Source: Batillaria attramentaria (Eukaryota > Mollusca > Gastropoda > Batillariidae). From it: a stretch of DNA of 64,000 bases. The translations under genes and the position numbers were made by a program. Positions 1 to 64,000 of the stretch are shown piece after piece. The stretch spans positions 984,186 through 1,048,185 of the forward strand of contig JACVVK020000207.1 in NCBI GenBank assembly GCA_018292915.2, in the 5' to 3' direction. Positions within the stretch are counted from its first letter, which is position 1, and the number at the start of each line of letters is the position of its first letter. Under the pieces are notes generated by a model, which was given only the letters and a program-made list of their open reading frames with translations, was not told where the DNA came from and searched no databases.

Positions 1-230
1 TCACACAGTCTTGGTCTCCGCTCACAGTCAGTTAAAGGCACATTTCTTAACTATTCCAAGCTCACGTTTATTTAAAGGCACATGTAAAGTAGTTTACGTA
101 GGAACTCACTAACAGTTTACAACCAGGAAGCAATGACTGCCATCGCATGGAAAAAGGTACTAAACGCCTCTCTACTCCAAGCTCACAGTTAGTTAAAGGG
201 ATACGTGTTAACTATTCCAAGATCACAGTT

Positions 231-300
231 CAATTCAATTCAATTCAATTCAATTCAACATAACTTTATTGTCTGTCGATGGCAGAAAATTTTCTTCTGG
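231..300 (-). mobile_element. 3' tail of a non-LTR retroposon
   Basis: On the minus strand an AATAAA-containing stretch is followed by a run of TTGAA units. This is the form of the 3' end of many LINE/RTE-type elements and their SINE partners. Only the tail is present, with no coding part. Confidence 0.45.
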
Positions 301-436
<136 letters not shown>

Positions 437-1056
437 ATTTTAGCTTATGTGCTTTTGAAATAAACACGAACAATAAAGAGCATAATGACATGTTCCTCCC
501 GTGAACTCAATGAGTTTGGTCATTTCACATTTCTCGAAAAGGCCGACTGCAAGATGTAAAGTAGTTTACGCAGAACTCACTAACAGTTTACAACCAGGAA
601 GCAATGACTGTCATCGTATGGAAAAAGGTAGTAAACGCCTCTCTAACCCACGCCACTTATGCCGTGTTTACCAGATGACGGTTGGTGTGCACGCCTCCAT
701 TTCGCTTGTTGTGTGTGGGATTTAGTCACGTGACATGTAATCGTGTTGTGACAGTGTCAAGTCAAGCCGTACACACAACAGGAGGTGATTCTCTAGGTTA
801 CACAACACTAATAGCTTAGTTCCGCTAAATATAGCGCAGAACGTTTGCTCCTTTTAAAGTTGTTTCTCTATAGGGAAACAACTTTATGAGACGGGGCAGA
901 TTTTGCTACTCGCAGCAGCAAGTTTCAGTGATACAAAACAAAGACTGTGACGTTTCTCCACACAATACTTACTTTCACGCACACAGTGACGTAACGAAAT
1001 CTGCGTCGTAGAAACCTTACGTGCACACTATGCTGCTGCGTTCATTTTGGCGGGAG

Positions 1057-1060
<4 letters not shown>

Positions 1061-1129
<69 letters not shown>
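1061..1129. repeat. (GT)n microsatellite
   Basis: About 69 bp of GT dinucleotides inside element Y. The inverted short copy has a shorter CA run at the equivalent place (61,201-61,230). Confidence 0.95.
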
Positions 1130-1130
<1 letters not shown>

Positions 1131-1436
1131 ACGGATGTAATGATGGCTATCTCCTAAACCACCTCGTTGGAGGCCTTTTTACTTTGAGATAAAATGGGAA
1201 TTCACCTTCTCCAGAGCTACCTTTCACGATTTTTAGCCTGCCGCATTTTCAGAAGAGTTATCGCCGATTTTAAAAAATCGGTCATGTTACGAATTTTTTC
1301 GAAAAAAAATGTTCAGATTGCTTCATCTTCTGAAATTGGGAAGATCATCCAATACCGCTGTTGCCGGTTACGAAGAGTCGGGTGCTCTCCAGCGCCGGAG
1401 ACGCGAACGGTCCACCTGAGGTGGGCTACGCATGCG

Positions 1437-1632
1437 ATGGCGAGCAACGTGAGCGTTTCGACCGGCGAAGATGTTCGCGATAAAATTAAATCAATGAAAG
1501 TTCCTGAACTGAAAAAAATATCTGAAAGACAGGGGCGTGCGTTTAAGTGGCTACACAAAAGCGCAGCTTATCACTCTAGCCCTTGAAGAAAATCGGCAGT
1601 CGCTTCAACCGAGAGGTAGGCGGGCGGTGTAA
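1437..1632 (+). pseudogene. SAP-domain-like ORF with a frame break
   Basis: From ATG 1437 the frame reads a short N-terminus and then VRDKIKSMKVPELKKI, which resembles the first helix of a SAP DNA-binding domain. Near 1531-1535 (a run of four G) the frame slips. The next frame continues with GVRLSGYTKAQLITLALEE, which fits the second half of a SAP domain, up to TAA at 1630-1632. One extra base therefore seems to break the ORF. SAP domains bind A/T-rich DNA and appear in some transposon-borne proteins. The call rests on pattern recognition only. Confidence 0.5.
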
Positions 1633-1696
1633 AGGTCAAGTCGACCTGTGACTTGTGGCTTGCCACTAATTTTTCTTCAAGCACTTTGGCTGTTTA

Positions 1697-2035
1697 TCAG
1701 TGCGAACTGAACTTTTGCTTGGAAATGAAAGTCTTTCTTTCTTGATTTTTGGTTCCATAACGATTGTGTTCAAACAATGTAGGTACCGGGACAGAATTTG
1801 TCCGCTTGTCACGGTTCCCGACGAAATGGCGGCTGCACACGCTAGGCCACCGAGACGGGTCGGCGTTCTGCCTTCGAATCGCTTTTATCCACAAATTTCT
1901 TGAAACTTTTGAAGAAAAGGGCTCAAACTGAACGATCTCACCATTAGGTAAGACCGTCTCTGGGAATTTCTCCAGCTTATCTGATTTTCTCGAGCCATTT
2001 TGGCAGCCGATCGCAACGCAGTGGTAGTGCGGCAT
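1697..2035 (-). CDS. THAP zinc-finger protein (transposon-derived)
   Basis: The minus-strand frame is open from 2107, but the start at 2035 (MPHYHCVAIGC) fits the usual THAP beginning, so I chose it. The THAP signature is complete: C-x4-C near the N-terminus, a Trp in NLWIKAI, the C-x2-H of VCSRHF, and a VPTLF segment matching the conserved AVPTIF box. The domain takes about 90 of 112 residues, and the frame stops shortly after. THAP fingers bind DNA and form the N-terminus of P-element and Kolobok transposases. Here the catalytic part is missing, so this is either a truncated transposase or a separate DNA-binding ORF of element Y. The inverted copy at 58-61 kb lacks this segment entirely. 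Confidence 0.7.
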   Translation of the reverse strand: MPHYHCVAIGCQNGSRKSDKLEKFPETVLPNGEIVQFEPFSSKVSRNLWIKAIRRQNADPSRWPSVCSRHFVGNRDKRTNSVPVPTLFEHNRYGTKNQERKTFISKQKFSSH

Positions 2036-3430
2036 CGTGTGTGACTCGAGTAGCCCACATGCCGAGTCTATCAAGCCTTGTCTCGGTCCAAAATCGCGCA
2101 CGTTCACGCATGTTCACGCGCTATAACGAGAATCGGCAACAAGGCCATTATACTGCCTGTTTTCGTAGCACAGCTCTGTAGCTCTGACAGGTTTTGTGTA
2201 AGAAAAATATTTCCGAGGTAGGGGTTGTTTGCATATAAGGCCAAATATCTATGAAAAGACTCCTTCAAATTACTCATCATTCCGGTATTTTTTTCACTTA
2301 TGCCAACTGCACATATGACATGAACTACTGCACTATTATAGCTTTAGTATTAAGAATAGCAGAGCTTTTAGATAAACACATTTTTTCACGTTTCTGCGAG
2401 AAGCGCCGGTCAAAAAAGTTCCAATTTTGCAATTTCTTAAGTACAACCCGAGGCACTTAAGTCCACGTTTCATCAGCTCTCTAGATCTTCCAGATTTTAT
2501 ATCAAAATTAATTCAGTCACGGAAGTCACAGAAACAACAAGGAAATCACAAGATATGAAAAAGTATCACCTGACAGACGAGCAGCTTGAGGCTGACGTCA
2601 AATGTTTGGTTCACAGACAAAATCTGCAAGTATCGTCACTGCTTCCGACATTTCATCAGCCCTCTAGATCTTCCAGATTTCATGTGAAAAATAATTCAGT
2701 CGGAGAAGTCACAAAGCCAACTGGAGGATCCAGTCAATTTCCGGGCGAGGCATTGTTAAACCTTAAACAAATTGCTTCAAATTCAAACTCAAATGTTTTG
2801 AGTTGTTTAAGTACTTTTCTTACACATACCAAAACTTTACCAAATTCGGCTGGGGCAAAATTTGTTTTTTTGGGTCTTAAAAATGGCAGCCGAGTTGAAA
2901 TTGGACGAAAGTATGAACTGACTGTTTTGACCACCTGTGGCAAATATTTACCACAGTTATGGTCTAAAAATAAAAATGAGCATCATACTTGTTTGCTATT
3001 AACTTTTGACAAGAAAAAAAGAAGTAGAAATGTAACAAAATGATAATGCAGCAAGAAAATTCGTAAATTATCACAGATGATTTGAACTTTCGCCGCACAT
3101 TCACTTAACTTTTCTTCAACATGAAATGTACAACATCAAAATACTGAATGCAGTCTGATTCTGCCATGTATTAAGCATACAAAACAATCTTTTCATGGAT
3201 TCAAAACATACTTTTCAAGATTGTTCTGACTCATTACCCTTCCCACCCCCCAACCTCACTACCGTTCGGTGATTCCTATTCAAAGTACACTCAGTTACAC
3301 CAGACTGCTTTCATACATGCTGGTACATTCCGTGCCTCTTTCAATTGATGTACCAGTCAAACAGTGCTTTGCAAAACTTTATAGAGGCAACAGAATAGTA
3401 GTCGTGGATTCTTGCACATCTGTTCTAGCC

Positions 3431-4033
3431 TCAGCAGAGCTCTTTGTCATCGTCATCATCATCTTCTTCACCGTCTTGCTTCCAGGGCGCAGAATTTACA
3501 CAGCTCTCTCCCCGACAATGACCGCATGCTGCTGTACACACCAGTCCATGTTTCCGGCATGCACACTGTGATGTGGCACAATTTCCTTTACAGTTGCAGC
3601 GGATTACATTGAGCAGATCCTCCGGTGCAGCAGGCATATCACTTGGGACAGGCAACAGCATACCTTTGTTAACCACCCAGCCCCAGTCTTGTGGGTTCAG
3701 TTGCAGATGTTGATCAAGATGTTTCCATACTTGCACCTGGTGGTATGCGCGGAAACAGTGGAATTTTGCTGATGATGAAGATGGAGGGAGGGAACTTGGA
3801 TGGGCGTATTTTGCAGAAAAAGCAATCTTCTGCATGTAGTTGACATATCTGAGGTGACCAAGACTGTCATCAGCTGTGCCGCCATACAACTCCACGATAG
3901 CTCTTTCTCCTGCTTCTCTGATTTCTTCATGGGTGCTTTGTTTTTCAAATACATCTGCCAGGTTCTGGAAGGATTTACCTGTAGCAGCCCGAGGATAACA
4001 AAATGTCCATTTTACATATAGACGCCCATTCAC
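3431..4033 (-). CDS. Cys-rich C-terminal fragment of a multicopy invertebrate protein
   Basis: This 200-codon minus-strand ORF has a mixed alpha/beta-looking N-terminal half. A segment containing WGWVVNKGMLLPV then leads into a dense Cys cluster at about residues 145-180 (CNCKGNC, then CACRKHGLVC, AACGHC and a last Cys), and the tail is acidic with an Asp run. From general knowledge, long hypothetical proteins ending in this kind of CxC...C...CxC cluster are widespread and repetitive in cnidarian and molluscan genomes and probably belong to transposons. The N-terminal region is absent: the first codons lie in the inverted-repeat arm that starts at about 3975. It is likely a fragment and not a host gene. 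Confidence 0.5.
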   Translation of the reverse strand: MNGRLYVKWTFCYPRAATGKSFQNLADVFEKQSTHEEIREAGERAIVELYGGTADDSLGHLRYVNYMQKIAFSAKYAHPSSLPPSSSSAKFHCFRAYHQVQVWKHLDQHLQLNPQDWGWVVNKGMLLPVPSDMPAAPEDLLNVIRCNCKGNCATSQCACRKHGLVCTAACGHCRGESCVNSAPWKQDGEEDDDDDDKELC

Positions 4034-5585
4034 TCACTAATGGGGACCGGGCTGACATATTATGCTGCTGCAGCTGCTACGCTTGAAAGATCATGTGCAG
4101 ACGTACATCATGATTTAGGGAAATGGTCTAGCATCACAAAAATATTATTTTAAAGATACCCCTCCGCTTAAAATTGTATCGCACTAAGAAAATATCGGAC
4201 ATTTTCATTAATTCCTGTTTTTCAGGTACAGGTAAAGAAATCGGACAAAATTAATTTAAGCTTCAAGTAAAATAACATTTCGCAAATGCCAATAAAAAAA
4301 ACAATAGACGCCAAAGAAAATATGTGAAATCCCTTTTATTTTTATTTATTTATTTTTTTTGTTTTGTTTGTTTTTCCTTCGGAACAAACGCCGTTAAGTT
4401 GGCCTTTTTTGGGGGGGACATTTTCACATTTAGGAATGCAGTTCAGTACTAGCAAAGTGCATGGAAATTATGTAGAGCACAACCTCAAGTCTATAGTAGT
4501 ATGTGACTGAATTCATTTCAATTGTTATGAGGTACGTTAATCACACGGCAAACATGTTTTCAAGGTCAAGGTCACTGGTTTGTCTATTTACTCCAAAACA
4601 TTTTACTTCATTGCTCAGAATAAGCATTTTGGTGCTGCTCACTTTTGTCCCCGTGATTTGATGAGTTCACAGCATCCTCAGAATAAAAATATGACAGCAA
4701 AATCTTCAGCGTGACCTTGACCTTTACTAGAGGTCACCAGAAAGGCATTCTTATCAATGCATATTGGTCAAATATTATGCTTTTGTTAAAGTTGTATTTA
4801 CAAAATTTTCACGCAGTCTCTATGACCTTTACTCTCAAGGTCAAGGTCACCAAAGGTGTACACAAGAAATCTTTTCATACGAACATCGTTTGTGCTAATT
4901 TTGTTTTGCCTGGTGCTTGTGACTGCTTGTTCTTTTGCTTATTCTAACAGAGCGATGAAAAAAAAAATGTTTGGGAGTAAACAGACAAACCGATGACCTT
5001 GACCTTGTAGACATGTTTGCCGTGTGATTAACATACGTCATACTACTTGAAATGAATTCAGCCACTTACCACTGTAGACTTGAGGTTGTGTTCTACATAC
5101 TTTCCATCACACTTTGCCAGTAATGTATGCCAGTATTTTTCATCCGTAAATTTGAGAATGTCCCAAAAAAGGCAAAATAACGGCGTTTGTTCCCAAGGAA
5201 AAACCCGTTGAAAATAAAAGAGATTTCACAGACTTGCTTTTATGTCTATTTTTTTTTTTGTTTGCATTCGCGTAATATTATTTTACTTGAAGTTTCATAT
5301 TAAGTTTGTCTAATTTCTGTACCTGTACCTCAAAACAGGAATTAATGAAAATGTCCAACATTTTCTGAGTGCGTTTAAATTTGAGGCAAAAAGGTACACT
5401 TAAAATAGTATTTTAGGGATGCTGGACCATTTCTTTAAAGCATGATGTGCGTCTGCACATGATCTGTCAAGCGTAGCAGCTGCAGCAGCGTAATATGTCA
5501 GCCCGGTCCCCATCAGTAAGAGAATTGGCGTCTATATGGAAAAAGGAAGATTTGATAACCGAGAGCCGCTACAGGCAAATCTGTT
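3975..5585. repeat. Large fold-back inverted repeat (~600-bp arms)
   Basis: Arms at about 3975-4640 and 4955-5585 are reverse complements with moderate divergence. Matching blocks include GGGGACCGGGCTGACATATT with the adjoining GCTGCTGCAGCTGCTACGC, ATCATGTGCAGACG, and GGCAAACATG. The loop is about 310 bp and contains TCAAGGTCA-type motifs. The left arm includes the first codons of the Cys-rich ORF, so the right arm holds a decayed, inverted copy of that gene's beginning. Confidence 0.75.
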
Positions 5586-6990
5586 GTCATTTCGTTGGAC
5601 CACCGCAGGGCGTTTGGCCTAACATATCCAGTAGTCAAACTTGAAGTGTGTGCAAAATACATGCTGCAGCGTCGTCATTTGTAATCTTTGCTGTGTATAG
5701 TCAATTTTTGTACCCAACCACAATATGGATTCCCCTCATTACCACTCACAGCCAAAGGGACATAGTGGATGGGCTAGTAACACGTAAGTGCCAAGCCTCT
5801 CCTCTAAAAGTTGGTAAATAACAAAATACGCTGTGTACACTGTGGCCGTCATATCAGGCTACTTGGTAACCTACCCCCGTAGTGGTTAATGCTCTGTTTA
5901 ATTAGAAAAAGGTATTTTAAGTCACCTATTTCAAGCAGTGAAGAGTTCATGAAATTTGATGTGGGATGCACGTTTTCCTTCTTCTGGGATCACTCTACTT
6001 TTCCCAGTATGTAAAACAATGACAAGTTAAACCTGGTGGCTGCTAGCAGCAAAATATAAACCTACCCCCCACGCAGCATGTAATGAAGGAAATGGAAAAA
6101 ATGGGTAAAAATAATGACCGCTGTAAAGAAGACGTCCTTGTTTAGATTCACGGATATTTCTTCATACGACTAGTCATTGTCTTTTCCACCAAGACAAATG
6201 TATAAAAAGAAATTGAATCAACTGTAGCAATTATGGCAGGCTCTTTGGTAAGCACCGCTTTCAGCCCATATAGGGAACTGATAGCTTCAATTAACGGCCA
6301 TCTATAAACAATGAATCTCTCATACAAGTTCCGGAAGATAATTCTGAAACACCGAGCATGTGCCCGAATATTTGCATCATATTATACTTGTTTTCGCGGA
6401 TACACCTTATCACAGCAACCGATCAAGTGTCCCTACTCCCATCATTACGCGTACTCAGCCATTATTAAACAAGTTGCACTTTCGATGGCCGTTTGTGACA
6501 AAAGTACAATAGAGATTTCAATGAACTTTTGATATGACACAACTGGGATACTATTCTAAAGTGTGCACGGCTCTTTGGGAAAAAACCGTTCACTACTCAC
6601 AACGCAGCAACTACTTTAATAAGTACACCCCCAAAATATCGCGACCGAAAAAAGTGCTCACTTGGATATCATATTCCATACTTACCTGCACATTCGGTGA
6701 TAAGGGAACTTCACAACACCAAAGAAGCGTTTCCTGGCTAAATTGTTCAATGTTCGTAAATGTTTTCCGCGATACATGTCACCTGCAGTGACCTGCCAAG
6801 TGCACAAGCATCAAATACAGTCGGTTTAAAGGGCCCTTTATCTCAACGGCCAAACTGATGGCCGCAATTATCCAGGAAGCATCATTCTGAGTGGTATGAA
6901 ATTTCTGTATGTCAACAATGCATGTCTTGTCTAACAATAACAGTGTTTAGACCGGAATTCTGCGCATTTCTGTACCCGCAAACACGCATA
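5586..6990. other. Interior of element Z without a recognisable gene
   Basis: Only short, unconvincing frames occur here (for example 6311-6532 and 6534-6791, plus strand). I recognise no domain. Confidence 0.5.
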
Positions 6991-7197
6991 CTTTGTGCAC
7001 ACCCTCAAAAGCCCATTTATAGGGCTCATATAGGGAAAATGGCAAGATAAACGGTCACTTTTATAAAACTTTGCCCCAGCCGATTTTGGTAAAGTTTTTT
7101 TGTAAGAATAAGAATACCATCTAGAATAGGAATCAGCAGGTTTTAGCTTTGAAGCAATTTGTTTAAGCAGCTGAGCCAATTTTACTGGACCACGGAA

Positions 7198-7275
7198 TTG
7201 ACGTCATCTCTCTCTCTCTCTCTCTGTATGACGAACTGCCTCAGGTTGACGGCAAATGTTTAGTTCACGGAACTG

Positions 7276-7310
<35 letters not shown>
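7198..7310. repeat. Two (TC)n tracts
   Basis: CT tracts at about 7205-7226 and 7278-7309 are separated by a 50-bp unit with GACGGCAAATGTTTAGTTCACGG-type sequence. That unit is related to blocks near 2595-2615, so Y has repeated subterminal units. Confidence 0.8.
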
Positions 7311-7311
<1 letters not shown>

Positions 7312-7485
7312 GGAGCCAGGGTGGCCGAATGGTAGAGCGTTGGACTTTCAATGCTTGGGCCGAGAGTTCGAATCCCGGCCGCTGGGGCCAAATATTTGTG
7401 CTGGCCTTTTTCTCGTTGCCCCGTCCTTGATATCACCCTTTTGTGGTGGAAAAGGACGTTAAACTCCTAAACACCCACCCATGCA
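7310..7485 (+). mobile_element. tRNA-derived SINE (family A), copy 1
   Basis: It starts GGGGAGCCAGGGTGGCCG. A box-A-like segment (GGCCGAATGGTAGAGCG) and a box-B GAGTTCGAATCCC sit at tRNA spacing. The body ends in GATATCACCC, GTGGTGGAAAAGGACGTTAA and a C/A-rich tail. These ends are typical of molluscan tRNA-related SINEs. The inverted copy of element Y has the same insertion at 58,684-58,846, so it predates the separation of the two Y copies. Confidence 0.85.
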
Positions 7486-7704
7486 CCCACGCTCTATCTC
7501 TGCCTCTCTCTCTCTCTCTCTCCCCCCCCCCCTTCTTCCCCCACCCGGCCCCACCCCCAGTCACGTGGCTAATCGGTCGAGGTCGTAGAGGATCTAGTGT
7601 CGTTGGTAGAACTTGGAGAGGGGAGAACCGGCAACAATAACAACAAAACAGACAAAATAATATGAAGTTTGGAGAAACAACTTTGTAGGACGGGGCCGTT
7701 CCTC
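7486..7704. other. Right-end segment of element Y
   Basis: Its reverse complement is found almost unchanged at 58,472-58,684. It includes CACGTGGCTAATCGGTCGAG and ends near GGACGGGGCCGTTCCTC. I see no ORF that I can support. Confidence 0.6.
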
Positions 7705-8811
7705 TTTGTTAAATGTGTGTGCGGAGTTTAATTTTTTTTTAAATTGACAGTCGGGAGCTGTTTGTTGGCTTTTCAAGTAAGTTTCATGCCAGGTAGTAGT
7801 GAAAAGAGTGAAAAATGAGCCTGGCTTGTGGACTATTTGTATTCATGCGCGGCTGACACAAGAGCCTGCAGACGACAGAAGAGTGAGGGGGTAGACAGTC
7901 GCTGCTAGCATTGCAAAAAAGTGGAATATTGGAATTTGTTTAAACTTATCCTACACTTGAGTCTTTGGCTGCTGAATGTTTGTGACATTTCTTCGTGAAT
8001 TTTAAAGCATTTCTAGGGTGTCATGCGCTGCGTCGTGTTTCATAGGAACATCTAGCATGTCTGTACTGTGTAGTCTGTACAAATGTCAGTTATAGCCATG
8101 CCTTCTGACGTGTCTAGTCAGTCTAACAAATCATTATGGGATGTTGTGATGCTGTCCGACATGGTATAGTTAAGACAGATACAGAGATACAGCCTCTCGG
8201 GAGAAGAGAGCCAGCAGAAGGCTCGATGCGAAGCGAAAACCAGGCGTCCGTGAATAGTGTTGCTGTCAATCATCGGTGGGCAGAGCTTCAGGGTCGTGTC
8301 ATTTCATTTCCGCACGGCCAGTAGACGACATGCAGTGTGTTGCGTTCAATCACTAAGATAGTCTATACAGGCTACGTAACACAGACGCAAATCTGGAGGA
8401 AAACGCTATATATTCCTCGTACACATAACGTTGCAGACGACACCCTAGAAATGCTTTAAAATTCACCAAAAACATTCACAAAAATCAGGCAGCCATTGAC
8501 TCATGTGTAGAGTAAATTTAAACAAATTCCAATTTTCCGTGTTTTGGCAATGTTGGCAGCAACCACATACCCCATAATTCCACGGTTGTCTGCTGGCTCC
8601 TGTGCCAGCCGCGCATGAATACAAATAGTCCACAAGCCTGCATCATTTTCCCCTAATTTTATTATTATCTGGCATGAAACTTGTTTACAAAGCCAACAAA
8701 AAAAGCACCAGATTGCCATTTTTTACTCTGCACACAAGGGGCAAAGATTTTCCACTATATTTAGCCGAGTCGTTACAACACGACCCGGAACCTGTTACCG
8801 TTGTGTAACTT
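7705..8811. repeat. Inverted-repeat arms of outer element X
   Basis: 7714-8025 is the reverse complement of about 8445-8755 (shared blocks GGCTTGTGGACTATTTGTAT, GCATTTCTAGGGTGTC, GTTTCATGCCAG). The loop (8030-8440) has no recognisable gene. The arm continues to the terminal GTTGTGTAACTT. Confidence 0.8.
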
Positions 8812-8894
8812 CGATCTGTGTACTGTATGCACACTCACAAGCGGAAGTGTTGCAAGTGTTAATGTCAAGTTGTATAATGTTGGTATGGACACAT

Positions 8895-9160
8895 TTAAAG
8901 GGGACAACGCTACCAGGTGTAGGTTCACAGATCATTTTGAGATGTTTTCGTGCTATCTATCATCATACCACTTCCACACCTGGACAGTGACAGCGTCTGT
9001 GATGCTGGCACTGAGCCAACAGAAGCAGTACTCGATGACGCGGCGACCACACTAGCGCTCCAGTCACGTACGTAAAATTGAAATGTTCGGCCGCTCGCGC
9101 AAAGTGTAAACAACATTGTATCGCATTAAGAGCTGTACTCGCGTGAATTGGGCGACTTGT
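8895..9160. repeat. Dispersed repeat R1, copy 1
   Basis: It aligns with 23,095-23,345 and with the sequence flanking 45,340-45,905. Shared blocks include CATTYTGAG, CACACCTG-type sequence, GAGCCAACAGAA and GCATTAAGAGCTGTACTC. The family is unknown and no coding is seen. Confidence 0.7.
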
Positions 9161-9252
9161 TTTCGTCAGCCTGATGTCGATGCGTGAGCTCTCCTCGTAC
9201 TGCCCACTAGTCATTGTACTGCACCAGTCACGTGTTTATCCTCCAGTAAAGA

Positions 9253-9311
9253 AGAAGAAGAAGAAAAAAACAACAAAAAAACAACAACAACAACAACAAC
9301 AAAAAAAAACG
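9253..9311. repeat. A-rich (AAC/AAG)n tract
   Basis: A simple A-rich triplet repeat lies just upstream of the candidate promoter. Confidence 0.9.
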
Positions 9312-9359
9312 CAAGCGCGGAACCGCACGCATGAGGAAATTCCCGCGCATTGATGCAGG

Positions 9360-9400
9360 TGACGTCAGCACAACAGGAAGATATAAAGGATATTCAGTTG
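9360..9400 (+). promoter_or_regulatory. Candidate promoter: CRE plus TATA box
   Basis: A palindromic TGACGTCA (9360-9367), the CREB/ATF site, is followed 15 bp later by TATAAA (9382-9387). The downstream sequence reads into a leader that ends with a good splice donor at 10,057, and the next suitable acceptor on this strand before a long ORF is 19,000. I infer it drives gene 1. No transcript data support it here. Confidence 0.4.
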
Positions 9401-9409
9401 GAATATTGT

Positions 9410-10056
9410 TACAGCTCAACGTCCGTACAGTGACATACAGTATCATCTGGTGTTCAAGTCGGTCACGTGTTTGTGAATGTTCAGTCCTGCTGGGAAGATC
9501 GAGTTACAGGATTAAACAATAACTTTTGTAAGACTCCATCCAGAGGACTAGACATGTTACTGTTTTGATCAAACTTGTGTCGGTTTGTGTCAGTGTCCGT
9601 AGGTATCATGACAATGTGTTGTCTGGGGTGTAACGTTGGTGAACACTACGCGTGAATCAAGTGTGAGATGTGTACAACTGTATCGACAAACCGGTGTGTC
9701 GTCAGTATCGCGATACTGTCTTCTCTGAGGCGTAACACTGGTGAATAACACTACCCGAGAAGTAAGTGTGAAATGTGTATGACTCTGTAAAGACAGCCTA
9801 GTGTGTCGCCAGTCCAGTGTATCGTCAGTATCACGACCCTGTATTTTCTGGGGCTGTAACATTGGCAAATAACAAGACTTCAGTCTAAGTATCACATCAT
9901 GACACTGTGCCTGATATCTGGCGTTTCACATTGGCAAATAACAAGACTTCAGTCAACGTATCACATCATGATACTGTGATCTCCGCCAGTAGTGTCCGTC
10001 AGCCCGTCTCTCTCCTGATACAGACACACGAACGTGGAACAGCGACCAGCACTCAG
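9410..10056 (+). other. Candidate non-coding leader exon of gene 1
   Basis: It contains repeated units with GGGGTGTAACRTTGGYAAATAAC and TCACATCATGACACTGTG, and ends CACTCAG followed by GTATGT (donor at 10,057). The same kind of unit and the same style of donor (CCACCAG, then GTATGT) occur three times upstream of gene 2 (39,655, 39,853, 41,805). The repeated association with the zinc-knuckle genes suggests 5' UTR exons that splice to the acceptors at 19,000 and 44,232. It has no long ORF. Confidence 0.4.
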
Positions 10057-10079
10057 GTATGTTGTCTACACCTACGTTA

Positions 10080-10775
10080 AAAGGACATTTTGTTTCCCTC
10101 TCTACTTCCTCTCTTTGTTTTGATTACGACCTATACAGTACCTCTTTCATTGTCTACCTCATCTCTTTGTTTTCATTTCAGTCTATACAGAACCTGTTTC
10201 ACCCTCTGCTTTTTGTTTTAATTACAATCTACACGGACCTGTTTCACTCTCTACTTCATCTCTTTGTCTTTATTACAATCTACAACGACCTGCCTCACTC
10301 TCTACTTCATCTCTTTGTTTTAATTGCAATCTACACGGACCTGTTTCACTCTCTACTTCAAGCATCTCTTTGTTTTTATGACAATTTTACAATTTTACGC
10401 CACAATTTTACTCCCCACGTCATCTCTTTACTTTTATTACAGTCTACACGCACCTGTTTCACTCTCTACTTCACCTCTTTGTTTTTATTACAATCTACAA
10501 GGACCTGTTTCACTCTGTGCTTCATCTCTCTGTGTTTATTACAATCTACACGGGCCTGTTTCGCTCTCTACTTCATCGCTTTGTTTTTATTACAACCTAC
10601 AAGGACCTGTTTCACTCTCTACCTCATCTATTTTGTTTGTATTACAATCCACACGGAGCTGTCTCACTCTCTACTTCATCTCTTTGTTTTTATTACCATC
10701 TACAAGGACCTGTTTCACTCTCTACTTCATCTATTTTATTTGTATTACAATCTACGCGGACCTGTTTCACCATCT
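10080..10775. repeat. ~51-bp tandem repeat
   Basis: About 12-13 units are centred on ACCTGTTTCACTCTCTACTT and TTTGTTTTTATTACAATCTA, with spacing near 51 bp. Because 51 is a multiple of 3 the strand stays open (257 codons), but the predicted peptide only follows the repeat. It would lie in the first intron of gene 1. Confidence 0.85.
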
Positions 10776-11441
10776 ACACATTTGACAAGACTTGCTATTT
10801 CGGCTTTTATATATCAAACTGTGGAATCCTGACAACGGATTGTGTGAATTTGACGTTTATATGGATGATAAACCCAATTTCATTTGAACTTTTCTAAACA
10901 TTTGAGGTTGACTTATTCTGCGTAACTATATATGTACCCAGCAAATAAAAGTAGACTTCACCTCACATTTACTTGAGATAAGGATTGCTATGCCACATGC
11001 CACATACCCCCCCCCCTCCCCCCCTGAATCCTGACATGAAGGAAGAAGAAACGGGGGAGGGGGGGGGGGGGTATGAACGCCACATATTCCTATTCTGGGT
11101 ATACACACTTCAAATGTCTATACACTCATCTGTGTCTGTATCTGTCTGTGCCTGTGCTGTGGATATTTGTAGAAAGGTTACTTCCAGTTACTGTAGAGGA
11201 ATCCTACAGTAAAACAGTTAGTTTACAAGTGTTTACGGCCATTAATTTTGTAACGTTACATATTGACGTCATGTTTAACGTGACAAGAAGGAAGAAACTG
11301 ATCTAAATATGGTGGACCGGATCTGGGTATGTTAGTAGATAACATGGCTGTGTGTCGCTGAGTAGTGTCACGTGACCGTTGCACAATGGAATCCATTCGA
11401 TATGTCAGAGTGGGCTGTGTTGGTCGAGCATTTTACATTCG

Positions 11442-11454
<13 letters not shown>
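10776..11454. other. Intron-like sequence, nothing recognised
   Basis: It holds C-runs and G-runs at about 11,010-11,080 and otherwise unique sequence. No coding or RNA gene is supported. Confidence 0.5.
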
Positions 11455-11519
<65 letters not shown>

Positions 11520-11543
11520 GCGCGCGCACGCACGCACGCACAC
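11455..11543. repeat. (CA)n/(CG)n microsatellite
   Basis: A CA run is followed by CG-alternating DNA, a possible Z-DNA former. 11,544-12,340 holds nothing I can name. Confidence 0.95.
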
Positions 11544-12336
11544 AAACACTTGTTTATTGTGTAGTTATATCCGCCTGTATGAGGAAAGGACTCCTATACA
11601 CAGACACTGGATGAAAACTGATTCTACCCGCTTGAAAGTAATGTATTCCCCGGGTGGGTGTAAAACATCCTGAGTACCAAGGTCGTGTTACACTCTGCCT
11701 GCAGGTAATAACGTTCGTCACAATACAGCGGACAAAAGACCCACACATTACCGTGACACCCAAAACCACACCGACATTTTGTTTTGAGTTTTTGTTGGTG
11801 ATTTCCGTGCGTCACGTCCTATTCTGTCACATGGGACTGGACAACGAGGGAAATCCACTGGACATTTTAGTGTCTCAGCCGAGAATTGAACTCATGACAG
11901 TGCAACGATCTGCAAGGTGTGGCTGTCAATATTCATGTGTTGTGTTGTGTAAACTTTAATAGGAAGCAACATTAACTTTAGAGAACAGTTTTTTTATATA
12001 AAGCTGAGAAACTAAACATGAACATTATGTAATATTACATTGCCCAATCATAATCCATGAAACTGCTTACGTTACCTCCGTAACCAAGGCAGCTTAACAA
12101 TATCAACTTATTGTTTACTCTGTCTCTGTACATGGCTGCTTGTGTGGGAGCAGACCGCCCAAGAGCAGCACACATGGAGAAGGGGGTGGGAGGTGCGTCA
12201 AAACCTGAAGTTTTCAAAGCAAAAAGGTTTCCAAGCCTGAACGTTGCTACCAGCGGGAAATCGAGAACGGTATCACTATTTCGCTGCCTAACCCCCCCCG
12301 CCCCCACCCTCCCCCCCCGCCCCTCCTCCCCCGCCC

Positions 12337-12340
<4 letters not shown>

Positions 12341-12402
<62 letters not shown>

Positions 12403-12424
12403 GCACGCACGCACGCACGCACGG
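12341..12424. repeat. (CA)n/(CACG)n microsatellite
   Basis: A CA run ends in CGCA units and is preceded by a C-rich stretch (12,292-12,338). Confidence 0.95.
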
Positions 12425-12532
12425 ACAAATCTGTTTCGTGCAGTAACATCCGCCTGCATGAGGAAAGTCCGCTCCAACACGGATGAAAAATGACTCCACC
12501 CGCCCGACACTGAAACTAACGTGTTCCTACCG

Positions 12533-12960
12533 GCCCCCGTAGTGTAGTGGTTAGCACTTCAGATCATGGACCGGGAGACCCGGGTTCGAATCCCAGCCGA
12601 GGCAAGCGGGATTTTTCCTACCTAGGTCGGCTCCTACCCAGAGCGGGTGTGCTATGGGCCCGATGGGGAGGCTGTTGCCACACAGCCGAGTTTCACCCAC
12701 TTCACGGGTGCGACTTTGGGGGTGCTTCCCTCAGTATGACACGTCTTATGATGTGGATGATTACACGGCCGGCACCGCAGGTGCCGTAGTTCCCGGGCCT
12801 GGTTAATGCCGGGATATTTATGACAGGAAGCGTGGAATGCGGCCCTGTCTCGCAGTCCCAAACCACATGGACCTCCATAGCATCCTCTTACTATCATCCT
12901 CATCTCCATCATCATGCATAATAAAAATTGTCCCAGCTTCCGAGTCCTCCGTGGGTTCCA
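12533..12960 (+). mobile_element. tRNA-derived SINE (family B)
   Basis: The head GCCCCCGTAGTGTAGTGG, TTAGCAC and GGGTTCGAATCCCAGC gives box A and box B at tRNA-like spacing, like Glu/Asp-type tRNA. A ~300-bp body with no tRNA similarity follows. It is not a functional tRNA because the acceptor stem does not close well. The body's 3' limit is uncertain. Confidence 0.65.
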
Positions 12961-13082
12961 CCCATGACCTGGGAGGAACACCACTGGAGCTGGCAAAGAG
13001 TTGGAGCAGTCAAAAGACGCACAAGATACCTTGACACTCAAAACCAGAGCGACATTTTACAGCACACATGCTTGAACTGGGT

Positions 13083-14655
13083 ATGTTATTATTGTTAACA
13101 TGGATCTAGGTGTATATTACACGTGGATCTCCGTATATAATACACATTGTTCTTATTGTTAACATGGATCTACGTGTATATTACACGTGGATCTCCGTAT
13201 AGAATACACATTGTTATTATTGTTAACATGGATCTAGGTGTATATTACACGTGGATCTCCGTATAGAATACACATTGTTCTTATTGTTAACATGGATCTA
13301 GGTGTATATTACACGTGGATCTCCGTATATAATACACATTGTTATTATTGTTAACATGGATCTAGGTGTATATTACACGTGGATCTCCGTATATAATACA
13401 CATTGTTCTTATTGTTAACATGGATCTAGGTGTATATTACACGTGGATCTCCGTATAGAATACACATTGTTATTATTGTTAACATGGATCTAGGTGTATA
13501 TTACACGTGGATCTCCGTATATAATACACATTGTTATTATTGTTAACATTGATCTACGTGTATATTACACGTGGATCTCCGTATATAATACACATTGTTC
13601 TTATTGTTAACATGGATCTACGTGTATATTACACTTGGATCTCCGTATATAATACAACATTGTTATTATTGTTAACATGGATCTACGTGTATATTACACT
13701 TGGATCTCCGTATATAATACACATTGTTATTATTGTTAACATTGATCTACGTGTATATTACACGTGGATCTCCGTATATAATACACATAGTTATTATTGT
13801 TAACATGGATCTACGTGTATATTACACGTGGATCTCCGTATATAATACACATTGTTATTATTGTTAACATGGATCTACGTGTATATTACACGTGGATCTC
13901 CGTATATAATACACATTGTTATTATTGTTAACATTGATCTACGTGTATATTACACGTGGATCTCCGTATATAATACACATTGTTATTATTGTTAACATGG
14001 ATCTAGGTGTATATTACACGTGGATCTCCGTATATAATACACATTGTTATTATTGTTAACATTGATCTACGTGTATATTACACGTGGATCTCCGTATATA
14101 ATACACATTGTTAACATGGATCTAGGTGTATATTACACGTGGGTCTCCGTATATAATACACATTGTTCTTATTGTTAACATTGATCTAGGTGTATATTAC
14201 ACGTGGATCTCCGTATATAATACACATTGTTCTTATTGTTAACATGGATCTACGTGTATATTACACGTGGATCTCCGTATATAATACACATTGTTATTAT
14301 TGTTAACATGGATCTACGTGTATATTACACGTGGATCTCCGTATATAATACACATTGTTATTATTGTTAACATGGATCTCCGTATATAATACACATTGTT
14401 ATTATTGTTAACATGGATCTACGTGTATATTACACGTGGATCTCCGTATATAATACACATTGTTATTATTGTTAACATTGATCTAGGTGTATATTACACG
14501 TGGATCTCCGTATATAATACACATTGTTATTATTGTTGACATTGATCTAGGTGTATATTACACGTGGATCTCCGTATATAATACACATTGTTATTATTGT
14601 TAACATTGATCTAGGTGTATATTACACGTGGATCTCCGTATATAATACACATTAT
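13083..14655. repeat. 64-bp satellite array (~24 units)
   Basis: The unit is TTGTTATTATTGTTAACATG followed by GATCTACGTGTATATTACAC and GTGGATCTCCGTATATAATACACA. Units are nearly identical; the main variants are TAC/TAG in 'CTACGTG' and TATT/TCTT, plus a shortened unit near 14,370. Each unit holds the dyad ACGTGT-n-ACACGT. 64 is not a multiple of 3, so no frame crosses it. Confidence 0.95.
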
Positions 14656-14741
14656 CATTATTTTCACATGGATCTTCTTTCTTTCTTTTTTTTTCTTTTT
14701 TTTTTGTTGGGGGGGGGGGGAGGAGAGGGGGGGGGGGTCAT

Positions 14742-15508
14742 GCAGCTTGTCGACATGTCTTGCTTGTTGACAGCATTGTCTGTTTCGTTCGGGAAAATTG
14801 TTTTGAAGAAGGTGTGCTGCGTGACATATGTAGGATCCAATAATTATGTGGAAGTTAGTTGTAGCCAGGTATATGGCCTACACTACTGTGTGGACACAAC
14901 GTTGGTTTATCAAACAAATCGGACAGCTGGTGAAGACGCAACCAGCGGGGTGCATGCGTACTGTGCACAAGTTAATGCCGACCCCCCCCCCCCCACCCAC
15001 CCACCCACCCACCCACCAGCCCCCCTTTTGCCACCCTCCAATAATAATAATAATAATAATAAAATGAAAACACAAACGTCTTCTTCTTGTATTTTTGCGA
15101 TCAATGTTTCATTGTGGGACTGAACACAACCGTCTTTCCACCGCCTCATGATTATTATATATGTGTGTCACTGTTGACTGTTCACGACCCGACTGCGTGA
15201 GAATACCGGTAGGCGTGTCATACTACAGGCCTAGGCCCATAATGCTGTAGTTCTATTGCAGGCTCTCACACGTCATTGTGATAACGTAGTCCAGGGAATT
15301 CGCGATCTTTACATAAAGTGAATTAGGCCTCTGCATTATCAGAAATTGAACAAACTGAATAAAGGAGGAGACTTTTTTAAAGATCTATTTCCGTCCGTCC
15401 GTTCATCCGTTCAAACTGCGGTTGACAAACAAGAAATTTATCATTCACTATCCCCGACCCCCCATGCACTTCACACTTAGAGAGCGTGCGTGCGTGCGTG
15501 CTCGCTCG

Positions 15509-15558
<50 letters not shown>

Positions 15559-15580
15559 CACTCTTATGTAGCGGTATTCT
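14742..15580 (+). repeat. Leader-module repeat, copy c
   Basis: It begins CATGCAGCTTGTCGACATGT and is over 90% alike by eye to 40,135-41,055 and 42,222-42,990. Modules b and c continue into sequence shared between the two gene loci, so this is the left border of the alignable duplication. A frame starting MQLVDMSCLLTALSV is open in all three copies but reads into poly-Pro and poly-Ile repeats, so I do not call it a gene. Confidence 0.8.
15509..15557. repeat. (GATA)n microsatellite
   Basis: About 12 GATA units. Copy b (near 42,985) has only a remnant. Confidence 0.95.
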
Positions 15581-16790
15581 GCGGCCCGGGGGTAGTGTGG
15601 CAGAACCAAACAATAAACGGGACTTTTTAATCTCACTCACGTAGATACACAAACAAAAAAGGAAAATAAACCTAAAACATACAAAATCACACTCGCATCA
15701 GCAATAAATACAAGCATGGATTATGTCTGTCCATCTAAGTACGTGTTCAAGAAGGGTAACTGTTAATAAACACATCGAACTGAACTTCATGTCAAATTCA
15801 GAATCAGTCAGAAATAACCTATCCTGATATCAATACATACATCAACTATAATGAATAGCAAATGGTGAATACTTGAAATAGATCGAACGCAACATGCAGT
15901 GATATTATACAATTACATCATGCATTATGTACAATCAATCTGTATAAACATAATAACCACCTACCCTGGGAGAAACACACATGGGGTTTGACAGACAACT
16001 ACCGGCTCCGCTCCAGTAAGTCAACGTGTGGATATAGCCTGAATTGACACGATACTACCATTATTATATCTCAAATACTAACTGCATAAAATGATACTAA
16101 CATACTGACCAAGTCACGAGCAACTAACCTCAATATGTAAAACCAATATCAATTCCTCCCAAAACTGGCAAAATATAACTGCTTCCAACTAGTGACTAAC
16201 TGGTTAACACTAATCACACATTTACAAGTTAGTTAGTTAGTTATTTAGGGCTTAACGCCGCGCAAGCAACAAAGACTATGTCGCGGCTACACACCTTTAC
16301 AAACTTAGATTACTTTCTCTGTACAAACATTCAGCTACTATTTATTCATTCTCACCCATTCATTCATAAATACATGTATAAACCATCAAACATATATCAA
16401 ACTCACCAGTGACTCAGTACAAAGACAGGTATCCCATATGCAAAACAACAACAACAACAACAACGACAACAAAAAGCAACAATCAAACAACAAATTCTGC
16501 TTGACAAGAAGACCCGAAGCAAGTGTCTTCACTTGTCTCTACACAACTCAGAACTCAAACGCCTTGGTGAACTGTACTCACACAATACACTGCGCAAAAC
16601 AGCTGGAATGGTAAAACACAATGGTACATGTACAATACTCCCGACCAGAATCTGTACTCCGACCATACTAACTAAATACTAACAATTGTAAGTTAACATG
16701 AATGTAAATCACATAATTTATTCGAGTACAATGTAGACAGATCCACACTGAACTGTAAATCACACGTTGTGTGTACTCCCTACCACACTT
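15581..16790 (+). other. Gene 1 first-intron sequence shared with gene 2
   Basis: About 15,640-16,085 aligns with 43,010-43,430. From about 16,086 to 16,790 there is no counterpart near gene 2. This extra part includes TTAGGGCTTAACGCCGCGCA, a motif seen in other molluscan repeats as far as I recall, and an AAC-rich run at 16,445. No gene is seen. Confidence 0.6.
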
Positions 16791-18545
16791 GCAATATACA
16801 GCACAGGTACAATACTATAGGCTCTCTATACTGTAAACACAGCACAAGTACAAGACTATAGTCTCTCTACCGTAGACACAGCACAGGTACAATATACTAT
16901 AGGCTCTCTATACTGTAGACACAGCACAGGTACAATACTATAGGCTCTCTATACTGTAAACACAGCACAAGCACAAGACTATAGTCTCTCTACCGTAGAC
17001 ACAGCACATGCAAGTACAAAGACTAGATTCTCTACTGCAAACACAGCACAAGCAAGTACAAGATTAGACTCTCTACTGTAAACACAGCACATGCAAGTAC
17101 AAGATTAGACTCTCTACTACAAACACAGCACATGCAAGTACAAGACTAGACTCATTACTGTAAACACAGCATATGCAAGTACAAGACTAGACTCATTACT
17201 GTAAACACAGCACAGGTACAAGACTGTAGACTCATTACTGTAAACACAGCATATGCAAGTACAAGACTAGACTCTCTGCTGTAGACACATCACAGGTACA
17301 AGACTGTAAACTCATTACTGTAAACACAGCATATGCAAGTACAAGACTAGACTCATTACTGTAAACACAGCACATGCAAGTACAAGACTAGACTCTCTAC
17401 TGTAGACACAGCACATGCAAGTACAAGACTGTAGACTCATTACTATAAACACAGCACATGCAAGTACAAGACTAGACTCATTACTGTAAACACAGCACAT
17501 GCAAGTACAAGACTAGACTCATTACTGTAAACACAGCACATGCAAGTACAAGACTAACTCTACTCTCTACTGTAGTCACAGCACAGGTACAAGACTGTAG
17601 ACTCATTACTGTAAACACAGCACATGCAAGTACAAGACTAGACTTTCTACTGTAAACACAGCATATACAAGTACGACTAGACTCGATCATTACTGTAAAC
17701 ACAGCACATGCAAGTACAAGACTAGCTCTACTCTCTACTGTAGACACATCACAGGTACAAGACTGTAGACTCTCTACTGTAAACACAGCACATGCAAGTA
17801 CAAGACTAGACTCATTACTGTAAACACAGCACAGGTACAAGACTGCAGACTCATTACTGTAAACACAGCATATGCAAGTACAAGACTAGACTCATTACTG
17901 TAAACACAGCATATGCAAGTACAAGACTAGACTCATTACTGTAAACACAGCACAGGTACAAGACTGTAGACTCATTACTGTAAACACAACATATGCAAGA
18001 ACAAGACTAGACTCATTACTGTAAACACAGCACATGCAAGTACAAGACTAGCTCTACTCTCTACTGTAGACACAGCACAGGTACAAGACTGTAGACTCAT
18101 TACTGTAAACACAGCATATGCAAGTACAAAACTAGACTCATTACTGTAAACACAGCACATGCAAGTACAAGACTAGACTCATTACTGTAAACACACCATA
18201 TGCAAGTACAAGACTAGACTCATTACTGTAAACACAGCACATGCAAGTACAAGACTAGCTCTACTCTCTACTGTAAACACAGCACAGGTACAAGACTGTA
18301 GACTCATTACTGTAAACACAGCATATGCAAGTACAAAACTAGACTCACTACTGTAAACACAGCACAGGTACAAGACTGTAGACTCATTACTGTAAACACA
18401 GCACATGCAGGTACAAGACTAGGCTCTCTACTGTAAACACAGCACAGGTACAAGACTGTAGACTCATTACTGTAAACACAGCATATGCAAGTACAAGACT
18501 AGACTCTCTACTGTAAACACAGCACAGGTACAAGACTAACTACAC
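16790..18545. repeat. ~41-bp satellite array in gene 1 intron
   Basis: About 40 units of ACTGTAAACACAGCACATGC followed by AAGTACAAGACTAGACTCATT, with variants. The equivalent place in gene 2 (43,432-43,530) has only two or three units. Long minus-strand frames over the array are repeat readings. Confidence 0.95.
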
Positions 18546-19000
18546 AATTGTAAACACAGTAAAATCATTACTGGCAAAGTACCAACCAGTCTGTTCAATA
18601 CCCACACATATCTGTACATTGATGGAAACTGACGATGATCGATTTCATCCGTCTGTTGTGTATTGCCTGCTGAAGCAGAGAGAGAAAGGAAGAGAACTTG
18701 TCTGTACTATGTATTATGATGAGTTGTACTCACTGTTAGCATGACTTTCTTTCATTACTGACAAAATCAGACGCAGCTACAGATAGTGTTGTGTACAGTT
18801 TATAAACTGTAAAATAGTAATACTACATGCAATAGCAATAACGACGGAAGATGGAATTTCCACTTCCCCTCGCCCCCCCCCCCTCCCCGTTCCGCTGCCC
18901 TTGAATACTACTCTTACTACTGCTGATATAAAACATATGTTAACAAACGTTTTCTTAACTTTGTGTCTACACTAATGAATTTCTCCATTCCTCCACTCAG
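18546..19000 (+). other. 3' part of the first intron of gene 1
   Basis: It aligns with 43,495-44,232 apart from the SINE present only in gene 2. A C-rich run at 18,868-18,892 and the acceptor TCCTCCACTCAG (ends 19,000) precede the coding exon. Confidence 0.7.
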
Positions 19001-20494
19001 AATGGCCACAATCTTCTGCTAAAATACAAAATGGAAAAGTGCAAAAGTAACCCTGAAGGAAAACGCCAACAGTTCGGGGACAGTCAGTGTAGTCGGTGTG
19101 GACAGGTCGGCCATGATGCAGAAAACTGTACCATATGTGGTTTGTGTGGACAGGTCGGCCATGATGCAGAAAACTGTCCTACATGTGGTTTGTGTGGACA
19201 GGTCGGCCATGATGCAGAAAACTGTCCTTCATGTGAGTTGTGTGGACAGGTCGGCCATGATGCAGAAAACTGTCACGAATGTGGTTTGTGTGGACAGGTC
19301 GGCCATGATGCAGAAAACTGTCACGAATGTGGTTTGTGTGGACAGGTCGGACATGATGCAGAAAACTGTCACGAATGTGGTTTGTGTGGACAGGTCGGCC
19401 ATGATGCAGAAAACTGTCCCGAATGTGGTTTGTGTGGACAGGTCGGCCATGATGCAGAAAACTGTCACGAATGTGGTTTGTGTGGACAGTTCGGACATGA
19501 TGCAGAAAACTGTCACGAATGTGGTTTGTGTGGACAGGTCGGACATGATGCAGAAAACTGTCCTACATGTGGTTTGTGTGGACAGGTCGGCCATGATGCA
19601 GAAAACTGTCCCATATGTGGTTTGTGTGGACAGGTCGGCCATGATGCAGAAAACTGTCCTTCATGTGAGTTGTGTGGACAGGTCGGCCATGATGCAGAAA
19701 ACTGTACCATATTTGGTTTGTGTGGACAGGTCGGCCATGATGCAGAAAACTGTCACGAATGTGGTTTGTGTGGACAGTTCGGACATGATGCAGAAAACTG
19801 TCACGAATGTGGTTTGTGTGGACAGGTCGGCCATGATGCAGAAAACTGTCACGAATGTGGTTTGTGTGGACAGTTCGGACATACTGAAGAACAGTGTACC
19901 GAATGTGATTTGTGCGAACAGTTCGGCCATGGTACAGAAAACTGTCCCAATGCTTGTCGTCTGTGTAAACAGGTCGGCCATACTGCAGACAACTGTCCCA
20001 ATGCTTGTCGTCGCTGTAGACAGGTCGGCCATGATACAGAAAACTGCCCCGAATGTGATTTGTGCGAACAGTTCGGCCATGATGCAGACAACTGTCCCAA
20101 TGCTTGTCGTCTGTGTAGACAGGTCGGCCATACTGCAGACAACTGTCCCAATCTTTGTCGTCGCTGTAGAAAGGTCGGACATACTGTGAAAAACTGTCTC
20201 GATTGTCGTCAGTGTGGACATTTCGGTCATACTTCATCAGACTGTTCCTATGTTCTGTGTCATCGCTGTGAATGGCGTGGCCATAGTGCACCAGACTGTC
20301 CCAGTTTCCCGTGTCATCGTTGTGGACAGGACGGCCATGTTGCTTCAGAGTGTCGCGACAATATCTCCAACATCCCCTCGGCCTCAGTGCAGAGCCAAAG
20401 CCAGCAACAACCATCCTCCCACACTCCCCATAGTGGAACACAGCAACAACCATCCTCCCACACTGGAACACAAGGCCAGCAGCCAACATGTCAG
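19001..20494 (+). CDS. CCHC zinc-knuckle array exon of gene 1 (26 knuckles)
   Basis: ATG at 19,031 follows the acceptor at 18,999-19,000. After a 19-residue basic N-terminus come 26 knuckles of the form C-x2-C-x4-H-x4-C, the retroviral-type CCHC zinc knuckle that binds single-stranded nucleic acid. Knuckles 1-17 are 16 residues apart and nearly identical (CGLCGQVGHDAENC); knuckles 18-26 are diverged and match the array of gene 2. Knuckle 14 has Phe in place of the first Cys. A Gln/Ser/Pro-rich tail follows. The exon can end at 20,494 (CAG, then GTTTGT), phase 0, as in gene 2. If not spliced there, the frame stops four codons later at 20,506, giving a 491-residue protein of knuckles alone. The head NPEGKRQQ is shared with gene 2. 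Confidence 0.85.
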
Positions 20495-20522
20495 GTTTGT
20501 GGATAATACCTTCAGCTTGTTA

Positions 20523-20718
20523 CAGTACTCCTCGCTTAAGGTGACCCCCCACGGGACCAAAAATTTTTTTGATCTTATCCGAGGGGCACGCTAAACAGTC
20601 CTCTGATAAGATCAACTACCAGTAAAAAACTTGATCTTATCCGAGGAGCTCAATATTTGGCGATTATGTCATTTTTTCTAATTTTAGACCGAAAGACTTT
20701 CCGCCAAAATATGTAATT

Positions 20719-20782
<64 letters not shown>

Positions 20783-22246
20783 GCAAGCACAAACGAACGC
20801 AAATGCATATACCCCCCCCCCCCCCCTTTTTATTTTTTTTCCGAACCCTGTGGATCGCCCCTGTTGAGGGATGGTTGCACTGATGTTTCGTGAACAGCAA
20901 AAGTACTTCAACTTGCCTTCCGACTAAGCCTAGAAATTAACCAGGTCTCTCGCTCTCCCCCCCCCCCCCCCTCCCCTCCCTCCCTCTCTAACAACATAAG
21001 TATCACCACCACCACCATCATATCGCCACATTGCTCCCTGCATTCCAGCTCTTATCTTTCACAAAGATTGTACCAATTTCTAGATCTAAAAGGACCCTGA
21101 ACGAAATAAGAAATCTTTTGTAAGTATACTCATCTGCGGTAAACTATCTTTATCGTCAGTTCATCAAAAACAAGCCCCCCCCCCCCCCCTTTCAGTTTCC
21201 ATTTTCATTCTTTGGGTATCATCTCGTGGAATAACTAGAGAGGCAGAAGCCTCCATGGCTCCCTTGTGACACAGGTCAAGGTCATTCACAAAAGTATGTT
21301 TGTACAGCTCTTATCACTATCCAGTATCATGCTAAGTGATGTGTCTGGCGCTTTGAGTTCCTGGCAATATTACAATTTTCCCCAAAACAGTTTGTACAGC
21401 CTTGGCCTTTGGTCAAAGTCATTCAAAAGAGATCTCATCAATGTCTATCATCATGCCAAGTTTGATGCCTCTAGCATTTGTAGTTCCTCCGAAAACAGTA
21501 ATGTTAAAATTCACAACAGACAGCTTTAATGACCTTGACCTTCAGTCAAGGTCATTCAGAAAGGTAGGTCTCATTGCTGTCTATCATCACGCCTCATTTG
21601 GTGCCTCTACTGTCTGTTGTTTTGAAGAAAATGCCAAGGTTAAAGTTTCCACAAAAAAAAAAAAAAACGCTTGCATGACCTTGACATTGACTAAAAGTCA
21701 CTGAACACAGGTATGTCTGTAAAGGTGCTGCCAATGTCAATCATCGCACATAGTTTGATGCTTCTGATTCTTCTAGATACTGATAAAATGCAATATGTAA
21801 AATTTCCGAACACAGTTTCAATGACCTTGACCTTCAGTCAAGGTCATTTAAGATGGTATGTGTGCATAGGTCTTATCACTGTCTATCAGCATGCCAGGTT
21901 TGGCACCTCTGCTGTTCATTGTTTCTGAGAAAATGCCAATGTTAAGGTTTCACAAAACTATCTTGTACGGCCTTGACCTTGACAGAAGGTCACTGACTAC
22001 ATGTATATCTGTAAAGTTCTTATCAATGTCTATCATCATGCAAAGTTTAAAACCTCTGGCATTTGTACATTACGAGAAAATGCCAATGTAAAATTTTCAA
22101 ACAGAGAGCTTTAGTGACCTTGACCTTGGGTCAAGGTCATTCAAAATGATATGTTTTGAAAGGTCTTGTGCTAGTCTATCAGCATGCCAAGTTTGGTGCC
22201 TCTACTGTTTGTAGATTCTGAGAAAATGACAACGTTAAAGTTTTCT

Positions 22247-22299
<53 letters not shown>

Positions 22300-22648
22300 G
22301 ACAGACAGACAGACGACGGAGGGTTAATACATAGACTCCCATTGTTACACAAGGGAGCCAAAAATGAAATAAAAATTCGTCTGTTTCGTCTTCGCCTCGC
22401 AGTGCAAATCCGGGTGTTGTTTCCAAGGGAAGCCACTCTCATCACATGGATTTCATCTTAAGCGGTAGTCTTCTCCATTTGGGAACCACAACGGGGGTGA
22501 CGTAATCCGAGGTTTTCCCTTATCCGAGGTGACGCTAAGCGAGGAATTCTAAATGGTACAAAGAAGGCTTTTGGCCGGGACCAGCAACCTGATTGATCTT
22601 ATCAGAGGTGTGACCTTAAACGGTAGTGACGTTAAGCGAGGAGTACTG
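20523..22648. mobile_element. 2.1-kb non-autonomous DNA transposon with TA target site (pogo/Tigger-like ends)
   Basis: The inverted ends CAGTACTCCTCGCTTAAGG (20,523) and CTTAACGTC...GGAGTACTG (ending 22,648) match over about 23 bp and are flanked by TA on both sides (20,521-20,522; 22,649-22,650). CAGTA-CTCG-type ends with TA duplication are typical of pogo/Tigger elements. No transposase is present. Subterminal blocks with GATCTTATCMGAGG also pair in inverted form. Gene 2 lacks it at 44,798-44,805. The interior carries a (CA)n run and a tandem set of TCAAGGTCA units. Confidence 0.75.
21260..22360. repeat. Tandem TCAAGGTCA-bearing repeat units (R2)
   Basis: Four to five diverged units of about 140-290 bp contain TGACCTTGACCTTNAGTCAAGGTCATT, then ATCATGCCAAGTTTGGTGCCTCT and GAGAAAATGCCAATGTTAA. 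Similar units occur at 4,548-5,020, 29,205-29,770, 30,760-30,900, 57,605-58,060 and 61,620-61,770. A conserved end (GACGGAGGGTTAATACATAGACTCCC) lies at 22,314-22,350. Confidence 0.8.
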
Positions 22649-22650
22649 TA

Positions 22651-23430
22651 TATTGATTACTGTTATTATAGTTATACTCCATTCTTGTAAGTTCGAACGG
22701 TCAAACACTGTGCCCCTATGGAGAAACAAAATAATGTCGTTTTGAATTTTCTGACCCGTGGGTTATGCTCAAACAACCTGGCTATGCGCAAAAAAGCTGT
22801 CTCCGTAGCAACAGTCTGTATATTGTTTTCTGTTCCAATAAATCGTCACGGAGAACTTTGGTAAAGTCGAATGGCGGACAAAACCCGTGGATTAAACGAA
22901 TGATTCAAACATTACACACTGTCTTGGGGAACAGTGTAGCAGACTAAATCAATGAACGATGATTTGTGCGGGAATTTTGTCAGTGAAATCGACAATGTCG
23001 TCGTACTTATCTAGGCCATAAAATCAGCATAGTTGATTTTCTTCCGAGCTCCGACTTTTAACAGAGTTCTTTTCCAACTGACTAGCTAGTATGTTAAAGG
23101 GACAATGTGTAGGATGTTTAGGATCACATATCATTCTGAGCTGTTTCGTGATGTCTAGCATCACACCACTTAGACACCTGCACAGTGATACCATCTCAAA
23201 TGCTGGCAATGAGCCAACAGAAACGAACACCCTAATGCGGCTAGCACTATGAGCGAAATTGCTGTATATTCAGGCGTAGAATTTGAATGCTTGGCTGCGC
23301 ACGCAAAGTGTTAACAACAGTTTCGCATTAAGAGCTGTACTCATCATCAAAATAAGAATATTTCCAGCGTACAGGCGCACTCACAAGCGAAACTGTTCCA
23401 AAACATAAGTTGGCTTAGTTACCATGGCAA
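22651..23430 (+). other. Gene 1 intron shared with gene 2, with repeat R1 copy 2
   Basis: It aligns with 44,805-45,990. Repeat R1 lies at 23,095-23,345. The site ACTTAG (23,167-23,172) is the empty counterpart of a LINE fragment in gene 2. Short ORFs here are not supported. Confidence 0.7.
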
Positions 23431-23520
23431 CAGAGTAAAAATATTGGCATGGAGTAGGTTGAAATGTCCATCAAAATGTTGCATTTTCAAATCCTGCTGG
23501 AGGTTTATAAAATGGAATTA
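23431..23520 (+). other. Deletion scar where the nuclease exon should be
   Basis: Alignment to gene 2 is lost after CATGGCAACAG (about 23,432) and resumes at TTTATAAAATGGAATTAACG (about 23,510). About 80 bp here replace about 1.65 kb of gene 2 (45,995-47,650) that includes the exon at 46,792-47,508. Confidence 0.75.
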
Positions 23521-23646
23521 ACGATAAAGGCAGTAGAAAGGAGTTGCATTTTCAAGAGCCATAATTTATTTCGTGTTTCGTCTCTCTTCGTTTTAAGTTT
23601 TCAACTGACCTGCACGTTTGTATAAATTTAACTGTGTCTGCTACAG

Positions 23647-23852
23647 GCCCTGTGTAGAGAGCTGGATATTCCACTAACTGCCGACCCTGTGGAGTACTGT
23701 TTGTGTTCTGACAACATGTCGGACGCTGACACGCCACACCAAGTCACTGATGACGTCATGAGAAGTCTGTGCAGTTGGTGGACACGGTGTGTAGCAGGGG
23801 CCGGGCCGGACCCCGCCATGACGGATGACGTGTATGAGGACCTTGTGGCCAG
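23647..23852 (+). CDS. Gene 1 exon 3 (linker before the helicase)
   Basis: It is bounded by CTACAG and by AG followed by GTAGG. It is 206 nt, enters at phase 0 and leaves at phase 2. It encodes ALCRELDIPLTADPV and then a stretch with CSWWTRCVAGAGPDP. Almost every base matches 47,801-48,006. I recognise no domain. It links the nuclease-like and helicase parts. Confidence 0.7.
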
Positions 23853-24094
23853 GTAGGATCCAACTCACTGTGAATGAAATCAGCTACGTCATTCGTCGAG
23901 CTATGTCTGATGATGTGTTTCCATATTACTGAAGTGTTTTATCCTGTCTGATGGTTTGGGCCTAATGTCTTGCACCAGTTGGCCTTCTGATAAACCTTTG
24001 GATGTCATGGCTGTTTGTGTTGGGAACGATGTCATCATATTTTGCTCTTCTGTCATTCGTGTTATTTTGCTTTCTTTAAAACGAACGTAAGCCT

Positions 24095-24098
<4 letters not shown>

Positions 24099-24146
<48 letters not shown>
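24099..24146. repeat. (GA)n microsatellite
   Basis: Shared with gene 2 at 48,249-48,293. Confidence 0.95.
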
Positions 24147-24152
<6 letters not shown>

Positions 24153-24269
24153 TCCAGACAGCGGTGGAAGTTGTAACACAAAATTAAGTTTGTTAGTTTG
24201 AGATTTATTTCACATATCAGGCTTTCCTGTTCTCTCCTGTGTCATACCATACCATGAATTTATTGACAG

Positions 24270-24408
24270 ATTTGCGGGTCCGGCGACTGTAGTGAGGATC
24301 TTCTGTAAGACCGAGCCCCGGTTACACGTGACAGACTTACGTTCTGCCGGACAGTTCGTCTCCCATGTCGCCGACAGGATGTCTATAGTCGCTCTTTATC
24401 CCCAGCAG
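24270..24408 (+). CDS. Gene 1 exon 4 (lead-in and Q-motif of helicase)
   Basis: It follows TTGACAG and ends CCCAGCAG before GTAAAA. It is 139 nt, phase 2 to phase 0. It reads FAGPATVVRIFCKTEPR, ending VALYPQQ. The LYPQQ at the junction with the next exon resembles the Q-motif that contacts ATP upstream of helicase motif I. It matches 48,417-48,555 nearly perfectly. Confidence 0.7.
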
Positions 24409-24533
24409 GTAAAAATCTATCCAGCCTTATCCAGTCTTCACTTATAAAGCGCAGAAGTAGTCTGCATTTCCCGTTATCAACATCGTCTCTTTATCTCCAT
24501 CAGGTGATACTTTACTGTATCTTACCGGCTTGT

Positions 24534-24840
24534 TCTCTACCCCTATCACGTGATTCTTTACTCTGTATTACCGGCTGTCAGCAGTGACTCTCTACCACTA
24601 TCACGTGATTCCTTACTCTATATTACCGGCTGTCAGCAGTGACTCTCTACCCCTATCACGTGATTCTTTACTCTATAATTATTACCGGCTGTCAGCAGTG
24701 GCTCACTATCCCTGTCTCGTGATTCTTTACTCTATATTACCGGCTGTCAGCAGTGGCTCTCTACCCCTATCACGTGATTCCTTACTCTATATTACCGCCT
24801 GTCAGCAGTGACTCTCTACCCCTATCACGTGACTCTTTAC
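24534..24840. repeat. 55-bp tandem repeat with CACGTG in each unit
   Basis: About 5.5 units with TATCACGTGATTCTTTACTC, ATATTACCGGCTGTCAGCAG and TGACTCTCTACCCC. Gene 2 has about two units at 48,665-48,775. Every unit has an E-box (CACGTG). Confidence 0.85.
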
Positions 24841-24855
24841 TCAGTGTATGTGTTG

Positions 24856-24857
<2 letters not shown>

Positions 24858-24891
<34 letters not shown>

Positions 24892-24917
24892 GAATATTTA
24901 GCAATGTGTCATGCATA

Positions 24918-24959
<42 letters not shown>

Positions 24960-24985
24960 GAATATTTAGCAATGTGTCATGCATA

Positions 24986-25022
<37 letters not shown>
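24858..25022. repeat. Three (GT)n blocks in a tandem unit
   Basis: GT runs are separated by the identical spacer TTGAATATTTAGCAATGTGT and CATGCATATCT. Gene 2 has only one GT block (48,784-48,833). Confidence 0.9.
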
Positions 25023-25025
<3 letters not shown>

Positions 25026-25163
25026 AGTATGTGCGCTATGTGATTCATTATCATTAAGAAACAAGTGTAATAACTAGAATCCCCTCAGTGTACACACTCT
25101 CAAATTTATTATAACAGACATAATTGTCACGTGACATTTTCTCCACCCTTTATGTTTAATCAG

Positions 25164-25506
25164 GTGGACATCATAAACCAGGCGCCTGACCTTGTCTATC
25201 TGGCCGGACCGCCAGGGACAGGCAAAACACTCACTGCAGTAGCATAATTATGTCCATGGAGTGGCTGCGGCAACACGGGACCGTGGACATCCTAAGCCGA
25301 CATATATATAGCCTTGCCGCCGCCCACCTGATCAAGCAGCAGCTGAAGGAGACGGCCCGGCAGATACTGGGAGAAGAAGCGGCCAGTCGTGTCCACCTTC
25401 ATGACAACCTGGAGGAGGACGGAGCTGTGGACAGACTAGTGGCGACGCTGACGGCCAGACCAACATCCAACATCTGTCTTATCGCTGACGAGGCGGGAGG
25501 CTTTGG
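25164..25506 (+). pseudogene. Gene 1 Walker A/B exon with a 5-bp frameshift
   Basis: It follows TTTAATCAG and ends TTTGG before GTGCGT. The exon begins in frame with YLAGPPGTGKTLTAV (motif I, Walker A). Five extra bases (AGCAT, 25,241-25,245) then change the frame and give GTA GCA TAA, a stop at 25,245-25,247. After the insertion the original frame resumes to DEAGGFG (motif II). The exon is 343 nt against 338 nt in gene 2, exactly five more. The insertion could be an assembly error, but other copy differences support decay. Confidence 0.8.
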
Positions 25507-25770
25507 GTGCGTTGTTTGTTTGTTTGTTCGGATATTGAATGGTTTTGTTCTCAAACCAAACCAAACCAATCAACACCCGAAAGCACACACATACAAACAA
25601 AACAATCACGAACAAAACATTGATATTTAAGAAAAATATGCGATGCGCGCTAACAGAAAAGAGAAAAAATAATACATGTACATTGGCAGCAGCAAAAGGA
25701 GCTTTAATGAAACAGAATGCACTCGGAGAACATTCACACGTGTGGAAAACTGTACAGCGAAATGATTCAC

Positions 25771-25792
25771 ACACACACACACACACACACAC

Positions 25793-25871
<79 letters not shown>

Positions 25872-26037
25872 GTTACATTTACATTAATTCATACTTTATT
25901 TTTATACTTTTCAGTTAATTATTATCTAATATACATTTAGCCAGTTATTTCTTATATTATTATTTAATATACATTAAAGGCCGGAGCGTGCCCTCTTCGA
26001 CCTGCAACACATAATAATCACACACACACACACACAC

Positions 26038-26124
<87 letters not shown>

Positions 26125-26291
26125 ACACACACACACACACACACACCACACCACACACCACACACCACACACACACACCACACACACACACCACACACCA
26201 CACACACACCACACACACACACCACACACCACACACACACCACACACACACACACCACACACACACACCACACACCACACACACACACACA

Positions 26292-26337
<46 letters not shown>
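25771..26337. repeat. Long (CA)n arrays with CCACA interruptions
   Basis: Two arrays (25,771-25,866 and 26,021-26,337). The second has many ACCACACACC interruptions suggesting repeated slippage. The flanking sequence at 25,978-26,020 (GGCCGGAGCGTGCCCTC) recurs at 27,722, 49,798 and 50,538. Confidence 0.95.
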
Positions 26338-26341
<4 letters not shown>

Positions 26342-26867
26342 TGACATCACACATCACCCCGGCCTCGTCAGTCTTCCTCCACCTTCTCACAAATCAAACA
26401 CATAGCATGCCACCCACTCATACTACTGTCAACATGGACAGACAGACGCGAGGGTATGTAACAGCCGTTGTTCCATGTGCACTTGTGGTAGGCCTTGAGG
26501 GAAGAGATCTGTCGAGAGAAAAGTACATGAGAGATAATGGCACACCAGAGCAAGACATAACTATCGGCACCATTGCAGACAGAATAGTAGCCTCCTACCC
26601 CTCCCTCTGGCGTAAGGGGAGGGTGGGTGGGTGAACAAACGTCTTTTTCCCAAACGTCGAATTGCGTGTCACTGCGGACGGAAAAAAAAAACAAAAAACT
26701 GTTGGTTGCTGGCTGACTTAAATTTGAAGGTGGGTCAGCGACCAAGTTATTGCCACCACCCCTCTACGGGCTATTGGCTGCCGGCCCTCTGCTGGACCTA
26801 AGGTGTGCTGTTACGTAATGGCGTGCCGCGAGCCGCGAGAGAGGGGGAAACAAGGGGATGGTCACGC

Positions 26868-27624
26868 TTAAGGCGATGTCACACTGAAAACAAGTTTCCC
26901 AAAAACATGAATTATAAACATATTTTGAAAGGCAAAACGCCCGAAACATGCTTTCCGAAACAATACTTGACACACGTGAAAACATGTTTTGCGAAACAAC
27001 ATCGAAACATGCAGAAAATCGAACAGTGATCTTTTGTGATGTCATTTTCTTTCGAACTCACGTCACTGAAAATCTGACGTATACACGCCCGCCAAACACA
27101 GCCATTTTGAAGCAACAACACTAGGCTAGGTGAGGTATTTCCCTAAACATATTTCCTTATTCTCACTTTCACTCAGCATTCAGTCACGGTATTTCCGAAA
27201 ATATATTTTACCTTTTCTTCCCGCTCTGTCTTGACCTAAGGTGGCTGATGAGCCGGCGAAATTCCGGCGAAACGCGTCCCGCTACGGTCAAGACTTCCCT
27301 ACCTTACTAGACACCATTTTCTTGTATGTACAACTTCAGTGCGTATGAAATACCTCTGGATGGGGTTTCTGGGTAAAGTAAATGTCTCTTTTCCTTCATA
27401 CGGGAAGGTGTCACTTGACACTCCGCAAGGCGGCTTTCATTGGTTGAAACACAAAACATGTTTTCGGATTTTAGGGCAGGCTCTAAAACTGAAAACACGA
27501 TCGAAACATGTTTTGAAGACATTGTTGTGAAGTATGTCACACGACAAAACACGTTGTTTCGCAGCGAAACATCTGAAAACAATGTTTTCAAGTGTTTTTG
27601 CCCTCTCGTGTGAGATGGCCTTTA
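26868..27624. mobile_element. 0.76-kb MITE without target-site duplication
   Basis: The ends TTAAGGCGATGTCACAC and (reverse complement) TAAAGGCCATCTCACAC pair with about three mismatches. The interior repeats GAAACATGTTTT-like words and has no ORF of note. Gene 2 has the exact unoccupied site (CACGC joined to GCGCTCACC, about 50,450-50,463), with no duplicated bases on the filled side. Confidence 0.7.
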
Positions 27625-27761
27625 GCGCTCACCACTCCTGGTCGGGCTGCAGACTGAAGGTCCTCTCCGGTCATTAAAGGTCAGTTTTATCCTGTCGCTC
27701 TCCCCAATATAAATCCCTTGAAATGCCGGAGCGTGCCCTCTTGGACATGCACACATAATAA

Positions 27762-27808
<47 letters not shown>

Positions 27809-29200
27809 ATCATCATCATCACCTTCTCACAAAACAAACACATAGCCTGCCACCGACGCATACTACTGTCTACACAAAACAAACCCCAAAATCAGCAGCT
27901 GCTTTTGCCGAGGACACTTTATTCCGACCATAAAATGCCGAAATGAGGGGAAAGTCAATGAGGGAAAATAGTGTACACCAGTTCTGGGGGCAAGAAAGAC
28001 GCCACGCTGCAGGGGTGGGCTGCCCCCCATAACAAGAGGGTGAGGGGGGGAGGGGGAGCACAGCAGCTGTGACAATGGTCGCGTCCCATCTCCGCCTGCA
28101 GAATTGTGCCTACTGGTACAAACTTAATAACAGTGAAACAGTAATCTGATTATCGGAATAGGTGTAATAATGGTGTCATAGTATTAGATAAGCACAGTTG
28201 CCAAAATAATGATTGTGTCCCGTCGCCGCCCGCCTACTATCAGCGATGGAGGAAAACAGCACTCTGAAACTGGAGAGTAGTTTCTTAGTAAATGCGTAGT
28301 AGCCAGTAGTAGTAACCGAGGCAGTCGTGTCAGCGCTTTTAGCACTGGTTTTATGTGAGAAGTACTGTAACAACGGAGGGTTGTGCCCCCTCCTGTCAGC
28401 GTGAAGGTCTGTACCGGCAGTAATGAAGATAAAAGGAAACAGCGATCCGAGTAATTGGGACATATCTATGTATACGTTTATAGGCATAGTGACATGATAT
28501 GAATGGGAAATGGCACGACGGATGGTTAATTGTGTCCTGTTGCCACTCGCCAATAGGTCTGCACTGTAGACAACAAGGGCGACAAGAAGCTGCAGACTAA
28601 AATAAACCTGCCTGGAATAGACACATGTTATGTAAGCGTATTAGCAAAGAGTAATGTGGTCGCGTCCCATGGGCGCTGGCCAGGCTGTTTGCATTAGTAA
28701 AACACAAGTGAGGGGACACCCACATCTGCAAAAAGACGTGAGCATAGCATCATGTCATAGCATTACCTGAGCACACGAAGACAAAGGTGTCATGTCCCAT
28801 CGCTGCCTGTCACAATGTCCGTGCTGGTCACTGTAAGGCTGCAAGGAAACGGCAATCCGAAAACATGAGGGGTACTTAGGCATAGGTCCTAGGCACGCCC
28901 AAACGCTGGGAGGCGTGTACACTTGGGAAACTGTAAACCCGCCAGGAGATGGGTTGACCAGTGGTTCGTTTGCGAAGACGCTGGCAAAGACGTAAGTGCG
29001 AGTCGGTGTAACGAAGGATGGTCTGGTCATGTCCCCCCACCCCTTGTGCAGGAAGTCCGCCTGGCAATAATAAAGGTGAGATGTCTCGGCGATCTGAATA
29101 AATGGTACTGTACATGTAAGCGTAGGGGCAATGTATGAAGTGAGTAAGAGTACTCAGGTTAATCAGGTCCCTCACTGCCTGTCAAAATTGTCCGCGTGTA
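27625..29200 (+). other. Gene 1 intron 5, shared with gene 2
   Basis: It aligns with 50,455-50,676, then 53,567-54,175, then 55,599-56,275 of gene 2, which is split by two insertions there. A (CA)n run is at 27,763-27,807. Short frames do not look like genes. Confidence 0.7.
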
Positions 29201-30130
29201 TATAATGGCCTTGCTTCAAGGTCAAGGCCATACAAGCTATTTTTTGAAAAATCTTAACATTGGCATTTTCTCAGAAAAAAAAACAAAACAAACAAAAAAA
29301 AAAAACAGCTGAGGCGCCACACCTGGCAGTGATAATTAAGACCTATGCATACATACCATTTTGAAGCAGTCTGTTTGGAAATTATACATTTGCATTTTCT
29401 CATAATCTAGAACAAGAAGAAGCATCTAACTTTGAACGATGATATAACTGACAACACCTTTACTAACATGCCTGTATTCAGTGACTTTCAGATGAGGTCA
29501 TGCAAGCTTTTGTTTTTGTTTTTGTTGTTGTTGTTGAAACTTTAAGGTTGGCCATTTCTCCGAAACAACAAACAGTAGAGGCACCAAACGAGGCATGATG
29601 ACAAACAGCAATGAGACCTACCTTCTTGAATGACCGTTACTGAAGGTCAAGGTCATTAAAGCCGTGTGGTGGGAATTTTAACATGACCGTTTTCGGAGGA
29701 ACTACAAATACTAGAGGCGTCAAATTTGGCATGATACACATTGAGGAGATCTCATTTGAATGACCTTGATCTAGCAACGTCCCTAAATCTATTGTTACTC
29801 ATTCAGTCTGCTTGGCTCACTATAAACACAAGACAAATACAAATCATCTCTATCGTTATCTCGGCTAAGCAAGATTTCTAACTAGCATTACGAACGAACA
29901 CGTCTAATAATAATATGCGCAAGAAGAATCCTGCTCTATTGCTTACAGATCTCTGTGATGATTCCTCGTGGCACGCGTTGTCCAGCCACAGACAAGAAGC
30001 AGGTTCTGTCAAGGGTCTGCTGCAGCCGGTTCAAACCCTACACTTTCCTTGCACGGCACACAAGAACTGGAATACAGTTCTGTTGCTAGTCGTCACGAAC
30101 ACAGTTCTGCTTGGCGGATTTACTGATTTT
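29200..30130. repeat. R2 (TCAAGGTCA) repeats in the intron
   Basis: These are diverged R2 units with CAAGGTCAAGG at 29,215 and GAAGGTCAAGGTCATTAAAG at 29,640. They align with 57,600-58,450. The empty site CTCATTTGAATG (29,751-29,762) corresponds to a SINE insertion in gene 2. Confidence 0.7.
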
Positions 30131-30252
30131 ACTGACAAACCCATTCAACACCCGATTAAACAAAGAAAAGAAAGAAGCAGACACACGAACAAAAGACATA
30201 CAAACAAAACCATTCAACACCCGAACAAACATACATGAATGGTTTCCTTTGT

Positions 30253-30254
<2 letters not shown>

Positions 30255-30319
<65 letters not shown>

Positions 30320-30662
30320 CGGGTGTTGAATGGTTCTGCTGGTGTGTTTTGCCGGTTCGGGTATAGATTGGTTGGTTTTCAAAACTAAAGTGTTTTACCA
30401 TCCCCGTACGGCACCTAAAAACTTGCGGCTTGCGCGGCTTTAAGCCCTGAAAACTCACTCACTCACCCCTAAAAACTTGCGCGCCGTACTTTTTGGGTGC
30501 ACAGGCACCTATTCGTAAAACAAGAAAACTTGCGCGCTGTACATCGTGGGTGCAAACACACCAAGGCTTGCACAGGAGAAAAAAACAAACCCGTATTATA
30601 GATTGTTTCTGATTTTTGGCTCACGTATGTAACAACGGGAGTCTATATGTACTAACCCTCCG

Positions 30663-30744
<82 letters not shown>

Positions 30745-30916
30745 GCAGTAAATGTATAGAAAACCTTAACACTGGCATTTTCTCGGGAACTACAAACACC
30801 AGGGACACCAAATCTTGCAAGATGATAGACAACCACAAGATCTATCCAGGGATTTCAATGACCTGTGCTGGAGGTTAAGGTCACAGGAATAGAATGCAAA
30901 ATTTTAATCTAAACAA

Positions 30917-30996
<80 letters not shown>

Positions 30997-31124
30997 GACG
31001 GAGGGTTACTACATAGACTCACTTTGTTACACAAGGGCGCTAAAAACCAGAAAAGGCGAACTAGACCATGTAAAGAACTTGCTAACCAAACGCATAACAC
31101 ACACACGCGTGCGCGCGCGCGCGC

Positions 31125-31199
<75 letters not shown>
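30255..31199. repeat. Cluster of (GT)n and (CA)n runs with R2 ends
   Basis: GT runs at 30,255-30,317 and 30,665-30,742; CA runs at 30,919-30,992 and 31,128-31,199. The segments GTCTATATGTACTAACCCTC (minus orientation) and GACGGAGGGTTACTACATAG are R2 ends in opposite directions. They bracket an R2 body at 30,760-30,900. Confidence 0.85.
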
Positions 31200-31200
<1 letters not shown>

Positions 31201-31714
31201 CGCATGGCGGTACTGCTATAAGCATGATGATAAAAGACAAGTTGTTTAGTATTGACGTCAAACTACTGCTGAAATCGGAAATGTGGACTATTGCGTCAGA
31301 GCTGTACAGATTTTACGTCACTAACGTTTGCGACAAGAAAACCGGTGGACGTTTTCTTCTCTCCTTGGACGTTAGAACTCATGTCATGTCTTCAGCCTCA
31401 GTCTACTAGTTGTCTGTCCGCTGTCACTACACTGTGGGGTTTGTTGTTAGTGGACGCCAAATTTGCTGATTTCGTTGTGTTTTGTTGTGTTTTGTTTTGA
31501 AAATTTCTTACAGCCGTGCAGTTGTTGATCTGTAGAGCTACCGGTAATATTTCTTTGTTTATCAGTTCTTCATTTATTGGGATTTGTGTTTTGTGTTTGT
31601 TGTTTTTGTGGTTGTTGTTGCTGTCGCTGGCGTGGTTGACGTCGTCGTCGGTGTTGTCGCTCTTATTATTGTGGACGTGGTATTGGTTGTTGTTGTAGTT
31701 ATGGACTAAGAGAT

Positions 31715-31765
<51 letters not shown>

Positions 31766-31809
31766 GGTTGACGTCATCCACTAACCGTCTTCTCCATTCT
31801 CTGTAACAG

Positions 31810-32162
31810 TGACGAACTGGATGCCCTGTACCGAGCGCTAGTCAACAAGAAGATGAACGTCAGGCTGTGGGCGGCAAGCCTACAGCCTGGCGACGCACCC
31901 TCATGTCTACAGAATCACGTTCACACGATGACAACTCCCTTGCGCTGCCCCCCGTGCGTTGTGCGGGAGGTGGCGGAGGCAGACGACATTAAGTCAGGAC
32001 GTGTCCCCGACTACACAACACCAACGGCTCCCCTGCCAGCTGACGGACCGCCCGTCATCACTGTGAGCCACCAGGGACCCGGGCACAAGCAGAAGTTTTT
32101 AGAAGACTGTGAGACGTGCGGCCGGGAGGTGGGGAGGATCCTGACACAGGTGTTGCACGTCG
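31810..32162 (+). CDS. Gene 1 exon 6 (central helicase part)
   Basis: Acceptor CTGTAACAG, donor CACGTCG followed by GTAAGT. It is 353 nt, phase 2 in and phase 1 out. It begins DELDALYRALVNKK right after the motif II exon. It carries TTPLRCPPCVVREV, which could sit near SF1 motifs III/IV, then PADGPPVITVSHQGPGH and CETCGREVGRILTQVL. It aligns without gaps to 62,776-63,128. Confidence 0.75.
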
Positions 32163-32169
32163 GTAAGTA

Positions 32170-32173
<4 letters not shown>

Positions 32174-32264
<91 letters not shown>
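32174..32264. repeat. (GT)n/(GA)n microsatellite
   Basis: It lies in the short intron between exons 6 and 7. Gene 2 keeps a shorter version at 63,139-63,174. Confidence 0.95.
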
Positions 32265-32267
<3 letters not shown>

Positions 32268-32289
32268 ATATACCTGTAATGTGTTGCAG

Positions 32290-32364
32290 GACAAGGGAAC
32301 ACTTCCGCTACGACAACAACCACAACAACGTCCTCCAGCAGCACCGCTACAACGACCTCAACCG
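32290..32364 (+). CDS. Gene 1 exon 7 (Thr/Ser-rich)
   Basis: It is 75 nt between TTGCAG and ACCG followed by GTAATC. In the phase set by exon 6 it encodes GQGNTSATTTTTTTSSSST and more Thr/Ser, a low-complexity linker. It matches 63,200-63,274. Confidence 0.65.
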
Positions 32365-32792
32365 GTAATCACAATGCCATGTTTTCATTCACCAGTTGAC
32401 AGGGGAGGTAAATTTTGTCGGGATCGAGAGTTAATCTTGTAGATCTAGTTCAGTGAGAAATTGTTTATTCTTTGGATAAAGGGGTGGGGGTTGGGTGGGT
32501 GGATAGGGGAGGATACACATGATTTCCTTTAGGTTTGTTGTTGCTGTTTGTGATGGTGAAAGTGTCGGTGTTGTCGTTGTTGTTGCGTTGGTCGTTGTAT
32601 GTGCTGTGTATGATTTAGATCTAACCAACGCACTGTTTAAAATTTTAGTGCAATTCCGAGTTTTTACTACGACAACGACAACCGCCACCATTCTTACCAT
32701 CATCGTTGTCTGCACTACAACCTGCCCATCGTCCAACCATCACCACCACCACCACCACCACCATCACTGACGTTTGTCGTTGTACGTTTCAG

Positions 32793-32962
32793 GTCAAGGC
32801 GGCAACCCCAGCAGCAGCACCACCACGGCCTTACAGTACCGGGACGTCTTCTTCCTGTCGTCGTCGTTGTTTGGCCTCCACGATGACGAGACAGACGACG
32901 CGGGTCACGTGACCAGACGAGCTAGCGGCGTGGTGCGCGGCCTCCGTCAGGCTGGAGTGCCG
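32793..32962 (+). CDS. Gene 1 exon 8 (helicase, before motif V)
   Basis: Acceptor ACGTTTCAG, donor GTGCCG followed by GTACGG. It is 170 nt and leaves at phase 0. It reads YRDVFFLSSSLFGLHDDETD and then VVRGLRQAGVPV. The hydrophobic strand followed by an amphipathic helix fits the second RecA-like domain of SF1 helicases. Gene 2 has no counterpart in the window. Confidence 0.65.
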
Positions 32963-33061
32963 GTACGGGTGGTTGGGAGGGGTGATAATGTGGGTGTGGG
33001 TGAGGTGGGTAGCATGTCAGGTCCAGATAGTATTATAGTAATATATTGTGACTTTGTGCAG

Positions 33062-33190
33062 GGACTGGAACGGAAGGTGGTCGTGTGGATGTCGAGATCA
33101 CAGTATAGTGATGGTGATGATTCACTCTTTGGCCGACTCTGGGCCATGTCCCGTACTACATCACAACTTATCTGGGTAAAGAGATCCTAA
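33062..33190 (+). CDS. Gene 1 exon 9 (helicase motifs V and VI, stop)
   Basis: After TTTGTGCAG it reads GLERKVVVWMSRSQYSDG, then LWAMSRTTSQLIWVKRS and TAA at 33,188-33,190. GLE-K-VVVW matches motif V, and AMSR-x4-QLIWV matches motif VI with its arginine finger, as at the end of SF1 helicase cores. An alternative donor (TCTGG, GTAAAG at 33,175) could join a further exon at 36,061. Confidence 0.7.
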   Translation, partial: GLERKVVVWMSRSQYSDGDDSLFGRLWAMSRTTSQLIWVKRS

Positions 33191-33611
33191 TCCTCCATCC
33201 CCTGACTCCACACACCACCACACTGACGACAACGCTCACACCGACGACGATGACGACACACCAACCACACCCGCGACAACCACCACCACCACACCACCGA
33301 CACCGACAACGACCACTACAACAACGACGACAACATAACCGACACTTCTTCCCCCTATCCCCCCTTCCCCTCCTTCTTCTTTCTTCTTTTTCTGCTCCCC
33401 CGCCTCCTCCGTTACTACCACCACCACGGACACCGACAACGACTTCTAACGGTCACTTTCTTTACACGGTTGTACTAAATTGTTAATATTTCCATCATCC
33501 TTTGTTGTTTTCCTGTTTGTTTTCCTTCTGTTGATCCCGCCATCGTCGTCGCGTTTCCGTCGTAACGGTTTTTGTCCCTCCGTTGTCGTCGTTGTCGCTC
33601 AGTGACACCCC
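33191..33611 (+). other. 3' flank of gene 1: A/C-rich then T-rich sequence
   Basis: It is ACA/CAC-rich (33,210-33,340), then pyrimidine-rich. I see no AATAAA signal close by and no coding. Confidence 0.5.
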
Positions 33612-34466
33612 TGTGGCGTCGCTAACTGCAGACTGTCGTTAACTGCAGAAAGTTGTAGGCGCATATGGGAAATAAGGAGCACTCCCCGCACTCCTCATCG
33701 CGTTATACACATTCCAGGTACAGGCGCGTGATTTGCAAGAATGGCGTGCACGTTTGCGTATCATGTGCTCTTCTTTTGTGTAGCGTTGTACTCAGTCACT
33801 TTGAGCACTGATGTGTCGGATGGAAACAAGGCGGAAAAAGTGAGTGCTTATGGTAAAATGATGACATTTTGTAAGTGGGAGTCATAATATCAGTACGCCT
33901 ACAACTTCGACTTTAGATGATTGAAGAAACAAATCCATGAGAATGTATTGAGAACTTGTGATTTTTTTATGGAAAGTACGGAATACAAATAACTGAAATC
34001 GGCCACGGGGTACTGCATGCCTAATTCCATTTAATATTATGACTTCCACTTACAAAATGTCATCATTTTACCTGGTAAAAAAAAAAAAAAAAACCTCACT
34101 TTTCCTCCTGGTTTCCATCCGACACAGCAGTGCTCAAAGTGACTCGTGAGTGCAACGCTGCACAAAAGAAGCGCACATGATACGCAAACGTTCACGTCAT
34201 TCTTGCAAATCACGCGCCTGTACCTCGCGCGCACTCGAGGTCAAGGTCAGCACCGCATTGTTCGGGAGTTCTCATTAAAATATCACGGAATGCAAATTAT
34301 TAAACTACGTTATGTTTGCTGCTTTTATTGATCAACAAATCCTTAGGTGGAGGCGTGTTAACATTATCATTGTGCCTTAATTACCAAATTAGTGATGTAT
34401 CCCAGTTATAATCAGTTTCTGCGATCTGTCTGCAGTTAACGACAGTCTGCAGTTAGCGACGCCACA
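33612..34466. mobile_element. 0.86-kb MITE with perfect 38-bp inverted ends
   Basis: Ends at 33,612-33,649 and 34,429-34,466 are identical in inverted form over 38 bp (start TGTGGCGTCGCTAACTGCAG). CACCCC flanks both sides (33,606-33,611; 34,467-34,472), a likely 6-bp target-site duplication. Further inside, 33,715-33,890 and 34,035-34,235 are diverged reverse complements. There is no transposase ORF, and I cannot name the family. Confidence 0.85.
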
Positions 34467-34686
34467 CACCCCCACAAAAAAAAAATAATCCGTGTTGGAA
34501 TTTATGTTCGTTCAACTTTTGCAGTTTTGACTCGAGCAAAACACTAGTAATTGACGTCATTCGGAGAAAGGTTAGTGTATGACGTGTTTATAATCGTGAC
34601 GCCATTTCGCTTTGACGTCACAGACCGTGTACTTGATTTGTTTGTGTTGAACATCTTGTCAAAGACTGCGGTACTACAGATTCTTT

Positions 34687-34732
<46 letters not shown>
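34467..34732. other. Unique sequence then (TC)n
   Basis: Nothing is recognised except the CT run at 34,689-34,732. Confidence 0.6.
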
Positions 34733-34735
<3 letters not shown>

Positions 34736-34908
34736 GAGCTGGGGTGACCGAATGGTAGAGCGTTTGACTTCTAATGCTCGGGTCGTGAGTTCGTATCCCG
34801 GCTGGGGTCAAATATTTATGCTGGCTTTTTCATCGTTGCCCCGTCTTTGATATCACCCGTATGTGGTGGAAAAGGACGTTAAACCCCCTAACACCCACCC
34901 ACCCACCC
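34733..34908 (+). mobile_element. tRNA-derived SINE (family A), copy 2
   Basis: It has the same head (GACCGAATGGTAGAGCG, GAGTTCGTATCCCGGC) and the same GATATCACCCGTATGTGGTGG and AAAGGACGTTAAAC tail as the other family A copies. The box B has a GTA variant. Confidence 0.85.
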
Positions 34909-35186
34909 ACCCCTCTCTCTCTCTCTCTCTCTGTTCCCCGTCCTCTCTCTCTCTCTCTCTCTGTTTCTCTAACTCTGCTTTCTGTTTTCTTTTTCTTTTT
35001 CTCTTTACTCCGTCCGTCTGTCTCACTCTAATTGTTTCTCTTACGTGTGTGCGTAGTAACGTGCTGTCGTCACGGTTCTTGTTGTATAGGGTTTGTAAGT
35101 GTATCCCTCACCCAGTGTTGTTGACGTGGCACCCTCGTCCCTCCCTCCCTCTCTCCCTCCCCCCCACCTTCCCACCCCCCCCCCCC

Positions 35187-35217
<31 letters not shown>

Positions 35218-36058
35218 CAGGCCCTTCTTTCTCTCTGTCTCTCCCGCTCTCTTTCTCTCTGTCTGTCTTTCTCTGTAGATCTCTCTAGCCCCCCCTCAGC
35301 CCCCCCCCCCCCTCTCTCTCTCTCTCTCTGTCTTTCTCTAGATCTGTCTCTCTGCATGTTCCCCCTCCTCTCTGTCTGTGTGTATCTCTCTCTTTGTGTC
35401 TGTCTGTGTCTCTCTCTTTGTGTCTGTTTCTCTCTACATCTGTCTGTCTGTCTATGTCCGTCACTGTCTCTATTTTTAACTTTCTCTGTGTGTGTCTTTT
35501 GACTCTCTCTCTCTCTCCCCCCCTCCCCCCCCCACCTGTCTTTGTCTACGTCTGTTATTTGGTCTGTCTGTTTACTTTGTCTGTCTGTCTTTCTGTCTGT
35601 CTATCTCTTTGTCTGTTGTTGTTGTTGTTGTTTTTTCCTGACTCATACTCTGTCTCTCCTTCCCCCTCTGTGACTCTGTTTATGTTTCTCTCGCTGCCCC
35701 CCCCCCCCCCCCCGCCCCTTGCCTGCCTGTTTGTCACTCTCTTATTTTCTTGGCTTAGTCTGTCTCTCTCACTCTGTCTTTTTTCTGTCTGTTCCCCCTC
35801 GTGTCTGTCTTTCTATGTCGGCCTATTTGTCTCTGTCTTTTTGTTGATTTTATAGTTGTTGTTGTTGTTGTTGTTGTTGTTGATGTTCTTGTTTTACTTC
35901 TGTCGTCTCTTATGCTGTCTACACCACCACCCCCTCCCCTCCCCCCTACCCACCCAACACACACACAGACACTTCACCCCTCTCTTTGTCCCTATCTTTC
36001 TCTCTTCACTTGCCCGCTGTCCTGCCCCCCCCCCCTCCCCTCCTTCCCCAACGACCCC
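34906..36058. repeat. 1.1-kb pyrimidine-rich tract (CT/C-runs)
   Basis: It is almost wholly C and T on the plus strand with CT microsatellites, C-runs and TCTGTCTG repeats. Ser/Leu/Cys-rich open frames here follow composition, not genes. A polypyrimidine tract of this kind ends at a consensus AG (36,060). Confidence 0.85.
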
Positions 36059-36060
36059 AG

Positions 36061-36159
36061 CAGTTCGCACGACACCAGTCTCTCCAGTCCCACACATCAG
36101 ACAGGCCTGTGTCACGTGTGGACAATATTGTGTATAGTTACCTGAAGGCCGTTATCTGA
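36061..36159 (+). CDS. Possible alternative last exon of gene 1
   Basis: Acceptor CCCCAG ends at 36,060. If exon 9 is cut at 33,174 (phase 0), this exon continues QFARHQSLQSHTSDRPV through to YSYLKAVI and TGA at 36,157-36,159, 33 codons including the stop. The frame is open by inference only and I recognise no motif. The alternative is the stop at 33,190. Confidence 0.3.
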   Translation, partial: QFARHQSLQSHTSDRPVSRVDNIVYSYLKAVI

Positions 36160-36294
36160 CAAGTCGTGTTGTCTTTAGTTGTAGCTATAGTGTTTACTTG
36201 TACAGTGCTTGCTACATTGTGAATATGCATCTAGCGGTGTTTATGGATCACGTGACTGGGGCAGTACCAGGCCGGTGGTATGCTGAAGACGGGA

Positions 36295-36653
36295 TGTATT
36301 AAATTTTGTCTGATCCATAACTGTTGTTTTCCTAATGTATTGTGTTTAAATGGCCGTATAAATATTGGTTTTATTTGTCTGATTCATAGCTGTTGTTTTG
36401 TTCTTGTATTGTGTAATCTGTGTGCATGAACATTGTTTTTATTTGTCTGAGTCGTAACTGTTGTTTTATGTATGTATTATTGTCTAATCTTGTTGTGTGA
36501 ACATTGCTTTTATTTGTCTCTCTTTCTCTATCCTCCCTCCTGTCTGCCTGTGTGTATCTCTACGTCTGTATTTGTACGTCTGTCTGCTGGTTTCTTTGTT
36601 CTTGTTTTCTCTGTCCCTCTCTTACTCCATCTGTTACCCTCCCCCCCCCCCCG

Positions 36654-36684
<31 letters not shown>

Positions 36685-36811
36685 GTTCCCCCTCCTCTCT
36701 GTTTCCCTGTGTGTCTCTAACGGTCTGTCTGTCTATCTTTCTATGTCTGTTTGTATTTTCTTTATTTTTATTTTCTCTGTCTGTCTTATTGCAGGTCCCC
36801 CACCCCCACCC

Positions 36812-36848
<37 letters not shown>

Positions 36849-37956
36849 TTCCTTTGACTTCGTCGTTCTCTCTCAATCCTATCTTTCTGCCCCCCCCCCC
36901 CCCCCCTACTTGTGAATACATGTATGTTGATTATGATAAAATTGAGTAGTGGGAACTGTAAATTGGTAACTAAATATTGAGCTGTCTGGTGAACACGGGA
37001 TGTATTGTATTTGTCTGATTCAGTCTTGTCATGATGTACTGTGTAAACTGCGTGTATCAACATCAGTTTTATTTGTCACGTGACTAGCCAAGATTCGGCT
37101 AGACGTATGCGTTTGTTGCTGGCAGACATTTCAGTGCTTTAGTGCAGTCAGCCGGCCGAACACATTCTAAAAATCTGCCACAGTACTGAGGTTTGGTCTC
37201 TTATATTGTGTGGTGGTGTTTTTTTGGAGGCTTCAAGTGGGTATTCTTTGTATTTTCTTCATCTTTTCGTCACTGAACCGGTGCTCACCGTGAGCCCGCA
37301 TGTGCTGTGACCTGTGGGCCGGTGTGTAGTGACAGACAGTGGACCAGCTGGTAAGTGAGCCGCTATTTCTTTCTTCAAACCATGGAGCCGAGAGTTCTAC
37401 CGGTGTTCGTGATGAACAATCAGCTGCCTGCTGTAATTCGGCTGTAATCTGGTTTAATTTACTTGTCTAATTTATAACTGTTGTTTTCCTGATGTATTGT
37501 GTAACCTCGCCGTAGAAACATTGATTTTATTTGTCTGATTCATAACTGTTTTTTTCTAACTGATGTATTGTGTAATCTGGCTGTACTCATGAACACTGGT
37601 TATAAGATTCATAATTGTTGTTTTCGTAACTGTTTAATCACCGGTTTTCTTGTGTATTTCTTAAATGCTGTTTCCCTAATGTATTGTGTAACCTGGCCGT
37701 ATAAACATTGCTTTTATTTGTCTGATTCATAACTGTTTTTTTCCCTTACAAATGTTTTCTGTAATCTGGCTGTACTCATAAACCCCTGCTGTAAAATTCA
37801 TAATTGTTTTCGTAACTCTTCAATCAATGGCTTTTTGGGTTTTGTTGTTGTTGTTTTTGGTCTAATTCATAACATGTCAAATGTATCACAGCATTTGTAT
37901 TGTCTAATTTAAAACTGCTGTCTTTGTCTCTGTTTTCCCCGTCTGTGTGTTTGTCC

Positions 37957-38001
<45 letters not shown>

Positions 38002-38410
38002 TCTCTCTCTCTCTCTCCCCCCCCACCCCCACTCCCCCAACTCCGGCACTTGTTGTCTAATTTCTAACTTTTATGTCTAATGTATTTTGTTAATGTTTGA
38101 CTGTATACACAGCAATTTGTGTTTAAGACTGCTGTTTATCTAACGATGTGAATTCAGGCTTTTATTTGTCTAAATCATAACTGTTGTTTTCTATTATAGT
38201 TTGTAATCTGACTGTATGTACATCAGTCTTATTTGTCTGATTTAATGAACTGCTGTTTTTCTATCTGTATGGACACCGGGTGTTATTTGTCTAATTCATT
38301 GTTGTTGGTTTTCAAAGTGTATGGTGCAAGGGACGTAATCTGGCAGTGTGAACCCCGGGTTGTCTGGTTTGAAACTGTGTTGTGTTACAACCTGTGTTGA
38401 AGGGAAGTAA
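36295..38410. repeat. Degenerate ~70-bp tandem repeat
   Basis: A dozen or more diverged units contain TTTTATTTGTCTGATTCATA, ACTGTTGTTTTCCTAATGTA and TTGTGTAATCTGGCTGTA. CT-rich DNA interrupts it at 36,510-36,905. It could be part of a long 3' UTR of gene 1. No coding is seen. Confidence 0.75.
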
Positions 38411-38731
38411 CCTAGCTGTAAATATGATATCTGTTTTACTATTGTACATGAATTGTGTTTTTGTGGGAATCCTTGCATCTCGGAATCTATTGACTGAACT
38501 AAGTTTACATTTTTCTCTGATATAATCTTTCCAATGGTTTTCAATTATAAAAAAGAAAACCTCTAAAACATGTTAAAGTTCGTTCCACCAGTGCCATAAT
38601 TATTATCTATGGACTTCTACTGTATGCAGTTTTTATTTGTTTTGAATGTCTGATAAAACTGCAGTATTCTTCTTCTTTGGTTTGTAGCGTAGCGTAGATT
38701 TTTTTTACAGTCTAATTGAAGTTCCTCTGTA

Positions 38732-38737
38732 AATAAA
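38732..38737 (+). terminator. Candidate polyadenylation signal AATAAA
   Basis: AATAAA in CTGTAAATAAACATTATGC is followed within 40 bp by a TG-rich stretch, the usual downstream element. It would suit a long gene 1 transcript that uses the 36,061 exon. Weak support. Confidence 0.3.
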
Positions 38738-38761
38738 CATTATGCTGGTACAAGACTTAGT

Positions 38762-38764
<3 letters not shown>

Positions 38765-38848
<84 letters not shown>

Positions 38849-38860
38849 CGTGTGTTAAAC
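38765..38860. repeat. (GT)n/(GCGT)n microsatellite
   Basis: GT run with GCGCGT interruptions. The tandem leader module begins soon after. Confidence 0.95.
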
Positions 38861-39179
38861 GGAAGCCCTCTTTGTTATGTGACCGATAAATGTTAGTTGC
38901 ACGTTACGCATTGCGGTGGTTGAGAAATCCACTGAGCCTTCAGGGCTGATCGGTTTTATTAAGTTCGGGAATACCCCATTTCCCGAAAAGGCCGGGTGTA
39001 TGACCTCACGTGATTTGCGTGAACCCCGGCCCCTACCTACATACCTGAACCAGGAAGAGAGGTGTGTGCCTCCATTTGCTTTTTCCTTGGACGGACTCAG
39101 ATGGTCACACGCACCGATCTCGCGACAACATCAAGCCAATTAATGATCTTATCAGTCGGCTGGGATGTAACATCGGTAA

Positions 39180-39852
39180 ATAACAACACTGACTTATTCT
39201 TGAAGCAAGTGTGAAGTGTGTATCAGTGACTCAGTCTACTACTGTATTCAGTCCAGTGTGAGGTCATGTAGTCTACGTACGTATGTTCTCCGGGGTGTTA
39301 CATCGGCAAATAACATTACTCTGACTCTGCATAGACTGTCAAGTGTGTCGCCAGTATCTGACTGTGTTCTCTGGGGTGTAACATTGGCTTCAGTCTACGC
39401 ATCACAACATGACACTTTGTTCTCTGGGGTGTACACGTCGGTAAAAACAAACAAACAAACAAACAAAAATGCTCAAGTCAGACAGTCAAGTGTGTCGTCA
39501 GTATCTGACTGTGTTCTCGGGGGTGTAACATCGGTAAATAACTAGACTTCAGTCTACGTATCACGTCATGACGCTGTGCTCTCTGCCAGGAATGTCTGTT
39601 TGCCCGTCTTTATAATCTCACACGGACACAGGAACATGGGACAGTGACCACCAGGTATGTCGCTACACCTGCATGTATACAAATTACATTACTGGAGTGT
39701 GTCGTCAGTATCTGACTTGTGTTCTCGGGGGTGTAATAACTAGACTTCAGTCCACGTATAACATCACGACACTGTGTTTTCTGCCAGGAATGTCTGTTTG
39801 CCCGTCTTTATAATCTCACACGGACACAGGAACATGGGACAGTGACCACCAG
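39180..39852 (+). other. Candidate leader exons of gene 2, unit a (two donors)
   Basis: GGGGTGTAACATCGGTAAATAAC units are followed by GGGACAGTGACCACCAG and GTATGT at 39,655. The last ~190 bp are repeated, giving an identical second donor at 39,853. These are likely 5' UTR exons by analogy with 9.4-10.06 kb. No TATA was identified. Confidence 0.35.
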
Positions 39853-40134
39853 GTATGTCGCTACACCTACATGTATACAAATTACATGAAGTTGGACAAA
39901 TAAGTCAATATCAAGCCGGCTACACTAAAGTGTATGATGTTTGGCCATCTACCTGACCCCTCAGCACAGTGTTTGTTTACATTGATGTGGGATGCAGAGA
40001 GAGGGAAAGTGAGCAAGAAGGTGGAAGGCACCACGTAGTGGTATTATAATGCTTGATGTTACCTGTCTTTTCTTTTGTGACTCTTAAGCATTTTATTCTG
40101 CATTTGTCAAAATTTCGAAGCTTCATTTTTTGGC

Positions 40135-40801
40135 ATGCAGCTTGTCGACATGTCTTGCTTGTTGACAGCATTGTCTGTTCTGTTCGGGAAAATTGTTTTG
40201 AAGGAGGTGTGCTGCGTGACATATGTAGGATCCAATAATTATGTGGAAGTTAGTTGTAGCCAGGTATATGGCCTACACTACTGTGTGGACACAACGTTGG
40301 TTTATCAAACAAATCGGACAGCTGGTGAAGACGCAACCAGCGTGCGGGTGCGTGCGTACTGTGTACAAGTTAAGTTTGACACCCCCCCCCCCCCACCTGC
40401 CCCCTTTTGCCACCCTCTAATAAAAGTAATAATAATAAGAAGAAGAAGACTAGAACGTGAAAACACAAATGTGGTTCACGTCTTCTTCTTGTAGTGTGGG
40501 GTCGTTGTTTCATAGTTCGAGAATACAACTGATCTCAGTTTCCACCGCTTCATGATTATTATTATATGTGTGTCACTGTTGACTGTTCACGACCCGACTG
40601 CGTGAGAATACCGGTAGGCGTGTCATACTACAGGCCTAGGCCCATAATGCTGTAGTTCTATTGCAGGCTCTCACACGTCATTGTGATAACGTAGTTACGG
40701 AAATTCCCGATTTTTACATAAAGTGACTTAGGGCTCTGCATTAATTATCAGATACAGAACAAAGTGAATAGAGGAAGAGAGAATGCTGGGTTTTTTTGGT
40801 T

Positions 40802-40852
<51 letters not shown>

Positions 40853-41055
40853 GTTTGTTTGTTTGTTTTTAAGATCCATGTCCGTCCGTCCGTCCATCTT
40901 TGCGATTGACATACAAGAAATTTATCATTCACTGACTATCCCCGACCCCCATGCACTTTACATTTGGCGAGCGTGCGTGCCGTGTGCGTGCATGCGCGCT
41001 CGCTCGTAGATAGATGGATTAGATAGATACACTCTTAGTTAGCGGTATTCTGCGG
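40135..41055 (+). repeat. Leader-module second half, copy a
   Basis: It matches 14,742-15,580 and 42,222-42,990. It contains a (TTG)n run at 40,804-40,866 not found in the other copies. Confidence 0.85.
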
Positions 41056-41329
41056 TGTCAGTTGTCAAGCTACGCGCGTTGTGGTGGCTGAGAAATCCAC
41101 TGAGCCATCAGGGCTGATCGGCTTTATTAAGTTTGGGAATACCCCGTTTCCCGAAAAGGCCGTGTGTCAGTGTGACGTCACCGTAACTTGCGTGAACCCC
41201 GGTCCCTAACTACATACCTGAACCATTAAGAGAGGTGTGTGCCTCCATTTGCTTTTTCCTTGGACGGACTCAGATGGTCACACGCACCGATCTCGCGACA
41301 ACATCAAGCCAATCAATGATCTTATCAGT

Positions 41330-41804
41330 CGGTTGGGGTGTAACATCGGTAAATAACAACACTGACGTATTCCTGAAGCAAGTGTTTGTCAGTGACTCAG
41401 TCTACTACTGTATTCAGTCCAGTGTGAGGTCATGTAGTCTACGTACGTGTGTTCTCCGGGGTGTTACATCGGTAAATAACATTACTCTGACTCTGCATAG
41501 ACTGTCAAGCGTGTCGTCAGTATCTCACCTGTATTCTCTGGGATGTAACATTGGCTTCAGTCTACACAGCACAACACTTTGTTCTCTGGGGTGTACACGT
41601 CGGTAAAAATACAATGCTCAAGTCAGACAGTCGAGTGTGTCGTCAGTATCTGACTTGACTGTGTTCTCGGGGGTGTAACATCGGTAAATAACTAGACTTC
41701 AGTCCACGTATAACATCACGACACTGTGTTCTCTGCCAGGAATGTCTGTTTGCCCGTCTCTATAATCTCACACGGACACAGGAACATGGGACAGTGACCA
41801 CCAG
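41330..41804 (+). other. Candidate leader exon of gene 2, unit b
   Basis: It has the same elements as unit a and ends ACAGTGACCACCAG before GTATGT (41,805). It is the donor nearest to the gene 2 coding exon (acceptor 44,232). Confidence 0.35.
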
Positions 41805-42990
41805 GTATGTCGCTACACCTACATGTATACAAATTACATTACTGGACCAATAAGTCAATAATAAGTGTTATTTAGTCGGTATTTAGCTTAATGAATAAGT
41901 CAGTATGAAAAAGGTCAACATTAAGTTGGACAAATAAGTCAATATCAAGCCGGCTACACTAAAGTCAATAATGTCTGGCAATGTACATGACCCCTCAGCA
42001 CAGTGTTTGTTTACATTGATGTAGGATGCAGAGAGAGGGAAAGTGAGCAAGAAGGTTGTATGTACCACGTCCTATTGTAATGCTTGGTGTAAACTGTCAT
42101 TTGTATGGTGACTTAATAGCAACTTATTCTGCATTAGTCAAGCTTTCGAAGCTTCATTTAAAAAAAAATATATATATATATATTTATTTTGGGAGGGGGG
42201 GGGGAGAGGGGGGGGGGGGGCATGCAGCTTGTCGACATGTCTTGCTTGTTGACAGCATTGTCTGTTTTGTTCGGGAAAATTGTTTTGAAGGAGGTGTGCT
42301 GCGTGACATATGTAGGATCCAGTATGTGGAAGTTAGTTGTAGCCAGGTATATGGCCTACACTACTGTGTGGACACAACGTTGGTTTATCAAACAAATCGG
42401 ACAGCTGGTGAAGACGCAACCAGCGTCCGGGTGCATGCGTACTGTGTACAAGTTAAGTTTGACACCTCCCCCCACCCCCACCAGCCCCCTTTTGCCACCC
42501 TCCAATAATAATAATCATCATAATAATAGAATGAGAACACAAATGTGTGTCACGTCTTCTTCTTGTAGTGCTGGGATCAATGTTTCATAGTGGGACTGAA
42601 CACAACCATCTTTCCACCGCCTCATGATTATTATGTATGTGTGTCACTGTTGACTGTTCACGACCCGACTGCGTGATATTACCGGTAGGCGTGTCATACT
42701 ACAGGCCTATATATTTCTATTGCAGGCTCTCACACGTCATTGTGATAACGTAGTCGGGGGAATTCCCGATTTTTACATAAAGTGAATTAGGCCTCTGCAT
42801 TATCAGCAACAGAACAAAGTGAATAGAGGAGGAGACTTTAAAAAAAAAAAAGGTCCATGTCCGTCCGTCCGTCCATCCGTTCAAACTGCGGTTGACAAAC
42901 GACAAGAAATTTACCATTCACTATCCCCGACCCCCATGCACTTCACACTTAGCGAACGTGCGAGCGTGCTTGTGCGCTCGCTCGTACATA

Positions 42991-43754
42991 GATTAATAGT
43001 TGGGAAACGTAGGTACATAAACAAAAAAGGAAAATAAACCTAAAACATACAAAATCACACTGGCATAAGCAATAAATACAAGCATGGATTATGTCTGTTC
43101 ATCTAAGTACGTGTTCAAAGAGAGTAACTGTTAATAAACACATCGAATGGAACTTCATGTCAAATTCATGATCAGTCAGAAATAACCAATGCTGATATCA
43201 ATACATACATCAACTATAATGGATAGCAAATGGTGAATACTTGTAAATAGAACGAACGCAACATGAAATGATATCATACAATAGCATTACAATCAATCTA
43301 TGACCACCTACCCTGAGAGAAACACACATGGGGTTTGACAAACAACCACCGGCTCCGCTCTCGTAGGTCAGCGTGTGGATATATCCTGAATTGACGCAAT
43401 ACTACCATTACTATATCTCAAATACTAACTGCACAGCAGAGGTACAAGACTAGACTCTCTACTGTAGACACAGCACAGGTACAAGACTTACATCACAATT
43501 GTAAACACAGCAGAGGTACAAGACTAAAATCATTACCGGCAAAATACCAGTGAGTTTGTTAAAAAAAAACAAAAAACAAAAAAAAAACAAAAAAAAACTA
43601 CACATATCTGTACAATAATGGAAACTGACGATGATCGATTTCATCTGCGTTTTGTGTATTGCCTTCTGAAGCAGAGAGAGAGAAAGAAAAAGAAGTTGAA
43701 CGAGTCTGTACTATGCATTATAATGAGCTGTAATCACTGTTCACAAGATTTTCG
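42991..43754 (+). other. First-intron sequence of gene 2
   Basis: It aligns with 15,640-16,085 and then 18,540-18,760 of gene 1, with the 41-bp satellite reduced to a few units. An A/C-rich run lies at 43,560-43,600. Confidence 0.7.
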
Positions 43755-43924
43755 GGGAGCCGGGGTGGTCGAATGGTAGAGCGTTGGACTTCTACCGCTC
43801 GGGTCGTGAGTTCGATCCCGGCTGGGGCCAAATATTTGTGCTGGCTTTTTCATCGTTTGCCCCGTCTTTGATATCACCCTATGTGGTGGAAAAGGACGTT
43901 AAACCCCCAAACCCCCACACCCAC
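43755..43924 (+). mobile_element. tRNA-derived SINE (family A), copy 3, with 13-bp target duplication
   Basis: It is flanked by TCACAAGATTTTC (43,742-43,754) and TCACAAGAGTTTC (43,925-43,937), one mismatch. The head, box B and GGAAAAGGACGTTAAAC tail are as in other copies. Gene 1 lacks it around 18,745-18,775. Confidence 0.9.
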
Positions 43925-44035
43925 TCACAAGAGTTTCTTTTAGACGCAGCTACAGATAGTGTTGTGTACAGTTTATAAAATGTAAAATAATAAAAATACA
44001 TGTGATAACAATAACGGCGGAAGATGTAATTTCCA

Positions 44036-44118
44036 GTCCCCCCCCCCCCCCCCCCCCCCCGCCGACCCCCCCCCCCCCCCCCCTCTGCCCCGACCCTGCC
44101 CCCCCCCCCCCCTCACCC
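44036..44118. repeat. ~80-bp C-tract before the gene 2 coding exon
   Basis: Long C runs are broken by G and A. The minus strand would be able to form G-quadruplexes. Gene 1 has only a short C-rich run at 18,868-18,892. Confidence 0.9.
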
Positions 44119-44232
44119 CTGTTCCGCCGCCCTTGAATACTACTCTTACTACTGCTGATATAAAACATATGTTAACAAACGTTTCCCTAACTTTGTGTCC
44201 ACACTAATCAATTTCTTTATTCCTCCACTCAG

Positions 44233-44773
44233 AATGGCCACAGTTCTCTGCTAAAAATACAAAATGGAAAAGTGCAAAAGTAACCCTGAAGGAAAACGCC
44301 AACAGTTCCGGGACAGTCAGTGTAGTCGGTGTGGACAGGTCGGCCACGATACAGAAAACTGTCCCGAATGTGATTTTTGCGAACAGTTCGGCCATGATGC
44401 AGACAACTGTCCCATATGTGGTTTGTGTAGACAGTTCGGCCATACTGCAGACAGTTGCCCCAATGCTTGTCGTCGCTGTAGAAAGGTCGGACATACTGTG
44501 AAAAACTGTCTTCTCGATTGTCGTCAGTGTGGACAGTTCGGTCATACTGCATCAGACTGTTCCTATGTTCTGTGTCATCGCTGTGAATGGCGTTGCCATA
44601 GTGCACCAAGCTGTCCCAGTTTCCCGTGTCATCGTTGTGGACAGGATGGCCATGTTGCTTCAGAGTGTCCCGACAATATCTCCAGCATCCCACCCTCGGC
44701 GTCAGTGCAGAGCCAAAGCCAGCAACAACCATCCTCCCACACTGGAACACAAGGGCAGCAGCGAACATGTCAG
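44233..44773 (+). CDS. CCHC zinc-knuckle exon of gene 2 (7 knuckles)
   Basis: ATG is at 44,264 after the acceptor TCCACTCAG. Seven CCHC knuckles (C-x2-C-x4-H-x4-C) follow the same 19-residue head as gene 1. Knuckle 6 (CHRCEWRCHSAPSC) keeps the pattern but has Cys in place of Gly before His. A Ser/Gln-rich tail ends at TCQ, and the exon leaves at phase 0 (CAG, then GTTTGT). If intron retention occurs, the frame ends at 44,785 (173 residues). CCHC knuckles bind single-stranded RNA or DNA. This short array probably shows the ancestral state. Confidence 0.85.
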
Positions 44774-45223
44774 GTTTGTGGATAATACCTTCAGCTTGTT
44801 TTAATAATGATTACTATTATTGTAGTTATACTCCATTCTTGAAGTTCGAACGGCCAAACACTGTGCCCCTATGGAATTAACAACATAATGTCGTTTTGAA
44901 ATTTCTGACCCGTGGGGTTATGCTCAAACCACCTGGCTATGCGCAAAAAGGCTGTCTCCGTAGCAACAGTCTGTCTGTATTTTGTTTTCTGTTCGAAAAA
45001 ATCGTCACGGAGGACTCTGTGTGGTAAAGTCGAATGGCGGACAAAACCCGTGGATTAAACGAATGGTTCAAACATTACACACTGTCTTGGGGAACAGTGT
45101 AGCAAACTTAATCAATGAACGATGTATGGACATTTTGTCAGTGAGATCGACAATGTCGTACATATCTAGGCTGTGAGATCAGTATGGGTGTTTCCGAGCT
45201 CCGAGTTTTAACAGAGTTCATTT

Positions 45224-45355
45224 CCAACTGACCAGCTAGTATGTTAAAGGGACAGTCCAACTGACCAGCTAGTATGTTAAAGGGACAGTCCAACTGACCA
45301 GCTAGTATGTTAAAGGGACAGTCCAACTGACCAGCTAGTATGTTAAAGGGACAGT
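45224..45355. repeat. 33-bp minisatellite, four exact units
   Basis: The unit CCAACTGACCAGCTAGTATG followed by TTAAAGGGACAGT is repeated four times without change. Gene 1 has a single diverged unit at about 23,077-23,107. Confidence 0.95.
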
Positions 45356-45422
45356 CTGTAGGATGTTTAGGCTCACACATCATTCTGAGCTGTTTCGTGA
45401 TGTCTAGCATCACACCACTTAG

Positions 45423-45718
45423 CATGTACGCCATGCAGAGTCAACGGATTCTTTTAAAACTGCTTTGAAATCCTATTTCTTCCGGCTGTACTATACAGAC
45501 TAACTTCTTACCTTTACTGTCACCATCATTGTCATTTTACGATGTCATGTTATTGTCAAGATGTATCATAGCTGTGTGTATGTAACGTGTATGTGACGTC
45601 TGTTTCACGTGTATGTAATGTGTAATGTATTTTTCATTTGTATCTCATGTGTATGTATTGACACTATATTATTGTGAGGCGCCCAGAGCTCCAGCAGCAA
45701 ATCCTCATTATTATTATT
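45423..45718 (+). mobile_element. 5'-truncated L2/CR1-type LINE 3' end
   Basis: The first bases encode a peptide like STDSFKTALKSYFF, the usual end of an L2/CR1 reverse-transcriptase ORF. A 3' UTR with GAGGCGCCCAGAGC and a short (ATT)n tail follows. ACTTAG flanks it on both sides (45,417-45,422; 45,719-45,724), and gene 1 has one ACTTAG at 23,167-23,172. Confidence 0.85.
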
Positions 45719-46200
45719 ACTTAGACACCTGCACAGTGACACCATCTCAAATGCTGGCAATGAGCCAACAGAAACGTACTCGTACTCACTAACGCGGCTA
45801 ACACGCTGAGCGATACTGCTGTATATTCAGGCGTAGAATTTGAATGCTTGGCTGCGCACGCAAAGTCAGTATAAACAACAGTTTCGCATTAAGAGCTCTA
45901 CTCATCATCACAATAAGAATATTTCCAGCGTACAGGCGCACTCACAAGCGAAACTGTTCCAAAACATAAGTTGGCTTAGTTACCATGGCAACAGTCCGCT
46001 TAAACTAAAGGCAGGTGATATGTATTCCCTACACATGTATCTGTCTGTCACCTGACAAAGTTCATGTAGTATAAAAGGTGGCCTATCAAATAATGGCTGA
46101 AAACGGTCACACACGTTTGAAATGACAACAATCACCTGTTTCGACTTTCGTACTAAACTCTTGTGAGGTACGCGTGATTCAGAATATTTAGCAGTTATTC

Positions 46201-46325
46201 CCCCATCAAGCTGTGGCGTACCGACGACTATTTTGATCCAAGACGCAAATCAACCCTGAGCTTTAGCGAAGGGTTGATTGCGTCTTGGATCAAAATACGA
46301 CTCGGTATCCCACAGCTTGATGGGG
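46201..46325. repeat. Long near-perfect hairpin (55-bp arms)
   Basis: CCCCATCAAGCTGTGG... at 46,201-46,256 pairs with 46,271-46,325 (GGGTTGATTGCGTCTTGGAT... ending TTGATGGGG), with a 14-bp loop. One or two bulges are seen. It is probably a fold-back element. Confidence 0.85.
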
Positions 46326-46791
46326 TGTAAATGCTTTATCATCCTTTTTGGGGCCAGTTTATGGTATACTGTATTTTGAACGTTTATCCTAGTAAAAACT
46401 GACAGTCGACAGCGCCTGCACATGGCAGACGAACGAGTTTGTACGTCGGCAGAGCACGACGCTGACAGAATAAAGTGCGCCTTTTTATGCTGGCAAGACG
46501 GTGTCAGTCAATTCACTCATGAACTCAAATCCAAACAAAAACACAAGTTTTAAACTTCCAATAAAGACGTTCCCTTCTTCTAAGTGAACGGGAAATGATA
46601 AACTATGCATCGCTTTCATTTTCCGTGAATCTTCAGAGAAATCATCCGACCTGGGAAAGTTTTCTGTCTGTGGAAGACATGGTCGTGCATTGAATCAAAG
46701 CAACTAAACTACTCACGTACTGTAATCTGGTAAAAATGTGCAACAGAACCTGCTGACTTCATGTAATTAATTTCTGTTTTTGTAGACACAG

Positions 46792-47508
46792 GTTCCGATG
46801 TCATGGCGGCAGTGTGTGAGAGAGTGGTATCCAGACCTGTTACAGCGGACACACTTCCTGCCGCACGTCTACATGCACCGCGTGCAGCACGAGACACAGG
46901 TGGTGGCTGGGCTGGACGTCAACGTCCCACAGTCAGCACAAGATGAACGTCCCGCGGGCGTCAGTAACGTGTTGTCCACGAGCGATGTACGGGATGACAG
47001 GGCGCAGCAACACGTCCTCCATTGTCTCCAGGCCATGAGCCACTCTCAGAGTGACGTCATGTTCGTCTTGTCCCAGATGGGTTTCGGCGATTATCTCGAC
47101 GGCCCGTGTTATGCCGCCGCCTCATCCTCATTACCGCGACCCGTGGACTTGAAGAAGCAACAACTGGATGCTGGAGACTTTGATGTCCTCATCATACATA
47201 GACAGTACGGCATACTGGCAGGTGAGATCAAGTCTGTCGGGGCCACCGCTACAGAACGGGGATTGACTCAGCAGCAGCTACAAGATGAAGTGCTGGCTAA
47301 ACTGAGGAAAACCCTGAACTGTAAGAAACCAGGACAGAAAAAGCCGAAAAAACAGAAACCTGGCCAGTTGGGAAAGGCACGTGAAGTCCTGCGTCACGTG
47401 ACAAGTGACCTGCCGCAGCCTCCGAGAGTGCGTGCGACGTTAATATTGCCTTCTGTTTCCAGCGCCACATTGCGGGCAGCACTGACTCAAGATCCGCTCA
47501 CTAGAGAT
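46792..47508 (+). CDS. Gene 2 exon 2: NERD/PD-(D/E)XK nuclease-like domain
   Basis: Acceptor GACACAG, donor GAGAT followed by GTGAGT. It is 717 nt, phase 0 at both ends, and joins the knuckle exon as Q-VPMSWRQ. From residue 65 of the exon peptide there is a helix (AQQHVLHCLQAM), then GDFDVLIIHRQYGILAGEIK at about 126-145. Asp127/129 and Glu143-x-Lys145 fit the D...(D/E)xK catalytic core of the NERD/PD-(D/E)XK nuclease fold. A following Gln-rich helix (LTQQQLQDEVLAKLRK) fits the next core helix. A Lys-rich loop (KKPGQKKPKKQKPGQ) may bind nucleic acid. Bacterial NERD domains are often joined to SF1 helicases, as here. An acceptor 6 nt upstream (TGTAG) is also in frame. Confidence 0.75.
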
Positions 47509-47800
47509 GTGAGTTGATGGCTCTCTCTGTCTCTGTCTCTCTCTCTCTCCGTGATCCGTAGCAGTAACATTTCACTAGTAACTGTTCATCTAGTGTTTGT
47601 TGTACGCAAAAATAGCGTGAAAGCATGAAGATTGATATTTATTGATATTTATGGATGTTTATAAAATGGAATTAACGATAAAGGCAGTAGAAAGGGGTTG
47701 CATTTTCATGAGCCATAATTTATTTCGTGTTTCGTCTTTCTTCGTTTTAAGTTTTCAACTGACCTGCACTTTTGTATAGATTTAACTGTGTCTGCTACAG
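47509..47800 (+). other. Short intron with CT run
   Basis: A CTCTGTCTC run is at 47,521-47,550. Similarity with gene 1 resumes at about 47,650. Confidence 0.7.
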
Positions 47801-48006
47801 GCCCTGTGTAGAGAGCTGGATATTCCACTAACTGCCGACCCTGTGGACTACTGTTTGTGTTCTGACAACATGTCGGACGCTGGCACGCCACAGCAAGTCA
47901 CTGATGACGTCATGATAGGTCTGTGCAGTTGGTGGACACGGTGTGTAGCAGGGGCCGGGCCGGACCCCGCCATGACGGATGACGTGTATGAGGACCTTGT
48001 GGCCAG
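47801..48006 (+). CDS. Gene 2 exon 3 (linker)
   Basis: Acceptor TGCTACAG, donor GCCAG followed by GTAGG. It is 206 nt, phase 0 to 2. It encodes ALCRELDIPLTADPVDYC, then CSWWTRCVAG and DVYEDLVAR. It differs from gene 1 exon 3 by only a few bases. No domain is recognised. Confidence 0.75.
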
Positions 48007-48244
48007 GTAGGATCCAACTCACTGTGAATGAAATCAGCTACGTCATTCGTCGAGCTATGCCTGATGATATGTTTCCATATTACTGAAGTGTTTTAACCTA
48101 TCATGGTTTGGGCCTAATGTCTTGCACCAGTTGGCTTCTGATAAACCTTTGGATGTCATGGCTGTTTGTGTAAGAACGATGTCATCATATTTTGCTCTTC
48201 TGTCATTCGTGTTATTTTGCTTTCTTTAAAACGAACGTGAGCCT

Positions 48245-48300
<56 letters not shown>

Positions 48301-48416
48301 TCCAGACAGCGGTGGAAGTTGTAACACAAAATTAAGTGTGTTAGTTTGAGATTATTTCACACATCAGGCTTTCCTGTTCTCTCCTGTGTCATACCATTCC
48401 ATGGATTTATTGACAG

Positions 48417-48555
48417 ATTTGCGGGTCCGGCGACTGTAGTGAGGATCTTCTGTAAGACCGAGCCCCGGTTACACGTGACAGACTTACGTTCTGCCGGACA
48501 GTTCGTCTCCCATGTCGCCGACAGGATGTCTATAGTCGCTCTTTATCCCCAGCAG
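48417..48555 (+). CDS. Gene 2 exon 4 (Q-motif lead-in)
   Basis: Acceptor TTGACAG, donor CAGCAG followed by GTAAAA. It is 139 nt. The peptide runs FAGPATVVRIFCKTEPRLH to VALYPQQ. The last residues with the next exon (LYPQQVDLVNQAP) look like an SF1 Q-motif. Identical in protein to gene 1 exon 4 as far as I can see. Confidence 0.75.
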
Positions 48556-48664
48556 GTAAAAATCTATCCAGTCTTATCCAGTGTTCACTTATAAAGCGCA
48601 GAAGTAGTCTGCATTTCCCGCTATCAACATCGTCTCTTTATCTCCATCAGGTGATACTTTACTG

Positions 48665-48779
48665 TATATTACCGGCTTGTTCTCTACCCCTGTCACGTGA
48701 TTCTTCACTCTGTATTACCGGCTGTCAGCAGTGACTCTCTACCCCTGTCACGTGATTCTTTACTCTGTGTATGTGTTGC

Positions 48780-48833
<54 letters not shown>
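48665..48833. repeat. Short 55-bp repeat block and (GT)n
   Basis: About two units of the CACGTGA-bearing repeat, followed by one GT run (48,784-48,833). It is the contracted counterpart of 24,534-25,022. Confidence 0.85.
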
Positions 48834-48840
<7 letters not shown>

Positions 48841-48971
48841 GGAGTATGCGCGCTATGTGATTCATTATTATTAAGAAACAAGTCTAGATTCCCCTCAGTG
48901 TACACTCTGTAATTTATTATAACAGACATAATTGTCACGTGACATTTTCTCCACCCTTCGTGTTTAATCAG

Positions 48972-49309
48972 GTGGACCTCGTCAACCAGGCGCCTGACCT
49001 TGCCTATCTGGCCGGACCGCCAGGGACAGGCAAAACACTCACTGCAGTAATTATGTCCCTGGAGTGGCTGCGGCAACACGGGATCGTGGACATCCTAAGC
49101 CGAAATATGCGGAGCCTTGCCGCCGCCCACCTGATCAAGCAGCAGCTGGAGGAGACGGCCCGGCTGATACTGGGAGAACAAGCGGCCAGTCGTGTCCACC
49201 TTCATGACAACCTGAAGCAGGACGGAGCTGTGGACAGACTAGTGGCGACGCTGACGGCCAGACCAACATCCGACGTATGTCTCATCGCTGATGAAGCGGA
49301 AGGCTTTGG
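48972..49309 (+). CDS. Gene 2 exon 5: SF1 helicase motifs I, Ia and II
   Basis: Acceptor TTTAATCAG, donor TTTGG followed by GTGAGT. It is 338 nt, phase 0 to 2. It reads LAYLAGPPGTGKTLTAVIMS, motif I/Walker A of the GPPGTGKT type found in Upf1-like and related SF1 helicases. SLAAAHLIKQQLEETA fits motif Ia, and DVCLIADEAEG is motif II/Walker B with catalytic Glu. The open frame, unlike gene 1, is unbroken across motif I. The protein should bind and hydrolyse ATP if the missing C-terminal exons are supplied. Confidence 0.85.
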
Positions 49310-49671
49310 GTGAGTTGTTTGTTTGATCGGACTGGATTTGTCTGTGTGTTATTTGTTTGTATGTTTGTTCATGTGTTCACTGGTTTGATTCGTGCGTTGT
49401 TTGTTTGTGTGTTTGTTTGTTTGTTCGGATATTGAATGGTTTTGTTCACAAACCAAACCAAACCAAACCAATCAACACCCGAAAACACATACAAACAAAC
49501 AAACAAACAAACAAAAACAAAACATTGATATTAAAGAAAAATATGCGAAGCGCGCAAACAGAAAAGAGAAAAAAATAATACATGTACATTGGCAGCAGCA
49601 AAAGGAGCTTTAATGAAACACAATGCACTCGGAGAACATTCACAAGTGTGGAAAACTGTACAGCGTAATGA

Positions 49672-49838
49672 TTCACACACACACACACACACACACCACA
49701 GAGTTTGTTATATTCACATTAATTTATAATTTAATTTTTATACTATTCTGTTAATTGTTATATAATATACATTTAGCCAAGATCATTAATCCCTTTGAAG
49801 GCCGGACCGTGCCCTCTTCGACCTGCAACACATAATAA

Positions 49839-49906
<68 letters not shown>

Positions 49907-50552
49907 ACATCACACATCACCCCGGCCTCGTCAGTCTTCCTCCACCTTCTCACAAATCAAACACATAGCATGCCACCCACTCATACTACTGTCAACATGG
50001 ACAGATAGACGCGAGGGTATGTAATAGCCGCTGGTTCCTGTGAACTTGTGGTAGGCCTTGAGGGAAGAGATATGTCGAGAGAAAAGTACATGAGAGATAA
50101 TGGCACACCAAAGCGACATAATTATCGGCACCGTTGCAGACAGAATAGTAGACTCCTACCCTTCCCTAGGTTGGGGTGTCTCCTCTGGTGTAGGGGGGGT
50201 GGGGGGGAACAAACGTCTTTTTTCCCAAACGTCGAAACGCGCACTACTGCGGACGAAAAAACCTGTTGGTGGCTGGCTGGCTTAAATCTGAAAGTGGGTC
50301 AGCGACCAAGTTATTACCACCACCCCTCTACGGGCTCCTGCCGTCCGCGGCTTTTGGCTGCCGCCCCTCTGCTCGAAGCCGCTGGACTTATTGTGTGCTG
50401 TTACGTAATGGCGTGCCGCGAGCGAGAGAGGGGGAAACAAGGGGATGGTCACGCGCGCTCACCACCCCTGGACGGGTTGCAGACTGAAGGTCTGTCAGTT
50501 TTATCTTGTCGCTCTCTCCAATATAAATCCCTTTGAAGGCCGGAGCGTGCCT

Positions 50553-50590
<38 letters not shown>
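49672..50590. repeat. CA microsatellites and paired flanking repeats in intron 5
   Basis: CA runs at 49,672-49,695, 49,840-49,903 and 50,559-50,590. GGCCGGANCGTGCC (49,800; 50,538) and TTCCTCCACCTTCTCACAAA (49,937; 50,618) repeat around them as in gene 1. No gene. Confidence 0.85.
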
Positions 50591-50592
<2 letters not shown>

Positions 50593-50917
50593 ATCACACA
50601 TCAGCCCTCGTCATTCTTCCTCCACCTTCTCACAAATCAAATACATAGCCTGCCACTGACTCATACTACTGTCTAATAATAATAATAGTGGAGATTTTTA
50701 ACGCGCCTAACCCAGGGGCTGGCTCTAGGCGCTTTACAATATAACGGGGGGGGGGGGGGGGGGGGGGGGCAGCAACAACCCGCGAAAATAAAGACTGATA
50801 AAATAAAAAACCCCGCATTGTCTCCCTGCAGGCAACAGAGACCATGGCAGTAAGAGAGCGGGGACCCCAGCATCCTGCCCAACCACAGGATGTGGGGAAC
50901 CCAACCCAAATAAACCA

Positions 50918-50956
<39 letters not shown>

Positions 50957-50987
50957 GTACAAGACAATAAAAAGCTGGGTTGAATTA

Positions 50988-51739
50988 CTGGGAGGAGAAG
51001 AGGTGCGTTTTCAATTTAGCTTTGAATGTTGCCAAGGACTGAGCGTGGCGGATGTGGGAGGGAAGGCTGTTCCATGTGACTGGGCCAATGTACGAAAAGG
51101 CTCGTTGGCCTTGGAACTTTCGACGACGGACGGGTACACGGAGTAGGCGAGTGTCGGCGGAAGAGCGCAAGTTACGGGATGGCGTGTACAGCTGTATTAG
51201 AGAGGCCAAGTAAGGTGGAGCTGAACCAGTGATGATATTGTAACAAACAGTGGCAATTTTGTAGTGGATTCTGTTTTGGATGGACAGCCAGTGGAGATCA
51301 GACAGCAGGAGAGAAACATGTTGACGTTTTGGTGCTCTGAAGACGAGACGGGCGGCACAGTTCATGACTCTTTGAATTTTTTCCAGAAGATTTTGAGGAA
51401 GACCGGCAAGGAGAGAATTGCAGTAGTCTAGCCGAGAGAGGACAAGTGAAGTCACCAGGGTCTTTGTGGATTCAGTGGTAAGATACTGCCTAATGGACGA
51501 GATACGCCGAAGCTCAAAGTAGGCGCACTGACAGACCTTGTTCACCTGTTCTCTCATCGACAGGGTGTTGTCAAAATGACCCCTAGATTCCTTGCGGAAG
51601 CCGAAAAGGGAATGTCAGTCTGTCCAATCCTGAGGGAGTTGGGCAGATCTGAACATTTTGCCGAAACCAAAAGGGCCTCCGTCTTGTCTTCGTTTAACTG
51701 CAGTTGTGGAGAGTCCATTGTTTCACAGTGTGGGTGCAT
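50988..51739 (-). pseudogene. C-terminal part of the same LINE ORF (frame-shifted)
   Basis: Two successive frames (51,739-51,554 and 51,557-50,985) carry LNEDKTEALLV, ARNLGVIL, then LVLSRLDYCNSLLAGLPQ and a final WNSLPSHIRHAQSLATFKAK. These are standard C-terminal motifs of L2/CR1 ORF2. At least two indels separate the frames. Confidence 0.85.
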
Positions 51740-53566
51740 GACTGCATGTCTGTAAGCAGGGTGTCAATCTGTTGGCGTGTGGAAGAACCATACAGCTCAG
51801 TATCGTCAGCAAACATATGATGCGAAATACTGTATTTGTTGACAATATCGGAAAGGGGTTGAGTGTAAAGTAAAAACAAAATGGGGCCCAAAACCGACCC
51901 TTGTGGGACGCCATACACCAGTTTGGTTGAGTTAGACTCGTGGCCAAGGACGGAGACTGACTGCTCCCTGTCTTGAAGGTAAGACGTGAAGAAGGAAAGC
52001 GCAACGCCACGGACACCAAACACTCGCTCCAGACGACACAACAGGATGTCATGGTCTATGGTGTCAAAGGCGGCACTTAAGTCGAGGAGTGTCAGAACAG
52101 AAATTCGGTCGGAGTCGGCAGCCGTCAGGAGGTCGTCGAAGACGCGAAGAAGAGCGGTCTCAGTGCTGTGTTTAGGCCGGTATGCGGATTGGAAGACATG
52201 CCACAAATTATTCTGATCCAGATGAGCAAGCAGCTGGGAAAGAACTATCTTCTCGAGTAATTTTGAAAGGAACGGGAGGTTGGAAACGGGTCGGAAATTT
52301 TTTAGAACATTGGGATCCAAAGATGGTTTTTTGAGGAGCGGCTTGACGATAGCTTTCTTCCAACACTTAGGGACACAGCCGGAGGACAAGATATCATTAA
52401 AAAGATCTGTAAGAGAAGGCAGAACTTCCTCGATGCATTCGAACAACAGTGAGGTAGGAATGTAGTCAAGATCGCACGTTTTGGGGGACATGCTGAGGGC
52501 AATCTTCCGGACAGCTTCCTGTGAAACAACATCGAAGCATGTAAGTGGTGTGCCTGAAAACATGCGGTCTTGGAAGGCAGGCTGTACGGAAGATGACATC
52601 TGCGAATCAAGAGCGATTCGGAGTGAAGAGATTTTTTCACTGAAAAAGTCTGAGAATATCTGCGCAAGTTGATGAGGGGGGTGAATAGAGGGTAATGGGG
52701 TCTGTGTACACTTCCCCATCAGATTACCAGTCAGCCTGAACAATTCCCTGCAGGTAGTGGCCGCCGCCACTTTAGCGCTGTAAAACGCTGTCTTGGCGTT
52801 CTGAACGAGAGCAGAGATTTTATGTTTGACAGAATTCATGATCTCTCTGTGGACCGTCAAACGCGTGGCCAGCCAGCATCTCTCTGCTTTACGCCTTTCC
52901 CGCTTGAGGGCACGCAACTCGGAACTGACAGAGGGGTACCACGGGGAACTACGACGCTGCATGATCTGACGGCGAGACGGAGGGGCATGGGTATCAAGGA
53001 CAGACCGTAGAGCGGACATCAGATCATCAGCAGTGGTGGGGATTAAGCCTGACAAAGCAGCAGCAACATCAGTACGGAACTGAACGTGATCTATGTTCCT
53101 GAGATTTCTCACAGTCTGAAAGACAGGACGGTGAGGGGGCTTGGCCGCGTCCAGGTAACACATCACAGCGGCGTGGTCCGATGACAGGGCATGGTGCACG
53201 GAACAGGACCTAAACAGTCCATCTCTCTCCCTGTAGATGACGGGATCCAGCGTGTGGCCACGGCGATGAGTGGGGACGTCGACAGCTTGAGACAGGTCAA
53301 ACATCTGGAGTAGCTGAACAACTCTCGCAGTGACAGGGTCAGAGGGACAATCAAAATGAACGTTCAGGTCGCCCGTTATCAACAACTGACCTGAGAGCAA
53401 GTTACAGTGTTCTAGAAAGTCACTGAACTCGGACAGGAAAATACTGTGTGAAGATTCGTTCTTTCTGCTAGGGGGCGGACGATACATGCAGAAGATATTG
53501 ACAGGCCGAGGAGATCTGATAGTCAACTGTGCCAGTTCAAAGGACGTGTGTGACCTCGTGACCTAC
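51697..53566 (-). pseudogene. LINE endonuclease and reverse transcriptase (L2/CR1 group)
   Basis: The open frame covers about 610 codons from 53,526, with coding similarity upstream to 53,566 (SFELAQLTI). The APE endonuclease C-terminal half shows ITGDLNVHFD, RRGHTLDPVI and SDHAAVMC. The reverse transcriptase shows NFRPVSNLPFLSKLLEKIV, LTLLDLSAAFDTIDH (motif A), GVPQGSVLGPILF (motif B) and HMFADDTELY (motif C, catalytic Asp pair). The sequence style is that of L2-type elements. Frame breaks near 51,700-51,740 and 51,560-51,580 separate it from the C-terminal part, so it is inactive. Confidence 0.9.
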
Positions 53567-54175
53567 ACAAAACAACCCCCAAAATCAGCAGCTGCTTTTG
53601 CCGAGGACACTTTATTCCGACCATAAAATGCCGAAATGAGGGGAAAGTCAATGAGGGAAAATGTTCCATAGTGTACACCAGTTCTGGGGGCAAGACTGAA
53701 AGACGCCACGCTGCAGGGGTGGGCTGCCCCCCATAACAAGAGGGTGAGGGGGGGGGGGGCACAGCAGCTGTGACAATGGTCGCGTCCCATCTCCGCCTGC
53801 AGAATTGTGCCTACTGGTACAAAATTAATAACAGTGGAACAGTAATCTGATTATCGGAATAGGTGTAATAATGGTGTCATAGTATTAGATAAGCACAGTT
53901 GCCAAAATAATGATTGTGTCCCGTCGCCGCCCGCCTACTATCAGCGATGGAGGAAAACAGCACTCCGAAACTGGAGAGTAGTTTCTTAGTAAATGCGCAG
54001 TAGCCAGTAGCAGTAACCGAGGCAGTCGTGTCAGCGCTTTTAGCCTGGTTTTATGTGAGAAGTACTGTAACAAAGGAGGGTTGTGCCCCCTCCTGTCAGC
54101 GTGAAGGTCTGTAAAGTCAGTAATGAAGATAAAAGGAAACAGCGATCCGAGTAATTGGGACATATTTATGTATAG
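53567..54175 (+). other. Intron 5 sequence shared with gene 1
   Basis: It aligns with 27,872-28,470. It resumes exactly after the LINE insertion. No gene. Confidence 0.8.
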
Positions 54176-55598
54176 GTATACATGGGAAAGTCGGCAAATA
54201 TGGAACACCTCAGGGAGAACGCTTCCCGTGTCTCAACCATAAACTGATTCAGGTGTCATTCTATTCAGAAATGGTTAAGGTATCAACCAGACCCAGGTAT
54301 GAAACGAAATCTCTTAATCTGCAGGAACTACGATGCTTGAAACAAAAAAGTGGGTTTGTTCCATATTTGACCCATGGTCGTATAAAATGGAACACCGAGG
54401 AGTCAAATAAGGAACGCCGTTCCATATTACCCGACCTGTGTTCCATTTTATCGCCATTGAGCTATGAACATTTTAAACTTTGGATTATGCAGCTTGAACG
54501 TTTAACCACTATTCTCTTCTTGTCTCTTGACATTTTGGTGTCACTGAGGGTGTAATGGAGGCAGAGATGTATGCTCACTCACGCATGGAAGGTGCGTCAT
54601 TCAGCTAAAATCAGTGGAGTAGAACGTTCTTTGAGTGAAACACTACAAGAAAAATACTACAAAAAAAAAAAAAAGAACACAATGACAGATCAATGATTTA
54701 ATCCACTTTTATTATTCAAATGGAAAAAGAAATAGGAACACAGGATACTCTTTCGTACTTCAAACAACAATAATCTAACCAGTGCACTTCCGCACACGAA
54801 ACTGAAGAAAACGAGTGCCCTTCCCCTCCTTTGTTACCTCCTAGCCCTTTCTTACTTAAGAACGACACCAGAATCCCCCTTCTCTGAAATTCCAAATCAC
54901 GGGGGAAATAAAAATACACATTGTAAATACTGTGCAGACTATTAACTTTCCATGCCCTCCCCTACCCCTCCTCTCTCTAACAAACGACTGTGAAATGCTT
55001 CTGTCTGAGCTTTTCATGCCGAAACCAACAAAAATTCTCAACAAATATGAAAACAGAAAGCATAATCAGCAATGAAATAGTTAACCCAAATACAAATAAA
55101 ACACTCAACCTTTCCGTCTGTTATCAGATCAGTATCTCTTACAGTGTTCCTGCCTCTTCACATGCCGTCACTGATAACAACGAAAACATTAATTTCATTC
55201 TGAATGTTTTAAATCTTCCTTCCTCTGCCCCTCCCCCTTCCGCGGCTCGCACCTCTTCCCATCGTTCTGTTAGCTGGTTTCTTTTTTTCCCAGCAGTGTT
55301 TGTTTGTATGGGGTCGATGTGAGTATTTCAGTTGTTTTTCCTCTCTTTGGTCCTGGACGAAGTGTACGGGGTGGCGAAATCTCAGAGACGCTGACATAGG
55401 CAGATGGATTGTTCTGAGATTCAGTCTCAGCAGATTGCTCAGGAGTTTCATCATCATGACTGGTTTCATCCTGGACTAGGCAGTCGTAGTGACCGGCATT
55501 GTCCCCAAACGAGCGATAGATCACCCTGACCGTGTCTGTATTTGCTCCCGCAAACTCCGTCTGGTACACGAACACCCGACCAGTGCGCCCATTAACAT
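54176..55598 (-). mobile_element. Transposon fragment with transposase-tail-like ORF
   Basis: This 1.4 kb is absent from gene 1 (28,470-28,487). The left border starts near CATGGGAAAGTCGGCAAATA and TGGAACACC, which resembles the ends of pogo/Tigger elements. On the minus strand an ORF runs in from the right border and ends at 55,270. It has VRVIYRSFGDNAGHYDCLV (OTU-like or unknown), an acidic Gln/Ser stretch, and PKRGKTTEILTSTPYK, the kind of tail found in Tigger-type transposases. The right end has no matching inverted repeat, so the element is probably truncated there. Family uncertain. Confidence 0.5.
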
Positions 55599-57174
55599 GA
55601 TATGAATGGGAAATGGCACGACGGATGGTTGTGTCCCGTTGCCGCTCGCCAATAGGTCTGCACTGGAGAAAACAAGGTCGACAAGAAGCTGCGGACTAAA
55701 ATAAACCGACCTGGAATAGACACATGTTATGTAAGCGTATTATCAAAGAGTAATGTGGTCGCGTCCCATGGGCGCTGGCCAGGCTGTTTGTATTAGTGAA
55801 ACAGAAATGAGGGAAAACCCACATCTGCAAAAAGACGTGAGCATAGCATCATGTCATAGCATTACCTGAGCACACGTAGACAAAGGTGTCATGTCCCATC
55901 GCTGCCTGTCACAATGTCCGTGCTGGTCACTGTAAGGCTGCAAGGAAACGGCAATCCGAAAACATTAGGGGTACTTAGGCATAGGTCCTAGGCACGCCCA
56001 AACGCTGGGAGGCGTGCACACTTGGGAAACTGTAAACCCGCCTGGAGACGGGTCGACCAATGGTTCGTATGCGAAGACGCGGGCAAAGACGTAACTGTGC
56101 CTAGAGGTGCAGCAAGTCGGTGTAACGAAGGATGGTCTGGTCAAGTGGTCATGTCCCCTCCCTCACCCCTTGTCCAGAAGTCCGCCTAGCAATAATAAAG
56201 GTGAGATGTCACGGCGATCTGAATAAATGGTACATGTAAGCGTAGGGGCAATGTATAATGCCAGCAAATGAATCCTGCCGGAGCGCCAAATTCCAATGGG
56301 ATCAATGTTTTAACAATAATTATATGGTACATTTTTTTCACTGATCCGTAAATAAAAACCGTTTACAAGGGCTGCAGCAATAAAATGGCCTTTCTCTGAT
56401 ACACCGTTCGTAACGAACGTTATCATGTGGCAAGGTAAGGAAATCAGCAAATGATGCCGTTACATTAGTTGAAAACAGAACCATACTGACGACGGTAAAA
56501 GACATGGGTGTTTAAATGAATGATTAGCAGCCACAAAACAGAATGTTTTCTTGTGAGACTGCCATTTAGAAGGGTAGAAACGTTTAGCTTATGATCTGTG
56601 TCAGGTATACTTAAGGTCACTAAAGCTGTCTGTTTTAAAATTTTACACTGGCATTTTCTCGGAATCTACAAATACCAGAGGATTAACTTTACGGGTATAC
56701 AGTATGCTCCACGTATAGCGGCCATGGGTTATACTTGACTCCGTTTATACCGAAATACACCTGTAGCAAATCATTTCCCGGCCGAGGGCCTTCTTTAACA
56801 TGACTAAAAACTCATCGGATAGCGCGGCCATCGATTACACCGGACATCGGTTTGACCGGACACGTTTTCGCGTCCCCAGGATCCCTTTTCTCTTGATATA
56901 TCGGACGGCGCAGTCGTTGCAGTCAACGGTTATACCGGACGCCACTATTCCGGTCATGTTTTCTTGTCCCACCTCCGCTTATAACGGACGCAGCGCGCGT
57001 GCGACAAGGCACGAACACGGACTGCTGCATGAATCTAGAGAAACGATGATGACCTAATTCTAGGAAAATTGCTCGCGTTAGCTTCAGGTCAAGTTTCGGT
57101 TTTGATTTAGCTTTCGCCTGGCACTTGTCATAAACAAAACCGCGAACTGAAATGATTTAAAACAACCACGCATG

Positions 57175-57221
<47 letters not shown>

Positions 57222-57403
57222 TGCGTGTGTGCGTGCGTGCGTGCGTGCGTGTGTATGAGTGTGTGTGAATACAACATTTTACAGTGAATTTTATTTTATT
57301 TTATCTTATTGGTTGATCAATGTCAGTTCAATAGTTGTTTACAAATTTGATTTAAATTATCTTGTAAATACTAAAAGATACACACGCACGGACGCGCGCG
57401 CGC

Positions 57404-57448
<45 letters not shown>

Positions 57449-57600
57449 AAGAGAAAATGTCTTCAATCCGGAAAATGTCCCTAAGGCCTTATGTACGGAA
57501 ACATCGGCTATACCGGAAAATTTCCGTTAAATACGGAGACATTGGATTTAACGTCCACCAGGACGAAAGTTGCCCCTATATCCGATGTTTTGGTTTTTGG
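55599..57600 (+). other. Intron 5: shared part then gene 2-only part
   Basis: 55,599-56,275 aligns with 28,488-29,135. 56,276-57,600 is mostly without counterpart. It includes an R2 fragment (56,615-56,690), a (GT)n run (57,178-57,255) and (GA)n (57,404-57,443). Repeated TATACCGGAC-like words occur at 56,830-57,540. No gene is supported. Confidence 0.65.
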
Positions 57601-58470
57601 GAAACTTTAACGTTGGCCATTTATCCGAAACAACCAACAGTAGAGGCAGCAAACAAGGCATGATGATAGACAGCAATGAGACCTACCTTTTTGAATGACC
57701 GTGGCTGAAGGTCAAGGTCATTAAAGCCGTGTGGTGGGAATTTTAACATTACCGTTTTCGGAGGAACTACAAATACTAGAGGCGTCAAACTTGACATAAT
57801 GATAGACATTGAGGAAATCTCATTTGAATGGGGGAGCCGGGGTAGCCGAATGGTAGAGCGTTGGTCTTCAGATGCTCGGGTCGTGAGTTCGTATCCCGGC
57901 TGGGGCAAAATATTTGTTCTGGATTTTTCATCGTTGCCTTGTCTTTCATATCACCCGTATGTGGTGGAAAAGGACGTTAACCCCACAAACACCCCCCCCC
58001 CCCCCACACACACACACACACCTCATTTGAATGACCTTGATCTAGCAACGTCCCTAAATCTATTGTTACTTATTCAGTCTAAATGACTCCCTATAAACAC
58101 AAGACAAAACACAAATACAAATCACATCTCTATCGTTATCTCGACTAAGCAAGATTTCTAACTAGCATTACGAATCAACACATCTAATCATAATATACGA
58201 AAGGAGAATCCTGCTCTATTGCCTACAGATCTCTACGATGATTCCTCGTGGCACGCGTTGTCCAGCCACAGACAAGAAGCAGGTTCTGTGAGGGGTCTGC
58301 TGCAGCCGGTTCAAACCCTAAACTTTCCTTGCACGGCACACAATGACTGGAATACGGTTCTGTTGCTATTCGTCACGAACACAGTTCTGCTTGGCGGAAT
58401 TACTGATTTTACTGACAAAACCAGTCAACATCCAGTTAAACAAAGAAAGAAACAAAAAGACACACATCAA
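57601..58470. repeat. R2 (TCAAGGTCA) repeats, gene 2 copy
   Basis: It aligns with 29,541-30,170 of gene 1, interrupted by one SINE. GAAGGTCAAGGTCATTAAAG lies at 57,706. Confidence 0.75.
57831..58021 (+). mobile_element. tRNA-derived SINE (family A), copy 4, with exact 12-bp target duplication
   Basis: CTCATTTGAATG stands on both sides (57,819-57,830; 58,022-58,033). Gene 1 has it once (29,751-29,762). The 3' tail ends in a C-run and (CA)n. Confidence 0.95.
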
Positions 58471-58683
58471 ACAAGGAGGAACGGCCCCGTCCTACAAAGT
58501 TGTTTCTCCAAACTTCATTTTATTTTGTCTGTTTTGTTGTTATTGTTGCCGGTTTTCCCCTCTCCAAGTTCTACCAATGACACTAGATCCTCTACGACCT
58601 CGACCGATTAGCCACGTGACTGGGGGTGGGGCCGGGTGGGGGAAGAAGGGAGAGAGAGAGAGAGGCAGAGAGAGAGGGTGGGT

Positions 58684-58846
58684 GGGTGGGTGTTTAGGAG
58701 TTTAACGTCTTTTTCCCCCACATAAGGGTGACATCAAAGATGGGGCAACGAGAAAAAGGCCAGCACAAATATTTGGCCCCAGCGGCCGGGATTCGAACTC
58801 TCGGCCCAAGCATTGAAACGCTCTACCATTCGGCCACCCTGACTCC
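58684..58846 (-). mobile_element. tRNA-derived SINE (family A), copy 5, inside Y
   Basis: This is the same insertion as 7310-7485, in the same position of element Y. It is read on the minus strand with box B GAGTTCGAATCCCGGC. Confidence 0.85.
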
Positions 58847-58856
58847 CCAGAGAGAG

Positions 58857-60195
58857 ATTCAGATTCAGATTCAGATCATTTATTGCGTAGGCGTTATGCC
58901 CTTTGCAAAGGGGGTAGGGGGGAGGGGGCATTACATAGCCATGCAGAAATACGTCACACATCAAACAGACGACATTGTGCGACAAGGATGCCAAGTCACA
59001 GAAAGTTCGTTCAGACTGCGACATTAGAGTCCGTGAAAAAACCCACAATAATCATGTGCGTGAAAAACACGTGTCCGGATAGGTGAGACAACACAACGGG
59101 AGTCTAACTGACAGCTGCACGTGTGGTACACTATTGTTCTGGATTTGTTCTAATGGTCAGCCAAGGAAGTATCTCACAGCACCCATAATAGTGTGCATAA
59201 TGGTCAGTCCTTGCTCAATCTGACACTGAATTTTGCCCCGATCAGCAGGAACCCAGAGCAGCATCTTGTAGGTGATGTGACGTTCCTCTTCTATCATCTG
59301 CGTGATGTCCCGTTTGACAAACCAGTAAAAAGACGGCTTTTCTCTTGCAGCAGACCACTTGAGCTGAAATACAACGTCATCACTTTCACAAATCAGAGTG
59401 TCTAGACTGTCGTTAGAACGATCGCGAAACACGGTACGGAAACTAACATTTCTTGTTTTGTCTCTGAGGTTCCGTTGAAGTGATCTGTCTGTCAGTTCAG
59501 CCACGTAGTCCTTGATAGTGGTGACACTGTAACCTGCTTCACGCACTCTCTCAAGCCGCGGCTCTTCATCGTCAGCGTCACTCACACTAGGTTGGTCTGT
59601 CCCACTGTTCTTTTCTGGTAAATGAACTTCAGCAGGACTAACTTCAGCCGCTGTCACTAGGTCAACGCCTGTACACAACACACTAGCGTCAGCTGATTCA
59701 CAGCGGGTTTCACGTGCACGTGTCTGTGTTGGTGTGTCGCCTGAATGGTTTGGCGTGTCACTGTGCTCATAAAAACAAGCAGTTGGTGGCGTAGGCATGA
59801 ATAAAGCTTGTGAGTGTTCAAAATCCAAATCACCATCACTTGCCTTCCCACTCTCTTGTTTCGCAGCAGCTTTCTTTTCTGCCCGTTTCCTGTCGCGGTT
59901 CACTTGACTCGGTGGCTTCCTTCGATAGTACACAGGACTGTTACCGGTATTCGCCATGTTGTCTGTAGCTGAGCCGGTTTTCAGTCGAATGACCACGACC
60001 GTACTGTCACCTTCTCCGGTGATTTTCCAAGAGGAGAGTTGGTTGTGCTGAAGCAGGGCCCCCAGAGCGACTTCCAGTGTTGTTGGAAAACCGACAACAG
60101 GCATCGTGAAGGATAATTTTGGTAAAATAAGTCCAAAATATCAACAGTGGAGAGAACTTCCTGCCCAGCATGCACCTCGCCCACGTGAAAAAAAA
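58857..60195 (-). mobile_element. Retroposed 1.34-kb unit with 15-bp target duplication
   Basis: ACTCCCCAGAGAGAG flanks it exactly (58,842-58,856; 60,196-60,210). On the minus strand it starts TTTTTTTTTCACGTGGGC, carries a 315-codon ORF, then AATAAATGATCTGAATCTGA, an AATAAA signal with a short (ATCTGA)n tail. The long duplication and repeat tail show target-primed insertion. The long Y copy has no insertion there. Confidence 0.85.
59157..60104 (-). CDS. 315-aa ORF of unknown function in the retroposed unit
   Basis: The start MPVVGFPTTLEVALGALLQH is 91 bp from the 5' end of the inserted unit. The N-terminal ~50 residues look like a compact domain (SSWKITGEGDSTVVVIRLK). A basic stretch follows (YYRRKPPSQVNRDRKRAEKK), then an acidic, Ser/Thr-rich middle. 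The last ~130 residues are again structured (VTTIKDYVAELTDRSLQRNL, then FYWFVKRDITQMIEEERHIT). There is no reverse transcriptase. It may be an ORF1-type nucleic-acid-binding protein of a LINE or a retrocopied host mRNA. The frame is intact. I cannot assign a family. Confidence 0.6.
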   Translation of the reverse strand: MPVVGFPTTLEVALGALLQHNQLSSWKITGEGDSTVVVIRLKTGSATDNMANTGNSPVYYRRKPPSQVNRDRKRAEKKAAAKQESGKASDGDLDFEHSQALFMPTPPTACFYEHSDTPNHSGDTPTQTRARETRCESADASVLCTGVDLVTAAEVSPAEVHLPEKNSGTDQPSVSDADDEEPRLERVREAGYSVTTIKDYVAELTDRSLQRNLRDKTRNVSFRTVFRDRSNDSLDTLICESDDVVFQLKWSAAREKPSFYWFVKRDITQMIEEERHITYKMLLWVPADRGKIQCQIEQGLTIMHTIMGAVRYFLG

Positions 60196-60202
60196 ACTCC
60201 CC

Positions 60203-60237
<35 letters not shown>

Positions 60238-61198
60238 AGACGTCAGTTCCGTGAACTAAACATTTGACGTCACCTTCAGGCAGGTCGTCATACAGAGAGA
60301 GAGAGAGATGACGTCAATTCCAATTCCGTGAAGTAAACTTTTGACGTCAGCCTCTAGCACTGAGATCGTCTGAGGATGCTTGTTCATGTCTTGTGATTTC
60401 CCTGTTGGTTTTGTGACTTCTCCGACTGAATTATTTTTCACATGAAATCTGGAAGATCTAGAGGGCTGATGAAATGTCGGAAGCAGTGACGATACTTGCA
60501 GATTTTGTCTGTGAACCAAACATTTGACGTCAGCCTCACGCTCCTCGTCTGACAGATGATACTTCTACATATCTTGTGATTTCTTTGTTGCTTTTGTGAC
60601 TTCCCTGACTGAATTAATTTTTACATAAAATCTGGAAGATCTAGAGAGATGATGAAACGTGGACTTAAGTGCCTTGGATTGTACTTACGAAATTGCAAAA
60701 TTGGAACTTTTTTGACCGGCGCTTCTCGCAGAAATGTGAAAAATGTGTTTATCTAAAAGCTCTGCTATTCTTAATACTAAAGCTATAATAGTGCAGTAGT
60801 TCATGTCATATGTGCAGTTGGCATAAGTGACAAAAATACCGGAATGATGAGTAATTTGAAAGAGTCTTTTCATAGATATTTGAATTTATATGCAAACCAC
60901 CCCTAACTCGTAAATATTTTTCTTACACAAAACCTGTCAGAGCTACAGAGCTGTGCTACGAAAACAGGCAGTATAATTGGATGATCTTCCCAATTTCAGA
61001 AAATGAAGCCATTTGAACATTTTTTTGCGAAAAAATTCGTAACATGACCGATTTTTAAAAATCGGCGATAACTCTTTTGAAAATGCAGTAGGCTAAAAAT
61101 CGTGAAAGGTAGGTCTGGTAAAGGTGAATTCCCATTTTATCTCAAAGCAAAAAGGCCTCCAACGAGGTGGTTTAGGAGATAGCCATCATTACATCCGT

Positions 61199-61233
<35 letters not shown>

Positions 61234-61430
61234 TCACAACTCCCGCCAAAAAGAACGCAGCAGCTTAGTGTGCACGTAAGGTGTCTATGACGCAGATTTC
61301 GTTACGTCACTGTGTGCGTGAAAGCAAAGATCTTGGAAACATATGGTGAAAGTAAGTATTGTGTGGAGAAACGTCACAATCTTGTTTTGTATCACTGAAA
61401 CTTGCTGCTGCGCGTAGCAAAATCTGCCCC

Positions 61431-61530
61431 CATTCAACATCCGAACAAACATACATGAATGCTTTCTTTCGTGTTTCTGATATTTGGCTCACGTATGTAA
61501 CAGCGTGAGTCTATGTACTAACCCTCCGCC

Positions 61531-61597
<67 letters not shown>

Positions 61598-61789
61598 TGT
61601 TTGTCCGCAATGAATGTATAGAGAACCTTAACACTGGCATTTTCTCGGGAACTACAAACACCAGAGGCACCAAATTACAAGATGATAGACAACCACAAGA
61701 TCTATCCAGGGATTTCATTTTCAATGACCTGTGCTGGTGGTCAAGGTCACAGGAATAGAATGCAAAATTATAAACTCAATAGACGTACA

Positions 61790-61824
<35 letters not shown>

Positions 61825-61936
61825 GAGAGAGAGACGACGACGGAGGGTTAGTACATAGACTCCCATTGTTACACAAGGAAGCCAAAAACAAGAAAAAGTC
61901 GAACTAGACCATGCGGAGAACTTGCTAACCAAACGC

Positions 61937-61999
<63 letters not shown>

Positions 62000-62684
62000 C
62001 ATGGCGGTATTGCTGTAAGCATGATAATGAAAGGCAAGTTGTTTAGTATTGACGTCAAACTACTTGCTGAAATCGGAACTGTGGAGTGGGGGGGGGGGGG
62101 GGGGGTGTTTGGGGGTTTAACGTCCTTTTCCACCACATAGGGTGATATCAAAGACGGGGCAGCGATGAAAAAGCCAGCACAAATATTTGGCCCCAGCCGG
62201 GATACGAACTCACGTCCCGAGCAATAGAAGTCCAACGCTCTACCATTCGGCCACCCCGGCTCCGGAACTGTGGAGTATTGCGTCAGAGCTGAACAGATTT
62301 TACGTCACTAACGTTTGCGACCAGAAAACCGGTGGACGTTTTCTACTCTCCATGGACGTTAGAACTCAAGTCATGTCTTCAGCCTCAGTCTGCTAGTTGT
62401 CTGTCAGCTGTCAATACGCTGTGGGGTTTGTTGTTAGTGGACGCCAATTTTGCTGATTTTGTATTGTTTTGTATTGTTTCGAAAATTTCTTACAGTCGTG
62501 CAGTTGTTGATCTGTAGAGCAACTGCTAATATTTCTATGTTTATGAGTTCTTCATTTATTGGGATTTTTGTTTTGTTTTTGTGGTTGTTGTTGCTGTCGC
62601 TGGCGTGGTTGTCGTCGACGTCGTTGTCGCTCTAATCATTGTGGTCGTAGTATTGGTGGTTGTTGTAGTTATGGACTGGGTGAT

Positions 62685-62730
<46 letters not shown>

Positions 62731-62775
62731 TGGTTGACGTCATCCACTAACCGTCTTCTCCATTCTCTGTAACAG
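61431..62775 (+). other. End of gene 2 intron 5
   Basis: It aligns with 30,206-31,809. It contains R2 ends with (GT)n (61,532-61,596), R2 body (61,620-61,770), a (CA)n run (61,937-61,996), one SINE and a (CT)n run (62,688-62,727) before the exon. Confidence 0.75.
62088..62263 (-). mobile_element. tRNA-derived SINE (family A), copy 6, with exact 13-bp target duplication
   Basis: GGAACTGTGGAGT stands at 62,075-62,087 and 62,264-62,276. The gene 1 counterpart is single at 31,277-31,289 (two differences). The G-run at 62,088-62,104 is the reversed C-rich tail. Confidence 0.95.
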
Positions 62776-63128
62776 TGACCAACTGGATGTCCTGTACCGA
62801 GCGCTAGTCAACAACAAGAAGCACGTCAGGCTGTGGGCGGCAAGCGTACAGCCTGGCGACGAACCATATTGTCTACAGAATCACGTTCACAAGATGACAA
62901 CTCCCTTGCGCTGCCCCCCGTGCGTTGTGCGGGAGGTGGCGGAGGCAGACCGCATTAAGTCAGGAGACATCCCCGCTTACACAACACCAACGGCTCCCCT
63001 GCCAGCTGACGGACCGCCCGTCATCACTGTGAGCCACCAGGGACCCGGGCACGAGGAGAAGTATACACATGACTGTGAGGCGTGCGGCCGGGAGGTGGGA
63101 AGGATCCTGACACAGGTGTTACACGTCG
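62776..63128 (+). CDS. Gene 2 exon 6 (central helicase part)
   Basis: Acceptor TGTAACAG, donor CACGTCG followed by GTAAGT. It is 353 nt, same length and phase as in gene 1. It encodes DQLDVLYRALVNNKK, TTPLRCPPCVVREV and CEACGREVGRILTQVL. Protein changes against gene 1 are mostly conservative, while the length is fixed, which suggests past selection on the reading frame. Confidence 0.75.
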
Positions 63129-63139
63129 GTAAGTATGCA

Positions 63140-63174
<35 letters not shown>

Positions 63175-63199
63175 ATAATATACCTGTATTTTTTTTAAG

Positions 63200-63274
63200 G
63201 ACAAGGCAACACTTCCACTACTACAACTACCACAACAACGTCCTCCATCAGCACCGCTACAACGACCTCGCCCG
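63200..63274 (+). CDS. Gene 2 exon 7 (Thr/Ser linker)
   Basis: The acceptor here is TTTTTTTTAAG, weaker than the TTGCAG in gene 1 because the base before AG is A; the donor CCCG, GTAATC is kept. It is 75 nt and encodes GQGNTSTTTTTTTTSSIST-like low complexity. The weak acceptor may reduce splicing. Confidence 0.6.
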
Positions 63275-63394
63275 GTAATCAAAATGATATGTTTTGATTC
63301 ACCCGTTCATCGAGTGTGTATAGAATAGATAAATAGGGGAGGTAAATTGTGTCAGGGGAGATAATCTTGTAGATTTAGAAATTGTTTTCTTCTT

Positions 63395-64000
63395 GGGTAG
63401 TCCGAGCGACACTCCTTCTTACGGTCATGCACCACCCTGCTCTGAATCATATATGAGATTTTTTTGCAGATTTGTGAAGGTCCGTCACGTCTCTTCAGAT
63501 ATCCGTCGGGTGCCAGACTGAAAGTTTGGGCAAATTTTGTAATTCCAGAAAATAGAATCAGCCCGGAGCCCGCCTTCTGGCAAGGAAGACAATGTATGTC
63601 AAAAGACTGATCTACTTTTGCACGGGGAACATTGATTGCGTCAGAAAATGTTTTACTGTGCTACTGACGTCAGAGCTTTGCACACTCTTTCCCCGCCGTC
63701 TTTAAAGTGGACTCGCCCGGGAAACACCCGATTCGAACAGGGCAAGTGAAAAGAAAATGCAATGAGTCTGTGTACGGCAGGGGTACACAATGTCGATTGC
63801 AAATGAATGATATTTAGATTCAGCTTCTGTCAGACAAGACAGTGAGAAACATCATGTTCTTTTAACAAAAAGAAGTTATTGTTTTCATATTTGCAAGAAT
63901 ACAACGCGTGTTATTATTTTTGGGGGTGGCGGTCATGTTGAATTTCAGCCTCTCTTTCAAATGCGAAACAATAACAGTCTGGCACTCTTCGGAATCAGAA
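63395..64000. other. Sequence after the end of the duplication
   Basis: Alignment with gene 1 stops near 63,395 (gene 1: about 32,460). I recognise no exon, repeat or RNA here. Confidence 0.6.

What the first reader, a model, noticed from the sequence alone, without database searches (positions are those of the whole stretch)
44233..63274. Unfamiliar gene architecture: zinc knuckles + NERD/PD-(D/E)XK nuclease + SF1 helicase
Seven exons join without a phase conflict. They encode CCHC knuckles, a nuclease-like core (FDVLII...EIK) and SF1 motifs I and II; the paralogue supplies motifs V and VI. NERD joined to an SF1 helicase is a known prokaryotic pairing, and helicase plus nuclease plus nucleic-acid binder is common in defence and RNA/DNA surveillance systems. 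I do not recall an animal gene with CCHC knuckles in front of this pair. A rapidly changing, tandemly duplicated, transposon-surrounded locus fits a host-defence or genome-surveillance role, but that is inference.
Basis: partly seen in the sequence, partly recalled or inferred. Interest (0 to 1): 0.88.

Follow-up and report, generated by a model that had tools for sequence, protein, structure and literature searches.

The report
Snail knuckle–nuclease–helicase gene array
An unnamed, likely snail genome holds a row of seven copies of a gene predicted to make one protein from a variable string of zinc knuckles, a nuclease and a helicase; the last two are related from end to end to bacterial proteins in a catalogue of known and candidate anti-phage defences, so the protein likely finds and cuts foreign DNA or RNA.

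Summary
All five stated junctions are GT-AG and in phase. Reading 220 kb upstream on the contig shows that the window's two copies end an array of seven same-strand copies; the knuckle exon comes first in 7 of 7, the NERD exon follows in 6 of 7. Two copies outside the window (c4, c5) are open through seven exons: 1102 and 941 aa, 18 and 8 knuckles. Copy B is open for six exons, then the contig ends; A, c1, c2 and c3 are damaged. Three searches found 78 relatives; the 72 named ones come from five caenogastropod snails. The family profile matches 12 bacterial NERD+UvrD proteins from NERD to motif VI (hhalign 99.5%, E 1.1e-22; each domain alone too). Nuclease and ATPase residues are near-invariant. 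Between c4 and c5 the NERD core has dS about 2.3 and dN/dS 0.16 while other parts are nearly identical: two old nuclease versions in homogenised flanks. Defence is inferred; splicing into one protein is likely, not shown. No transcript or structure could be examined. I rate it a new animal variant of a bacterial nuclease-helicase.

The parts
44264..44773 (+). Copy B exon 1: start codon in a good context (ACAAAATGG), 7 CCHC zinc knuckles, Q/S-rich linker; donor CAG|GTTTGT
46792..47508 (+). Copy B exon 2: conserved N-terminal region (WYPDLLQRTHFLPHVYM) and NERD-type PD-(D/E)XK core (GDFDVLII..GEIK..GQLGK)
47801..48006 (+). Copy B exon 3: linker between nuclease and helicase
48417..48555 (+). Copy B exon 4: linker, ends with the Q-motif glutamine (LYPQQ)
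48972..49309 (+). Copy B exon 5: SF1 motif I (GPPGTGKT) and motif II (LIADEA)
62776..63128 (+). Copy B exon 6: WAAS and LRCPP region plus conserved GH(x)n C-x2-CG; donor GTAAGT; exon 7 would lie past the contig end
51694..53562 (-). LINE-like endonuclease/reverse transcriptase ORF in intron 5 of copy B; copy A has no match to this stretch
19031..20494 (+). Copy A exon 1: 25 CCHC knuckles, same start and donor as copy B
23434..23497 (+). Copy A: place where the NERD exon is missing (B 45995-47651 has no counterpart)
23647..23852 (+). Copy A exon 3
24270..24408 (+). Copy A exon 4
25164..25506 (+). Copy A exon 5 with a 5-base insertion just after motif I (frame broken)
31810..32162 (+). Copy A exon 6
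32793..33190 (+). Copy A exon 7: SF1 motifs V (GLERKVVVW) and VI (MSRTTSQL), stop codon

Best explanation
The window ends a tandem array of seven copies, four of them damaged, of a gene predicted to be spliced into one protein with a variable CCHC zinc-knuckle array, a predicted NERD-type PD-(D/E)XK nuclease and an SF1 helicase, the last two homologous from end to end to bacterial NERD+UvrD proteins, and this protein likely acts as a nuclease-helicase against foreign nucleic acid. Proposed mechanism: the knuckles would bind single-stranded RNA or DNA, the SF1 motor would use ATP to load on and move along the bound strand, and the NERD nuclease would cut it. Shown: exon order and splice sites in the array, open frames through seven exons in two copies and six in copy B; profile homology of both domains to the bacterial proteins; near-invariant catalytic residues; purifying selection on the NERD core between two copies; high copy number. 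Inferred: that the genome is a snail's (from its nearest relatives), splicing into one protein, enzymatic activity, the substrate, and a role in defence against viruses or transposons. Some relatives in Pomacea carry an RNA-binding KH domain in the place of the knuckles, which fits a swappable nucleic-acid-binding front end.
For: Five stated junctions GT-AG and in phase. Knuckle exon first in 7 of 7 copies, all on one strand; NERD exon behind it in 6 of 7. c4 and c5 open across seven exons, 1102 and 941 aa. Knuckle donor CAG|GTTTGT in 7 of 7, NERD acceptor GACACAG in 6 of 6. Batillaria P0026 also has three CCHC knuckles before NERD, with the same 18-residue spacing as the window's last three. 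Family profile (22 relatives) against 12 bacterial NERD+UvrD proteins: 99.5%, E 1.1e-22; NERD alone 95.0%, helicase alone 98.5%; reversed and crossed controls 0.6% or less. Those 12 bacterial proteins all match the PADLOC NERD+UvrD and RTasNERD-Hel models at E<=1e-5. NERD residues among non-gap rows of 79: D 74/77, E 74/76, K 71/75, Q 71/74; Walker A K 71/71; motif II D 70/70, E 67/69. NERD core of c4 against c5: dN/dS 0.16 at dS about 2.3. Lineage expansions in the tree. KH_1 over the cut-off in P0015 and P0054.
Against: No RNA evidence. The knuckle frame would end at the fourth or fifth codon past the donor (VCG*, VCVK* or VCVQ*), and the NERD exon has an in-frame ATG; its context is poor in B, c1, c3 and c4 (C at -3) but has G at -3 in c2 and c5, so two adjacent genes are not excluded. 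Only 1 of 78 relatives shows knuckles by strict pattern, and it lies in a different clade from the window's gene, although some models are cut at the front. Pfam does not recognise NERD in the window's exon or in c4 and c5, and PADLOC gives only weak P-loop matches for c5. Four of seven copies are damaged. Between A and B the helicase exons show no purifying selection (dN/dS 1.40, not different from 1), and B against c4 gives 0.79. Motif III of the bacterial relatives is not recognisable. No structure model was obtained.
Confidence: 0.66

Rival explanations
1. Two neighbouring genes duplicated together: a single-exon CCHC-knuckle protein ending at VCG* and a separate NERD-helicase gene that starts at the ATG in exon 2 (window 46798). 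They would work apart or as a pair.
For: Stop at the fourth or fifth codon past the knuckle donor and an in-frame ATG in the NERD exon, MSWRQ, resembling the start of relative P0077; in c2 and c5 that ATG has G at -3. 77 of 78 relatives show no knuckles. In copy A the knuckle frame stays open although the NERD exon is gone and exon 5 is broken.
Against: The donor is the same in 7 of 7 copies while the stop behind it varies (VCG*, VCVK*, VCVQ*). In B, c1, c3 and c4 the ATG of exon 2 has C at -3, whereas the knuckle ATG has A at -3 and G at +4 in the five copies examined. Exon 2 has a conserved acceptor in 6 of 6 copies. The junction is in phase in B, c2, c4 and c5. P0026 of another snail carries knuckles in the same gene model.
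Confidence: 0.22
2. A housekeeping nuclease-helicase for DNA repair or RNA turnover (Dna2-like or Upf1-like role) that happens to be amplified.
For: Nuclease plus SF1 helicase is also the plan of repair enzymes (established knowledge). Purifying selection on the NERD core.
Against: All 72 named relatives among 78 are from five caenogastropod species, with lineage-specific expansion; tandem copies with frequent decay and mosaic divergence are unlike a conserved single-copy repair gene. No Dna2 hit in the Pfam tables of 20 relatives scanned singly.
Confidence: 0.14
3. The array is part of a mobile element or its relic: CCHC knuckles as in retroelement gag, with the helicase and nuclease captured.
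For: CCHC knuckles occur in gag proteins (established knowledge); repeat-rich surroundings and a LINE ORF in intron 5.
Against: Intron-split exons in the copies, same strand, tandem; no transposase, integrase or RT was seen within the gene frame; knuckle arrays of 6 to 25 units are unlike gag (one or two, recalled). The LINE ORF has no match in copy A. Terminal repeats were not searched for.
Confidence: 0.05

Closest known systems
Bacterial NERD+UvrD proteins (PADLOC C3a187 and RTasNERD-Hel; e.g. Paracoccus versutus pTAV4, L001:3842-5563)
   Same: NERD PD-(D/E)XK nuclease followed by one SF1 helicase in the same order; D, ExK and Q of the nuclease, Q motif, Walker A, DE, GL of motif V and R of motif VI are invariant in the 12 and conserved in the snails
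   Different: Snail proteins have an extra conserved N-terminal region and, in some, a knuckle or KH front end; a GH(x)n C-x2-CG insertion in the helicase; no DEAQ or recognisable motif III; a gene split into exons here; and only weak, partial matches to the bacterial models
Schlafen group III (SLFN) proteins of vertebrates
   Same: Nuclease joined to an SF1 helicase in an expanded, fast-changing animal family with antiviral members (recalled); 9 of 59 snail relatives match the SLFN-g3 helicase model at E<=0.01, best 4.5e-5
   Different: The predicted nuclease is NERD-type PD-(D/E)XK, not the Schlafen core; SLFN-g3 helicase stays under the cut-off in the window (18.3 against 24 bits)
Nhi, AbiO and Mokosh defence proteins
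   Same: Nuclease/helicase defence proteins of bacteria; weak local matches around Walker A; PMC10952713 lists NERD under Mokosh type I and Nhi-like (passage seen)
   Different: The best stretches cover only the P-loop region or its surroundings; no full-length agreement
CNBP-type CCHC zinc-knuckle proteins
   Same: Tandem CCHC knuckles that would bind single-stranded nucleic acid (function and name recalled)
   Different: Here the array is an exon in front of NERD and the helicase, and its length varies from 6 to 25 between copies

Membership tests
Bacterial NERD+UvrD (C3a187 / RTasNERD-Hel) | NERD nuclease and SF1 helicase homologous by profile, in this order | tested here: met
   hhalign 99.5%, E 1.1e-22 over 455 columns; domains separately 95.0% and 98.5%; controls 0.6% or less
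Bacterial NERD+UvrD (C3a187 / RTasNERD-Hel) | Nuclease residues D, E-x-K, Q | tested here: met
   present in copy B; D 74/77, E 74/76, K 71/75, Q 71/74 of non-gap rows among 79
Bacterial NERD+UvrD (C3a187 / RTasNERD-Hel) | Full-length match to the PADLOC models | tested here: not met
   best 3.4e-6 and 5e-5 with partial stretches among 22 relatives; neither model listed for c5
Bacterial NERD+UvrD (C3a187 / RTasNERD-Hel) | DEAQ of motif II and D..Q of motif III | tested here: not met
   DEA followed by other residues, WAAS in the motif III region
Pfam NERD (PF08378) | Score over the gathering cut-off | tested here: inconclusive
   window exon and copies c4, c5: no hit; relative P0008 passes, 25.5 against 22.1 bits; 15 of 59 relatives at E<=0.01
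SF1 helicase | Q motif, I, II, IV region (LR), V, VI | tested here: met
   motifs in order in c4 and c5; conserved across relatives; motif III not recognisable
zf-CCHC (PF00098) | C-x2-C-x4-H-x4-C over the cut-off | tested here: met
   44.9 bits in B, 37.3 in c4, 48.1 in c5; cut-off 20.8
Schlafen group III | SLFN-g3 helicase over the cut-off | tested here: not met
   18.3 against 24 bits in the window's exon 5; not in the tables of c4 and c5
Dna2 | Dna2 nuclease domain hit | tested here: not met
   no such family in the Pfam tables of 20 relatives scanned singly or of c4, c5; the table shows 25 of 33 families only
Antiviral or anti-transposon defence gene | Induction by, or loss of resistance to, an invader | not testable with these tools
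   no expression or infection data
PD-(D/E)XK fold | Fold match | not tested
   structure prediction not available

The most novel reading that the evidence does not exclude
A snail-only innate immune family built on a bacterial defence-type NERD-helicase: a tandem array in which the nucleic-acid sensor is a length-variable knuckle array, ancient nuclease versions are kept side by side in the same array and recombine with shared flanks, and the sensor module is swapped for KH in other snails.
Probability: 0.4. Interest if true: 0.88.

Novelty: new variant of a known kind. Interest (0 to 1): 0.74.

Why it matters
Whether animal antiviral genes share ancestry with bacterial defence proteins is a current question (background knowledge). 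This would be an animal family with the whole NERD nuclease plus SF1 helicase plan of bacterial NERD+UvrD proteins, amplified in Caenogastropoda. The array offers a direct test: two old nuclease versions (c4-like and c5-like) in nearly the same flanks, both in intact copies, and arrays of 6 to 25 knuckles as natural length variants of a putative sensor. Searches of the held papers that paired NERD or nuclease-related domain with helicase and mollusc, gastropod or zinc knuckle found no paper with all three terms, and caenogastropod with gene family expansion and helicase none; papers outside that library were not searched.

Tried and rejected
Own-genome census: not completed, so copy number outside the stretch read on contig C207 is unknown. 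Fold test: tool not available at six attempts. Prokaryotic genome scan with the family patterns: 595 stretches, none confirmed by tblastn. Searches of solved structures with the exon-5 translation (best 60 of 101 shown, E 0.014 and up) and with the family profile (12 hits, best E 0.001) gave P-loop ATPase matches. tblastn of P0024 in plasmids gave E of 0.5 or more in the 30 rows listed, but led to a real bacterial NERD-SF1 protein. Rejected: fusion of an ion channel (P0001) or an aquaporin (P0022) to this family as biology; I take them as gene-model errors, which also warns that P0026 could be one. Rejected: copy A as a working gene for motifs V and VI; it is broken, and c4 and c5 serve instead.

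Not in favour: dN/dS of A against B helicase exons is 1.40 (p 0.43 on rounded counts), knuckle exon 0.46 (p 0.08). The resemblance of the P0026 knuckles to the window's beyond C, H and G positions is modest (170 of 20,000 shuffles reach it). hmmsearch with a bacterial profile gave B only 12.8 bits and did not list c4 or c5. The ATG of exon 2 has a fair context (G at -3) in c2 and c5; found on re-check, it moved my odds for one joined protein slightly down.

Rows dropped: the tree used the window plus 67 of 78 relatives (three under 440 aa and eight others, P0068 to P0075, left out); the Pfam count used 59 of the 75 relatives then known (75 exceeded the residue limit); PADLOC and profile work used 22 of 75. 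Two runs of N (2,500 and 5,000 bases) lie in the upstream stretch, inside c1.
Full report
What was checked. The exons carry seven CCHC knuckles, a region with GDFDVLII...GEIK, and SF1 motifs I and II. Copy B has six exons in the window; the contig ends with the window, so its last exon is not seen. The paralogue (copy A) supplies motifs V and VI as stated, but it lacks the NERD exon and has a 5-base insertion after motif I: it is a decayed copy.

The array. I read 220 kb upstream on the same contig (7,500 bases of it read N). tblastn found five more copies on the same strand. With A and B this makes seven: c1 (contig 783282 on), c2 (838134), c3 (near 900449), c4 (928443), c5 (957787), A (1003216), B (1028449). 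The 19 kb read before c1 gave no hit; further upstream was not read. The knuckle exon comes first in 7 of 7, and the NERD exon follows in 6 of 7. The knuckle donor is CAG|GTTTGT in 7 of 7 and the NERD acceptor GACACAG in 6 of 6. Exons 3 to 6 have AG and GT borders in all seven copies; exon 7 was found in five, not behind c1, and B is cut off. c4 and c5 are open across seven exons: 1102 aa with 18 knuckles and 941 aa with 8, with NERD, Walker A, DEA, GLERKVVV and SRTTSQL in order. c1 has a frame break in the knuckle exon; c2 has one base extra in exon 3, c3 two in exon 5 and its knuckles in another frame than its donor, and the exon 7 lengths of c2 and c3 are out of phase. Some of these may be assembly errors. 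Knuckle counts in the copies with an open first exon are 6 (c2), 8 (c5), 18 (c4), 25 (A), 7 (B). Intron 5, which is 13.5 kb in B, is 938 bases in c2 and 980 in c3 by the coordinates; in B it holds a LINE-like ORF in a stretch that has no match in copy A.

One protein or two genes. The reading frame of the knuckle exon would stop soon after the donor (VCG* in c3, c4, A and B; VCVK* in c2; VCVQ* in c5), and exon 2 has an in-frame ATG. Against separate genes: the donor is kept while the stop behind it varies; the knuckle ATG has A at -3 and G at +4 in the five copies examined; the ATG of exon 2 has C at -3 in B, c1, c3 and c4, though G in c2 and c5; the acceptor is kept; and a Batillaria gene model (P0026) also has knuckles before the same NERD-helicase. 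Its three knuckles have the 18-residue spacing of the window's last three, and resemble them beyond the C, H and G positions more than 19,830 of 20,000 shuffles. But only 1 of 78 relatives shows knuckles, and P0026 is not in the window's clade. One protein is therefore likely, not shown.

Relatives. Three protein searches gave 78 relatives. The 72 with a name are from Batillaria attramentaria, Pomacea canaliculata, Littorina saxatilis, Babylonia areolata and Nucella lapillus; the first four are caenogastropods by look-up, Nucella by recall; six are unnamed. In the first two searches only the 7997 and 7994 candidates sharing most words were scored. The third, with words from before the Walker A motif, scored 4084 candidates without such a cap notice and still found only this group. 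A quick tree of 68 rows puts the window with Batillaria P0022 (support 99) and P0001, P0003 (100), and shows a 19-row Pomacea clade (100) and several Littorina clades. In Pomacea the place of the knuckles can be taken by a KH domain: P0015 (21.7 against a cut-off of 21.5 bits) and P0054 (42.9 bits); 4 of 59 relatives match KH_1 at E<=0.01.

Link to bacteria. Twelve bacterial NERD-SF1 proteins were collected from plasmids (eleven of the 40 rows plus the starting protein) and aligned. All 12 match Pfam NERD and the PADLOC models NERD+UvrD and RTasNERD-Hel. The snail profile (22 relatives) against them gives 99.5%, E 1.1e-22, 455 columns from NERD to motif VI; these E-values are for one pairwise comparison. 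NERD alone gives 95.0% and the helicase alone 98.5%; crossed domains and reversed profiles give 0.6% or less. With c4, c5 and B added, E is 2.8e-23. Single snail proteins match PADLOC models only weakly and in part. So the family is homologous to the bacterial pair, but is not a member by the bacterial models. Direction and date of any transfer were not tested.

Selection and catalysis. In an alignment of 79 rows (78 relatives and copy B) the nuclease residues are D 74 of 77, E 74 of 76, K 71 of 75, Q 71 of 74 non-gap rows; Walker A K 71 of 71; motif II D 70 of 70 and E 67 of 69. A GH(x)nC-x2-CG insert in the helicase is also kept (H 58 of 60, C 61 of 61, C 58 of 59) and falls in a gap of the bacterial alignment; it may bind metal. 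Between c4 and c5 the NERD core has dS 2.26, dN 0.37, ratio 0.16, while the first 44 codons of the same exon have dS 0.035, exon 6 0.035, exon 7 0.069 and the shared knuckle part 0.117 with ratio 0.24; exons 3, 4 and 5 lie between (dS 0.34, 0.37, 0.13). The NERD core of c1, c4 and B is of one type and that of c2, c3 and c5 of another. Two long-separated nuclease versions thus sit in flanks made alike by recent duplication or gene conversion (inference). Against strong constraint, recent pairs show little (A-B helicase exons 1.40; B-c4 0.79), and exons 6 and 7 of c4 against c5 give 1.34 and 1.30 on few changes.

How it likely works. Inferred: knuckles bind single-stranded nucleic acid, the SF1 motor moves along it, the NERD nuclease cuts it; a multi-copy, decaying and recombining array suits conflict with viruses or transposons. 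NERD nucleases in prokaryotic conflict systems are described in PMC12458937 and PMC12839542 (passages seen) and PMC10952713 (one passage seen). Not shown: transcripts, activity, fold, substrate, induction. Of the paper searches I saw the listings; searches that paired NERD or nuclease-related domain with helicase and mollusc, gastropod or zinc knuckle held no paper with all three terms, nor did caenogastropod with gene family expansion and helicase.

Noticed in passing
P0048 (Pomacea canaliculata LOC112574792 model): A gene model with an Ig-like ectodomain, a hydrophobic membrane-like stretch and then NERD-helicase, with the NERD lysine replaced; Ig_3 and V-set are under cut-off. Receptor-like member or gene-model fusion.
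   Followed up: partly
Pomacea relatives P0015, P0054, P0030, P0032, P0033: KH-like region in front of NERD-helicase in place of zinc knuckles (KH_1 over the cut-off in P0015 and P0054, under it in the other three).
   Followed up: partly
window 17000-18480 and 43432-43550: Minisatellite-like repeat upstream of the knuckle exon in copies A and B; repeats also stand before the knuckle exon of c4 and c5.
   Followed up: no
family alignment, P0005 residues 549-560 (B exon 6): Conserved GH(x)n C-x2-CG in the snail helicase, a possible metal site in a gap of the bacterial alignment.
   Followed up: partly
window 59157-60140, minus strand: Open frame of 327 aa in intron 5 of copy B without a Pfam hit; perhaps transposon-derived.
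   Followed up: partly
window 1697-2113, minus strand: THAP zinc-finger domain (39.7 bits).
   Followed up: no
window 3431-4033, minus strand: Open frame of 200 aa with a cysteine-rich tail and no Pfam hit.
   Followed up: no
L006, L008, L011, L012: Bacterial NERD-UvrD genes lie beside DUF1998 genes in four of the eleven plasmid stretches L005 to L015, which suggests a recurring operon.
   Followed up: no
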